Origin: a virus
Length of the DNA stretch: 44,784 nucleotides
Virus record (IMG/VR): IMGVR_UViG_3300031951_000329
Location: 1 to 44,784 of that record
Reading direction: 5' to 3' (one strand)
Below are positions 1 through 44,784 of the stretch, piece after piece. The notes under the pieces were generated by a model that was not told where the DNA came from, did no database searches, and was given only the letters and a program-made list of their open reading frames with translations. The first letter of the stretch is position 1, and every line of letters starts with the position of its first letter. A program made the translations under genes and the position numbers.

Positions 1-2
1 TT

Positions 3-347
3 TATCAATTCCGTGAATTTTTCTCAAGCAGAAATGTTGACGGAGTTTATGATAGATTACTGTTAGATTACTTTGATGATAAACCATTCTATAAAGGATA
101 TGGTATGGACATTGCTTCAAAATCTCGTAAATGGAAAGGTACTGCTGACTCAGGTATTAATGCTTATGATTACTTCAATGCATTAACTTATATTGCGAGT
201 CACCCAGACGAGATTAAGTTAATTAATAATCACAGAGCTGAGTTACAAATTCATGCGTCTGACTTGTTATTCAAAAAAGAATTAGATCTTGAGGATATTG
301 CAACTGGTGTAAAAATTGATTACCCACGTTTAATAATCATGAACTAA
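3..347 (+). CDS. C-terminal part of an unidentified phage protein (5' end outside window)
   Basis: The reading frame is open from the first complete codon of the window to TAA at 345-347, so this is the end of a larger gene and the internal ATG at 105 is unlikely to be the start. About 114 residues are visible. They are soluble, with a segment reading INAYDYFNALTYIASHPDE followed by a charged helix and the ending YPRLIIMN. The NALTYIASH stretch loosely recalls the C-terminal 'N-A-x-T-x-Y' pattern of DUF932 proteins, but this is a weak resemblance from memory. The gene is followed by a strong terminator, so it closes a transcription unit. Function is not assignable. Confidence 0.75.
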   Translation, partial: YQFREFFSSRNVDGVYDRLLLDYFDDKPFYKGYGMDIASKSRKWKGTADSGINAYDYFNALTYIASHPDEIKLINNHRAELQIHASDLLFKKELDLEDIATGVKIDYPRLIIMN

Positions 348-400
348 AAAGAATAGTCCAAAGAAAAGCATCTGCTTCATTTAGGACTTGTGTGTGGTCA

Positions 401-430
401 AGGACTCTCCCATAGGAGAGTCCTTTTTTT
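401..430 (+). terminator. Rho-independent terminator
   Basis: A perfect 10-bp stem (AGGACTCTCC at 401-410 with GGAGAGTCCT at 415-424) has a four-base loop, CATA, and is followed by an uninterrupted T run to 430. It lies 54 nt after the stop of the first gene and separates it from the internal-protein cluster. Confidence 0.95.
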
Positions 431-449
431 ATACATTTCTATTAATGAA

Positions 450-458
450 TATATAAAG
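450..458 (+). promoter_or_regulatory. Putative late promoter box TATATAAAG
   Basis: TATATAAAG lies 26 nt before the ATG at 476 and just after a terminator, where a new promoter would be expected. It resembles the T4 late promoter box TATAAATA and similar boxes before 1836, 4808, 5394, 17133, 34148 and 35742. The AT-rich background makes chance matches possible. Confidence 0.5.
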
Positions 459-475
459 AAAATATTACAACACTA

Positions 476-1645
476 ATGCTGAATTACACAGACTTTTTAA
501 TTGAGACATATGACGTTCAACACAATGCAAAATCCAAAGAAGCATTTCTTATGGCTTGCGCAGTTAAAGGTGGTGCATCACTTGAGGAAAGTGAATCTTT
601 AATGTTCTTTATTAATGAAGGGTTTGTTAATGATCTTTTTGAAACTTGCTTATCTGTAAACGAAGAAAGTTTTGCTGAAAAGTTTAAAGCACTCGCTGCT
701 GCGGCAAAAGAAAAGATTAAAGAAAAAGGAAAAGAATACGCAGACAAACTTGGCGCAAAATCTCAAGCAGCATTAAAATTTGGTGGACAAATCTTATCAC
801 CGCTTAAAGCTGTCTTAGGTAAAATTAAAGAAATTTTAGCTAAAGCGTGGGAAATGACAAAAGATGCTGCTCGCTCTTCTGTTGAAAAAGCAAAAGAAAA
901 GATTAAAGAAAAGATTAAACCGTATCTTAAAGATTCAGATAAAAGAAAAAAGATTTCTGAAGAAATCAAAAATTTATCTGCTATGGGAACTGCTGTTGCA
1001 ACTTGGGCATCGGGTGGATTTCCTAGTACATTAGCTAAAGCCAGTCAAACTGCCGCTACTACAGAAGAATCATATGATTACCTTGCTGCGTTTGAGTCAG
1101 CTTTTTATTATGCAGCAGCTGAAACGCTAAACGAAAACTATACCATAGATGAAATACTTGCAGAGTGTAAACTTTTTGAAAGTGAACACGGCGAAGCAAA
1201 AGGTGGATTACAGATTCCATTCATTTCGTCAATTATGAATAAACTTGCACACATGCCGCCTTTCTCGGTGTTCCATAAGATTGAAGCTAAAGTTTCTAAA
1301 GCAGCGGACACAGGATTGGAAAGAATGTCAATACTTGCTACTAAAATTGCTGGAGCACCTGGACCGTTTAAATTTCCTGTAGTTGCTGGAATAGTTGGAA
1401 TTGCTGCTGGATATCTTGCAGAGACAACATTTAAAAGTGGTATTATTAGCTTACAGGATTTAGCGGCAAAAGGACTTGGGTTTGCTATTCCAGGATTTGG
1501 TATGGCAATTAAGTTTATGAAATACGGAGGTCTTGCTTTAGCAATTTACGGAGTTTTAAACGAACTTGTTGGCGGTGAAGGTAAAGATAAGAAAGAAGAA
1601 ACCGAACCTAAAGAAGAAACCAAGAAAGATGAAGAAACTAATTAA
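476..1645 (+). CDS. Putative internal head protein with T4-type capsid-targeting N-terminus and hydrophobic C-terminal half
   Basis: The 389-aa protein begins MLNYTDFLIETYD. This fits the pattern of the T4 internal-protein capsid-targeting sequence (MKTYQEFIAE), with a likely gp21-type cleavage after LIE. Residues 70-170 are a long Lys/Glu/Ala-rich amphipathic helix region (repeated KEKIKEKGK-like runs). Residues about 299-365 contain two hydrophobic Gly/Ala-rich segments that could insert into or cross a membrane, and the tail is highly charged (KKEETEPKEETKK). The family is not recognised. A packaged, possibly DNA-ejection-associated or membrane-active protein is an inference from the targeting motif plus the hydrophobic segments. 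The 3' end overlaps the next CTS gene by 17 nt. Confidence 0.85.
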   Translation: MLNYTDFLIETYDVQHNAKSKEAFLMACAVKGGASLEESESLMFFINEGFVNDLFETCLSVNEESFAEKFKALAAAAKEKIKEKGKEYADKLGAKSQAALKFGGQILSPLKAVLGKIKEILAKAWEMTKDAARSSVEKAKEKIKEKIKPYLKDSDKRKKISEEIKNLSAMGTAVATWASGGFPSTLAKASQTAATTEESYDYLAAFESAFYYAAAETLNENYTIDEILAECKLFESEHGEAKGGLQIPFISSIMNKLAHMPPFSVFHKIEAKVSKAADTGLERMSILATKIAGAPGPFKFPVVAGIVGIAAGYLAETTFKSGIISLQDLAAKGLGFAIPGFGMAIKFMKYGGLALAIYGVLNELVGGEGKDKKEETEPKEETKKDEETN

Positions 1646-1817
1646 AACATACGAAGAATTTATTGGAGATGAAACTACCGATAAATTAAAGGCTCAAGCA
1701 TTAGCCCAAGCTGCTGAAGACGGTGATGTTGATTACTTTGCTGGCCCCGAAAGCGGTGAAGATAGTACATCAGGATCTGATGATAGCGATAGTTCAGGCA
1801 ACGAAATGGGTATATAA
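1629..1817 (+). CDS. Small acidic CTS-type internal head protein
   Basis: The 62-aa protein begins MKKLIKTYEEFIGDE, the closest match in the window to the T4 internal-protein targeting peptide MKTYQEFIAE. I chose the ATG at 1629 rather than the upstream in-frame ATG at 1566. It places the motif at the extreme N-terminus, follows an A-rich leader (CAAGAAAG), and the longer version would lie deep inside the preceding gene in another frame. After the presumed cleavage site only about 50 residues remain, ending in an acidic, Ser/Gly-rich disordered tail (GEDSTSGSDDSDSSG). The mature product could be a very acidic peptide inside the head. The gene overlaps its upstream neighbour by 17 nt. Confidence 0.75.
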   Translation: MKKLIKTYEEFIGDETTDKLKAQALAQAAEDGDVDYFAGPESGEDSTSGSDDSDSSGNEMGI

Positions 1818-1819
1818 AA
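1811..1819 (+). promoter_or_regulatory. Putative late promoter box TATATAAAA
   Basis: TATATAAAA overlaps the stop codon of the preceding gene and lies 25 nt before the ATG at 1836. Its spacing and sequence match the other boxes in the window. Confidence 0.4.
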
Positions 1820-1835
1820 AATAAGTAAATACAAA

Positions 1836-2159
1836 ATGGGAGTAATTAAAAATTTTAGCGACTTCGTTAAAGAAACCGAAACTTTAGGTTCTGACGAAAT
1901 TAAAGCAACAAAACCAACTGCATTATCTGAAGCATTATGTGAAAAGTTAAAAAGCTGTATGGAAATGGCAATGGCTGAATGTAACGAATGGCATAATGAT
2001 GAAAACACAGATCATACAGCGGATGGATATCTTTCTGAGTGTGACTCTTACATGAAAGAATGTATGGAAGGACTTAGATCAAGCTGTGAAGGACTTATGA
2101 ATATGCCAGATGCCCCAGATGGAGATATGCGTCAAGGAAACACACAAGATTTAAACTAA
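1836..2159 (+). CDS. Cys/Met-rich CTS-type internal head protein
   Basis: The 107-aa protein starts MGVIKNFSDFVKETE, the shared targeting motif with likely cleavage after VKE. The body is predicted by eye to be helical and carries six cysteines (residues 35, 41, 49, 69, 76, 84), many Met residues and two His (53, 60). The arrangement C-x6-M/A-rich-C, then a short acidic loop, then C-x6-C-x7-C, looks like a helical hairpin with Cys on facing sides. That could bind metal or form disulfides, though no family is recognised. It sits between two other CTS genes, ends 1 nt before the next one, and may have its own promoter at 1811. Confidence 0.85.
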   Translation: MGVIKNFSDFVKETETLGSDEIKATKPTALSEALCEKLKSCMEMAMAECNEWHNDENTDHTADGYLSECDSYMKECMEGLRSSCEGLMNMPDAPDGDMRQGNTQDLN

Positions 2160-2160
2160 T

Positions 2161-2502
2161 ATGGCAAAGATTTTAGAGTTTTCAGATTTCGTAACTGAAA
2201 AGAAAAATAAAGGTCTGTGGGCTAACATTCACGCAAAAAGAAAACGCGGTGAAAAACCAGCTAAACCAGGTGATGAAGATTACCCGGATGAAAAGGCGTG
2301 GAAAGCTGCGCAAGAAAGTGAAAATGGAGATCATGAGGTTTCAATGGCAGGTGCTCAATTAGATGACATCATTAAAAATGCTGCTGAGTTAAAAGCAAAG
2401 ATCGGTAATATGGAAATGGACATACCAGCTTGGTGTCAAGATCATATTTCACAAGCACAAAATTTTATAAACCAGGCAAACACTGGGTTTGATGAAAAGT
2501 AA
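2161..2502 (+). CDS. CTS-type internal head protein with basic segment
   Basis: The 113-aa protein begins MAKILEFSDFVTEKK, the capsid-targeting-like motif with likely cleavage after VTE. It is followed by a basic stretch GLWANIHAKRKRGEKPAKPG and then an acidic GDEDYPDEKAW. The C-terminal half is helical and includes IPAWCQDHISQAQNF. As far as I recall, similar aromatic-basic 'NIHAKR..GE' and 'W.Q.KIS.A..Y' segments recur in small phage and virion-associated proteins, but I cannot verify this here. The basic patch just after the presumed cleavage site would suit DNA contact in the head. The start is one base after the preceding stop codon. Confidence 0.85.
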   Translation: MAKILEFSDFVTEKKNKGLWANIHAKRKRGEKPAKPGDEDYPDEKAWKAAQESENGDHEVSMAGAQLDDIIKNAAELKAKIGNMEMDIPAWCQDHISQAQNFINQANTGFDEK

Positions 2503-2520
2503 CATTTTAAAACAATCAAT

Positions 2521-2742
2521 ATGAATCACTGGACAGTAAGAGTACGTGTGACAACTGAGGATTTAGACTCAGGAAAATTAAGAGCAAGAGTAGAAACATA
2601 TCTTATTCAAGCAGAAACAATAGAAGCAGCACAAACACTAGTTCGTGAATACTTCAAAGGAATGACAATGGATCATGAGATCCGCAGCATTAGTGGTAGC
2701 AATATAATTGAATACATTTCAGCTGAAACACTAAACCAATAA
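2521..2742 (+). CDS. DUF4494-like small protein
   Basis: The 73-aa protein MNHWTVRVRVTTED... has the layout of Bacteroidetes DUF4494. There is an N-terminal strand with W/F (HWTVRVR), a 'Gk...rvetYLIQAETIEAAQ' centre in which an Ala-Glu helix follows the YL strand, and a closing strand near IIEYIS. DUF4494 has no known function and is found mostly in Bacteroidetes and their phages, so it supports the host inference. The match is made by eye. It lacks the CTS motif of its neighbours and lies 18 nt after them with an A-rich leader. Confidence 0.65.
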   Translation: MNHWTVRVRVTTEDLDSGKLRARVETYLIQAETIEAAQTLVREYFKGMTMDHEIRSISGSNIIEYISAETLNQ

Positions 2743-2757
2743 GAACCGTTTATAGGA

Positions 2758-2829
2758 ATGAAACACATTAGTACATTTGAATCTTTATTAGTGTTTAATC
2801 CACAAAAGAATCTGCATATAGTAAAGTAA
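2758..2829 (+). pseudogene. 23-residue CTS-like mini-ORF, probable remnant
   Basis: An ATG at 2758 opens a 23-codon frame whose first residues, MKHISTFESLLVFN, match the start of the CTS proteins at 19879 (MKHIKLYEDYINE) and 20200 (MKHIQSYESFLNE). It lacks the Glu cleavage residue and stops after 23 residues, shortly before a terminator. It may be the decayed 5' end of a lost internal-protein gene, or an expressed free targeting peptide. Confidence 0.4.
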
Positions 2830-2864
2830 ATGAATTATTAAAGCAAATTGTTAATAACTTTAGT

Positions 2865-2892
2865 CCCGCAAATTTTTATTTGTGGGTTTTTT
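2865..2892 (+). terminator. Rho-independent terminator
   Basis: The stem CCCGCAAA (2865-2872) pairs with TTTGTGGG (2879-2886) with one G-T wobble. The loop is T-rich and six Ts follow at 2887-2892. It closes the internal-protein cluster and lies inside the 5' extension of the next open frame, which is one reason to start that gene at 2931. Confidence 0.85.
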
Positions 2893-2930
2893 GTATTAAT
2901 TTTAACTATCAATTTAAAACTATACACAAT

Positions 2931-3251
2931 ATGAAATCAATGCAAGATTACTTAGAGCAAGACGGAAACATCGGATTTAACATTTCAATCTATAATCGTT
3001 TCTCTACTATTGGTGATTCTTCATACGCTAGTATCTGCGGAGGATTTATTGACGGTGTCTATCAATGGGCAGATCATAACATTGATGATGTAACCGAAGT
3101 GTCTAATCATAAATACACCGGCTGGATTATTCTGTTTAGTTCGGGTGCTGAGCGCCGAGTGTATATTCCTAACTGGGTTATGGATGTTAAACCAAGAGAT
3201 TGGAAACATGCCAAAAACTTGTTTAACAAGTATCTTCAAGTTAAACAATAA
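2931..3251 (+). CDS. Hypothetical protein, 106 aa
   Basis: The open frame extends upstream to an ATG near 2880, but that start would sit inside the terminator hairpin. I therefore use the ATG at 2931, preceded by ACTATACACAAT. The product begins MKSMQDYLEQDGNIGF and is rich in aromatic residues and beta-like strands (SYASICGGFIDGVYQW, GWIILFSSGAERRVYIPNW). It has no signal peptide or membrane segment, and I do not recognise the family. It stands alone between a terminator and the PD-(D/E)XK-like gene. Confidence 0.75.
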   Translation: MKSMQDYLEQDGNIGFNISIYNRFSTIGDSSYASICGGFIDGVYQWADHNIDDVTEVSNHKYTGWIILFSSGAERRVYIPNWVMDVKPRDWKHAKNLFNKYLQVKQ

Positions 3252-3303
3252 GCAATATAAATGACATTAAAGCAACTTTAATTTACCTTAAAATATTATA
3301 CCT

Positions 3304-4743
3304 ATGAGTATTAATAAGTTTCACGAGATTACTTTAGAAGGCACTAACATTTACCTTAAGAAGCCTTACAGTAATAAAAAAGTTATACTCGGTGTATTGG
3401 ATCTTAACGATGAACGCTATGTAGAAAAACTAAATGCTATCAAAAACGTTCTTTGTGAAGATCGCTTCAATGATATTCTTGAAATCATTTATGATCGTCT
3501 ACCACCTTCTGCAAGAAACGCCGGAACCAAAGTAATTAGCCGCTTAATTAAAGTGTTCTATAATGGCGGTTTGGAAAATCTTGACATGGTAACGGATATG
3601 ATTAAAAATCCTGCATACATTTCTGCAGAATCTTTAAGTGGTGAACCTGTAGATATCATATCGGTTTTGGCAAATCATTATAACTTTTTTGCGCCGGAGT
3701 TCTTTGAGGAATTATTTAAAGAACAGCCTGGAGATATGGGTCCAAGTGAATTAATGTTCTCATGTTTCACTACTTTCCAAAAAGGGTCCAAAGGTGATCT
3801 TTGGGATCCTGTTACTGAAAGAGGTATTGAAGTAAAAGGTAAAATGGGTAGGCTTGCTGGTATTGGGAAGGTTGCCAATGGTTTAGATGCTTTGGATAAA
3901 CTCAACAAGATGTTTAACATTGACGTGGATTTTCGTACGCTATCTTCTTCATATCTTAAGGCATACATATATCCACTTATTAAAGACGGAATATCATATG
4001 CTGATGCTGAGAAGTTTATCATGGCATTATCACAACACCCAGAAACATTCCTTACTTATAAAAATGAATTAATCACAAGAGTTCATAATGGGATAAGAAA
4101 TAAGGAAGAACTCTCTAACATATTTCTTGCAGTTCAAATACTAAACTATTACGATTATTCTGGCTTTGATGATTTGCTAATCTTTGGTGATGGTAAAGAT
4201 GAAAATCCAAAATGTAAACTGTTTAAGATTAATGGTGCTACTCTTGATGAAATCTTGGAGTACGGCAAAATCATATCTTACTCCGGTTGGGGTGTAGGTC
4301 AAGAAACTTCTATAGGTGTAAGTATTCGTAAATCTGACTGGTTACAGATTGAAATTAGCAAATACGGTAGGATGACAAAAGCTGAACGTGAAGCATACAT
4401 TAAAGAATACCCAGAGATGCTTGATTATTCTGATGAATTAGAAAAATCTGTTGAATTAGAAAAAGAAAAACAGCGTGCAGCATCTCGAGCTCAAATGGAA
4501 AGGATTAAAGCAGATCCTGTTCTACTTGCTAAGTACCGAGAAAAGCAAAGAGCTCAGTCTGCTGCTTTAAAAGCAAAAATTTACGCAGACCCGGTTTTAC
4601 TTGCAGAGTACCGTAAAAAACAACGGGAACAATCAGCAGCAGCCAAGGCTAGACTTATGGCAGATCCTGTTAAGTGGGAAGCACATAAAGCAAAACAACG
4701 TGAGGCATCTCGTAAAAAGAAAGAAAGAAAAACTAATTCATAA
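3304..4743 (+). CDS. PD-(D/E)XK-like protein with basic 25-residue C-terminal repeats
   Basis: The 479-aa protein has a candidate restriction-endonuclease-fold core at residues 149-183: E149, then GSKGDL with D165, then GIEVKG with E176 and K178, i.e. an E...D...E-x-K arrangement. The surrounding region (residues 1-385) is mostly helical and unrecognised. From residue 389 to the end there are three and a half copies of a 25-residue Lys/Arg/Ala-rich unit (KQRAxSAAxKAxxxADPVLL...), likely helical and basic enough to bind nucleic acid. A nuclease acting on DNA is a reasonable inference but unproven; the motif could also be a degenerate, structural version. An isolated ATTATACCT precedes the ATG. 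Confidence 0.85.
   Translation: MSINKFHEITLEGTNIYLKKPYSNKKVILGVLDLNDERYVEKLNAIKNVLCEDRFNDILEIIYDRLPPSARNAGTKVISRLIKVFYNGGLENLDMVTDMIKNPAYISAESLSGEPVDIISVLANHYNFFAPEFFEELFKEQPGDMGPSELMFSCFTTFQKGSKGDLWDPVTERGIEVKGKMGRLAGIGKVANGLDALDKLNKMFNIDVDFRTLSSSYLKAYIYPLIKDGISYADAEKFIMALSQHPETFLTYKNELITRVHNGIRNKEELSNIFLAVQILNYYDYSGFDDLLIFGDGKDENPKCKLFKINGATLDEILEYGKIISYSGWGVGQETSIGVSIRKSDWLQIEISKYGRMTKAEREAYIKEYPEMLDYSDELEKSVELEKEKQRAASRAQMERIKADPVLLAKYREKQRAQSAALKAKIYADPVLLAEYRKKQREQSAAAKARLMADPVKWEAHKAKQREASRKKKERKTNS
4468..4740 (+). repeat. Tandem repeat encoding 25-residue basic units
   Basis: Codons 389-479 of the preceding gene encode units starting KQRAASRAQM, KQRAQSAALK, KQREQSAAAK and a partial KQREASRKKK, with ADPV at the same place in each full unit. 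The period is 75 nt. The DNA copies have diverged more than the protein copies, so the repeat is kept by selection or is old. Confidence 0.9.
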
Positions 4744-4780
4744 CTTTTTTATGACGAAAAACTATCTTACACTTGGTGAA

Positions 4781-4789
4781 TATAAATAA
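4781..4789 (+). promoter_or_regulatory. Putative late promoter box TATAAATAA
   Basis: This site contains TATAAATA exactly, the T4 late promoter consensus, 27 nt before the ATG at 4808 in a 64-nt intergenic gap. Confidence 0.55.
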
Positions 4790-4807
4790 AACAAAAAATA
4801 TACTATT

Positions 4808-5038
4808 ATGTCAGAAAATACTGAAAACATAATCCCAGAAGTTGTTAATGAATGGGATAGCGTGATTATCCAAATTAATAATGGAGAAGATGGCGCCGGA
4901 GCAATTCGTATGATGAAACAAGATATTGATGCTCTTATGGAATTACATGGTGAAAGTAGAGGAACAATTTTAGACATGTGTCTATTAGCTGTTGAGACTA
5001 CTCCAAAAGAAAACTTTGCACAACCTGAAGAAAAGTAA
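4808..5038 (+). CDS. Hypothetical protein, 76 aa
   Basis: This small acidic protein (MSENTENIIPEVVNEWDSV...) appears to have two helices and no Cys-based motif, signal peptide or membrane segment. It is the first gene after the best promoter-like box in the window and is followed after 3 nt by the gene at 5042, so it probably heads an operon running to about 5368 or further. The family is not recognised. Confidence 0.75.
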   Translation: MSENTENIIPEVVNEWDSVIIQINNGEDGAGAIRMMKQDIDALMELHGESRGTILDMCLLAVETTPKENFAQPEEK

Positions 5039-5041
5039 GAA

Positions 5042-5368
5042 ATGCCATTTCATCAAGATTTTGGAGAACTATACGGCAAAGGGCAAATGTCCGTTAACCC
5101 TTACGGTTGGACACCTTTGGAAGTTGAGTACGGTTATAAAGATATTGCCCGTCAGAAGAATTTCTTTTGGCGAGTTAAAGGAACTCAACATACGTTCAGA
5201 ATACCTCTTACTTCTTTAAATGAATTTTCACACGGAGACTATGAACATCATATCGAATATGTTTTGGAAAATTTTAGGCAAGAGTACCTCTCGTGGGCAG
5301 CACAAGGATTCCCAGTTGAGTGGATGGCCGAATACCACCGAGAATATAGAAACTACCTTGAAATCTAG
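5042..5368 (+). CDS. Hypothetical protein, 108 aa
   Basis: The product is aromatic-rich (MPFHQDFGELYGKGQ, EVEYGYKDIARQKNFFWRVKG, EYHREYRNYLEI) with Trp, Tyr and His spread along its length and no membrane segment. The start at 5042 follows the preceding stop by 3 nt with leader GTAAGAA. Two overlapping frames across 4992-5393 lack this regular spacing and are treated as spurious. The function is unknown. Its position before the gp-type structural genes suggests a late or virion role, but nothing in the sequence proves it. Confidence 0.7.
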   Translation: MPFHQDFGELYGKGQMSVNPYGWTPLEVEYGYKDIARQKNFFWRVKGTQHTFRIPLTSLNEFSHGDYEHHIEYVLENFRQEYLSWAAQGFPVEWMAEYHREYRNYLEI

Positions 5369-5373
5369 TGAAA

Positions 5374-5382
5374 TATATACTA
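5374..5382 (+). promoter_or_regulatory. Putative late promoter box TATATACTA
   Basis: TATATACTA lies 20 nt before the ATG at 5394, in the short gap after the 5042 gene. It is closely similar to TATATACTT (7281) and TATATACAA (17113). Confidence 0.45.
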
Positions 5383-5393
5383 AAACAAATAAT

Positions 5394-5969
5394 ATGAGTC
5401 TTAAAACATATCAGTGGATCAAAGGTGAAAAAGCCGGTGATGTTGTAAAATCTGATGGTGCAATTATTAATGATGAAGGAGTTGATTTTATTATTTTTAC
5501 TGATGGCAGTAGATGTAATAGCAATCTTTTAGGTGATTATATAATAGAAGTTCTTAATGATAATCCAGAGAATCTTTTTATGCTTAATGACCTTTCGCCA
5601 GAACCTTTGCGCAAGATAACGTCTAACGAAATACCACAAGCGCCGCCAACACCCGCTAAGCCAACACAAACTATAGCACCGGTTGTTAGTCCATTAGAAG
5701 CATTACTTACTACGTCTAAGAAAACTGAAAAGACAGTTAAAGTGTCATTAAAAATTAATGTTCCACCTTTTGATTTAATTAAAGTTTTGGCAGCATCTTT
5801 TGATGATGGACAAGATCAAGTTCTTAGCTATTTACAAAATAGTATAACACCAGAAATGGTTGAAAACTTGAAAAGACAAATTGCAATAGAACTAACTTCT
5901 GATATCTTTGAAATTCCAGAGAACATTGAAGAACCACAAGAAAATTTAGAAAATTATGAAAGAGTTTAA
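5394..5969 (+). CDS. Hypothetical protein, 191 aa, with Pro-rich linker
   Basis: The frame extends upstream to an ATG at 5220, but that part overlaps the gene at 5042. The ATG at 5394 follows a promoter-like box and the A-rich leader ACAAATAAT, so I use it. The protein (MSLKTYQWIKGEKAGD...) has an N-terminal beta-rich domain, a linker near residues 80-97 (PQAPPTPAKPTQT), and a helical C-terminal part with acidic end (PENIEEPQENLENYE). No family is recognised. Its last 14 nt overlap the Nudix gene, so the two are probably translated together. Confidence 0.7.
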   Translation: MSLKTYQWIKGEKAGDVVKSDGAIINDEGVDFIIFTDGSRCNSNLLGDYIIEVLNDNPENLFMLNDLSPEPLRKITSNEIPQAPPTPAKPTQTIAPVVSPLEALLTTSKKTEKTVKVSLKINVPPFDLIKVLAASFDDGQDQVLSYLQNSITPEMVENLKRQIAIELTSDIFEIPENIEEPQENLENYERV

Positions 5970-6498
5970 AACATTAAAGAGCTTCAAAAACTTTGATGTA
6001 ATCCAGATAGAAGGTCATCAAAAGATTAAGATGAAAACGATGTCGGTTGCCGTTATGCCTTTTACGACTGATGACACTGGTATGATTAGCAAAATTGGAC
6101 TTCTTAAAGAATATAACACTTTAAGAGAAGGTGATTTTTGTCATACACTTATTACAGGAACTATAGATAACGAAGATGAAGATTTACTATCAACAGCAAA
6201 ACGTGAACTAACTGAAGAAGGTGGGTTCATTACACCGCCTGAGGAGAATCAAAGATGGATTTATTTGGGTAACTTTTTTCCATATAAAGACAGTGACAGA
6301 CAAGTACCTACATTTGCTGTAGATGTCACTGGATTATCACAGTCAAAACCAGAAGGTGATGGTTCAAAAAAGGAAGAACTTTCAGAATTAATTATGATGC
6401 CGTCTAATGAAATTTTAGTTTCAGAAGAGACTCTTGCATTAGCTGCATTCCTCAGACTATTTAATTACTTTTACTTAAAATCAACAGGGCATGTATAA
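5956..6498 (+). CDS. Nudix hydrolase-like protein
   Basis: This 180-aa protein contains a Nudix box at residues 68-91 (G68, E75, then RELTEEGGF with R83, E84, E87, E88, G90). The spacing between the first Gly and the first Glu is one residue longer than the usual G-x5-E-x7-REUxEExGU, but all the metal-binding Glu residues are present. Nudix enzymes hydrolyse nucleoside diphosphates linked to another group; in phages they include ADP-ribose, dinucleoside polyphosphate and RNA-cap hydrolases. The substrate cannot be told here. The N-terminus (MKEFKTLKSF) is only superficially like the CTS motif and has no cleavage site. It overlaps the neighbours by 14 nt and 8 nt. Confidence 0.85.
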   Translation: MKEFKTLKSFKNFDVIQIEGHQKIKMKTMSVAVMPFTTDDTGMISKIGLLKEYNTLREGDFCHTLITGTIDNEDEDLLSTAKRELTEEGGFITPPEENQRWIYLGNFFPYKDSDRQVPTFAVDVTGLSQSKPEGDGSKKEELSELIMMPSNEILVSEETLALAAFLRLFNYFYLKSTGHV

Positions 6499-6817
6499 CA
6501 GAAGACAAAGAAGAGAGCTTGAGAAAAAAGCTGGTCTATTAAAAATTTATCAAAATATGTCTGAGGCAGATAAAGCGGAGTTACGAAAAAGACGCGCTGC
6601 ATCAGGAAAACAAATACATTTACAAAATGTTCAGGCTCGTGAGCAATATGAAATGGAACAAGAAACACTTCGTTATACCAAAATGATTGAGCGTTTTCAA
6701 TCTGAAGGCATGAATGACGAAGAAGCAACAGCTGCTGCAGATGCAATACTTAAAGCTGAACAAGATCGTTGGGAAAAGAAACACACAAAAAGAGTCCCAC
6801 TTCAAGAAAACGAATAA
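6491..6817 (+). CDS. Hypothetical highly charged helical protein, 108 aa
   Basis: The sequence (MYNRRQRRELEKKAGL...) is almost entirely helix-forming Lys, Arg, Glu, Gln and Ala with very few aromatics or Gly. This suggests a single long helix or coiled coil. The N-terminus is strongly basic and the C-terminus mixed. The start overlaps the Nudix stop by 8 nt and the stop codon abuts the next ATG. The family is not recognised; an assembly chaperone or scaffold-like role would be a guess. Confidence 0.75.
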   Translation: MYNRRQRRELEKKAGLLKIYQNMSEADKAELRKRRAASGKQIHLQNVQAREQYEMEQETLRYTKMIERFQSEGMNDEEATAAADAILKAEQDRWEKKHTKRVPLQENE

Positions 6818-7249
6818 ATGAATCTATACATAACAATAGAAGATAAAAGCAAATTAAAGAAGGCTTTCCTTAACTTAAGAAAACAGCAAATCATTGTCGT
6901 TGATGAGGTTGTAGTTGAACTTGGGTATGAAGTTGGAAAGGTGGATGATTATGCTTCATTTATTGTTAATCAGAGAATAAAGAAAATCATAACGTCGACT
7001 GCGTCAGGCAAAAAGATGCAGTCAATTATTTACGTTAACCATAATCTTAATGATGAGATTATTCGCGGTCTAATCCATTTTTGCCAAGACAGCACGGTAG
7101 TTGACCGTGTAATACTTCTAACAGAAAAAGGAAAGAATGAAGAACTATACGAACTCTTTGATGAAATCCTATTCTTTCCTACTATTAAAAAAGTGCATAT
7201 CATAGAATGCATTACAGTTCCGGTCACTTGGCTAGAAGAAACTGAATAG
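6818..7249 (+). CDS. Hypothetical alpha/beta protein, 143 aa
   Basis: Alternating hydrophobic strands (IIVVDEVVVEL, KIITSTA, SIIYVNHNL, DRVILLTEK, KVHIIECITV) and helices give a Rossmann-like appearance, and there is an ASGKKMQS segment after one strand. It has no complete Walker A motif, so I do not call it an NTPase. It starts immediately after the upstream stop codon and ends the operon. A 77-nt intergenic region with a promoter-like box and inverted repeat follows. The family is not recognised. Confidence 0.75.
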   Translation: MNLYITIEDKSKLKKAFLNLRKQQIIVVDEVVVELGYEVGKVDDYASFIVNQRIKKIITSTASGKKMQSIIYVNHNLNDEIIRGLIHFCQDSTVVDRVILLTEKGKNEELYELFDEILFFPTIKKVHIIECITVPVTWLEETE

Positions 7250-7280
7250 ACTCCTATTACCTTAGATTTTGCTTGTATGA

Positions 7281-7308
7281 TATATACTTAAAATAGACTA
7301 TAAGTCTA
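7281..7308 (+). promoter_or_regulatory. Promoter-like box TATATACTT with downstream inverted repeat
   Basis: TATATACTT at 7281-7289 is followed by a perfect inverted repeat, TAGACT-ATA-AGTCTA, at 7294-7308. Both precede the first gene of the tail hub block (ATG at 7327). The repeat sits where a regulator or an mRNA 5' hairpin could act. There is no T run, so it is not a terminator. Confidence 0.4.
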
Positions 7309-7326
7309 AGAAAATCATTTAAGCAA

Positions 7327-9459
7327 ATGGCAGAGAATAAAGAAGTTTATGGGTATGATATCATAAATTATGGTAATAAGACAGCTGGATATGGAATCTT
7401 GGTGTTTAAACCAGGTGATAATGCACCCAAAGAACAACGAACTTTCATTTACTCTAAGAATTTCCCTGGGAGATACAAAGGTAACTGGAATTACGTAGAA
7501 GCAGCGGTTAAAGACTTAAAAAGTCAATACCCAGGCGTTGAAAAAATGCAGCCGCGCCCTACGCCGCAGCCTACGCCGCCGCAGCCTAATACAACTGTTG
7601 CTGATGTTAAACCAATTCAAACACTTGAACCTACTGACTTACGTCTTGTTTTTGCAACGAGTGCTGACGGACAAGTTGTTTATTCTATGTCAGGAGAACC
7701 AAAGAATACACATTTACTTGTTGATGGAATGCAATTTTCCGAAGGAACTGATGAAGCATCTGCTAAGACAGGAAAAAGGAAAATGGAAAATGAGTTTACC
7801 GCAGAAGAATTACAAAATAAAGCAATTGAATTTGCCGGTGTACCTGCATTAATTAACTCTAACTCATATATTAACTTACAAGCAGCTGGCGGAAAAATTA
7901 ACAATAAGTACTTAATAGACCGAGAAAATAGTATACGTTTTTATAACATATCTGAACCTGGTGTTGGTGATGGTAGCGGTGTTCAGGCGTCTTCCGCACC
8001 AACTGTAAATCAAATAGTTGCATGGAGTAGATCAAATGACTCAAATGCTGCTAAGTTCCCTTATAAGTTTACCGACTTTGCATTTTTAAAATGGTGGAAG
8101 AAAATTCCTAATAACTATCTTATTACATTAAGACGTTATCCGTTTCCTGTTAATGATGCAGTTATAAGTGGAGAAGAAGCTAGAAAAGATCTTAAACTTG
8201 ATAAACTAAAACCGGTAGCAACTATGCTTACGTTTTTAGGTGAAGACACGGGTAACAAAATATCTTCTATTTTAGGTCCTATTGAAACTGGTCTTAAGTG
8301 GAAAGATTTTGAAGCTAAAGTATGGGAAGTAAGTACCTCAGGTGATGCGGCAAGTGTAAATAACCCAGCGCCTGGATTAGCAAAAATGCTTGGGTTTTTA
8401 GCAACTGGTGATGCACGTGGAACAAGCGCAACTGTAACACCGCCGGATCCTTATAATAATGGTCCATACGCAAACAAGATCATTGGTCCTGTAAACGTAA
8501 TTAATACAACTAAAGGTCGTGATCAAGGACTAACATTTGCGCACAAGATGGAACTTGTATTTGAATATAGTTTAAGAGGTATTGGTGGAATTAATACAAA
8601 GGCAGCGGGATTAGATATTATTGCAAATGCAATGTTAATGACATCGGCAACTGCACCATTTTGGGGCGGTCAAAACAGATACTTACCAAATGCTGGTTCT
8701 GGGCAAGGTGACCCATTTCTTGGCGGGTCTGAAGGCCGAAGTGCTTGGTTACGCGGTGATCCTGCAGGATTTTTGTCTGCATTAAAAAATCAATTTATGA
8801 GTATTGGGGATAACTTGAGTGACTTGTTTAACAAATTCTTTACGGGAGACGGTATGTCTCTTGAAAGTATTGCAGGTGGTGCCAAAGATGCTGCCAAGCT
8901 ATTTATGAAAAACAGTGTTACGGAATCAACCAGAGTTACTACAGGTATTCACTCGTTATTAACCGGAGCTCCTGTTGGCGAATGGCATGTATGTGTTGGA
9001 CCACCAATGAATCCAATGATGATGATGGGTAATATGATTGTAACTAATGCTAAAATTGAATTTAGTGATGAACTTGGTCCTGATGATTTCCCAGCAGAAA
9101 TAAAAGTAACAATTACAATTGAACATGGAATGCCTCGTGATAAAGCAGGCATTGAATCTATGTTTAACAAAGGACGAGGTAGAATTTATGCCTTACCTAA
9201 AGGATATGAAGAAACTCTTGCATCAAGTTCACAATCTCCAGTAGATACATCAATCGAAGCAAGATACAAATATTCTCGTAATGATCCTTCTTCAAATAAA
9301 GAAGCAGATGGCAAAACCGCTGACCAAAAACAAACGGAAAAAACTGATGCAGGGTCAACAAATAAAGCTCCTACCGTAGGGTCTGTATACGCTGCTCTAT
9401 ATTCGCAAGGTTCGGGTTATTCACCAGCAGTTCCTAAACCAGCAGAGAAAAAAGAATAA
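7327..9459 (+). CDS. Large baseplate/tail protein with tube-like C-terminal domain
   Basis: This 710-aa protein has a small N-terminal domain (residues 1-72, MAENKEVYGYDIINYG), a Pro-rich linker at about 74-88 (PRPTPQPTPPQPN), a long central region, and a conserved-looking domain at about 548-630. The latter includes GEWHVCVGPPMNPMMMMGNM, then FSDELGPDDFP and ITIEHGMPRDKAGIESMF. A strand-rich block of this kind, opening with G-x-WHV-x-VG-x-P and followed by 'IEF..ELGPDDFP', resembles tail-tube and tube-initiator folds of contractile phages (T4 gp19/gp48/gp54 type). The C-terminal 80 residues are low-complexity and charged. It is the first gene of the hub/spike block, which supports a baseplate role. 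The exact T4 counterpart is uncertain. Confidence 0.75.
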   Translation: MAENKEVYGYDIINYGNKTAGYGILVFKPGDNAPKEQRTFIYSKNFPGRYKGNWNYVEAAVKDLKSQYPGVEKMQPRPTPQPTPPQPNTTVADVKPIQTLEPTDLRLVFATSADGQVVYSMSGEPKNTHLLVDGMQFSEGTDEASAKTGKRKMENEFTAEELQNKAIEFAGVPALINSNSYINLQAAGGKINNKYLIDRENSIRFYNISEPGVGDGSGVQASSAPTVNQIVAWSRSNDSNAAKFPYKFTDFAFLKWWKKIPNNYLITLRRYPFPVNDAVISGEEARKDLKLDKLKPVATMLTFLGEDTGNKISSILGPIETGLKWKDFEAKVWEVSTSGDAASVNNPAPGLAKMLGFLATGDARGTSATVTPPDPYNNGPYANKIIGPVNVINTTKGRDQGLTFAHKMELVFEYSLRGIGGINTKAAGLDIIANAMLMTSATAPFWGGQNRYLPNAGSGQGDPFLGGSEGRSAWLRGDPAGFLSALKNQFMSIGDNLSDLFNKFFTGDGMSLESIAGGAKDAAKLFMKNSVTESTRVTTGIHSLLTGAPVGEWHVCVGPPMNPMMMMGNMIVTNAKIEFSDELGPDDFPAEIKVTITIEHGMPRDKAGIESMFNKGRGRIYALPKGYEETLASSSQSPVDTSIEARYKYSRNDPSSNKEADGKTADQKQTEKTDAGSTNKAPTVGSVYAALYSQGSGYSPAVPKPAEKKE

Positions 9460-9470
9460 AAATCTTAATT

Positions 9471-10094
9471 ATGTTAGAGTTTTTTAAAACACAAGATAGT
9501 AAACCTTTAGTTAAGGATAAAAAAGGAACAGAAATAGTTAATTTTATTGAAAAAGATATGGTAGCCTCACAAATTGGTTACCGTCCTATTATTATTGACT
9601 ATTATTTGGTTACCGCTGAGGATTCTATGCGAGCCGATTTAATTACACAAAAAATGTATGGCTATTTGTCAGCAATCGAAGGTGTACTTAAATTTAATGA
9701 AATAAGTAATCCGTTTGCGATTGATGAAGGTGATGTTCTATATACGTTTGACATACCAAGCATGAATGCAAATATGAGAACAGGAACTACCAATGATTCA
9801 TTAAGAGCTGATATTCGAGATCAATACCTAACACCAGAAAAGAAATCTACAGTAGATCCTGCTTTACGTGCTTTTGATAAACGTGACACACCGAGAAAAC
9901 CAAATCCCGCAAAAGGTAATCAACCAGCATTACCGCCAAACTATGCTGCATTTGGTGATACTGAATTACAAGTAAGAAACGGAAAAATTGTATTTGGTCC
10001 TGGGGTTACAAAACAAGATGAAGATTGCGATAAACCATTATCAAAAAGCGAATTCATTTCAAGATTAATTAAGAATAGACTAAATAATAAGTAA
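9471..10094 (+). CDS. gp53: gp53-like baseplate wedge protein with LysM-like domain
   Basis: The 207-aa length is close to that of T4 gp53 (196 aa). Residues about 51-94 form a LysM-like unit (DSMRADLITQKMYG, then LKFNEISNPFAIDEGDVLY), which matches the 'yG....l...N.i.nPf.i..Gd.Ly' pattern of gp53-type wedge proteins. The C-terminal half is Pro/Lys-rich and probably disordered, ending in a basic helix. In T4, gp53 helps join wedges around the hub. Its TAA overlaps the ATG of the gp27-like gene by one base, which fits stoichiometric co-translation. The LysM part is well supported; the gp53 equivalence also rests on context. Confidence 0.7.
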   Translation: MLEFFKTQDSKPLVKDKKGTEIVNFIEKDMVASQIGYRPIIIDYYLVTAEDSMRADLITQKMYGYLSAIEGVLKFNEISNPFAIDEGDVLYTFDIPSMNANMRTGTTNDSLRADIRDQYLTPEKKSTVDPALRAFDKRDTPRKPNPAKGNQPALPPNYAAFGDTELQVRNGKIVFGPGVTKQDEDCDKPLSKSEFISRLIKNRLNNK

Positions 10095-11644
10095 TGGCGC
10101 AACCAGAAAAAACAATCATAAGATCTTTACTTGACCCTAAGATAAAAATCGATAGGCTTGAGGTGGAAGATGCGTTCACAGGAACAAGTGAAAAACTTCC
10201 AGAAAGCAAGAAAGGTACTTCTACTGGTCATCAAATACAAAATGAATTGGGTATTTCATATCCTTTTTTATCAATTAACAATTATGTTTTTGATGCTGAT
10301 GAAATAGATTACTTTATGATTGATGCTACTGGGTTTTTACCTCAAGTAACATTTATTTTTACATTACATAAAACCGACGCATTCAAGTCACAAGGTTATC
10401 CAAAAGATGGTGACATCTTAAGTGTTTTTATTCGTGCTAAAAATAATGCCTTTAAGCCAATTCGTAATGATTACATAATTAAGAATGTATCAAGTGGAGA
10501 AGGCGGTCAAGATAATGCTGGTGGAACAACTACTATTTCAGGTGAATTGTTTATTCCTCATATTAAAGACCAACTTATAAAATCATACACTGGAAATTCT
10601 TTTGATGTTCTAAATCAAATTGCGCAGGAATTACAAATGGGCTATGCAACTAATGAAACATCTACTAGTGATTCACAGGCATGGTTATGCGCTGGAAGCA
10701 GCTGGGAAGAATACATTCAACATATTGCTGCCGCTTCTTGGAAAGATGAAAACAGCTTCTATAAATGTTATATAGATGTTTACTACCATTTAAACTTCAT
10801 TAATGTAAATAATCAATTAGAAGGTGAAGGCCAACTTGCTGCCGGTATTCTTGATGTAACTTTAACCAAAGATTTTTACAGTGATAAGATTGGCGAAGCT
10901 GAAAATGCACAAAAACAGATTGGTAAGTTCTTAACTTCATTAGCAAATATGTCAGGTACTAACATGTACATCCAAGGATACAAGACAAAGAATGAAAGTT
11001 CAAGAATACACGAAGAACATGGTTATAAGTACAATGTGCAATTCTTTGATATGAAAAGTTTAAAGTATTGGAATATTTTTGTAGACCCTAAGACTTCTGA
11101 CGGCGCAGAACAGAAAAAGATTATTTTAAAAGGTAGAACATTTCCTAAAAAGGAAGAACAAACTAAAGATGGAAAATCTCCGTCTGCTGAAGAGTATTGG
11201 AAAACTCAAAATCGTTTTGTTTGGAAAGGTATTCAGAGTACCAACGTTCATGACAAGTATACATTTGCTATTGCACATAATGAAAGAAACCTTCTTGAGC
11301 TTAAAAAGTTATATCTTGAAGTAAATGTACAACGTTGGAACCCAAATATATACAATGGAGAGCGTATACCTCTTTTACTTACATCACAAGCTGATGAACT
11401 TAAAGCAAGAATAGATGCATCAAATGCTGATAAAAAAGTTTTAGACCAAGACCAAGGTGGAGGCGCGCCTCCAGTACTTGACCAATTTTATAGCGGATAC
11501 TATATGATTAACGGTGTGCAGTTCGTATATAATAAGCAAGGACCAAGAGAAACCAAAGGTGAAAACGCTGGAAAATATAATGGACCTGCATTTTATCAAA
11601 CTTTTATAATGACACGTCGAGAATGGCCAACACCTCTCGGATAA
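10094..11644 (+). CDS. gp27: gp27-like baseplate hub protein
   Basis: At 516 aa it is longer than T4 gp27 (391 aa). The N-terminal third is strand-rich (INNYVFDADEIDYFMIDATG, then TFIFTLHKTDAF), followed by 'DGDILSVFIRAKNNAFKPIR', typical of gpD/gp27 hub domains that describe themselves through 'G..v.v.....' beta barrels. The C-terminal part (YSGYYMINGVQFVYN ... FIMTRREWP) matches the final hub barrel, where a surface loop carries 'y.I.gv.~.y'. In contractile tails this trimer links the tube to the gp5 spike. The spike gene lies two genes downstream, with only a tube-like gene between. I infer the family from fold pattern and gene order, not from a sequence search. Confidence 0.7.
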   Translation: MAQPEKTIIRSLLDPKIKIDRLEVEDAFTGTSEKLPESKKGTSTGHQIQNELGISYPFLSINNYVFDADEIDYFMIDATGFLPQVTFIFTLHKTDAFKSQGYPKDGDILSVFIRAKNNAFKPIRNDYIIKNVSSGEGGQDNAGGTTTISGELFIPHIKDQLIKSYTGNSFDVLNQIAQELQMGYATNETSTSDSQAWLCAGSSWEEYIQHIAAASWKDENSFYKCYIDVYYHLNFINVNNQLEGEGQLAAGILDVTLTKDFYSDKIGEAENAQKQIGKFLTSLANMSGTNMYIQGYKTKNESSRIHEEHGYKYNVQFFDMKSLKYWNIFVDPKTSDGAEQKKIILKGRTFPKKEEQTKDGKSPSAEEYWKTQNRFVWKGIQSTNVHDKYTFAIAHNERNLLELKKLYLEVNVQRWNPNIYNGERIPLLLTSQADELKARIDASNADKKVLDQDQGGGAPPVLDQFYSGYYMINGVQFVYNKQGPRETKGENAGKYNGPAFYQTFIMTRREWPTPLG

Positions 11645-11659
11645 AAATAATAATGACCC

Positions 11660-13600
11660 ATGCAATACGCAGATAGTGTAACCAAATCTTTTTTAACGTA
11701 CGGTAATCCTTCAACGGTTACATTACCGCCTGGTTCTATGTCAGATTGGCAAGATCCTACTTACATGGGATTTCAGATAAGATTAGTGACTAGCCTAAAT
11801 AATGAAGTTGACTTAGATGATATGCCGCACGGACTTTTCTGTGGAACTTATAGTCAAAAAGATAAAGAAAACGCTAGTCAATATACACACAGTAACAAAT
11901 ACTCTACATATAACTACTTAATTAATCGTGGTGAATATAAGAGAGCTGAATACATAAGATTATTTGAAACTGGGTTTGGTACATTACTTAATGAATGTCC
12001 TTGGTATTTTGTAAAAGTATCAGGACTTGCAGATGCTTGGAAAATTGATTCTAAGAATAACTGGAGAGGTAAAGATAAAAAAATTACGGTAGAAACACTA
12101 GAATCTATTGATATGAAAATGACATATCTAATAGACTGTTATCGTAAAGCAGTATTTGATGCAAATTGGATGAGATGGGCTGTGCCAGATCATATGCGTT
12201 GGTTTAAAATGGATATCATTATTAGTGAAGTTCGTCCTATGAAAATTGGTAAAGTTGCTGAAGAGACAACCAATAATCCTGGGCCTGACACATCTACAGA
12301 GCCATCAACAAAATTAGGAAAACTTGCAAAGAAAGTAGGTACTTCGGTACAGCAAAAAGCAACATCAGCATTAGCTGATGTCGCGGCAAGTGCTGGTTTA
12401 ACTTTAGGCCCGGGTACACCTCGTGAATATGGATTGGTTACAGATAAAACACCAGAGCCTTGGTCAGCTGCTACTTTTATAAAGTTTTCATTTGAACACT
12501 GTGAAATTGATTTAACTGAAGCTCCGCCATATTTAGATACGGTAGGGATCATAGGTGACACCGTTGCCTCTAATAAGTTTGTAATTAAAACGGGAGTTAT
12601 TCGCGAGAGTAATACATACGGTCTTCTTGGAGCAATTCTTGACGATACATTAACATGGGACGCGTATGGTAAAGATGCAGCAAAAGAAGCTAAAGTTATA
12701 AATTTCCAAACTGCTAAAGATACTGCCGCAATACCAAGTTCTTACGAAGTTAATCCAACAAGAGCTGATACACAAAAAGCATTTGATTCCGCAAACGGGA
12801 AACCTAATTCAGGTGGTCTTTTAAGTCAGATAGGCCAGAAGGCACTTTCTGGAATAACAGCGGCTGCAACGGATCTTATTAAGAATGCTGTGAATGGTTT
12901 CTTATTAGGAAATGTATATAATGCGTCTCCACTTGGATTATTTAATGCTGCACAAGGTATTCTGAATAATCCAACCGGGGCAGTAGAAGGTTTATTAAGA
13001 AGACAAAGTAGTCCAGGTATTGCTGCTATGATGGCAAAGAAAGTAGAACTTACAGGTGCGGAAATAAACTTGGTTAAAACTCTTATTGGGCAGACTACAT
13101 TAGAAAGCGCAGCACCGGAATTAAATAGCCCGGGTAATGTTGGATTAGTGGGAGCTGTTAACCCACCAGAAACTTTAGGCAAAGAAAGTTTAACTTCTCC
13201 AGATACTCAAACAACTCCGCCGGGGAAAGTTGTATTATCAGCTGTGCCTTCAGATAATACAACTTTAGGTAGTACTACATTTGAGTTACCAAATATAAAT
13301 ACTGGAGGCGCGAGTAAAGTTGATTTATCAGGTCCTGAAATACCAGCGGCTAGTCCACAGAAAACAAACTTGGAGGCATTTGCGTCTGCAGGCATACCTT
13401 CTTCTAGAGCTAATCTTACGGCTCCTAATAAAAAGGTAGCAACACAGCAGAATGTTAGTCTTGAAGGTGCCACTGTTACTACAAGTGATCTTGGAGAGGC
13501 TGATTTAACAGGCGCACCTGCGGAAACTGCTACATTAGGAAAAGCTGATTTAACCGCAGCACTTGTACCACCAACCACATTAGGAAAAGCTGATTTATAA
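11660..13600 (+). CDS. Tail tube-initiator-like protein with exact 15-residue C-terminal repeats
   Basis: In this 646-aa protein, residues 1-200 and 265-300 have tube-protein features (DPTYMGFQIRLVTSLNNE, then WFKMDIIISEVRPMKIG and FIKFSFEHCEIDLTEAPPY). These suggest a gp48/gp54- or gp19-like domain with an inserted Ala/Gly/Lys-rich loop. From about residue 470 to the last residue a 15-residue repeat runs in strict register, best copies TTLGKADLTAALVPP. The gene lies between the gp27-like hub and the gp5-like spike. The start at 11660 (leader AATGACCC) was preferred because the ATG seven bases upstream leads to a stop after a few codons. Its TAA overlaps the spike ATG by one base. Confidence 0.75.
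   Translation: MQYADSVTKSFLTYGNPSTVTLPPGSMSDWQDPTYMGFQIRLVTSLNNEVDLDDMPHGLFCGTYSQKDKENASQYTHSNKYSTYNYLINRGEYKRAEYIRLFETGFGTLLNECPWYFVKVSGLADAWKIDSKNNWRGKDKKITVETLESIDMKMTYLIDCYRKAVFDANWMRWAVPDHMRWFKMDIIISEVRPMKIGKVAEETTNNPGPDTSTEPSTKLGKLAKKVGTSVQQKATSALADVAASAGLTLGPGTPREYGLVTDKTPEPWSAATFIKFSFEHCEIDLTEAPPYLDTVGIIGDTVASNKFVIKTGVIRESNTYGLLGAILDDTLTWDAYGKDAAKEAKVINFQTAKDTAAIPSSYEVNPTRADTQKAFDSANGKPNSGGLLSQIGQKALSGITAAATDLIKNAVNGFLLGNVYNASPLGLFNAAQGILNNPTGAVEGLLRRQSSPGIAAMMAKKVELTGAEINLVKTLIGQTTLESAAPELNSPGNVGLVGAVNPPETLGKESLTSPDTQTTPPGKVVLSAVPSDNTTLGSTTFELPNINTGGASKVDLSGPEIPAASPQKTNLEAFASAGIPSSRANLTAPNKKVATQQNVSLEGATVTTSDLGEADLTGAPAETATLGKADLTAALVPPTTLGKADL
13100..13597 (+). repeat. Array of twelve 15-residue (45-nt) protein repeats
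   Basis: A hydrophobic residue preceded by a two-residue A-D/V-D/A-N-like step recurs at residues 481, 496, 511, 526, 541 (Phe), 556, 571, 586, 601, 616, 631 and 646. The spacing is exactly 15 residues with no insertion or deletion. The last three units (GEADLTGA, GKADLTAA, GKADL) are nearly identical. The protein ends on the key Leu of the last unit. Confidence 0.9.
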
Positions 13601-14379
13601 TGATAAAAGGATTAAGTAAAGAAGAGATAATTGGGAAGATATTCTACGGCGAAGTTGTAGATAATAATGACCCGCTTCAAGAAGGGCGTTGCCGAGTTAA
13701 AGTTTTTGGTATCTTTGATGATATTCCAGACGCAGATATTCCATGGGCATCTCCGGGTTCTTCCAATTCATTTGGAGGAGGAGAAGATGGAGGCTTTGGC
13801 AATATATCAATACCAAAGAATAAAGCAATAGTAAGACTTAGTTTTGCTGATGGTGAACTCTATAATCCAGAGTGGTTTAGCATTGCGTACATCAACCAAG
13901 AAGTTAAGAATGAAATTGCTGATTCTTATTTAAACTCACATGTTCTTATGTATGATGTTGATGAACAGATGAGAGTTTTTTATACACCGTCTAAAGGGTT
14001 TGAAATTTACTTTAAGAAATCACATATCACAATTAATCCTGATGTAAGTATTACAATAGAACACGCAGACTCACAAAGTATTATTGAACTTATAGGCCCC
14101 GATTGTAATATTACTACACAAGCAAACGTTAATGTAACCGCTGCTACAAAAATTGAAGAAACTGCTGAAACTTGTATCATAAACGGAACTCAATTAACAC
14201 AATTAGGTCCAACGGGCAATTTTAGTGCAGTGGGAGCAGAACCGTTATGGGCATTCTTAAAATCCCTATCTGCAGCAGTAGATCTTAAATGGCCTCCTTC
14301 ACCAGGAGCAAATGCCTCTGCGGCAGCTGCAGCGGAAACAGCATCAACATCAACCATTGTGACTGTCACAGTACCTTAA
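13600..14379 (+). CDS. gp5: gp5/gpV-like baseplate central spike protein (OB-fold, no lysozyme domain)
   Basis: This 259-aa protein opens with the classic spike OB-fold (residues about 11-105): GKIFYGEVVDNNDPLQEGRC, RVKVFGIFDDIPDADIPWAS, then PKNKAIVRLSFADGELYNPEWF. The middle (about 135-200) is a run of short alternating strands (HITINPDVSITIEHADS, NITTQANVNVTAATKIEET), as in the triple-stranded beta-helix of gpV/gp5. The C-terminus is Ala/Ser/Thr-rich. T4 gp5 is 575 aa and carries a lysozyme domain between OB-fold and helix; no such domain is present here, so this is the shorter gpV-like architecture. It would form the trimeric puncturing needle under the gp27-like hub. No PAAR-type tip gene is evident next to it. 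Confidence 0.9.
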   Translation: MIKGLSKEEIIGKIFYGEVVDNNDPLQEGRCRVKVFGIFDDIPDADIPWASPGSSNSFGGGEDGGFGNISIPKNKAIVRLSFADGELYNPEWFSIAYINQEVKNEIADSYLNSHVLMYDVDEQMRVFYTPSKGFEIYFKKSHITINPDVSITIEHADSQSIIELIGPDCNITTQANVNVTAATKIEETAETCIINGTQLTQLGPTGNFSAVGAEPLWAFLKSLSAAVDLKWPPSPGANASAAAAAETASTSTIVTVTVP

Positions 14380-14388
14380 TCATGAAAC

Positions 14389-17079
14389 ATGGCAGATCTA
14401 TCACCAGCAGCTCAAGCAATAGTTGAAGCACTAAAATCTAAAGCAAAAGTTATAGACGGAGTTCCCTACATGCCCACTGGGTTTGAAGGTAAATCTGCGT
14501 CTGAACTTTTAGACGCAGTGAATGCTTCATATACTAAAATTGGAAAAGCAACTGTAGGTTCAAATAAAAATGCAGCTGGTTTAGGTGGAGGCGCAACTCG
14601 TAGCAATGCGGTTATACCAACAGATATTACGGCAGCACCATCGTCAACAACAAATATTCTTCCAAATTATTCTAAAGAAGAAATTGAAGAAGTTGCTAAG
14701 GAAGCTGTTCAAGAATGTGAAATTCGCAAAGCAGTTCCTAACATTTTAAATAACGTTCAGTTATCTGAAGCTATTGATGCAAAGTGTGATATTAAACCAC
14801 CTGTGCCATTCTTACCTGCTGAATTTTTACCTGACACTCCAGTTGAGTTAAAGCCAGAACCTGAGCCAGAAGATTCTTTAGCACCTCCTAAATATACGCT
14901 TGTCACATTGGTTAATCTTGATGGATTAACTGCAAACGGAAATGAATATGCTGAAATAAAAGTTCTTAAGAATGATGGTGATAAAGTTTCTTGTGGAGAA
15001 ACTATCATGGAAGTTGGTGGAATAGCTGTTACTTGTCCTATAGTTGATGGGACAGTTAAAAAAATAATCACCAAAGAAAAAGCTGTTAAGTTTAGCCAGC
15101 TATTTGTAGTAGAAGAACCTAATCCAGTAGATACATCGAAAAAAGTTTTTGCTGAAGCTGATAATCTTAAAAAGAAGATTGATGAAATGATTCTTCTTAA
15201 AGAAAGATTAGGAGTACTTGAGCCACAAGTATGGCACTCAAAAATTATCTGGGGAATCTTTGAAGGCCAGTACCAAGGATACATTGCATATTATCAAAAA
15301 TTTAATGATCTTATAACTCAAAGAAATACTCTTAATGATGAGTTTATTGAAAATAGAAAGAAATTAGAAGATCTTTTTTATACGTATACTTATACTACTA
15401 CATCACAATCAAAAGCGGATCTTGTTGCAGCTATAACTACAAGAACTGAAAAGTTTATCTTACCTAATGATTATAACAGTAATAAGAAAAAACAAATTAC
15501 TGAATTACTTGCAAGACAGGCTGAACTTGTTACATTAATAGGTAATGTTACATCACAACTTGATGCTGTAAGAGCTGAACAGCCTACTTATTTTGCATTA
15601 GATAAGACTAAAGAAATTAATGCAAGTGTTACTTCTGTCCCGTTTACAAAAGGTGTTAAAGGATCACAATACACAATCATACCATTTAAGTCAGGTGATA
15701 AAATATCTTCTCCGTATATTGACATATTAAAAGGATTACCTGCTATTATAGAGCCTTTTACTAATAACATATTATTGGCAGGTAGATACTTTAATAGGTG
15801 GAGTGATATTCCTAATCCTTTACAACCAAATGTTCATTTTGATATTAATCAAAAAGGAATCTTTTCTTATAACACATTAATTAGAGTAGAAACTTCACCA
15901 ACTGATTATGATTTTGAAGTTAAAGGAGGTATTCGTAGATGGTCAGGAAGTATGTGGAAAACCCGATACGATTTCTTTAACACAGCAACAGCAGTTTCTA
16001 AAGGTATTAAACCGTCAGATGATCCTGATGAAGTAACGCAAAAGACAGGTGATTTAAGTTTACAAGAAAGAGCGTTACCTGCGGTAATAGAAAAACTTGC
16101 TACCGATAATTATAATGCGGTTGTAGAATACTGTAAGAACTTTGGTTACTATTTATTAAATGATGGTTCAATATTCATACAAAACGGCAAGAATAAAACT
16201 ACTGAACTTGATAAGAAACGCAAAGATGCACAAGCGGCATTTGATAAACTTCATGATGAATATGCGGCTATTCGTAAAAAAATAGTAGAAACAGAGATAT
16301 ACATAGACTCATTTCCAAATATCATTAAAAACATAACTACAAGTGGTTGTGGAATGGTAGGCGGTGGTCCTGCATCAGTTGGTAAGTATGAAGGTAAGAA
16401 AGCTAAAATCATTCCTTGGCCGTTTAGTGATGGTGGGGGTGGTGCTGGTGCTGGTGTCCCAGGTGATAATGATAAAGAAAACGGAAACCCAGACCCTAAT
16501 TCTCCGCCATCAACATCTCTTGCATATTGGAAAAAATATTGTAAGCGAGCAACTACGGTTAACTTGCTTCCTACATACTGGCCTATCGGTATTATTATAC
16601 CTACACCAAGTGGATTAATTAAGATACCTTTTCCTATTATCTGGACACCGCTTGCAGTTATTCCGTCGGATCTTGCACTAATTGTGATAGGAATAACAAT
16701 GTGCGGTATTTGCCCAGGACCTTTTATCTATATAGTAAACCCGGGTTGGCCGTTTCCTATAGGAATGGTTAAAGCAAAAGAATCTTGGTTTGTGGTAGGA
16801 AATCGTGGACCAAAAAATATTGATTCTATTACTACATCTGAAGTTTCTGCGCTTGACATACCTACAGTTAACATACCGTTAAAATACACAAAGAATGGAC
16901 AGACTGTTAAGACTAATGTCAAAATTAACGTGGGACCTATTGTAACTCAACTTTTACCTTTTATACAAGATGATTTACCTGTGTATGAAAGATTAACCAT
17001 GACAAATGTTGTCTACTTATTATATCTTGCAAAATGGTGCAAGCAAGGAAAAAACACATACGGATTCTTTACAAGTTAG
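14389..17079 (+). CDS. Large spike/baseplate-associated protein with lipoyl-type domain and hydrophobic C-terminal region
   Basis: This 896-aa protein follows the spike gene by 9 nt. Residues about 187-243 read as a biotinyl/lipoyl-type barrel: NDGDKVSCGETIMEVGG, then VTCPIVDGTVKKIITKEKAV and LFVVEE. The lysine that would be modified in EAMKM is absent (EVGGIAVT), so the domain should be purely structural. Pro/Glu-rich linkers flank it. Residues about 250-420 and 605-650 are coiled-coil-like. A Gly-rich stretch (SDGGGGAGAGVPGD) leads to a hydrophobic Pro/Ile-rich region at about 723-793 (PIGIIIPTPSGLIKIPFPII, then LALIVIGITMCGICPGPFIY), which could interact with a membrane. The family is not recognised. 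A role in the spike or envelope penetration is inferred from position and hydrophobicity. Confidence 0.75.
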   Translation: MADLSPAAQAIVEALKSKAKVIDGVPYMPTGFEGKSASELLDAVNASYTKIGKATVGSNKNAAGLGGGATRSNAVIPTDITAAPSSTTNILPNYSKEEIEEVAKEAVQECEIRKAVPNILNNVQLSEAIDAKCDIKPPVPFLPAEFLPDTPVELKPEPEPEDSLAPPKYTLVTLVNLDGLTANGNEYAEIKVLKNDGDKVSCGETIMEVGGIAVTCPIVDGTVKKIITKEKAVKFSQLFVVEEPNPVDTSKKVFAEADNLKKKIDEMILLKERLGVLEPQVWHSKIIWGIFEGQYQGYIAYYQKFNDLITQRNTLNDEFIENRKKLEDLFYTYTYTTTSQSKADLVAAITTRTEKFILPNDYNSNKKKQITELLARQAELVTLIGNVTSQLDAVRAEQPTYFALDKTKEINASVTSVPFTKGVKGSQYTIIPFKSGDKISSPYIDILKGLPAIIEPFTNNILLAGRYFNRWSDIPNPLQPNVHFDINQKGIFSYNTLIRVETSPTDYDFEVKGGIRRWSGSMWKTRYDFFNTATAVSKGIKPSDDPDEVTQKTGDLSLQERALPAVIEKLATDNYNAVVEYCKNFGYYLLNDGSIFIQNGKNKTTELDKKRKDAQAAFDKLHDEYAAIRKKIVETEIYIDSFPNIIKNITTSGCGMVGGGPASVGKYEGKKAKIIPWPFSDGGGGAGAGVPGDNDKENGNPDPNSPPSTSLAYWKKYCKRATTVNLLPTYWPIGIIIPTPSGLIKIPFPIIWTPLAVIPSDLALIVIGITMCGICPGPFIYIVNPGWPFPIGMVKAKESWFVVGNRGPKNIDSITTSEVSALDIPTVNIPLKYTKNGQTVKTNVKINVGPIVTQLLPFIQDDLPVYERLTMTNVVYLLYLAKWCKQGKNTYGFFTS

Positions 17080-17112
17080 AGTCCTTAAAAATATATGATC
17101 AAACATCGCGGA

Positions 17113-17121
17113 TATATACAA
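17113..17121 (+). promoter_or_regulatory. Putative late promoter box TATATACAA
   Basis: TATATACAA lies 20 nt before the ATG at 17133 in a 53-nt gap and matches the boxes at 5374 and 7281. It supports placing the start of the S1-domain gene at 17133. Confidence 0.45.
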
Positions 17122-17132
17122 AAAGCAAAAAT

Positions 17133-18338
17133 ATGGAACTAAAAAAACAAGACGAAATTTTCGATGACAACTATTGGGCACTCCTTGCAACAAATGGCAA
17201 GTTAGTACCAAATGCGAAATTAAGTAGTAAAGCAGGCAATGCTGTTTATTGCCACGAATCATACGCTGAAGATTTATTGGCGGTGTATCAAGGAATGACT
17301 GAAACGGCAAATAAAGAGCCGAAAGTAGGTGAAGTTTATAAACTTGTAGATGTAAGAGTCGGTGTTAACCGTGAACTATACGTTACACTTACAGGTTTTA
17401 TTGATGCAACAGTTAATCTGGAGCAAGAGAAGAAATTCCTAGCAATGTTAGGAATGACTGAAGAAGAATTGGTAGAGAGTTTAAAAACCGAAGACGGTAA
17501 AAAACATTTCTGTGCTAATCAGTATCATGTAAGAGTTGAGATGATTAAACCTTATGTTAAGGTATCTCTTTATGAAGGGCAGCTTTCTCATATCAAAGAA
17601 GATTTCTTTGGGCAGATTGGAAAACCTACAACAGCTTACTATGGAACTATTACAGGTAAGAACCAAGGTGGATTTATTATTGCGGTTCAAGGTATTAATG
17701 GTTTCCTTCCTGGATCTCTTGCGGCAGCTAATGTGGTACGAGACTTTGATAGTATGATTGGTAAAACAGTTCCAGTGATGGTTGAAGATTATCTTACAGA
17801 GAGTAGTACATTCGTATTCTCTTATAAGAAATATCTTGCTTATGTTCTTCCAACAAAAATTGAAGAACTTGACCTTGATGCAAAATACACAGGGACAGTT
17901 ACAGGTATTGCAAAATATGGTATCTTTGTTGAGTTTGATGAAATCTTTACAGGATTACTTCATAGCAGTAAAATGTCTGCGGCTCTTAAAGAATCGTTTA
18001 AGAACTTTGAGTTTAAACCTGGAGATACGGTTGACTTCTGGATTAGAGAGATTACGCCAGATAAGAAAATCATTTTATCTGATGAAGATCCTTCATTCCG
18101 TAGAAAAGAACTTGAAGAATTTAAAGATCAAAACGTTGGAATTATTCGCAGCGGGGAAGTGGTGTCAATTCAACCATTTGGTGCACTAATTAAAATCCAA
18201 AAAGATATGGTTGGTCTTATTTCCCAAAAGGAAATTAAAATGAAAAAGAAACGATTCAATGTAGGTGATGAAGTTATGGTCACTATTGAAAGAGTTGCTA
18301 ACGATAAAATTTTCTTAACATTACCAAGCGAATCGTAA
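17133..18338 (+). CDS. Multi-S1-domain RNA-binding protein (ribosomal protein S1-like)
   Basis: This 401-aa protein carries three recognisable S1 OB-fold domains. Residues 167-232 read YYGTITGKNQGGFIIAVQGI with GFLPGS; residues 250-317 read YTGTVTGIAKYGIFVEFDE with GLLHSSKM; residues 338-398 read GEVVSIQPFGALIKIQKDM with GLISQKEI. Residues 65-150 may be a degenerate fourth. Bacterial S1 brings mRNA to the 30S subunit through A/U-rich leaders. A phage-borne version could favour its own A-rich, Shine-Dalgarno-less mRNAs, or act elsewhere in RNA metabolism. The start at 17133 was chosen over one at 17034 because the latter lies inside the previous gene, whereas 17133 follows a promoter-like box. 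Confidence 0.9.
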   Translation: MELKKQDEIFDDNYWALLATNGKLVPNAKLSSKAGNAVYCHESYAEDLLAVYQGMTETANKEPKVGEVYKLVDVRVGVNRELYVTLTGFIDATVNLEQEKKFLAMLGMTEEELVESLKTEDGKKHFCANQYHVRVEMIKPYVKVSLYEGQLSHIKEDFFGQIGKPTTAYYGTITGKNQGGFIIAVQGINGFLPGSLAAANVVRDFDSMIGKTVPVMVEDYLTESSTFVFSYKKYLAYVLPTKIEELDLDAKYTGTVTGIAKYGIFVEFDEIFTGLLHSSKMSAALKESFKNFEFKPGDTVDFWIREITPDKKIILSDEDPSFRRKELEEFKDQNVGIIRSGEVVSIQPFGALIKIQKDMVGLISQKEIKMKKKRFNVGDEVMVTIERVANDKIFLTLPSES

Positions 18339-18339
18339 G

Positions 18340-18480
18340 ATGGCTGAATGTCCAAGATGTAAAACTAGTTTAGGTTGCTCATGTCAACTTAAGAATGCAT
18401 CAGACGGAACTGAAGTATGTGAAGAATGTATAGAAAATTACGAATTAAAATTAAAGGCAAAGAAACGCAATGAAAGTTAA
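18340..18480 (+). CDS. 46-aa zinc-binding miniprotein
   Basis: The product begins MAECPRCKTSLGCSCQLKNA and continues to a basic helix ending KAKKRNES. Six cysteines are arranged C4-x2-C7-x5-C13-x-C15-x11-C27-x2-C30, the layout of a zinc ribbon or knuckle pair. The ATG directly follows the S1 gene stop (TAAG-ATG), and the end overlaps the next gene by 11 nt, which argues that it is translated in this operon. Its partner and role are unknown; a small nucleic-acid- or protein-binding accessory is possible. Confidence 0.8.
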   Translation: MAECPRCKTSLGCSCQLKNASDGTEVCEECIENYELKLKAKKRNES

Positions 18481-19876
18481 AAAGTCTTATACCGAAGCTG
18501 AAATCCTTGACGCCGGAAAGATTGGATATGAATTTGAGTTTTATTCAAATTTATCCATTGAAAAGACCGCTCGTGGATTAGCCAAGTATATCCAAAAGAG
18601 GGTGGTTATTCCTATGGCACTTAGTAACATACAAAAGCCTAAACCTCTTTATCATTCGCCAATCACGCCTACTGCTGATATCTTTAAACTAGAGCCTGAT
18701 TATTCAGGAGGTAAAAATATGATGGAACTTGTTACGGGCCCTATGTCTTATAAAGATGCCCGTAATGTTCTAATCAAAGTTTTTGAGTGGATTAAAGATA
18801 ACGGATACACAAATGAAAGATGCTCTATACATGCTAACATTAGTATAGATCCTAATAAGTTACCTACGCTAGTAAATATTCCTCAAATGAATGTTGCCAA
18901 ATTCATACTTGATTTTGATGAAGGTAGAATTTACGATGTATTCCCACAAAGAAAAGATTCCGTTTATGCAAGAAGTATAAAAAATCTTAGACCTAATAAG
19001 GTTATGTTTTATTCTCCTTCTTTAGAAGAGTTTAGTCGTTCAACTATGGCAATACCTGATGAAAAGTATTTTGGGGTGAACTTTACAAAGTTGGAAAAAG
19101 GATACTTAGAATACAGATATATGGGAGGTAAAGATTATCATACTAAGGCTCGTAAGATTCTTAGTCTTGTTGATTATTACATCTTACATATGTTTAGTGT
19201 TTTAAACTTTAATGGTCAATATTCACAAGTTGACCGAGCTAAGTTTAAGAGCATGATGGAAAAACAAGAAATCATATACAAATCATTTATTAAATACGGA
19301 GAGTTTAAAAAGAACTATCCTGACATTGAGCTTTCAATGGATATGATTAAAGATGATCAAACTCTATCTGCTGTTTGGGGTAATCTACGAGAAAAACTAT
19401 TTGATCTTGTAGTTACTGGAGGAATGACTAAAGGTAAATTTAATTATGATACTGATTTAGGTCGCTTCCAACTTCAAGACACTAAACTAAATAACTGTAA
19501 AGTTGAAGACATTGAGTTTATTAATTGTGAGATCCAAGGTGTTATAGACCGTTCATGGTTTTATAACTGTACTGTAAAGAACTCTAGAATTACAAATTCG
19601 TGGGCTATGAAAGAGAATGTTTTTGAGTTCTCTAAAATTGCTGATACTCCACTTCACGTTACTAATGTATGTAATGACTGTTTCATCGAGAATAAACGTT
19701 TCGTTATTAACTGTGAAGTCAATAAAGGAGTTATTCGTAATGGTGAAATTGGTAAACTTGCAAAAGTTTCAAAAGAAACTATGATTGTTGAACTGATTGA
19801 GCCATCTGAATCTGACGGCGGATTTAAAAGTGAAGAAACAGGAAAGAAAGAAGAAATAAAAAAAGCAAAGAAATAA
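18470..19876 (+). CDS. Amidoligase-like enzyme fused to a pentapeptide-like beta-helix
   Basis: In this 468-aa protein, residues 15-240 carry the signature order of the GCS/GS-like amidoligase family. There is an N-terminal G-Y-E-F-E-F strand (E21, E23), D77 before MMELVTGPM (E86), CSIHANIS (H121), and GYLEYRYMGGKDY (E214, R216). Such enzymes join a carboxylate to an amine using ATP and modify peptides or make small amide products. Residues about 328-395 switch to short repeats (LQDTKLNNCKVEDIEFINCE, then WFYNCTVKNSRITNSW) like a pentapeptide-repeat helix, and the C-terminus is charged (KKEEIKKAKK). Two CTS internal-protein genes follow after 2 nt and 24 nt. The substrate is unknown. The family call is by eye, and an ordinary structural role cannot be excluded. 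Confidence 0.75.
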   Translation: MKVKKSYTEAEILDAGKIGYEFEFYSNLSIEKTARGLAKYIQKRVVIPMALSNIQKPKPLYHSPITPTADIFKLEPDYSGGKNMMELVTGPMSYKDARNVLIKVFEWIKDNGYTNERCSIHANISIDPNKLPTLVNIPQMNVAKFILDFDEGRIYDVFPQRKDSVYARSIKNLRPNKVMFYSPSLEEFSRSTMAIPDEKYFGVNFTKLEKGYLEYRYMGGKDYHTKARKILSLVDYYILHMFSVLNFNGQYSQVDRAKFKSMMEKQEIIYKSFIKYGEFKKNYPDIELSMDMIKDDQTLSAVWGNLREKLFDLVVTGGMTKGKFNYDTDLGRFQLQDTKLNNCKVEDIEFINCEIQGVIDRSWFYNCTVKNSRITNSWAMKENVFEFSKIADTPLHVTNVCNDCFIENKRFVINCEVNKGVIRNGEIGKLAKVSKETMIVELIEPSESDGGFKSEETGKKEEIKKAKK

Positions 19877-19878
19877 AG

Positions 19879-20175
19879 ATGAAACACATTAAACTATATG
19901 AAGACTATATTAATGAGGGTTCTATAAAGCAATTTGATAAAGATGTTGACACTTTAATTAAAAACATCAAAAGTGGTTATGGCTGGATTGAACCAGAATA
20001 CGTAATAGATTCATGGGATAACGTAAGTAATACTATTAGCTTTGAATTAGTTAAAGGTGAAGTTTTAAAAAGATTATTTAATGCTGGTGTTTTATATCAC
20101 TCTTCTGCTAATGGCAAAGAAAAGGGTGCAAAAGTTACATTAAGCGAAATAGGAGCATTAGCGCTAATGCGCTAA
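19879..20175 (+). CDS. CTS-type putative internal head protein, 98 aa
   Basis: The N-terminus MKHIKLYEDYINEGSIKQF matches the targeting motif, with likely cleavage between INE and G. The remaining 84 residues contain a Trp-rich strand region (GYGWIEPEYVIDSWDNV) and a helical end. The family is not recognised beyond the motif. It starts 2 nt after the amidoligase-like gene with leader AAAG. Confidence 0.8.
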   Translation: MKHIKLYEDYINEGSIKQFDKDVDTLIKNIKSGYGWIEPEYVIDSWDNVSNTISFELVKGEVLKRLFNAGVLYHSSANGKEKGAKVTLSEIGALALMR

Positions 20176-20199
20176 CTTATTGTAAATAAAAGAATCAAG

Positions 20200-20442
20200 A
20201 TGAAACATATACAATCGTATGAATCCTTTCTTAACGAAGGATTAGAAGTTAATACTAACAAGTATCAATTTGCGCATGGAAAGAAACCTAATGGTAATGG
20301 GATGTGGGCATTTAAGTTATCTGGGCACCAGATAGAACAAGACGTTTGGGCTCCAAATGCAATGAATTACAACGATGCTGTGAAATGGGCAAAAGAAGAA
20401 GCTAAAAAAATCGGAGCAACTCGTATTGATGTGCTTTCATAA
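20200..20442 (+). CDS. CTS-type putative internal head protein, 80 aa
   Basis: The N-terminus MKHIQSYESFLNEGLEVN matches the targeting motif, with likely cleavage between LNE and G. The mature part (about 66 residues) is compact and Trp-containing (GMWAFKLSGHQIEQDVW) with a final helix-strand unit (WAKEEAKKIGATRIDVLS). It shares its first four residues, MKHI, with the proteins at 19879 and 2758, suggesting duplication of the targeting segment. The function is unknown. Confidence 0.8.
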   Translation: MKHIQSYESFLNEGLEVNTNKYQFAHGKKPNGNGMWAFKLSGHQIEQDVWAPNAMNYNDAVKWAKEEAKKIGATRIDVLS

Positions 20443-20448
20443 AACAGT

Positions 20449-21180
20449 ATGACAAGAGGAGAACTTATAGAAATGGTAACCGGTGAAATCACAGCAAGTG
20501 GTTCACTTCCTTATTCTATTCCTGAGCGTGAAGCAAATCGTATCATTGACCAAGCACTTAATTGGTTTTATGTTAATTATGGTCCTGCTGTAGAAACTCA
20601 ATATTATGTGATAGGAAAAGATTGGTTTAAACAGCCTGAATTTAAAAAGACAAGAAGTGTTTTATTACCTGACTGTGTTGTTACAGTTTTTGAGGTAAAA
20701 GAAATAACAGGTGGTGGGCGTCTTGGTACTGTTGACCGTGATTTTGCTGATAACCGACTTATTGCTTCAGAATTATTTTTATCACCATTTCAATCTGATG
20801 ACCTTGTTCTTAGAACTGCACAATATTCTTATTGGGATTTAACAAAAGCATTTATTCTTGAAAGAATTGGGTTTGACTATAATCGTAATACTCATCGTTT
20901 AAAAATTGTAGGGCGTGATCCTAAAAGAAATGTTTTCTTGCAAACATATGCAAAGATTGAAGAAAGTAAACTATATGATGATTGGTTCTTCCAAAGATAC
21001 ATAATTGCACAAGCAAAAATATCTTTAGGTAGAATACTTGGAACATTTAAGTTTAATCTTCCAGGTGGTATTGAAGTTGATGCAAGTGGAATTAAAGATG
21101 AAGGTAATGAAGAGCTTAAAGAAATTAAACAAAGAATAGATGATGAAAACAGTCCAGACTGGTTCTTCTTATTCCACTAA
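20449..21180 (+). CDS. Neck/connector protein, T4 gp13-like
   Basis: This 243-aa protein has an N-terminal helix pair (ANRIIDQALNWFYVNYGPAV), a beta-rich centre, and a C-terminal part reading DDWFFQRYIIAQAKISLGRI, then GTFKFNLPGGIEVDASGI and NSPDWFFLFH. The pattern of an 'RALELY'-like N-terminal helix, a helix ending in 'K..LG..L..F....LPGG..ld' and an acidic C-terminal helix is that of T4-type neck/head-completion proteins (gp13 group). In T4 such a protein joins the filled head to the tail. The placement here, just upstream of gp25, differs from T4. The assignment is by pattern only. Confidence 0.6.
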   Translation: MTRGELIEMVTGEITASGSLPYSIPEREANRIIDQALNWFYVNYGPAVETQYYVIGKDWFKQPEFKKTRSVLLPDCVVTVFEVKEITGGGRLGTVDRDFADNRLIASELFLSPFQSDDLVLRTAQYSYWDLTKAFILERIGFDYNRNTHRLKIVGRDPKRNVFLQTYAKIEESKLYDDWFFQRYIIAQAKISLGRILGTFKFNLPGGIEVDASGIKDEGNEELKEIKQRIDDENSPDWFFLFH

Positions 21181-21194
21181 TATTAAGATGTCTA

Positions 21195-21557
21195 ATGTTA
21201 AGAGAGATATACTGTAGAAATGTTAATGATCCAAGTTATAAACCTTTTCAATTAGAAACTGGTAGCGAGTTAGAAGCTCTTCTAACTAAAATTCGTATGA
21301 TCATTTTTACACAAAAAGGTGAAGTTCTTGGTTCTCCTAATTTAGGATTAAGTCTTGAAGAATATTTATTTGATTTTAATGTCAATACTGCACAATTACA
21401 AAATACATTTTATGGTCAACTTGCTGCTTTTGTTCCTGAGGCTGGAAAATACAATGTAGAAATCGATGTAAAGTTTCAACCTGGCGAAGTGAGGGATTTA
21501 TGTTTCATTGATATATACATAGATGGATCCAAATTCATTGGTGTCCTCGCAAAATAA
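21195..21557 (+). CDS. gp25: gp25-like baseplate wedge protein
   Basis: The 120-aa length is close to T4 gp25 (132 aa). It has the gpW/gp25 family pattern: a helix with ALLTKIRMIIFTQKGEVLGS, PNLGLSLEEYLFDFN (the 'G.~.dp.fG..l..~lfe' motif), and a final strand region (IDVKFQPGEVRDLCFIDIYI). In contractile tails gp25 caps the sheath-baseplate contact and works with gp6 and gp53. The gp6-like gene follows after 10 nt. An upstream ATG at 21188 is out of frame and leads to an early stop, so the ATG at 21195 is the start. Confidence 0.85.
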   Translation: MLREIYCRNVNDPSYKPFQLETGSELEALLTKIRMIIFTQKGEVLGSPNLGLSLEEYLFDFNVNTAQLQNTFYGQLAAFVPEAGKYNVEIDVKFQPGEVRDLCFIDIYIDGSKFIGVLAK

Positions 21558-21567
21558 GCAGAGATAA

Positions 21568-23259
21568 ATGGAAATATTTAAAGTCAATAGGATATCCTTT
21601 AGTCAGATGTATTCTGATGTTAGGGAGTATCTTACAAGTACATTTCAACAATCGGCTGAAGTATTCAGCCCAGCAAGTGCGTACGGTCAAATACTGTCCG
21701 TAGTTCTTGACATGGGTAAGCTTATTTTATACTATATTGAGGACAGTATTACTGAACTTAATATTTATACCGCCACACGCGACATTTCTATTAAAAGTTT
21801 AGCCAGAATTGCTGGTCACAACCCTACTCGTGCTATCTCAGCAAACGGTACTCTTATTTTATCTTATAGCGGAGAACAAATTGATATGTATGGTAATACT
21901 GTAATCATACCAAATTACACAAGAATGGTTAATGATGCTACGGGATTACCTTATCTTATAGTTTTAAACACAGAAGAAACTCGTCTTGAACTTGTTGCTA
22001 AAAAATCTATTGAAGTTAAACTATTCCAAGGTGAAGTTGAGTCTCAACAAGTAACTGGAACTGGGTTACCTCTTCAATCATATTCTGTTAATCCTAAAAG
22101 AGGTTATCAAGTTGACAATGGATTTGTTAACGTTTATGTGAATAATGAAAAATGGAAAGTTTATGATTCTATTTATGATATTCCGTATGAAGCAAAAGGT
22201 GTAGTTGTTAAGACAGGTATTAACGGTGGTCTTGATACTTACTTTGGTAATTCATACTTTGGAAGTATTCCTGCATTAGGTTCTACTATTAGAATTGAGT
22301 ATTTAACCAATGCTGGTAATGCTGGTAACATTTTTGACAATAGCCAACCAAAGTTTTCATTTGCTGATGATGGATTTGATTTAGCAGGTGATACGGTAGA
22401 TCTTAATACTGCCTTAAATGTAAGAGTTGGCCTACCTATTAACTTTGGTGCTGACAGCGAACCTGTTTATTTAACTCGTATACTTGCTCCTAAAACGAGT
22501 CGTGCGTATGTCTTAGCAAATGCGGATAATTATGTTTACTTCTTAGAGAAGTTTAATATGTTTAGTGTAATTGATGCATTTAGTTCTTTCAATGATAACG
22601 ATCTTACTGATGATAATGTAGTTTACCTATTCCTTATACCTGATGTAAATAAACGTAAACCGTCAAATGCAGATTATTTTAACATACCTCTTAATTTATT
22701 CTTATTATCAACAGAAGAGAAGAATAAGATATATGATCTTATAGAACAAAGCGGTCAAAAAATTCTAACAACAGTTGTTAAGATTGTTGATCCTATTGTT
22801 AAAAAATATGTAGTAAACATTAGTGTTCGTTCTTTTGAAGGATACAGCAAAGACGTTATTCGTCAATCTATAGTCTCAAAATGTTCGGATTATTTTTTAA
22901 AGAATCGTCGTAGAGACAAGATTCCAAAATCTGATTTGGTTTCTATTATTGAAAGTGTAGCTGGTGTTGACTCAGTTAACGTTTGGTTTGTATGTGAAGA
23001 AAATGAAGTTTTCAAATCTGATCCTGCAAATGCTGAGGCTGCACCTAAAGGTCTTGATGAATATGGAGATGTACTTATTGGCCGTGGTGAATATGCTCTT
23101 ATTCGTGGAGGTTGGAATGATCGTACAGGTTTTACATATTATGATTCAACAGATGCTTCTAAACCTGGAAGTATAAACGTGGTATTTGGTAAAGATTCAG
23201 AAAACACATTAAACATGGAACTTCACCGAATTAACATTGATGCAATAAAAAATACGTAA
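21568..23259 (+). CDS. gp6: gp6-like (baseplate J-like) wedge protein
   Basis: The 563-aa length is somewhat shorter than T4 gp6 (660 aa). It opens with a helical region (QILSVVLDMGKLILYYIEDS, then LNIYTATRDISIKSLARIAG) typical of the baseplate J/gp6 family. A beta domain with repeated strands follows (GYQVDNGFVNVYVNNEKW, IRIEYLTNAGNAGNIF), then a C-terminal helix-rich part containing KKYVVNISVRSFEG and IIESVAGVDSVNVWF. gp6 forms the inner wedge ring that drives baseplate opening. It sits directly after gp25, as in many contractile systems. Confidence 0.85.
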   Translation: MEIFKVNRISFSQMYSDVREYLTSTFQQSAEVFSPASAYGQILSVVLDMGKLILYYIEDSITELNIYTATRDISIKSLARIAGHNPTRAISANGTLILSYSGEQIDMYGNTVIIPNYTRMVNDATGLPYLIVLNTEETRLELVAKKSIEVKLFQGEVESQQVTGTGLPLQSYSVNPKRGYQVDNGFVNVYVNNEKWKVYDSIYDIPYEAKGVVVKTGINGGLDTYFGNSYFGSIPALGSTIRIEYLTNAGNAGNIFDNSQPKFSFADDGFDLAGDTVDLNTALNVRVGLPINFGADSEPVYLTRILAPKTSRAYVLANADNYVYFLEKFNMFSVIDAFSSFNDNDLTDDNVVYLFLIPDVNKRKPSNADYFNIPLNLFLLSTEEKNKIYDLIEQSGQKILTTVVKIVDPIVKKYVVNISVRSFEGYSKDVIRQSIVSKCSDYFLKNRRRDKIPKSDLVSIIESVAGVDSVNVWFVCEENEVFKSDPANAEAAPKGLDEYGDVLIGRGEYALIRGGWNDRTGFTYYDSTDASKPGSINVVFGKDSENTLNMELHRINIDAIKNT

Positions 23260-23260
23260 G

Positions 23261-23530
23261 ATGGCAGAACCAAGAGAAGGTAAGTATTTAACTCGAGAGA
23301 GCTATTACCAATATATGATACATATTCAAGATGATTTAAAAAATACTGGGTATGACTGGAGAAATAACTTGTTTAGAAAGTCTTTTTCTACTTATTTATT
23401 ATCAGATCCTAAAAGAGAAGGAATCTTAATCGAACTTCAAAAAATGATGGTTTATATGATTGACCGAGTAAGCATGATTAAAAAAGCTATGAATTACACG
23501 GTTGATAAAAACTACAAATATCTTAACTAA
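23261..23530 (+). CDS. Hypothetical wedge-associated protein, 89 aa
   Basis: This small, aromatic- and Lys/Arg-rich, mostly helical protein (MAEPREGKYLTRESYYQYMI, ending NYTVDKNYKYLN) has no membrane segment and no metal motif. It starts 1 nt after the gp6 stop codon, and its own TAA overlaps the ATG of the giant gene by one base. It is therefore locked in a wedge-gene operon. The family is not recognised; a wedge connector is a contextual guess. Confidence 0.8.
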   Translation: MAEPREGKYLTRESYYQYMIHIQDDLKNTGYDWRNNLFRKSFSTYLLSDPKREGILIELQKMMVYMIDRVSMIKKAMNYTVDKNYKYLN

Positions 23531-26500
23531 TGTTATTAAACAGACAATTTAAAGTTTTTAACAAAAGCGGAAATAACATTAACTCTACGGAGATTTTACC
23601 TATTACCGCAACTGTTATAGATCCTACTGGTGCAGGCCAAGGTGGTGAAATCCGTGTGTACACTGATTACGCTGGAACTATGCAGTATGTACAGATTGTC
23701 AATCCAGGTATAAATTATAGTTCAGATACTTATGTAAATTTTGAAACTCGCCCTATCATTAATAAACGATGGGACAGTGATTCAGCTTGTTTAGGATTAA
23801 GTGTGCTGGGAGAAATTACTTCTTTTAATTTTGCCGGAGATCCAACTTCAGTGTATAATACATTAGGCTGGCCGATTGTTGCTAATACAATTAGCAATTC
23901 ATGTTATCTCCCACCTGTTTCTGCAGGATTAATTGAATCTGAAAATATTTTCATAATTGAAAAAATCTTGGATTCAAATGGAAACACTTCATATGTTTTA
24001 CCAAGAATTGATCTTTACACACAACCTGTGCAAAGTGTTGTGACTAATGGATCTTCTGCTACATTAGAAGTTGAAAACTATCAATCTACAGGTATAGTAA
24101 ACGCTGTAAACTCTTTTGTTATTACAGGAATTAGTCCTGCGGTAATTAGTCAGTTATCTACTAATATGACCGTGTTAGGTAATGGAATATTATCTAACAC
24201 ACTTATATTAGAAATTAATGTAATACTTGGAGAAATTACTTTAAGTAGACCTTCTACAAGTATAGGCATAACAAATACATATGATTTTTATATTCCACAT
24301 AACTTAAAAGTAGGTTCTCCTATTAATGTGTATGGTGGTCCATTGGCTGGATCTTATACAGTTACACAAGTTCTTCCGTATAAATTTTCATTTGACACAC
24401 TTATATCAACAACAGTTGTGCCAATTTCATATGCAGCTATTCCACAGTTTGAGGCAAGAATAAGAACAGGAACAGATCCTGAATGGTTTTTATATGAAGT
24501 AGAATACGGGGTAGATTATCCAACGATTAAGAAATCGCAAACTATTATATTTACGTTAGATTCATCTGACCCATATTCATTACCCGATGCTATTATTCAA
24601 CAGTCTAATAATCTAGGACCTAACGGTGAAATTATTCGCCAGGTGTTTGAACCTAATTTACTTAAAGCGCCTTTACAAATTAATTTTGGTTTACAAGCTG
24701 ATGTTGAGGGTGTTTATGCAGGACAACTTGAAATTGTTGATGTAACGTATGTAAATAAAGAAACTATTCTATTTTCATTAAACATTGAAGGTGAAATAGT
24801 TGCTGAGGATGAACGTCTAGGTTCTATGCTTGAAAACTTAGGACGTGATATTACAACAGACCAAGAACTTATACTTAGAGATTCTGATGTTAATGAAGAT
24901 AATCCTGACTACATTTTACTTAACGAAAAACGAAAAGAGATGCTTCTCCAAGGAGACCAGATCTGGCCGTATGTTGGTGCATATAAAGGTTTAGTCAATA
25001 TTATAAATTGGTTTGGTTATTATGATATAAGAATTAAAGAATACTGGCTAAACGTAAATGTTGATGATGCTTATTATAATAAGTACAGACAAGTTCCTAT
25101 TGCGTTTCAACTTAAAGATAAAACTGCAAGTGGAGAACAAATTGGTTTACTACCAAGTAAACACTATAAGAAATCAAATCTATTTGGACTTTTTTATGAT
25201 ATCGTAAGAGACTCTGCTCAAGTTGATGAGTACGGTATTCCTGTAACAGAAGATGCTTTTGCATATACTAATGAAGAAGTCTTAATCAAGTTATTTGCAC
25301 TTAAAGGATATCTTAAACAAAAATTCCTTCCACTAAATACAAGAATTGTTGATATTACTGGTGAAGGTGTTTATTATGAAAGATATGCAGTTAATACTTG
25401 GAATGATAGAACTGATAGACATTTAATTAATGCAGGTAAACGATTAAACTTTACAAATACACAAAGATCTCAAATTGTAGATCTTAGACCTTATAATGCA
25501 AACGGCGGACTGTTAACTCCTGAAGTTACAGATTCATTATCTATTTATGCTGATTCATACGACATTAGTGATGTTATCATTACTTACGGTGGAAGTGGAT
25601 TTTTTGGGGAAATTCCTTTAATAACTTTCCCAGGTTCTGCTTTACAACAAGCAAGAGGTGAATGTAAAGTTCGTGCTGAGGCTGCACCCTTTCCTATTCC
25701 TATAACCGGTGCAATCCCAGGTATAAATTTTCAAGTTGGTGATATCATAACTCTTAAAGGAGGTACTTATGATGTACCTATAAGACTTGAAGTTGCTGGT
25801 GTTAATTTAGGAGGTGGTGTTACTGACTATGTTATAAATGCTGGTCCTCAACAAGGAAGCAACTACCGTTCATTGCCTACAACGTTTGCACAGTCAACTG
25901 TTTTACGCCCGGTTGGAAATCAATATGAAATTCCATTAGGAGCTATTGGATTTACTATAGATGCATCACAAATTTCATTTGAAGTTGAAGAAGTTACTTT
26001 ATATGATAAAGGATTGAGTTACGGCGTTTATCCTACTATTCAGTTTTTATGGAACTCTCCTTTAGGCGTTTCTCCAACAGGAACCTTAGTATTAACGAAA
26101 AAGACTTCTTCACCTGTAAGCTATTTTAGTGATAGTGAAAGTGTTAAGAAATACAGTGATTCTGCCAACATTCCAATTGGTGCAATCGTTGACTTAAATA
26201 CCTCTTTTGATGTAACTTGGGACGAATTGCCGTTTCCTTGGTTAACTTTCACTGGAAGTAATAATGCAACATTAAAAGCATACGGAACTTTATTACCGAG
26301 TGGTGGTGGAAATATTACTGCGGTAGAAATTATTAATCCTGGAAGTGGTTATAATTATGCGCCAGTGATTAAAGTTGCTGGTGGTGGAGGCTATGGAGCA
26401 ACGTTTTCATCACAAATAAGAGATGGCAAACTAAACATTGTAGAATATACTGTATCTAATGTTGGTACATGGGGCGGTGGTAATGATCTACTTACGTTAT

Positions 26501-29500
26501 CTCCAAGTATTCCTGTCGGTGGATTATCTGCTATCAGTATTGGTAGAATTGTTAAAGGTTTAGGATTACCTGAAGGTACTGTAATTGGAAACATTATAGG
26601 TAATGACATCTATTTAGAAAAATATGATGCAAGCGTAATCTTTTCAACAATACAAGTTGGTGCAAAAATATATGTTCATCAAGGCGTTGGAGTAACTTTT
26701 GGCGGATTTGGATATACGTCTGAACCTTTAGTTTACACAAGCGGTGGTCATACAACTGTTATGTATACTTGGGATGAATTAGGTAGAGCTGACTTTTATC
26801 AAATGGAATGGAAAGCTACATTAACAAGTCCTACTGACCCTACACGAGTTTTTCAATATAGATCTGGAGTAAATACCATTGACGAATTAATTCGTCATAC
26901 TGTGATTTTACCTTACACTGGAAAATACACAATAGAACTTGATGTATATGACACAACAAATAGTAAGTCAAATAACATAAAACGTGATGCTGTTGAAGTA
27001 TATGTTCCAGAAGCTGATTTTGCTTTCATCAGTAAAAACGTTGATGATTCCAAAGATACTTGGGATGAATTTGCACAAATACAAGCACAAGGTCTTAATC
27101 CTTCATTAGCACAAATACAAGCTAACGTACCTATTGATGCGCCTAATCCAATTAGATATGATTGGGACAATGCAAATAGCAGTTGGGTTAACATAACGTT
27201 TAATCCTACACGTTGGATGGATTGCGATGTTAACTGGGATACCCTAGTTGTGACTGATTTATCGGATGTTAATAATCCATCGTTCCCGCCATGTAATGAA
27301 ATCGAGGTCCTTCAAATATCCTCTCGAGATCTTGCAGAAGGTGTTGTGTTAAGCTATTCTGATAATGCATCTGCATTTCCTTCAGTTAATCCTACGATTG
27401 TAGTTGCAGGTCAAATAATTAGACAACCGTTAGATCCTTCATATGATCCAACTGATTGGATTTATATTCGCAGAGACGGAGTCATATATCAGTTAGAAGT
27501 TATATCCGCAGATTATTCTGTTCCAGGACAAACTTCTATTGAACTTGCTGTTAAACCTCCTCAAGCATTTATTGCAAGTCCTAGTACATGGGAAGTTCTT
27601 AGAGAAATAGAAGGAACAGTTGCGGTAAAAGGAAATCAAATTTATGATGAAACTACTAATCCAAATGGATTTAAAACTGGTGAATATCTTGTACTAACAA
27701 AAGAGGGGTCAACTCCTATTTCTAGTAGAAATGTTATTCGTAGTAAAGATCCTGATGATATTTTTGAAATTGCCGGTGCTGCAGGTAGTACTATTCTTAA
27801 TAAGAAAGGCGCTTATGGTAGAATTTATAAAGTAAGAGATAATAATTACTTAAACGGAAATCTTAATTGGTCAAATAATGTAACTGCGGTAGATCCACTT
27901 GGATTTACATTTACAGGATTTGGTGCGCCAGGACCTGCATCTTTTATTAATGTGCCTCAAACTTCTGCATCAGGTGGAGGTGTAAACTCTATGTGGAACA
28001 TTGACATAGATGTATTAGGCAATTATACAATTACATTAGCAAATGGCGGCAGCGGGTTTTCTATTGCTGAAACCGTATTTATTGATGCAACAGCTATCGG
28101 TGGAGTTCCAGGGTTTAATGATATTACAATAACTGTAAATAACACAGTTTCTGAGTCTGCTTGGATGTACATAAATACAACTCCTAATGATCCAGAAAAA
28201 AGTGATCATATTGGTCAATTAGTTTTTAACACTAAGCAGTTAACTTGTAATCCTATAGATGAAATTCGTCCCGGGTTTACAAGAATGCGTTTATACGTAT
28301 ATGACGGTGTACAAGAAATTTATACACAAGTGTTTAGAACTAAACATGCTTACTTAAATACAAGTAGTACTACATCTATATTCCAAATGTGGAATGCTGA
28401 ATATTATACGATTGATGTGATAGGTTTAAATGGAGGTGAATTAAATGAACTGAATACTCAGCTTAATACATTCTATAATAATGGAAATTCTATTTATTTA
28501 GAATATGAATATGATGACTTTACAACTCGTCAACGCTGGGCGCAAGATTTTAATACAGATTTAACTATTATACCTGACTATAATTCATTTCCTCCTGCTG
28601 GTGCATTTTCTAATGCAACTAACTTTGGTCCTGCTTATGAAGTTGATAATCGTAATTGGTTTTATGATCATGGGATAGTTGGAAATAGTTATTCTATGAA
28701 AATACTTAACACAGGTACTTGGAAAGGTGGAGTAGGCACTTTATTAACTCTTGATGATAATAATCTTGAGCTGTATAGAAGTGATACATATTTCCATGCT
28801 TGCCAACAAAGGTTTGATGAAGATTACGCCGAAAGACATTTAGGTACTCGAGTTCAAACATGGGAAAACTATGAAGAGCTTACTTGGGATACTTTTAGTG
28901 GAAATACGTTTGACACGCTTGATTATGTAGATAATTTATGGTGCGGATATGTTATTGATACAGTTGACACAAATGGAGGTATAAAGTTTAATGAATTACC
29001 TACATTTAATTTTGTAGGTATAGTTGGAGGAATGAGTGATTCAGAAAAATTTGCACAAGCACTTTGGGAACTTAATAATTCTGATAATCCTGGAATTAGT
29101 AAATTTAACTATGGGTTATATAGTGCAACAAATAATTCTTTATTGTACATTGATGCAAACTATGTTAATGATAACTATTTTACTGCGCTAACCGGCGGAT
29201 TTCAATATATAGGAAAAACTAAGATAAACACATATCTTGTGCCTGATGGTGTTTTTTATGAAAACAGTGTAACAATTACAAATGGAGATGTTTTATATTC
29301 TCCTCTTGTTGAACCTGCATCAAAAGTTACTTCAATAGCACCAGCATTTTCAATAGATCCGCTATTAACAAACTATAATGTTACTTATCTAAATAAGAAT
29401 ATTCCTAAGAAAGGTTCTTTTGTTGCAAATGGTGTTTCTGGGAGCTACCGTTTAAAAAATATACAAGGATTACATGAAGGTGTAATCAGAGTAGGTGAAG

Positions 29501-30390
29501 TAGTGTCTGGTGTTAACTTACCTGTTGCTCCAGCAATACCTGCTACAGTTTTAGAAATCTTTGCAATTAACGGAATGGTTCGTGAAATTGTTCTTAGTCA
29601 ACCATTAAGTGGAAATGTAACAAATGGAAGTTATGTAATTGAGCAAATAACACTTCCTAATGCAACAATTACAATACCGTTTTTATCTAACGGATTAACA
29701 CAAAATGATATTCAGATATTTGCGTTTGCAACAAATCCAAGTGTAGATAACTTAGGTTATTTAGTAGGAACTAATGGAGTTACATTCTTACCTCCACAAA
29801 ATCCTAGCGCCACTATTAACACATCAATAGCACATACATATCCAATGAATAATTTTTATCAATGGTTTGGGTTTGGTGATAATAAAGTAGGATCATTTGA
29901 ATATGGATTACAACAGTTCTTAACCAAGTATCGTTATGCTCAAACTTATATAAATTTAGGTACAGCTCCTTGGGGTGTTCCAGGTTGGTACCCTGCGGAT
30001 AATTTACCTTACAAGTATTCTTATACTAATGATCCAATATTTAGCAATTATCTAGAAGCAAAATCACAATCTGAAAGATTGCCGTATGCAAGAGCTATTG
30101 GTGGATCGTATACGTGGGATGAAACAAGAATTGGTAAATATGTAACCAAAATTCCGTCTGGTAGTTCTGTAATGTTATCAGCAGAAGCAAGTGATATGGT
30201 TGGTAAGACAGGATATCTTTGGAAATTAAAAGACGGAAATATTACCCTTGCTGAAACTATTGATAGCCGTATGTTATGGACATTTGATTACACAGGCGCT
30301 TTTGATGTTGAACTAACTATCACAGATACAAATGGTAATCAAAAAACACAATCTAAAAAGTCATTCTTAAACGTATATGAAGCAAGATAA
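23530..30390 (+). CDS. Giant baseplate wedge/fibre protein (2286 aa) with GSGY-type and PKD-like modules
   Basis: The position directly behind gp6 is that of T4 gp7 (1032 aa), but this protein is more than twice as long. Repeated 'NPGSGY..P.i' elements, typical of phage tail beta-modules, occur near residues 57-65, 684, 932-942, 1057 and 1506 (for example VEIINPGSGYNYAPVIKVAG). Two stretches look like Ig/PKD folds: about 1070-1165 (YTGKYTIELDVYDTTNSKSN) and the C-terminus, about 2190-2286 (YTGAFDVELTITDTNGNQK). A Trp-Asp motif (TWDE or close variants) recurs at about 896, 1081, 1179, 1786 and 2195. The middle (about 425-640) is more helical and may hold the true wedge part (WPYVGAYKGLVNIINWFGYY). 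No signal peptide. Confidence 0.85.
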   Translation: MLLNRQFKVFNKSGNNINSTEILPITATVIDPTGAGQGGEIRVYTDYAGTMQYVQIVNPGINYSSDTYVNFETRPIINKRWDSDSACLGLSVLGEITSFNFAGDPTSVYNTLGWPIVANTISNSCYLPPVSAGLIESENIFIIEKILDSNGNTSYVLPRIDLYTQPVQSVVTNGSSATLEVENYQSTGIVNAVNSFVITGISPAVISQLSTNMTVLGNGILSNTLILEINVILGEITLSRPSTSIGITNTYDFYIPHNLKVGSPINVYGGPLAGSYTVTQVLPYKFSFDTLISTTVVPISYAAIPQFEARIRTGTDPEWFLYEVEYGVDYPTIKKSQTIIFTLDSSDPYSLPDAIIQQSNNLGPNGEIIRQVFEPNLLKAPLQINFGLQADVEGVYAGQLEIVDVTYVNKETILFSLNIEGEIVAEDERLGSMLENLGRDITTDQELILRDSDVNEDNPDYILLNEKRKEMLLQGDQIWPYVGAYKGLVNIINWFGYYDIRIKEYWLNVNVDDAYYNKYRQVPIAFQLKDKTASGEQIGLLPSKHYKKSNLFGLFYDIVRDSAQVDEYGIPVTEDAFAYTNEEVLIKLFALKGYLKQKFLPLNTRIVDITGEGVYYERYAVNTWNDRTDRHLINAGKRLNFTNTQRSQIVDLRPYNANGGLLTPEVTDSLSIYADSYDISDVIITYGGSGFFGEIPLITFPGSALQQARGECKVRAEAAPFPIPITGAIPGINFQVGDIITLKGGTYDVPIRLEVAGVNLGGGVTDYVINAGPQQGSNYRSLPTTFAQSTVLRPVGNQYEIPLGAIGFTIDASQISFEVEEVTLYDKGLSYGVYPTIQFLWNSPLGVSPTGTLVLTKKTSSPVSYFSDSESVKKYSDSANIPIGAIVDLNTSFDVTWDELPFPWLTFTGSNNATLKAYGTLLPSGGGNITAVEIINPGSGYNYAPVIKVAGGGGYGATFSSQIRDGKLNIVEYTVSNVGTWGGGNDLLTLSPSIPVGGLSAISIGRIVKGLGLPEGTVIGNIIGNDIYLEKYDASVIFSTIQVGAKIYVHQGVGVTFGGFGYTSEPLVYTSGGHTTVMYTWDELGRADFYQMEWKATLTSPTDPTRVFQYRSGVNTIDELIRHTVILPYTGKYTIELDVYDTTNSKSNNIKRDAVEVYVPEADFAFISKNVDDSKDTWDEFAQIQAQGLNPSLAQIQANVPIDAPNPIRYDWDNANSSWVNITFNPTRWMDCDVNWDTLVVTDLSDVNNPSFPPCNEIEVLQISSRDLAEGVVLSYSDNASAFPSVNPTIVVAGQIIRQPLDPSYDPTDWIYIRRDGVIYQLEVISADYSVPGQTSIELAVKPPQAFIASPSTWEVLREIEGTVAVKGNQIYDETTNPNGFKTGEYLVLTKEGSTPISSRNVIRSKDPDDIFEIAGAAGSTILNKKGAYGRIYKVRDNNYLNGNLNWSNNVTAVDPLGFTFTGFGAPGPASFINVPQTSASGGGVNSMWNIDIDVLGNYTITLANGGSGFSIAETVFIDATAIGGVPGFNDITITVNNTVSESAWMYINTTPNDPEKSDHIGQLVFNTKQLTCNPIDEIRPGFTRMRLYVYDGVQEIYTQVFRTKHAYLNTSSTTSIFQMWNAEYYTIDVIGLNGGELNELNTQLNTFYNNGNSIYLEYEYDDFTTRQRWAQDFNTDLTIIPDYNSFPPAGAFSNATNFGPAYEVDNRNWFYDHGIVGNSYSMKILNTGTWKGGVGTLLTLDDNNLELYRSDTYFHACQQRFDEDYAERHLGTRVQTWENYEELTWDTFSGNTFDTLDYVDNLWCGYVIDTVDTNGGIKFNELPTFNFVGIVGGMSDSEKFAQALWELNNSDNPGISKFNYGLYSATNNSLLYIDANYVNDNYFTALTGGFQYIGKTKINTYLVPDGVFYENSVTITNGDVLYSPLVEPASKVTSIAPAFSIDPLLTNYNVTYLNKNIPKKGSFVANGVSGSYRLKNIQGLHEGVIRVGEVVSGVNLPVAPAIPATVLEIFAINGMVREIVLSQPLSGNVTNGSYVIEQITLPNATITIPFLSNGLTQNDIQIFAFATNPSVDNLGYLVGTNGVTFLPPQNPSATINTSIAHTYPMNNFYQWFGFGDNKVGSFEYGLQQFLTKYRYAQTYINLGTAPWGVPGWYPADNLPYKYSYTNDPIFSNYLEAKSQSERLPYARAIGGSYTWDETRIGKYVTKIPSGSSVMLSAEASDMVGKTGYLWKLKDGNITLAETIDSRMLWTFDYTGAFDVELTITDTNGNQKTQSKKSFLNVYEAR

Positions 30391-31744
30391 CAGAAATAGC
30401 ATTTCAGTAATTCAAAGAAATCTTGATGAGGCTTTACGAGTTAATCCTATTGAGGATGGCAATACTCCGCTTAATGATCCAAATCAAGGATATATGTATA
30501 CGTCAGAAATAAATGATCCTGACTATACAGATGCATATAAGTTTATAGTAAATAGCATTTTTTCAAACAAAACTAAAACAGGTAATAACAACTATTATCA
30601 GATTACTGTTACTTATGAAGTAACAGATAATGGTGCATATGGAGGTTTATTTGGTAATAACTTGATAAAAGTTGGTGATACATTTGTCTTAAAAGATGAT
30701 TTAATGCAAGACTTTAACTGGGTGAAAGGTTCTGTTATTGCAATAACCAATGTAAGTTTAAATTCAACTAATGCACCAATTATTGAATACACGTATACTT
30801 TATCATGTGCAATTTCAGAAGGACTTACTAATAGATTGCCTCAAGGTGTTTTAGCTGCTGGGGATGTAATGTTTTATACTGATAGAAGAGTCTTTGTTGA
30901 AAAAGATGATAGCGCACCTATTAACTTATTATCATCAATTAAAAATGGGAAAGTTTTGTTTTCGTGGGACGATCCTACAAATAAAGCGGTTAAGTATAAC
31001 TTTACATTTAGGTTAGAAGATAATTCATATAATAATGGTATAACAACAATATGTGGAAATTCATATAACTTTAATGGTAATGTACAAGCAAAGTTAAATT
31101 CATTAGGAGCAATTCAATATGTTAAAATAATTGATCCAGGTAAGGATATAGCTTGGCAATTTGAGATTCCGAATGTAATAACAAGTACACTTGGAGTTAC
31201 TCCACCTGTCATAACCTTCTATAATGATAGCTGTGGAAGTTTGGGTATTAAAGAATGTCAAATCGTTGAAGTTACTGCCGTAAATGCAAGCACGGTTACT
31301 TGTAAATTTAAAGACATTTCTACTTTTATGTTTGGCAGCGGTGGTGCTTTTTGGCCACGAGTTTATGTAGACTTATACCAAAATAAAAATTTAGGTGATC
31401 AAACTTGGTTAGACGTAATAAATGGTTCTGTTGGAGAATATTACGATGTTAATATTAAATGGGATAGTTCTTTTAGTTATAACAGTCTTTCTGACGCGCA
31501 AGCTGATTTAGTAGGTAAAAGATTCAAAGCACACACAGGTGTATATGTGGTAAGTGCTGGTTTAAATATGAATAAAGAACCAAAAATCTTTTGTGATAAA
31601 TATATTGAAAATACAAAAAATGTAATAGACGCAGGTAATTTTCCTACTCCAGGCACATATTACTGGAAAGTTGCATCTATCTTTGATTGTAATGAAAAAT
31701 CTTATACTGAATGGAGTCAAGAAGTCAAGTTGATAATACCGTAA
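30377..31744 (+). CDS. Virion structural protein, 455 aa, partner of the giant wedge protein
   Basis: The beta-rich protein (MKQDNRNSISVIQRNLDEAL...) contains an Ig/Fn3-like middle (KVLFSWDDPTNKAVKYNFTF) and the same strand-then-'DPG' element as the giant (IQYVKIIDPGKDIAWQFEIP). The C-terminus again reads like an Fn3 end strand (PGTYYWKVASIFDCNEKSYT). It overlaps the giant gene by 14 nt, which suggests coupled translation and a joint structure. It could occupy the place of T4 gp8, but I see no direct similarity to that protein. Confidence 0.75.
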   Translation: MKQDNRNSISVIQRNLDEALRVNPIEDGNTPLNDPNQGYMYTSEINDPDYTDAYKFIVNSIFSNKTKTGNNNYYQITVTYEVTDNGAYGGLFGNNLIKVGDTFVLKDDLMQDFNWVKGSVIAITNVSLNSTNAPIIEYTYTLSCAISEGLTNRLPQGVLAAGDVMFYTDRRVFVEKDDSAPINLLSSIKNGKVLFSWDDPTNKAVKYNFTFRLEDNSYNNGITTICGNSYNFNGNVQAKLNSLGAIQYVKIIDPGKDIAWQFEIPNVITSTLGVTPPVITFYNDSCGSLGIKECQIVEVTAVNASTVTCKFKDISTFMFGSGGAFWPRVYVDLYQNKNLGDQTWLDVINGSVGEYYDVNIKWDSSFSYNSLSDAQADLVGKRFKAHTGVYVVSAGLNMNKEPKIFCDKYIENTKNVIDAGNFPTPGTYYWKVASIFDCNEKSYTEWSQEVKLIIP

Positions 31745-32295
31745 ATGAGGTAACTATTAAAGGAAAGAAATCTGTTAAACTTGCAGTTTTTGATCTTGAT
31801 GATACTCTTATCATTTCAGCAGCAATGATACAAGTTCTTGACGTCAAAACAGGAAGAGTTATAAAATCATTAACTCCCGCAGAATTTAACTTTTTTAAAC
31901 CCAATAAGAAGACCTCATTATCCTTTAGTGAATTTGAAGATTTTGAAATCTTAAAGAAATCCAAATTCATTGTAGAAATTCTTGATAAATTACTTGCTTA
32001 CTATAAAAGTGGTGTTCACGTGTCAATTTTAACTGCTAGATCAAACAGTGATATGATTCGTAAATTCTTTTTAGTAAATGGAATTGATATACACCCTGAA
32101 CTCTGTATTGCTGTAAATGATGCCCGCTATGGTTTCACTGGCAATATTGCACAAAGAAAAAAAGAAGCTTTGCATGGTCTTGTAGACCAAGGTTATTCTG
32201 ACTTTATTTTCTTTGATGATAATCATGAAAATCTCGAGTTAGCAAAAGAGATTGAAAAAGAGAAAGACGTTAAAGTTAAAACCGTAAAAGTTTAA
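31711..32295 (+). CDS. HAD-superfamily phosphatase
   Basis: In this 194-aa protein motif I is VFDLDDTLI (D28, D30), motif II is VSILTAR (T108), a basic motif lies near RKKEA (K150/K151), and motif III is FIFFDDN (D169, D170). All four catalytic elements are present, so it should be an active Mg-dependent phosphohydrolase. The cap region is small and the substrate unknown. Phage relatives include polynucleotide 3'-phosphatases and nucleotidases. The ATG at 31711 is the only in-frame Met before motif I, so a 34-nt overlap with the preceding structural gene is accepted. It begins the enzyme island. Confidence 0.9.
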   Translation: MESRSQVDNTVNEVTIKGKKSVKLAVFDLDDTLIISAAMIQVLDVKTGRVIKSLTPAEFNFFKPNKKTSLSFSEFEDFEILKKSKFIVEILDKLLAYYKSGVHVSILTARSNSDMIRKFFLVNGIDIHPELCIAVNDARYGFTGNIAQRKKEALHGLVDQGYSDFIFFDDNHENLELAKEIEKEKDVKVKTVKV

Positions 32296-32298
32296 CAT

Positions 32299-32553
32299 AT
32301 GAATATACTTCATATAGCCGAAGGATGGTATAATAGCTTTTTAGATAGAGCACACCTCCTAGACCCTGAGATAAGAGAACTTGGTGATAAGCGCCTGTCT
32401 GCTTGTTCAAATTGTCCGATTCGCACGGAAAATCGATGCGATAATACCAAAACACACATTAACACCTGGGGCACGCCATTTAACGGTTGCGGTTGTTACA
32501 TAGACAAAAAAGTTTTATGTAAAGAATGCACATGTCCTGGCGGATTCTGGTAA
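32299..32553 (+). CDS. Cys-rich probable zinc-binding protein, 84 aa
   Basis: Cysteines are concentrated in the second half: SACSNCPIRTENRC, then NGCGCYIDKKVLC and KECTCPGGFW. Nine Cys in about 45 residues, with C-x2-C and C-x-C pairs, suggest two structural zinc sites. The ending CPGGFW resembles the 'CP.gkW' close of small Cys-rich proteins common in Bacteroidetes and their phages (from memory). The N-terminus (MNILHIAEGWYNSFLD) is a helix. It lies between the HAD and PhoH genes in one operon with 3- and 13-nt gaps. Confidence 0.8.
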   Translation: MNILHIAEGWYNSFLDRAHLLDPEIRELGDKRLSACSNCPIRTENRCDNTKTHINTWGTPFNGCGCYIDKKVLCKECTCPGGFW

Positions 32554-32566
32554 AAAAACAAACACT

Positions 32567-33295
32567 ATGGCTGTAAGAAGAAAAACTAAACCGGTGGTAG
32601 AAGACCTTGTACAAGAACTAAAACCACAAGAAAGATTACTTATGAAAATAAGAGTTGATCTTAAATGTAAAAATGATCGCCAGAAAAATTTCATTAGACT
32701 AATAAATAAGCATGACATTGTAGTCTGTGCAGGTCCAGCTGGAACTGGAAAAACATTCGTTGCTTGCGCTGAAGCTCTAAAATTGCTAACTACACAAAAT
32801 CACAAGTATAAGAAAATCATAATCGTAAAATCTGTAACTGTTTTAGAAGGCGAAGAAATTGGTTTCCTAAAAGGGACAATGAAAGAAAAGATGGAGCCGT
32901 TTATGATATCTTTCTTAGATAACTTTCATAAACTTATAGGTAAAGAACTAACAGGAACAATGTTAAATTGTGAAATGATTGAAGTACTTCCACTTGCTTA
33001 TGTTAGAGGAAGAAGCATTGATAACGCAATCATTATTGTTGATGAGGCACAAAACATTACATTGAAAAACATGCGTTCAACAATGACTCGTTTAGGTGAA
33101 GATTCCAAAATCATTATTACTGGTGATACCAAACAGATTGATATGAAAGCTGGAAATACCTCATCATTAGAAAAAGTAGTTCAATACTTTACACCGATGG
33201 AAGAAGTTGGTATAATGGAATTTGGTAGAGAAGATATAGTTCGTAATCCGTTAATCATCAAGATTGAAGAAATCTTTGAGAAACATATGGGTTAA
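32567..33295 (+). CDS. phoH: PhoH-like ATPase
   Basis: This 242-aa protein has a Walker A CAGPAGTGKT (residues 54-63), a Walker B AIIIVDEAQN (152-161), the PhoH-specific VLPLAYVRGRSI just before it, and ITGDTKQID (sensor motif) after it. PhoH ATPases are widespread in large phages; some are linked to RNA helicase or RNA-processing roles, but the phage function is unsettled. The N-terminal 45 residues are basic. Its 3' end overlaps the convergent SET-domain gene by 4 nt. Confidence 0.95.
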   Translation: MAVRRKTKPVVEDLVQELKPQERLLMKIRVDLKCKNDRQKNFIRLINKHDIVVCAGPAGTGKTFVACAEALKLLTTQNHKYKKIIIVKSVTVLEGEEIGFLKGTMKEKMEPFMISFLDNFHKLIGKELTGTMLNCEMIEVLPLAYVRGRSIDNAIIIVDEAQNITLKNMRSTMTRLGEDSKIIITGDTKQIDMKAGNTSSLEKVVQYFTPMEEVGIMEFGREDIVRNPLIIKIEEIFEKHMG

Positions 33296-33735
33296 AAATC
33301 AATTATGTTAATTCTATCCTTTTTATTTGCAACCCAATAAGGACCGTAATTAACAGTAAGTTGTTCTCCCACGTTTATATCACGTAAAGTCTTAACACCT
33401 ATTAAGCGGTTTTCAAAATCGCGAAAGAACTCAGAATTATTATTACCGCTGTGATTATAGATACTTAAATATCCTAACATCACAGCGGTTTTTGGTTCAT
33501 CAGATTCATCAGGCCAACTCATACCGTATTGGTCAAGAACAATATCATCAATACTTATACCATCTCCTTGCGCCATATACATAGCTATGGTTATAAGTTT
33601 TTGTGGATATGTAAAGATTGGAGATAACTCAATAATAGTATCAGCTGGAATAGTTTCATAAGTAAAAACTCCCCAGCCGTTTATTTGTGGTATGTCTTTA
33701 AGTTCAAGACAGTTAAGAATAAAAGGTTTATTCAC
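33292..33735 (-). CDS. SET-domain protein (putative protein lysine methyltransferase)
   Basis: This 147-aa protein is a compact SET domain. It has INGWGVFTYETIPADTIIEL (residues 18-37, the 'G-x-G' AdoMet loop with G20 and G22), LGYLSIYNHSGNNNSEF (88-103, the NHS-N pseudoknot element with N94 and H95), and DINVGEQLTVNYGPYW (119-134, the 'GeElt.~Y' motif with catalytic-type Y130). There are no pre- or post-SET cysteines. Viral stand-alone SET enzymes such as vSET of PBCV-1 methylate histones; a phage version must act on a host or phage protein that is not identifiable here. It is one of only two minus-strand genes and overlaps the neighbouring minus-strand start by 8 nt. Confidence 0.88.
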   Translation of the reverse strand: MNKPFILNCLELKDIPQINGWGVFTYETIPADTIIELSPIFTYPQKLITIAMYMAQGDGISIDDIVLDQYGMSWPDESDEPKTAVMLGYLSIYNHSGNNNSEFFRDFENRLIGVKTLRDINVGEQLTVNYGPYWVANKKDRINIIDF

Positions 33736-34000
33736 TTGTAGAAATCAAATCTTCTGGAATACCTTTTATTTTTCTAGCGTAGAAGTCAGGTATTTTACCG
33801 CATGATCTGCAGATGATAATGTCAGCAGGTATAATCTCTTCTTTTGCAGTTGGGCTAAGTAAAGGTGATACTTTCTTAACCATTACTGCTGAGTCAAAAA
33901 GTCTACCTCCACATGAACATTCTACCCAGGGTAATGAATCTACGTCGATTCGTGGCGCAATATGAGCTTCTTGTCCACCTTGTATGTTTTCAAAATTCAT
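33728..34000 (-). CDS. Zinc-ribbon protein, 90 aa
   Basis: The sequence has WVECSCGGRLFDSAV and, 35 residues later, IIICRSCGKIPDF, a split C-x-C / C-x2-C zinc ribbon. Between them is VSPLLSPTAKEEIIPADI. Proteins with this 'eC.CG..f.....k..S...SP.g.e..ip....~C..Cg' layout occur in many marine and gut T4-like phages as far as I recall, with no known function. It is the promoter-proximal gene of the minus-strand pair and would be expressed from the divergent region 34001-34147. Confidence 0.85.
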   Translation of the reverse strand: MNFENIQGGQEAHIAPRIDVDSLPWVECSCGGRLFDSAVMVKKVSPLLSPTAKEEIIPADIIICRSCGKIPDFYARKIKGIPEDLISTSE

Positions 34001-34109
34001 AGAATTACTTTCTTTGTAGTTTACTACTTAGTCTAATCAATCTATCTACCGTTCAATCAATAGATATTAATTTTTATACACAATTTAAAAATAGTTCTTA
34101 GGAAACTAA

Positions 34110-34131
34110 ATACATATTTATGTATATAAAA
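34110..34131 (+). promoter_or_regulatory. Inverted repeat plus TATATAAAA box in the divergent promoter region
   Basis: The 147-nt gap between the minus-strand zinc-ribbon gene and the plus-strand exonuclease gene is the only divergent region in the window. It holds an inverted repeat, ATACAT-ATTT-ATGTAT (34110-34125), overlapping TATATAAAA (34123-34131), 25 nt before the ATG at 34148. The arrangement fits an operator over a late promoter. No clear box was seen for the minus strand, although AT-rich runs are present. Confidence 0.45.
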
Positions 34132-34147
34132 TCTAAATAAATCTTAT

Positions 34148-34852
34148 ATGTTTACTCAACAACAACTTAACAAACTACTTTTCTTTGACATCGAGACTGC
34201 AGGACAATATCCATCATATGAAGAGTTTAAAGCTCAAGATCCTGAAGGAGCCAAAATATATGCAGGAAAATGTGAAAGAATGGGATACGGTGATCCTGCT
34301 GATGGGTATGAAAATAAAGTTTCTTTATTCCCTGAATTTGGTCGTATTGTTTGTTTATCATACGGTCTTTGGAAAAATGGAGATATCCAAGTACAAACTA
34401 TTTCAGATTTAAACGAGGCTGATCTTATAAAGAAAACAGCTCACCTATTTAATAAAGCAACAGCAAGCGGTTTAATCCCTTGCGGCTGGAATATTAAGAA
34501 TTTTGACATTCCTTGGGTTTATCGTAAAATACTTATGTACGGATTCCTAGTTCCTGAATGTGTAAATACTTGGGGCAAAAAACCTTGGGAAGTAAACATT
34601 GTTGATTTAAAAGAATGGTGGAAAGGATTCTCTAATCTTGATGTTACTTTTGAAGAAGCAATGTACGGATTAGGATTACCTTCTCCTAAAGATGAAATGA
34701 ATGGCGGCCAAGTTCATTTTGAATATTGGGCAAATCATAACACAAACGGTATCATTAAATACTGTGAGAAAGATGTTATCGGAATGATTCGCATGATTGA
34801 AAAAATACATAACACTTATTATAAACCAGCCGTAGGCACAACACTTATTTAA
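34148..34852 (+). CDS. DnaQ-type 3'-5' exonuclease (DEDDy)
   Basis: This 234-aa protein has all three exonuclease motifs: FFDIETAG (D14, E16), CGWNIKNFDIPWVYRK (D120), and YCEKDV (Y205, D209), the tyrosine form of motif III. The layout matches stand-alone PolB-type proofreading-like exonucleases of the RNase H fold. It probably trims DNA or RNA 3' ends in replication or repair. The following glycosylase gene starts 1 nt after its stop codon, suggesting a shared repair function. A promoter box and inverted repeat lie upstream. Confidence 0.88.
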   Translation: MFTQQQLNKLLFFDIETAGQYPSYEEFKAQDPEGAKIYAGKCERMGYGDPADGYENKVSLFPEFGRIVCLSYGLWKNGDIQVQTISDLNEADLIKKTAHLFNKATASGLIPCGWNIKNFDIPWVYRKILMYGFLVPECVNTWGKKPWEVNIVDLKEWWKGFSNLDVTFEEAMYGLGLPSPKDEMNGGQVHFEYWANHNTNGIIKYCEKDVIGMIRMIEKIHNTYYKPAVGTTLI

Positions 34853-34853
34853 T

Positions 34854-35696
34854 ATGCCAGAATTAGCGGAAGTCAAAATCATGGGTGATTTCATTAATCA
34901 CGTTGTTGATAATGAAGGATTCTTTGAAAAGATTGAGAAATCAGAGTCTACTAAAGTAAAAACAGATCTTGATATCTTTGACGGCGGAGTATTTACATTA
35001 CGAGCAAAAACTCGTGGCAAAGAAATGATACTTCATCTTGAAATGGTGGGTGGCGATATTAATGGAGCCGTCACTAAAGATATGGGAGTTACTTTAGGTA
35101 TGAGTGGCAACTGGGCATACATAAGAAAAGAAAGTGAGCATTTAGAAAAAGTGCTTAAGCATTCTCATTTAAGATTTATCACAACAAGAGGAAACTATTT
35201 AGTATTACATGATGTTAGACGTTTTGCTAAATGGAAATGGGTAAATGATTGGAACGCTGGTCGTGGTCCTTGTCCGCTGACAGAATATCCTAAGTTTATT
35301 GAAAATGTAAAACTATATTTTAGTAAACACAAAGCATTTAACTTACCTATTAATGAATTGCTGATGAACCAACGATTCTTTAATGGAATAGGAAATTACC
35401 TAAGAGCTGAAATACTCTATAGACTAAACATTAATCCTTTTACTATCGCAAATGAGATTAGTCTTAAAGATTGGGACCATCTGCTTCTTCTTTGTCATTT
35501 ATGCGTTAGAGACGCATATACTTTGGGCGGCGGGCAATTAAGTGATTGGAAAAATCCTAATGGAGTTGATGCTAAAGACTTTAAAGAATGGAAGAAATGC
35601 TATGGAGTTTTATCGTCTTTAACCGATGGTACAGGCAGAAGATTTTGGTATGATCCAAAATGGGAAGAATATGTACCTAGTAAGTACACTCAATAA
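34854..35696 (+). CDS. Fpg/Nei-family DNA glycosylase without a zinc finger
   Basis: The 280-aa protein begins MPELAEV with the catalytic Pro2 and Glu3. It contains KTRGKEMILHLE, LGMSGNW, VLHDVRRFAKW, and the H2TH segment NQRFFNGIGNYLRAEILYR. Together these identify a bifunctional base-excision glycosylase/AP lyase. The C-terminus has only one cysteine (C249) where bacterial Fpg/Nei have four. It instead reads DGTGRRFWYDPKWEEY, the form of a 'zincless finger' as in NEIL1 and mimivirus Nei, keeping an Arg (R262/R263) for DNA contact. It would remove oxidised bases from phage DNA. Confidence 0.92.
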   Translation: MPELAEVKIMGDFINHVVDNEGFFEKIEKSESTKVKTDLDIFDGGVFTLRAKTRGKEMILHLEMVGGDINGAVTKDMGVTLGMSGNWAYIRKESEHLEKVLKHSHLRFITTRGNYLVLHDVRRFAKWKWVNDWNAGRGPCPLTEYPKFIENVKLYFSKHKAFNLPINELLMNQRFFNGIGNYLRAEILYRLNINPFTIANEISLKDWDHLLLLCHLCVRDAYTLGGGQLSDWKNPNGVDAKDFKEWKKCYGVLSSLTDGTGRRFWYDPKWEEYVPSKYTQ

Positions 35697-35706
35697 AAGA
35701 CTATGA

Positions 35707-35715
35707 TATATAAAT
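35707..35715 (+). promoter_or_regulatory. Putative late promoter box TATATAAAT
   Basis: TATATAAAT lies 35 nt before the ATG at 35742 in a 45-nt gap, at the point where the enzyme island gives way to structural genes. It is close to the T4 late consensus TATAAATA. Confidence 0.45.
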
Positions 35716-35741
35716 TAAAGGTAGAAAAAATATATCATTAA

Positions 35742-36602
35742 ATGGCAACAATTACAATCACAGAAATTCTCGGTACAGATAATATCGCAGGATCACGCCC
35801 AACAATCAATGACAACTTCAAAAAGGTAGCAGCTGCAATCAATACGTTAGAAACGTATCTTGATACATCGTTTGTGCCCGGAGCTGCTTTAAATGTTGGA
35901 AGCGCTTTAGTTAAAAAATACACTCGTCCAATTACCGACCAAATCTTTACATGTGAAGCAACAGGTCTTTTTGGAGGAAACCTTAATGTAGGACAAGATC
36001 TTGGTATAACAAGAGATTTTACAGTAGGAAGAAATCAAACTGTTCATGGAAATCTAACTCTAGATGGAACTGTAGGTATTAACAGTATCTTTACTTCAAC
36101 TATTCCAGTTTCTGTTGATGCTTCTTTAATTAATCAACAGTTTTATAATGGTTTAGGTGGCGGTGTAAACGGTCTTAATATTGATACACAAGCATTAACA
36201 GCTCCTACAACAACTTCAGTAACAAGAAACATCACAACTACAACATCTTTCCCAAAAGTAAGTGTTATACGTTTAAGTTGGTTAAACTTTACAAATACGG
36301 GTACTAATAACTGTACTGCTGTTCAATTACCTGCTGTATCTGATGCAAATGTTAAAAAAGGTCAAATTATAACTCTTCTTGTGGATGCAGTTCCAGTAGC
36401 TTCAACTGCAGCTATTGATTTTGAACTTAGTACAACTAATCTTGATTCTTCATATGCTAGTGTTAAGTTCAATGATTCAGGTGCTGTTGTTCCAGTTTTA
36501 AATAATGATACTAGAATTAGACAAGCGGCAATTACATTATATGCTGATAGCACAGGTTGGAGAATCCTTAACTCTGTAGGAGTTACTGTAGTAATTTCAT
36601 AA
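35742..36602 (+). CDS. Tail fibre/baseplate structural protein, 286 aa
   Basis: The N-terminal segment (EILGTDNIAGSRPTINDNF, then KKVAAAINTLETYLDTSF) is a helix typical of trimeric fibre attachment regions. Next comes a repeated short-strand part (GGNLNVGQDLGITRDFTVGR, then QTVHGNLTLDGT) like a beta-helical shaft, then a compact beta C-terminal domain. No catalytic motif is present. It is the first gene of the final structural block and follows a promoter-like box. Its exact place in the virion is unknown. Confidence 0.75.
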   Translation: MATITITEILGTDNIAGSRPTINDNFKKVAAAINTLETYLDTSFVPGAALNVGSALVKKYTRPITDQIFTCEATGLFGGNLNVGQDLGITRDFTVGRNQTVHGNLTLDGTVGINSIFTSTIPVSVDASLINQQFYNGLGGGVNGLNIDTQALTAPTTTSVTRNITTTTSFPKVSVIRLSWLNFTNTGTNNCTAVQLPAVSDANVKKGQIITLLVDAVPVASTAAIDFELSTTNLDSSYASVKFNDSGAVVPVLNNDTRIRQAAITLYADSTGWRILNSVGVTVVIS

Positions 36603-36618
36603 AAATACATTCAGATAA

Positions 36619-38769
36619 ATGGTTGCACCATTAATAAAACCTATCCGTGTGCAAGGTGGAACGTTCTATACGTTTTCATCAGCGTCTGAGGATCTTGGAT
36701 TATCTTTTAATGATTCACAAACAAAATTTCGTTTTTCGAAGTTTGCATTATTAAACATTCCAGATATTGGAAGTCCAGCAGTAGGTGAAAACCTAATGAA
36801 CTTTTCAAATTCACCAGGCGGGTTTGCAGAAATAGACGGATCTAAAACACTCAATGATTACTTAGCAGAATCGTTCCAAAACTATTGTCTTAATCTTGAG
36901 ACAATGATTTCTTCTTCTACCAATTATGATTCGAATCTGAACACAACTGTAAGTGAGCGTGTTTTCTTTAAGTGGTTAAAAGAAACGGGCGCCATCCGTT
37001 TCCGTGAAGCTGCTATAGGTTCAGAACAATCTGCAACTCTTTATGGAACACACTTTGTTGAGGAAGATGAATCTTTAACATATTCTAAAGTTATTAAGTA
37101 CATTGGTGACATTAACATATTAAACACAGTCAGAAATAATGCAAATGCTTTTTCTGAAGTTTATGTGTATGTACCAACATCACAAGGTAATACTCCAGTA
37201 GTCTTGTTTAAAACTCTTGATGATGCTAATTACGGCGTTTCATCAGTTTTTACAAATACGCCAGCTGATCCATTAAATAATGAATACATATACGGAAGAA
37301 CAGGCGCAACTATTCAACCAGCAGGTTTAAGTATACAAGCATTCTTTGATGCTGATTCTAATAATTTTTCTACACTTGACCCATTTGGTGCTCCTGCGGA
37401 TTTCTTCTATTTTAATCCTACAATTAACGGATGGATTCAAGAAGGTAATCCTGGGTTTCAATGGTGGTATTCTAATCCTATTGCAAATTCATTCTTTACT
37501 GAGCCAGGTTCATTTTTAGATGCAACTAATGATAGATTTAAAATTGACAGTGTAAACAAAACTGTTGAATTTACACGTTCTCGCCTTGACGGTATCACAA
37601 TGGAATTTAATCCAAGTGTGTATGCTGGTATTAGTGTAGGTGGTGCCTCTGATTTTGGTACTTATAATGAAACTGCAGCAGCACAAACATTTGACTTCAA
37701 TGCAATACTTGTTTATTATGATCTGTATGATCCAGCAAGTGGAGCGGTATCAGCAACAAACTTATTTGGTATCTTATTCTTAGATAATGTTGACCCTCTT
37801 GCTTCAGGAGGCGGTTACATTCCTAGATTAACAAAGTATAAGCCAAACTCATTTACTGGTGATAATGGTAACTCTTATGCTTTCCGTATTAATATCAAGT
37901 TTGATGTTAACTCACAAGATACTGCGGTAGAGACTTCTATTAATGATTACAATCCGTATTCATTAGAACTTTACATGGACGCATTAAATAAAATGGTTGA
38001 TGCTTACACTATCTTATTAGAAAATAATGCTTCATTACAAACATTAACTGATGAAGTAAATTCACTTAAGAATCTAGTGTTTACCGCAACTGGTATTGAT
38101 GAAGTAAATGCGCAATTAACAAATATACAAGCACAGATTACTGCCAATGCAGCAATCTTTACAAATACAGATAATCTTTTAAATCTTATACAAAGAAATT
38201 ACGAAGAAATCACAAACATATACAAAAACTATACTAGTGTGCAGATGTCATATAATATTGACTTGTTATCACCAGGTAGAGGTATTAGTTTGGATAAATC
38301 ACAAGCAGGAAGTGTTAAGATAATTAACACAAACCAAATGTTTAACCTTGGAACTAAACCAATCATTTCTATTGCTAATGATTTTACAATTAATCCATCA
38401 AGTTTTTCTTATCAACATTCTTTACTTAACTTTACAAATTACATTAAGATAACTGACGGATCAACAAATGCTCCTTATAATGTAGATAGAGATGTAATCA
38501 TATACATTGATGATGCTTTATTACCTTGGGAGGCTGGTCAGGTGACAAGATTCTCGTTTAAATACGGTTTAGATTTATCAAACACAAATGGTAACTTTAA
38601 CTTTATTGTTTACACTGATTCATTAGACAGACTTAACACAGGATTCCCTTATTCAGCAGAAGCGGCATTTGTAACTTATCTTGATTTTGAAAATAAAGGA
38701 AACTCACCAATCATTGAGGTAATCTGTATAGACCCAGCTACATATCAATTTTCGGTTGACATATTCTAA
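36619..38769 (+). CDS. Virion structural protein with central coiled coil, 716 aa
   Basis: The long beta-rich N-terminal part (MVAPLIKPIRVQGGTFYTFS...) is Asn/Ser/Thr-rich, as in baseplate and fibre proteins. A helical stretch at about 448-541 (LELYMDALNKMVDAYTILLE, TDEVNSLKNLVFTATGIDEV) should form a coiled coil. The C-terminal part is again beta-rich (YNVDRDVIIYIDDALLPWEA). It starts 16 nt after the preceding gene with leader AGATAA. I cannot name the T4 counterpart; gp9-, gp10- or gp11-like positions are possible from gene order only. Confidence 0.75.
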   Translation: MVAPLIKPIRVQGGTFYTFSSASEDLGLSFNDSQTKFRFSKFALLNIPDIGSPAVGENLMNFSNSPGGFAEIDGSKTLNDYLAESFQNYCLNLETMISSSTNYDSNLNTTVSERVFFKWLKETGAIRFREAAIGSEQSATLYGTHFVEEDESLTYSKVIKYIGDINILNTVRNNANAFSEVYVYVPTSQGNTPVVLFKTLDDANYGVSSVFTNTPADPLNNEYIYGRTGATIQPAGLSIQAFFDADSNNFSTLDPFGAPADFFYFNPTINGWIQEGNPGFQWWYSNPIANSFFTEPGSFLDATNDRFKIDSVNKTVEFTRSRLDGITMEFNPSVYAGISVGGASDFGTYNETAAAQTFDFNAILVYYDLYDPASGAVSATNLFGILFLDNVDPLASGGGYIPRLTKYKPNSFTGDNGNSYAFRINIKFDVNSQDTAVETSINDYNPYSLELYMDALNKMVDAYTILLENNASLQTLTDEVNSLKNLVFTATGIDEVNAQLTNIQAQITANAAIFTNTDNLLNLIQRNYEEITNIYKNYTSVQMSYNIDLLSPGRGISLDKSQAGSVKIINTNQMFNLGTKPIISIANDFTINPSSFSYQHSLLNFTNYIKITDGSTNAPYNVDRDVIIYIDDALLPWEAGQVTRFSFKYGLDLSNTNGNFNFIVYTDSLDRLNTGFPYSAEAAFVTYLDFENKGNSPIIEVICIDPATYQFSVDIF

Positions 38770-38785
38770 AAACTAAATAACACCA

Positions 38786-41700
38786 ATGGCAGAGACATCA
38801 AATAGTTTTGCAACCATACTTGCGGATTTTATCCGTCTTCAAAATAATTCACTTGAGCAATTACAAAAAGTTTCTCAAGCGGTTACTACGAATGCAGATA
38901 CAGTTACAGTTACACAAACAAACTCAGACGGAACTACAAGTACATTTACTTTACCATCTTTTGGATTCTTAAAATCAAGTATTGAAAGAATAGACAAGAC
39001 GGTAAGTACTATGCTTGGCTTTGATGGTTCAGAGGCTTACATTCGTATGCCTGATGGAACTTTTAAAAAAATCTATCAGTCAAAGAATGTTACTGACCCA
39101 TCACCAGTAGGACAAGTTACTGTTCCAGCTAAATTTATTGCTGAGAACAATTACTTCTTTGAGTCTTTATTATCACCTGCTTTAAAAGTTAGCATTGATG
39201 TTTCCAAATATGTTCCACAAGAAGAAAGTAAGATTTACGTAAAACGTATGATTCTTAGTCTTGACACTGACGATAAGATTCAATACTTTAATAATAGTCT
39301 CAAAGGTAAGAATGATATTAATTATGTTAACTTACTTGTAGAATTGCAAAAACGTAACATTACATATTTTGTTGATGAAGGTGTAAATGATCTTCCTCTT
39401 TCTATTGTAAGATACACTGGAGATTTCATAACAGTTAATATTGAAGATAGAACATACAGTAATCCTGATGGAAGTACTTCAACTAAACGTTGGTACCTTC
39501 TTAATACTTTAAAATATAATGATAATCTTTCATTAACTAAAGATACTATGGTTCTTAAGCCTGGTGACAAGTTATTAAAAGGTGAATCTATTTATGAAGT
39601 ATCAGAAATTGATAACTCAACAAATTTCATTAGAATTAACCGCACTAGTGGTTATGATCCTTTAGTAGTAGGTGAACCTGTAATATTCTATTCTGAAACA
39701 TTCTCACCTAAAGTTGCTAACGTTGGAATTGGATATGATGAATATGAAGTTGTGTTCTTTAAGAGTGTAAATGATACTGAAAACCTGTTATCATCTACAT
39801 ATTCACCGGGTGTTGCTTTTTACACAAATGAATTAACAATAGATTTAACTACAGGACCTAAGTTACTTAGTGATTTTTATAATGAATCTGTTCTTGACTT
39901 TGGAAGTATGCTTCTTGCAGGTTCTAAAGAAAACAAAATTGCTGCAGTAAATGGTCTTGTACCTAATGCACCCGTTCTTAACGAAGTTAACTTTAAAGTA
40001 GTTTCGGTTAATGATCATAAACTTGACCAAGCTGAAATACAAGCTATTCGTAAAAAGCAAGCAGATAAAGTTCGTCTTGAATCAGAGATAACCGAATTAC
40101 AGAAATCTATTGACAAAAAGAAAGAAGAATTAAACACAACTAAATTTAACTCAGATACTGAAAGAAGAGCTGTGAAAAACCAGCTTGACTCTCTTATTCG
40201 AGAAAAAGATACAAAAACAGCTCTTTATGCTTCAATCGTTAAAGAACTTGCTGTTACTGCACAACAAAAACCCGCTGCGCTTGATACACCTAAATATCGT
40301 ATCCGTGGATTCTATGCTATCCCAGAACCTGTAAAGGATTCTAACGGTCAAGAACAAAATGTAATACAGTTCTATACATACTATAGATATGTTCGTCCAG
40401 ATGGCTCTGCAAGTGACATAAAGCAATTTGATTATACAGATACAAGCGGTGCAATTAAAAGAGCTACTTATAGTAATCTTAATGAAGTAAAATCAGAGAT
40501 TCGCAAAAAAGTATATGATCCTGTAAGAGGGATATATGTTTGGCTTGAAGAAGACATTACTAATCCTGATGTAGTAAATATTAACCAAGTTGATATTCCA
40601 ATATCTAATGGTGAAAAAGTTGAGTTTTATGTGGTATCAGTTTCTGAAGCTGGTTGGCCAGAAAACCCAATTCTTTCAGTACCGTCTAATATCATTTCTA
40701 TTACTTTTCCACAAGATCTTGTTTCTGAAGACGAAGCTACTATTGCACTTCGTGAAGCATCACAAGATATTGTAAGAGTAGATCTTGAAAATGATTTAGC
40801 TGCTAAAGGACTTGATGTTCACCTTGCTTCTTCATTTAATGCAATAGAAAAATACTATGCGCATGATACTTCAGTAATCTCTTCAAATGTTTATACAGCT
40901 CAAGGAACTGTAATATCATTAGAAGATTACATTACTAGTCTTAACTTGAGAATACAAGATCTTGAGAATAGACTGAATAAAGTTGTGGGAGATGTTAAAG
41001 TTTACATTGTAGATGAAGAGAAAAATGCAAAACTCCCTGTTAAGAACGGCGATGTAGTAACTCTATTTGCTGGCTACTATACAGATGCAGTTAATTTACT
41101 TCCTGCAACAAGTCGTCGTGGTGCAATTATTAATAAGTCTTATAAAATTTATCTTGAAAATGAAGAAGCTTCACCGCTTCAACTTATTTCAAGATTACCT
41201 GGCGGTATTGCTGAAGAACTACCAGATAGTTTTTCTTCCTCGGTTCCTCCTGGAATTAATGACCCAGACTATAATCTTTATAGAAAATATGATATCACTC
41301 CTATTGTTAACCCATCGGTTAATCCAGCTGATACAAATAATGCTAATAAGATTGCTACAGCTTTCTACCAAAGCGGGCAACTTAAAGGCCAATTCTTATA
41401 CAGTAGATATACTGATGTAGGATTAGTTAATCCTCTTTACCAAGCGCCAGGTACAGGAACTAACAGATACATTGTTCCATCTACTGATTATTCATCAAAT
41501 GTTACACAACCTTGGATTTGGAACAGATTATCAGTAGGTCCTGGCACTGGACCTATTGGAGGTGGAACCGCAAACAATTTTACTATTCATATTGACCACC
41601 CTGCAATTAATCCTCCAGCTGCAGGAACTACTGCTACACTTGCAAATTTACAAACTCCGGTAATTGCTATTGATCCTATTTCAGGTAATCCGCAATCACC

Positions 41701-42349
41701 AGAAAGAGTTAGTACTTTTAGACATGCATACGGGTTTAATCAACTTGGTGATAAAAATACGCCAGCAAAACAATTAGAATATAAGAAAAACTGGCCTTCT
41801 TCTACTGGACCAACTGGGCCTTACACAGGTTTAACTGCAACAACACCAACATTAGGTATTTTACCTGATAAGTATGGTTTTGTGAATGATGATAGATATT
41901 TAATAGGCGCTGATACTTGTGGTGCTTACTTGTTCTTAGGACCTGTAACATACAATCAATTATTAGTTAACGGTGTAAATGCTTTAGCAAGTCGTTCATT
42001 AGAAAATGGTTCAAATAATGCAATAGTTATTCCAGTGATCTTTCAGTATAGAATGACTGATTATTACGGACCTTCTATTACATCTTCTTCATCAGCAGGT
42101 GGTAATGGAATCATTGGCGGATATAATGTAACAAACACAGTTCCTCCTAAGAATATAACTTATGTTAGACAAATAGGATTAGACTTATATCAACAAGATA
42201 AACAAACATTCTCTTTCGATATTCAAGTTGCAGCTACATATCAGAAAGATTCATTAATCCAACTTTATGAAACAGGATTACCAACAGCAACCAAACAAGT
42301 TAAAGAGGTAACCTATGATAAAGCAACCATTAAACGTATATTCTCGTAA
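38786..42349 (+). CDS. Large baseplate/fibre structural protein, 1187 aa
   Basis: The N-terminus (MAETSNSFATILADFIRLQN) is helical. A long coiled coil at about 418-495 (KQADKVRLESEITELQKSID and following) leads into an Fn3-like region at about 507-655 (PKYRIRGFYAIPEP ... EKVEFYVVSVSEAGWP). A short coiled coil follows at about 711-736 (LNLRIQDLENRLNKVVGDV). The C-terminal third is Pro/Gly/Asn-rich beta structure. The alternation of coiled coils and beta modules fits a trimeric wedge-to-fibre connector. The TAA overlaps the next ATG by one base. Confidence 0.75.
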   Translation: MAETSNSFATILADFIRLQNNSLEQLQKVSQAVTTNADTVTVTQTNSDGTTSTFTLPSFGFLKSSIERIDKTVSTMLGFDGSEAYIRMPDGTFKKIYQSKNVTDPSPVGQVTVPAKFIAENNYFFESLLSPALKVSIDVSKYVPQEESKIYVKRMILSLDTDDKIQYFNNSLKGKNDINYVNLLVELQKRNITYFVDEGVNDLPLSIVRYTGDFITVNIEDRTYSNPDGSTSTKRWYLLNTLKYNDNLSLTKDTMVLKPGDKLLKGESIYEVSEIDNSTNFIRINRTSGYDPLVVGEPVIFYSETFSPKVANVGIGYDEYEVVFFKSVNDTENLLSSTYSPGVAFYTNELTIDLTTGPKLLSDFYNESVLDFGSMLLAGSKENKIAAVNGLVPNAPVLNEVNFKVVSVNDHKLDQAEIQAIRKKQADKVRLESEITELQKSIDKKKEELNTTKFNSDTERRAVKNQLDSLIREKDTKTALYASIVKELAVTAQQKPAALDTPKYRIRGFYAIPEPVKDSNGQEQNVIQFYTYYRYVRPDGSASDIKQFDYTDTSGAIKRATYSNLNEVKSEIRKKVYDPVRGIYVWLEEDITNPDVVNINQVDIPISNGEKVEFYVVSVSEAGWPENPILSVPSNIISITFPQDLVSEDEATIALREASQDIVRVDLENDLAAKGLDVHLASSFNAIEKYYAHDTSVISSNVYTAQGTVISLEDYITSLNLRIQDLENRLNKVVGDVKVYIVDEEKNAKLPVKNGDVVTLFAGYYTDAVNLLPATSRRGAIINKSYKIYLENEEASPLQLISRLPGGIAEELPDSFSSSVPPGINDPDYNLYRKYDITPIVNPSVNPADTNNANKIATAFYQSGQLKGQFLYSRYTDVGLVNPLYQAPGTGTNRYIVPSTDYSSNVTQPWIWNRLSVGPGTGPIGGGTANNFTIHIDHPAINPPAAGTTATLANLQTPVIAIDPISGNPQSPERVSTFRHAYGFNQLGDKNTPAKQLEYKKNWPSSTGPTGPYTGLTATTPTLGILPDKYGFVNDDRYLIGADTCGAYLFLGPVTYNQLLVNGVNALASRSLENGSNNAIVIPVIFQYRMTDYYGPSITSSSSAGGNGIIGGYNVTNTVPPKNITYVRQIGLDLYQQDKQTFSFDIQVAATYQKDSLIQLYETGLPTATKQVKEVTYDKATIKRIFS

Positions 42350-44784
42350 TGACAGGACCAAATTTTTATACGATTGATTTTTCTAGAGAAGTAGTTCTAC
42401 AAGGAAAGTCAACAACATTCATAACGATAGGCAGAAATGAAGGTATTAACTTACTGCCAACTGAGGATTTGTATGTAATCGTTATGCCTAATACGAGAAC
42501 GTTTAATTCTTATTTAAGTGGTACACAAACACCAGGCGGTACTGGGTTAACTGCTATTCAAGAAGTTGAAGTTACTACAACAACTACTAATGTAAGCCCA
42601 GGAGTTTTAAGTTTTAACAACATAGAACCCGGTATGACTGTTAAGAATGCTTGGGATTTTCAAAACTCTGGAGCAACAGGACCAATTTCGGTAACAGTAG
42701 GTTCTACAGTAGATAGTCAGATAAATGAAAAAATCATTAGTTTGACAGGATCTCCTGGTTTTGTAACAAATGATGGACCTACCAATATTCATATAGGTGA
42801 ATGGGATGATAGCGGTAAAAACCGATGGAAAATAAATGGTAAAGTTTTAAGTGATTACGAATACATTGCATATACATCTCCACCATCTAATCAAGATGTA
42901 ATTAACTTGCCAAATATATTTGATGGTTCAAAAGAAACTTTTGTTGGACCTTCTAGTACTTTAGTTGGTACTGGTTACGTTGGTCGTCAAAACGGTGGTT
43001 GGGTAGTAGTTAAAAGTAATCCCAAATTACCGAATGCTTCTGTTACATTGAGAATTGATTACGATGGGACAGATCATTCACATATGAAGTTTAATCTTAT
43101 AATCTTTAAAAAATTAATAAATAGCGGTTTACTTACATATCAAGCGCCGCTAAATTTACCAACAAGTGTATCACCTAATTCTGAAGATTATGTTACAGTT
43201 CCATTTGGTGTTAAGTCAGGATCTTCTACATTAGGATTAACAAATTATCTTGACTATCAAGAAGTTCATTTCTTTGGTTATAAAGATACTGATACCAGAA
43301 CTTCAAGAACAACCTATCAGAATGATTATCAATCAGAAACTAAAATCTATGATGATCGTACTTCATATTCATTATTAAAGACAAATCCTAAAATTTCGGG
43401 TAACGTTAAAATTACTTTAGATTCTACAGGAAACTTGTGGTTAAACTCTATTGATGCAAATAACGAATTAGCAGATTCTGCATATAAGAAATACCCTGTT
43501 AGCCCATTATCTACATACCCAAGAGACCTTTACAAGTTCTTTAAGAATGGACAGACGCCAACCTCAATTATTTTTGATCTTTATCAAGTTGACAATCTTT
43601 ATCAAAATACCAAAAGAAATTTATACGAACAGTTTGATAACTTTTATAACTACGGAGTTGAGCAATTAAAAAGTAAATATTATGATGAAAACTTTTCATT
43701 CTTTGCACCACTTTGGTTAAGAAAGAATGTTCCAGATTTCTTTATAGTATTTCGTTTAGATCACCCGGTTTCTGAAGAGACATATAAAAATGCAAGTAAT
43801 CCTGAAGTATTTAAAAGTTTCTTTAAAGACGCAAGAATAGTTAAAACATTTGACATGCGTGAGAAATCACAGCTTGGTACTTACTTGCGTAAAATTACCA
43901 CGGATCCTCGTTTTAAAGAACGTCCACTTGACGTTAGTTTTGATAGTGACATTCCTACTGTTTGGAATGGTATTTCTTATGCAGATGGCACAATGACAGG
44001 TAAAGGTGAGTTCTTATTTGATTACTGGAAGCAAGATCGTCCTGTAATTGAATTAGAAGAATACATCACAGGTGGTTACCAAAGAAACGGAATTATTAGT
44101 TCAAATCTTGTTAACTTAGAGTTCTTATTTGATGATGAAGAAGCTACTCCATATTCTATTAATCGTTACTTTGGTTTATATGTAACTGAAAACCAATTAG
44201 CAAACTTTCAAATTGATTCTACTGCATTAGGAAAAATCTCAGGTCAAACACCTCTTCCTAAAGTTGGAGTTGACGGTGAACCGTATAGTACAAAAGAATT
44301 CATTCAGAATAATCCAAATGGGATAGAAATTCCTGTAAGATATTTTCATAATCCTAGCGGTGTTGTAAATAACACTAATATACCTTCATACCAAGGTGAT
44401 GTGATTGGAAAGTTTCCACTGCCAAGTTTTGTGGAAGATCCTCTAAGAATCTTTTATGTTAAAGACAGAGAAGATGCGTTTAAACGTATCACAGCATTAT
44501 CTGAAGTAGATTATGGAAACCCTGGCACCGACGATTACCGCAGAGTAACTCAAATTAAACTATTTGATAATACTGAAGACATGAGCAAATATGCAGGTGT
44601 TAATCAAATATCATCACAGTTTAATGCAAGTCTTTTAAATGAAGGCGCTTCACAGTTAAGATTACATTTAGCGCAACATGATTCCGCAAATGTTTTTGCC
44701 GATGATGAAGTTATAGAACTTACAGTTAACCAATATAATGCAGATCCTCGTAATCGTCAGTATTGGATAAGAACAAAAAATACT
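42349..44784 (+). CDS. Large virion structural protein, 5' part (runs off the window)
   Basis: The ATG at 42349 overlaps the previous stop codon, and the frame stays open for 812 codons to the end of the window. It begins MTGPNFYTIDFSREVVLQGK and is beta-rich in its first 240 residues. Later it contains YDENFSFFAPLWLRKNVPDF, then FIVFRLDHP, FKDARIVKTFDMREKSQLGT, and IPSYQGDVIGKFPLPSFVED. No enzyme motif was seen. Position and composition indicate a baseplate or fibre protein translated together with the upstream one. The true length is unknown. Confidence 0.85.
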   Translation, partial: MTGPNFYTIDFSREVVLQGKSTTFITIGRNEGINLLPTEDLYVIVMPNTRTFNSYLSGTQTPGGTGLTAIQEVEVTTTTTNVSPGVLSFNNIEPGMTVKNAWDFQNSGATGPISVTVGSTVDSQINEKIISLTGSPGFVTNDGPTNIHIGEWDDSGKNRWKINGKVLSDYEYIAYTSPPSNQDVINLPNIFDGSKETFVGPSSTLVGTGYVGRQNGGWVVVKSNPKLPNASVTLRIDYDGTDHSHMKFNLIIFKKLINSGLLTYQAPLNLPTSVSPNSEDYVTVPFGVKSGSSTLGLTNYLDYQEVHFFGYKDTDTRTSRTTYQNDYQSETKIYDDRTSYSLLKTNPKISGNVKITLDSTGNLWLNSIDANNELADSAYKKYPVSPLSTYPRDLYKFFKNGQTPTSIIFDLYQVDNLYQNTKRNLYEQFDNFYNYGVEQLKSKYYDENFSFFAPLWLRKNVPDFFIVFRLDHPVSEETYKNASNPEVFKSFFKDARIVKTFDMREKSQLGTYLRKITTDPRFKERPLDVSFDSDIPTVWNGISYADGTMTGKGEFLFDYWKQDRPVIELEEYITGGYQRNGIISSNLVNLEFLFDDEEATPYSINRYFGLYVTENQLANFQIDSTALGKISGQTPLPKVGVDGEPYSTKEFIQNNPNGIEIPVRYFHNPSGVVNNTNIPSYQGDVIGKFPLPSFVEDPLRIFYVKDREDAFKRITALSEVDYGNPGTDDYRRVTQIKLFDNTEDMSKYAGVNQISSQFNASLLNEGASQLRLHLAQHDSANVFADDEVIELTVNQYNADPRNRQYWIRTKNT

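What the first reader, a model, noticed from the sequence alone, without database searches (positions are those of the whole stretch)
476..20442. A family of otherwise unrelated small proteins sharing a T4-type capsid-targeting and cleavage peptide
Six genes (476, 1629, 1836, 2161, 19879, 20200) begin with the same pattern: hydrophobic residue, x-x, F/Y, S/E/T, D/E, F/Y, V/I/L, x, E. Examples are IKTYEEFIGDE, IKNFSDFVKE, LEFSDFVTE, YTDFLIE, LYEDYINEG and SYESFLNEG. T4 internal proteins start MKTYQEFIAE, and this peptide is cut by the gp21 protease after a (L/I)-x-E site. Seen directly: the shared motif and the unrelated bodies. Inferred: they form a repertoire of proteins packed in the head and delivered with the DNA, which makes each a candidate anti-host or anti-defence effector.
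Basis: partly seen in the sequence, partly recalled or inferred. Interest (0 to 1): 0.78.

Follow-up and report, generated by a model that had tools for sequence, protein, structure and literature searches.

The report
Phage arsenal sharing a head-packaging tag
This phage and its relatives put one short removable tag, like the one phage T4 uses to load proteins into its head, on dozens of otherwise unrelated small proteins, and in relatives two of the tagged proteins are recognisable blockers of bacterial immune systems, so the tag probably marks weapons injected together with the DNA.

Summary
All six window ORFs start with the leader; about 0.1 is expected by chance. A profile trained on relatives (not on T4 or PAU) finds 15 leaders in the 87.6-kb contig containing this window, 28 in a 126-kb relative and 27 in a 256-kb relative, against 0.1-0.3 in shuffles. 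It also recovers T4 IPII and IPIII and three of five PAU 'internal capsid proteins' (P=2e-4). Conservation peaks at the residues T4 needs for targeting and processing, and stops at the predicted cut. A Peptidase_S77 prohead protease lies beside the major capsid gene in relatives; 14 of 16 large leader-bearing records carry one. About 248 unrelated bodies carry the leader. In relatives some are anti-defence families: Tad3 (anti-Thoeris; PDB hit 1.8e-35), with a second cut site just before the Tad3 domain, and an Acb1-like 2H phosphodiesterase. The window's 2161 protein has a tagged homologue in one such array. Best reading: a T4-type capsid-targeting leader expanded into arrays of about 15-30 injected proteins per genome. 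Cleavage, packaging and effector function in this phage remain inferred. Protein 1629 has Asp at the cut site and is probably targeted but not processed.

The parts
476..505 (+). leader MLNYTDFLIE| of ORF 476
   Evidence: PWM score 17.4; leader columns conserved in homologues at 79% and 64% identity
506..1642 (+). body of ORF 476 (379 aa after the leader): Lys/Glu-rich helices, then a Gly-rich hydrophobic C-terminal region; many further L/I-x-E sites (48, 63, 220, 363)
   Evidence: no PHROG family and no Pfam family above cut-off; AlphaFold model uninformative (pLDDT 41)
1629..1673 (+). leader MKKLIKTYEEFIGDE of the 62-aa acidic ORF 1629-1817; P1 is Asp
   Evidence: score 11.3; Asp at this position blocks processing but not targeting in T4 IPIII (PMC9026906)
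1674..1814 (+). body of ORF 1629 (acidic tail)
   Evidence: homologue with the same FIGD leader in G003
1836..1874 (+). leader MGVIKNFSDFVKE| of ORF 1836
   Evidence: PWM 16.0; homologues in G002 and G003 keep a leader, MKHIPTYEQFINE in G002
1875..2156 (+). body of ORF 1836 (94 aa), unknown family
2161..2199 (+). leader MAKILEFSDFVTE| of ORF 2161
   Evidence: PWM 16.4
2200..2499 (+). body of ORF 2161 (KNKGLWANIHAKRKRGEKPAKPGDEDYP domain)
   Evidence: phrog_22379 and phrog_11180; 42% identical, E 5e-27, to leader-bearing L281:24-389:- in a Tad3/Acb1-like array; domain also in T4-like cyanophages
19879..19917 (+). leader MKHIKLYEDYINE| of ORF 19879
   Evidence: PWM 20.5
19918..20172 (+). body of ORF 19879 (85 aa), no family
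20200..20238 (+). leader MKHIQSYESFLNE| of ORF 20200
   Evidence: PWM 23.9
20239..20439 (+). body of ORF 20200 (67 aa), no family; leader-bearing homologue in G002 (78%)

Best explanation
The shared peptide is a capsid-targeting sequence of the T4 internal-protein type. During head assembly the two aromatic residues bind the prohead core, so any protein that carries the leader is enclosed in the prohead. The prohead protease (Peptidase_S77, in these phages fused to a long coiled-coil scaffold-like tail) then cuts after the Glu of (L/I/V)-x-E and releases the body, which stays in the head and enters the cell with the DNA. In this clade the leader has become a general export tag. It is placed in front of roughly 15-30 unrelated proteins per genome, in tandem arrays, and many of these are probably early-acting anti-defence or host-takeover proteins. 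Shown here: the leader, its statistics, the protease and MCP context, and the Tad3 and Acb1-like bodies in relatives. Inferred: packaging, cleavage and injection, and the function of the six window proteins. 476 may instead be a core component, and 1629 is probably packaged without being processed.
For: (1) Statistics: leaders scoring >=8 number 15 vs 0.10 expected (G001, containing the window), 28 vs 0.30 (G002), 10 vs 0.12 (G003) and 32 vs 1.3 (LR756500); scoring >=10, 27 vs 0.15 in the 256-kb G021. (2) Independent recovery: the profile, trained without T4 or PAU, gives T4 IPII and IPIII its top T4 scores. In PAU, 9 hits vs 0.45 expected include gp142, gp154 and gp270, three of the five genes noted 'internal capsid protein' (P=1.9e-4). 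(3) Non-circular test: ORFs chosen only for starting MK[HYF][IVFL] show [FY]7, [FY]10, [LIVM]11, [ED]13 in 31 of 33, and information falls from 3.7 bits at position 13 to below 1 from position 15. These four columns match T4 residues 4 and 7 (targeting) and 8 and 10 (processing) (PMC9026906). (4) Peptide-level selection: Ser in the leader is coded by both AGC/AGT and TCT. (5) Protease: S77 in G003, LR756500, PAU and Lak-A1 and in 14 of 16 large leader-bearing records, adjacent to the MCP. The MCPs start with the same LINE|A/S site and have an L-x-E at about residue 43; PAU MCP has ALME|N at 64, with a reported mature length of 520 of 585 aa. (6) Anti-defence bodies: leader-tagged Tad3 in three records (Pfam 1e-18 to 1e-22; PDB 9b7d 1.8e-35) with a second SINE|G site just before the Tad3 homology, and leader-tagged Acb1-like 2H proteins with both HxT motifs. 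(7) T4 Ip1-3 block GmrSD restriction (PMC12373910).
Against: No virion proteomics was found for this phage or its near relatives. The basis of the PAU 'internal capsid protein' notes is not given in the record. The window and G001 contain no protease; it comes from relatives. 1629 has Asp at P1. Most bodies have no recognisable family, and none of the six window bodies is a known anti-defence protein. Some relatives that have S77 (PTm1, Lak-A1) show no enrichment of this leader. Secondary [LIV]NE sites are enriched only about 2-3 fold.
Confidence: 0.85

Rival explanations
1. The leader is a real targeting and cleavage signal, but most carriers are head-core or morphogenesis proteins (like T4 gp67/gp68) that are processed and discarded or that shape the large head, not injected effectors.
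For: A leader gene sits between portal and protease in G021, where T4 has gp67/gp68. The PAU scaffold gp152 begins with a leader-like peptide. ORF 476 has many internal L/I-x-E sites and is conserved in relatives.
Against: About 248 unrelated bodies, variable between close relatives, including NTases, GNAT, a polynucleotide 3' phosphatase, a metallopeptidase-VWA protein, Tad3 and Acb1-like proteins, are not expected of core proteins.
Confidence: 0.12
2. The leader is a targeting or assembly tag for another place, such as a phage replication compartment or membrane, and its likeness to the T4 CTS is convergent.
For: No direct packaging data were found for this clade.
Against: The conserved columns equal the T4 targeting and processing residues; conservation ends at a protease-type Glu that is also used in the MCP; PAU internal capsid proteins carry it.
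Confidence: 0.03
3. Chance or a shared 5' recombination or translation-start module produced the common start.
For: The genes are tandemly arrayed, so spread by recombination at the shared 5' end is plausible as the way bodies are exchanged.
Against: Large excess over shuffles; synonymous codon differences, including Ser AGC versus TCT; conservation restricted to specific residues that match the T4 functional ones.
Confidence: 0.01

Closest known systems
T4 internal proteins IPI, IPII, IPIII (and Alt) with the capsid-targeting sequence cut by gp21
   Same: N-terminal leader of about 10-14 residues, aromatic-x-x-aromatic-(I/L)-x-E, followed by unrelated bodies; S77 protease; bodies that block host defence (Ip1-3 vs GmrSD, PMC12373910)
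   Different: T4 has three or four leader carriers in a few loci. Here there are about 15-30 per genome in long arrays, many with enzyme or immune-evasion domains; the leader consensus is MKHIxxFExFxNE; the protease is fused to a long coiled-coil tail
Sphingomonas phage PAU internal capsid proteins
   Same: Leader MKTxxxLYExKLNE in most of 9 genes, several beside protease, scaffold and MCP; three noted as internal capsid proteins; distantly related structural genes (26-28% identity)
   Different: Different leader consensus, fewer genes
SPN3US / phiKZ ejection proteins
   Same: Giant phages with many processed, ejected head proteins and gp21-related (S80) proteases cutting after Glu (PMC5694885)
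   Different: Several of their propeptides exceed 100 residues, and no short shared leader of this kind is described there
Tad3 (anti-Thoeris) and Acb1 (anti-CBASS)
   Same: The bodies of some leader proteins in relatives are members (Tad3) or probable members (Acb1-like)
   Different: Here they carry a head-packaging leader; a Tad3 without a leader also occurs (G012)

Membership tests
T4-type capsid-targeting sequence (CTS) | N-terminal leader with two aromatic targeting residues three apart and (I/L)-x-E cut site | tested here: met
   ORF 1629 has Asp at P1, so its processing site is not met
T4-type capsid-targeting sequence (CTS) | profile cross-recognises proven CTS proteins | tested here: met
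   T4 IPII and IPIII recovered by a profile trained without T4
T4-type capsid-targeting sequence (CTS) | prohead protease of the gp21 (Peptidase_S77) family in the same genome | tested here: met
   not in the 44.8-kb window or G001; present together with leader genes and MCP in G003 and G021 and in 14 of 16 large leader-bearing records
T4-type capsid-targeting sequence (CTS) | packaging into the head and removal of the leader | not testable with these tools
   needs virion mass spectrometry; indirect support from PAU notes
T4-type internal proteins | unrelated, variable bodies behind one leader | tested here: met
   73 body clusters in 96 proteins; 248 clusters in 447
T4-type internal proteins | injected anti-defence activity | not testable with these tools
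   Tad3 and Acb1-like bodies in relatives; nothing for the six window bodies
Tad3 (PF25185), relatives only | sequence match above family cut-off and to the solved Tad3 | tested here: met
   L280, L281, L282: 68-77.5 bits vs cut-off 27; 9b7d E 1.8e-35 over nearly its full length (run on L280)
Acb1 / 2H phosphoesterase, relatives only | two HxT/S motifs and family match | tested here: met
   HCT and HMT; Acb1 28.7 bits vs cut-off 27 and 2_5_RNA_ligase2 30.4 vs 27; weak PDB match to 7t26, E 0.016. Acb1-specific activity not tested

The most novel reading that the evidence does not exclude
A widespread clade of large phages has turned a T4-type capsid-targeting leader into a general export tag, and carries a swappable arsenal of about 15-30 virion-delivered counter-immune proteins per genome. 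It includes pre-packaged Thoeris and CBASS inhibitors, released from their leader or linker by the prohead protease, so signalling-based immunity would be disarmed at the moment of DNA entry. The leader can then be used to list hundreds of unknown candidate anti-defence proteins.
Probability: 0.6. Interest if true: 0.87.

Novelty: new variant of a known kind. Interest (0 to 1): 0.74.

Why it matters
T4 has three small proteins delivered this way, and it took decades to learn that they block restriction enzymes. Here the same rule points to hundreds of unrelated proteins in large environmental phages, two of which belong or probably belong to known anti-Thoeris and anti-CBASS families. That suggests immune evasion can be pre-loaded in the particle rather than expressed after infection. 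It gives a sequence-only way to pick unknown candidate anti-defence proteins, and a ready set of packaging tags for delivering proteins into bacteria.

Tried and rejected
AlphaFold2 models of ORF 476 (pLDDT 41) and of the 429-aa ligase-like relative protein (pLDDT 42.5) were too poor to use, so no fold search was run. Pfam and PHROG scans of the six window bodies gave nothing solid but the 2161 domain. The idea that the leader is universal in relatives of this phage was rejected: PTm1, MaF61 and Lak-A1 show no clear excess. The idea that the 429-aa family always carries the leader was rejected: its Microcystis phage homologue is fused to a cytidylyltransferase and lacks it. The cyanophage homologues of 2161 have only a degenerate leader-like start. 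A PADLOC scan of 127 bodies gave mostly weak hits. An ADP-ribosyltransferase-like look of G003 74197 found no support in Pfam or PDB. The enrichment of (L/I/V)xE in general was not seen; only [LIV]NE was enriched.

Full report
OBSERVATION. The six ORFs are present at the stated coordinates with the stated leaders. A regular expression for the leader hits 6 of 42 window ORF starts, against 0.07 expected from its frequency inside proteins and 0.10 in shuffled N-termini. The bodies do not match one another. One of the six, ORF 1629, reads FIGDE, so Asp rather than Glu occupies the position where T4 needs Glu.

WHERE THE WINDOW COMES FROM. The window is an IMG/VR fragment lying at 12,754-57,537 of a second, 87.6-kb record, G001, at 99.99% identity. 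Its neighbours are tail genes: gp5-like hub, head-tail adaptor, gp25-like and gp6-like wedge. The nearest phages in the annotated collection are LR756500 (462 kb), the Lak megaphages and other huge phages, and phages of Tenacibaculum, Flavobacterium, Chryseobacterium and Sphingomonas (PAU).

SCALE. A ten-column profile trained on relatives (not on T4 or PAU) finds, at score >=8, 15 leaders in G001 (0.10 expected from shuffles), 28 in G002 (0.30), 10 in G003 (0.12) and 32 in LR756500 (1.3); PTm1 and MaF61 have none and Lak-A1 has 2 vs 1.0. In G002 most of the consecutive genes between 1.3 and 20.7 kb carry it, and leader genes are adjacent far more often than chance in every genome tested. In the 256-kb record G021 there are 27 at score >=10 (0.15 expected), with a dense array at 193-200 kb. 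Together with the earlier set, 447 distinct bodies fall into 248 clusters.

WHY IT IS A CAPSID-TARGETING LEADER. First, cross-recognition: the T4 ORFs scoring highest are IPII, IPIII and gp61.1. In PAU nine genes score, several beside the protease, scaffold and MCP; three of them (gp142, gp154, gp270) are among only five genes noted 'internal capsid protein', P=1.9e-4. A fourth (gp199) and the scaffold gp152 begin with a related peptide.

Second, a non-circular test: ORFs of G001-G003 selected only for starting MK[HYF][IVFL] have [FY]7, [FY]10, [LIVM]11 and [ED]13 in 31 of 33 cases, and conservation collapses after position 14; in LR756500 the figure is 21 of 40. These columns correspond to T4 IPIII residues 4 and 7 (targeting) and 8 and 10 (processing), where Asp at 10 blocks processing but not targeting (PMC9026906).

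Third, codons vary synonymously, including Ser AGC/AGT versus TCT, so selection is on the peptide.

Fourth, the enzyme: Peptidase_S77 is in G003, LR756500, PAU and Lak-A1, in 14 of 16 large leader-bearing records and in the three records with tagged Tad3. In G021 a leader gene lies between a large ORF in the portal position (portal by position only) and the protease, followed by the MCP. The MCPs start with the same LINE|A/S peptide and have a second L-x-E near residue 43, matching ALME|N at residue 64 of PAU MCP, whose mature form is reported as 520 of 585 aa from N-terminal sequencing (PMC5646251; a cut after E64 would give 521). The protease ORFs of G003 and LR756500 continue into a long coiled-coil-like region with repeated (I/V/L)AE sites, as a self-destroying scaffold would have.

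WHAT THE BODIES ARE. In relatives of the window: a metallopeptidase-VWA protein, CTP-transferase-like, PAP2, LicD, R2K ATP-grasp and DUF5824, polynucleotide 3' phosphatase and GNAT, a polynucleotide-ligase-like 429-aa protein with KTDG and EGITF motifs (by eye), and a DNA-polymerase-beta-like NTase (GSAG...SGDIDLAV, by eye). In the wider set: Tad3, cREC_REC, NUDIX, Zeta toxin, HD, AAA and peptidase C25.

Tad3 carries the leader in three of the four records where it was found. The tagged protein matches solved Tad3 (9b7d) from residue 45 on, and just before that boundary is a second cut site, SINE|G, which would release a bare Tad3. Two genes away in G021 and G022 is a leader-tagged 2H protein over the Acb1 cut-off with both HxT motifs. 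The window's 2161 protein is 42% identical, leader included, to a protein in the G021 array directly beside the Acb1-like gene.

LIMITS. No virion data were found for this clade. The six window bodies have no assigned function. ORF 476, with many internal cut sites and a conserved hydrophobic C-terminus, could be a core or ejection-membrane protein. ORF 1629 is predicted to be targeted but not processed. The PAU notes do not state their basis.

JUDGEMENT. It works like the T4 internal-protein system and meets its testable defining features. It differs in scale, array organisation, leader consensus and the kinds of body. I call it a new variant of a known kind. Literature searches found no report of it in this clade, though the library lacks most subscription papers.

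Noticed in passing
T4 NC_000866 18966-19130 (-), gene 61.1 (L286): T4 gp61.1 (54 aa, hypothetical, next to 61.2) starts MKTFKEFIKE, a perfect leader by the profile; a possible further T4 internal protein.
   Followed up: partly
L279 (G012) 1492-2085: A Tad3 without the head leader exists in a leader-bearing phage, so the same inhibitor occurs both tagged and untagged.
   Followed up: partly
LR756500 13446, 14298, 180972, 198758, 313382, 331856: A paralogous leucine-rich-repeat family, repeatedly leader-tagged, within one genome.
   Followed up: partly
window 33292-33735 (-): Looks like a SET-domain protein by eye (GWGVFTYETI...NHS...GEQLTVNYG).
   Followed up: no
window 18470-19876: Weak Amidoligase_2 match joined to pentapeptide repeats, directly upstream of the second leader pair.
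   Followed up: no
window 11660-13600: C-terminal region matches designed beta-solenoid / pentapeptide-repeat proteins in the PDB.
   Followed up: no
window 3304-4743: ORF with a restriction-like EVKG stretch and C-terminal tandem ADPVLLAxYRxKQR repeats, next to the leader array.
   Followed up: no
window 23530-30390: 2286-aa ORF between tail genes; not examined.
   Followed up: no

Follow-up and report, generated by a model that had tools for sequence, protein, structure and literature searches.

A four-domain bS1-related protein encoded among the structural genes of a Bacteroidota-type huge-phage lineage

The S1-like gene and its product

The window, which is the whole 44,784-nucleotide stretch analyzed (IMG/VR record IMGVR_UViG_3300031951_000329), carries on its plus strand an open reading frame (17133..18338) for an S1-like protein of 401 amino acids with four OB/S1 domains, as judged from Pfam, an AF2 model, Foldseek and 33 viral loci. 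S1 is a ribosomal RNA-binding protein that aids delivery of the message to the ribosome. A longer frame opens at 17034; the start at 17133 is preferred because it is the one kept among the relatives and is closely preceded by a conserved AT-rich motif. The Pfam family S1 (PF00575) matches the protein in three stretches (94.8 bits, E 4.2e-27), and the AF2 model, for which an alignment of 20 viral relatives served as input, contains four OB domains, in agreement with the claim of the earlier note that at least three S1 domains are present. The model has a pLDDT of 78.8 and a pTM of 0.49, so that its single domains are usable and their relative placement is not. In it OB1 spans residues ~66-145, OB2 168-230, OB3 250-316 and OB4 337-396.

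The N-terminal extension (residues 1-64; 17133..17324) contains a tryptophan motif, known from the relatives, followed by a helix (45-53) located by the AF2 model and VIA alignment. OB1 (residues 65-163; 17325..17621), which is degenerate in identity and too diverged for detection by Pfam, was seen in the AF2 model and carries a three-helix insert (100-128). OB2 (residues 168-231; 17634..17825) carries a GGF...GFLPGS motif and the residues F181 and F191. OB3 (residues 245-317; 17865..18083) is matched by Pfam and has the canonical RNA-binding residues Y/F262, F265 and H277, and in OB4 (residues 333-398; 18129..18326) F349 is retained and the canonical His is missing on sequence comparison. All of these features are on the plus strand. 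A sequence search of the PDB ranks bS1 proteins highest (E 3e-19), the top Foldseek matches are bS1 in 30S mRNA-delivery complexes (E 2e-19), and the viral structure matches include uncultured-phage records already titled '30S ribosomal protein S1'. By sequence and Foldseek the tandem domains are related to bS1 D1-D3. The phage protein is thus shown to be a bS1-related S1-fold protein, kin to bS1 domains 2-3.

RNA-binding residues and ribosome anchor

The gene is under purifying selection (dN/dS 0.05-0.15). The Y/F-F-H set has a role in RNA binding by S1 domains; OB3 retains this set, with H277 and F265 invariant across 20 phages, and OB4 retains its first Phe. In OB2, F181 and F191 fall at the positions of F120 and F130 in the mRNA pocket of E. 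coli bS1, two residues reported to contact the mRNA on the ribosome and to hold it at the exit channel (PMC10123108). Compared with 14 distant phages, mean identity is 67-78% for OB2-OB4, 40% for OB1 and 32% for the N-terminus; among the OB domains of the phage protein, conservation is lowest in OB1, which in bS1 is the 30S anchor. VIA-align placed model residues 46-236 on residues 3-174 of bS1 in a 30S pre-initiation complex (Z 11.8, rmsd 7.1, 169 residues), and from this placement helix 45-53 is regarded as the counterpart of the uS2-binding bS1 helix. At the uS2-anchoring positions (E. coli F5, F9 and K43) the phage helix is aligned with hydrophobic or aromatic residues, and K43, the residue that reaches into the zinc pocket of uS2 in E. 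coli, is replaced by F, L or M in the window clade. In Bacteroidota bS1 the F5 and F9 positions are themselves occupied by L and Y. RNA binding by the phage S1 is well supported by its sequence, and ribosome docking is less well supported, because the RNA-binding residues are kept, OB1 and the N-terminus are the least conserved parts, and K43 is replaced in the window clade.

The main rival to a function in translation initiation is an RNA-binding protein that has lost the bS1 ribosome anchor and works off the ribosome, coating, unfolding or protecting phage mRNA as a chaperone, anti-nuclease or transcription helper. The strong conservation of OB2-OB4 beside a poorly conserved OB1 and N-terminus and the loss of the K43 equivalent in the window clade speak for such a protein, as does the good alignment of its single domains with the S1 domains of NusA, RNase R and PNPase, but ribosome-bound bS1 can still be aligned with the OB1-OB2 arrangement and the N-terminal helix, and five other huge-phage S1 proteins (L067-L070 and L074) retain the K43 equivalent. 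Off-ribosome action is a serious possibility with the odds against it. The weak conservation of OB1 and the replacement of K43 also count against the mRNA-loading role proposed below, and so does the occurrence of S1 domains in many non-ribosomal proteins.

Genomic context

The conserved left neighbor of the S1 gene is a gp5-like baseplate hub gene (13600..14379; PHROG 430, E 7e-15), and the conserved right neighbor encodes an amidoligase-like and pentapeptide protein (18470..19876; Amidoligase_2, E 9.5e-4, which is below the curated Pfam cut-off); synteny supports both assignments. Farther right lie genes for a neck or head-tail adaptor protein (20449..21180; PHROG 211, E 2e-11) and a gp6-like baseplate wedge (21568..23259; PHROG 219, E 1e-22), all four on the plus strand. 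A viral scan with the S1 protein gave 33 loci of 52-100% identity with a constant gene order: tail genes and hub, S1, amidoligase-like, neck, gp25-like, gp6-like. The S1 gene has a position inside the late structural cluster. Every neck or baseplate relative belongs to the Lak, Mahaphage-type, Tenacibaculum, Chryseobacterium, Flavobacterium or PAU phages, which upholds the view of a Bacteroidetes-type phage, and the nearest neck and gp6-like relatives lie within one and the same record set.

To avoid selecting loci on S1, the neck protein was used as an S1-independent anchor for a second scan. S1 was present in all contigs (48/48) with a neck identity of at least 36% and the site covered, a set in which some contigs are near copies of one another and for which the neck query alignment was drawn from S1-bearing loci. 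Its identity falls to 36-47% among these contigs, and it is always beside baseplate or neck genes. Three further neck-anchored contigs end short of the S1 site, and the most distant neck matches (about 25% identity) had no S1 nearby. S1 is a core gene of a whole huge-phage lineage, old and fixed.

The same gene order is retained in LR756500 (462 kb). The S1 gene is about 90 kb away from the neck gene in Lak and more than 130 kb away in LR756501 and LR756502, so that linkage to the structural genes, though conserved, is not obligate. A role in the virion, as a component of the baseplate or tail or as a protein packaged with them and perhaps injected, would agree with the location of S1 in the window clade and LR756500, where the gene always has the gp5-like hub on one side and the neck gene on the other; these distances, the closest folds, which are nucleic-acid-binding S1 proteins, and the cultured relatives, which build contractile-tail particles without S1, make it quite improbable. 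A functional unit of S1 and the amidoligase-like protein was also considered and is not general, since the two genes are far apart in other huge phages.

Translation leaders

The leader survey covered 37 ATG-started genes of the 44.8-kb record, which is a contig fragment and not a whole phage genome. A 5-nt SD core is absent from all 37 and a 4-nt core is present in one, compared with 1.1 expected from shuffled leaders and 14.5% at internal ATGs, and positions -10 to -15 are enriched in A (Fisher p down to 1e-4). The comparison suggested by the earlier note thus confirmed, for this record, its description of genes without SD sites behind A-rich leaders. Such leaders match those of Bacteroidota.

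An S1 domain was sought in the whole records of five cultured Bacteroidota-type phages (Tenacibaculum PTm1 and pT24, Chryseobacterium MA9V-2, Flavobacterium MaF61, and phage PAU) and found in none. These phages have neck and baseplate genes related to those of the window, and their leaders are A-rich at -10 to -15 with a 5-nt SD core in 0-2%; for comparison, about 60% of T4 leaders have a 4-nt core. The leaders of six other S1-bearing phages, with starts picked mechanically and somewhat blurred, were no different from the S1-less set. The tie between S1 and SD-less leaders drawn in the earlier note is accordingly not supported, and S1 carriage as the cause of such leaders is rejected for this group, since its S1-less relatives are equally SD-less; S1 is dispensable for leaders of this type, which also counts against the mRNA-loading role. 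The leaders follow the host rather than S1: leader type is set by the host ribosome and is the same whether or not a phage carries S1. The window alone hinted that the two kinds of phage differ in A at -3, but this difference proved inconsistent with more genomes.

Al-Shayeb et al. (2020) reported S1 in huge phages, linked it to missing SD sites and proposed a role in translation (PMC7162821); in this group the published correlation is explained by the host, because the S1-less Bacteroidota phages have the same leaders. The anti-SD of the Bacteroidota ribosome is sequestered, and added bS1 raised initiation on SD-less mRNA about two-fold in F. johnsoniae (PMC9976891). bS1 was proposed as the reader of A-rich leaders (PMC6847099). 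A decoy that shuts off host translation, occupying host leaders or the site of bS1 but not promoting initiation, is very improbable: truncation to four domains (three in Lak) from the six of Bacteroidota bS1 would suit it, but the leaders of S1-bearing phages resemble those of other Bacteroidota phages, so that shut-off would hit phage mRNA too, and S1 proteins with four domains are present in bacteria as well (Firmicutes-like sequences).

Phylogeny and comparison with known systems

Phylogeny against bacterial bS1, likewise suggested earlier, was carried out as an ML tree of OB2-OB3 (46 rows, 166 columns). The S1 proteins of the window clade, Lak and Mahaphage-type phages form a single group (support 100/100) on a very long stem, with bacterial bS1 opposite; long branches on both sides of the split make the depth of placement unsure. 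One ancient acquisition of S1 by the huge-phage lineage would fit this single clade and its stem, the length of which does not support a recent capture from a Bacteroidota host. Attachment beside Bacteroidota and the N-terminal W motif hint at an ancient Bacteroidota source. Most relatives and Lak have [F/I][D/N/E]W near the N-terminus, as Bacteroidota bS1 does (FDW/FNW), and the window protein has only the W. A profile of the N-terminal extension matched Bacteroidota bS1 weakly, and a scan of viral contigs with Bacteroidota bS1 gave one fragment only.

The phage S1 shares with Bacteroidota bS1 the N-terminal helix, the OB1-OB2-OB3 order and the GGx...FLPGS motif. It differs in having four OB domains, whereas Bacteroidota and E. 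coli bS1 have six, and in its strongly diverged OB1, about 30% identity and the very long branch between them. With the Lak and Mahaphage S1 (PMC7162821) it shares 28-34% identity over the matched stretch, the clade, the OB order and the lack of SD sites, and Bacteroidota hosts are assigned to Lak and the largest huge-phage genomes. In contrast to Mahaphage and Lak, the contigs of the window clade reach up to 238 kb, OB1 has an extra helical insert, and S1 is locked beside the hub, amidoligase-like and neck genes; the Lak S1 has three OB domains and another location. Microcystis phage PhiMa05/MaAM05 likewise encodes a bS1 relative (PMC13157829), but this nests among bacterial bS1 in the OB2-OB3 tree, adjoins other ribosomal-protein genes and is an independent acquisition. 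The kind of gene and the functional proposal are already published (PMC7162821); what is added here is a clade of jumbo-phage contigs with S1 at a fixed locus, its apparent single origin, and a control in which SD-less leaders proved not to depend on S1.

Genes for bS21 were noted in the S1-bearing LR756501 (542936-543088) and LR745206 (296654-296806). None was found in four window-clade contigs, possibly incomplete, and S1 with bS21 as a translation kit was set aside.

Proposed role

Most likely the phage S1 derives from bS1 and acts late in infection, as a factor for translation initiation or RNA binding. A probability of about 0.55 is given to the more specific reading of a bS1-derived four-OB RNA-binding paralogue that loads phage late mRNA in Bacteroidota-type hosts. 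The protein would be made late in infection, and OB2-OB4 would bind phage mRNA at its single-stranded A/U-rich leaders. Docking, perhaps transient, at the mRNA-exit region of the 30S subunit may proceed through the N-terminal helix and OB1-OB2, so that phage late mRNAs would be loaded efficiently while host bS1 is limiting. SD-less initiation would not be created by the phage S1, being a property of the host ribosome. It is further conceivable, although unlikely, that this lineage-defining S1, long apart from cellular bS1, reprograms late-infection Bacteroidota ribosomes through its own mRNA-loading module and a diverged 30S anchor, giving two classes of initiating ribosomes. As a minimal, naturally selected variant with four domains, the protein offers a tool for testing the reading of A-rich leaders by bS1 in SD-less Bacteroidota.

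Promoter-like motif and other features

The conserved promoter-like motif GATATATAC (17111..17119, plus strand) lies 13 nt ahead of the S1 start codon, and inspection of 24 loci showed a motif of the GATATATA type shortly upstream of S1 in each. In nine loci GATATATAC was counted 15 times, whereas permutations of its letters gave a mean of 1.9, and it was never on the minus strand. The motif looks like a candidate phage promoter of this group. GATATATA(C/G) is also found in the window at 7279, before the gene at 7327, and at 21510, where it precedes the gp6-like gene and sits inside the gp25-like ORF; on the plus strand only, it was also noted in the loci L009, L012, L015, L017, L020 and L034.

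Searches of the 44.8-kb window for tRNA and Rfam families gave no match. The amidoligase-like protein (18470-19876), which also has an MSV199/pentapeptide part, is a second core gene product of these phages, with matches within the phage collection in huge uncultured phages only. Between it and S1 (18339-18470) is a short ORF with paired cysteines (CPRC, CSC, CEEC) resembling a zinc ribbon. In or next to the structural region are also genes for a PhoH-like ATPase (32567-33295; judged by sequence), a formamidopyrimidine-DNA glycosylase (34854-35696) and a NUDIX hydrolase (5956-6498).
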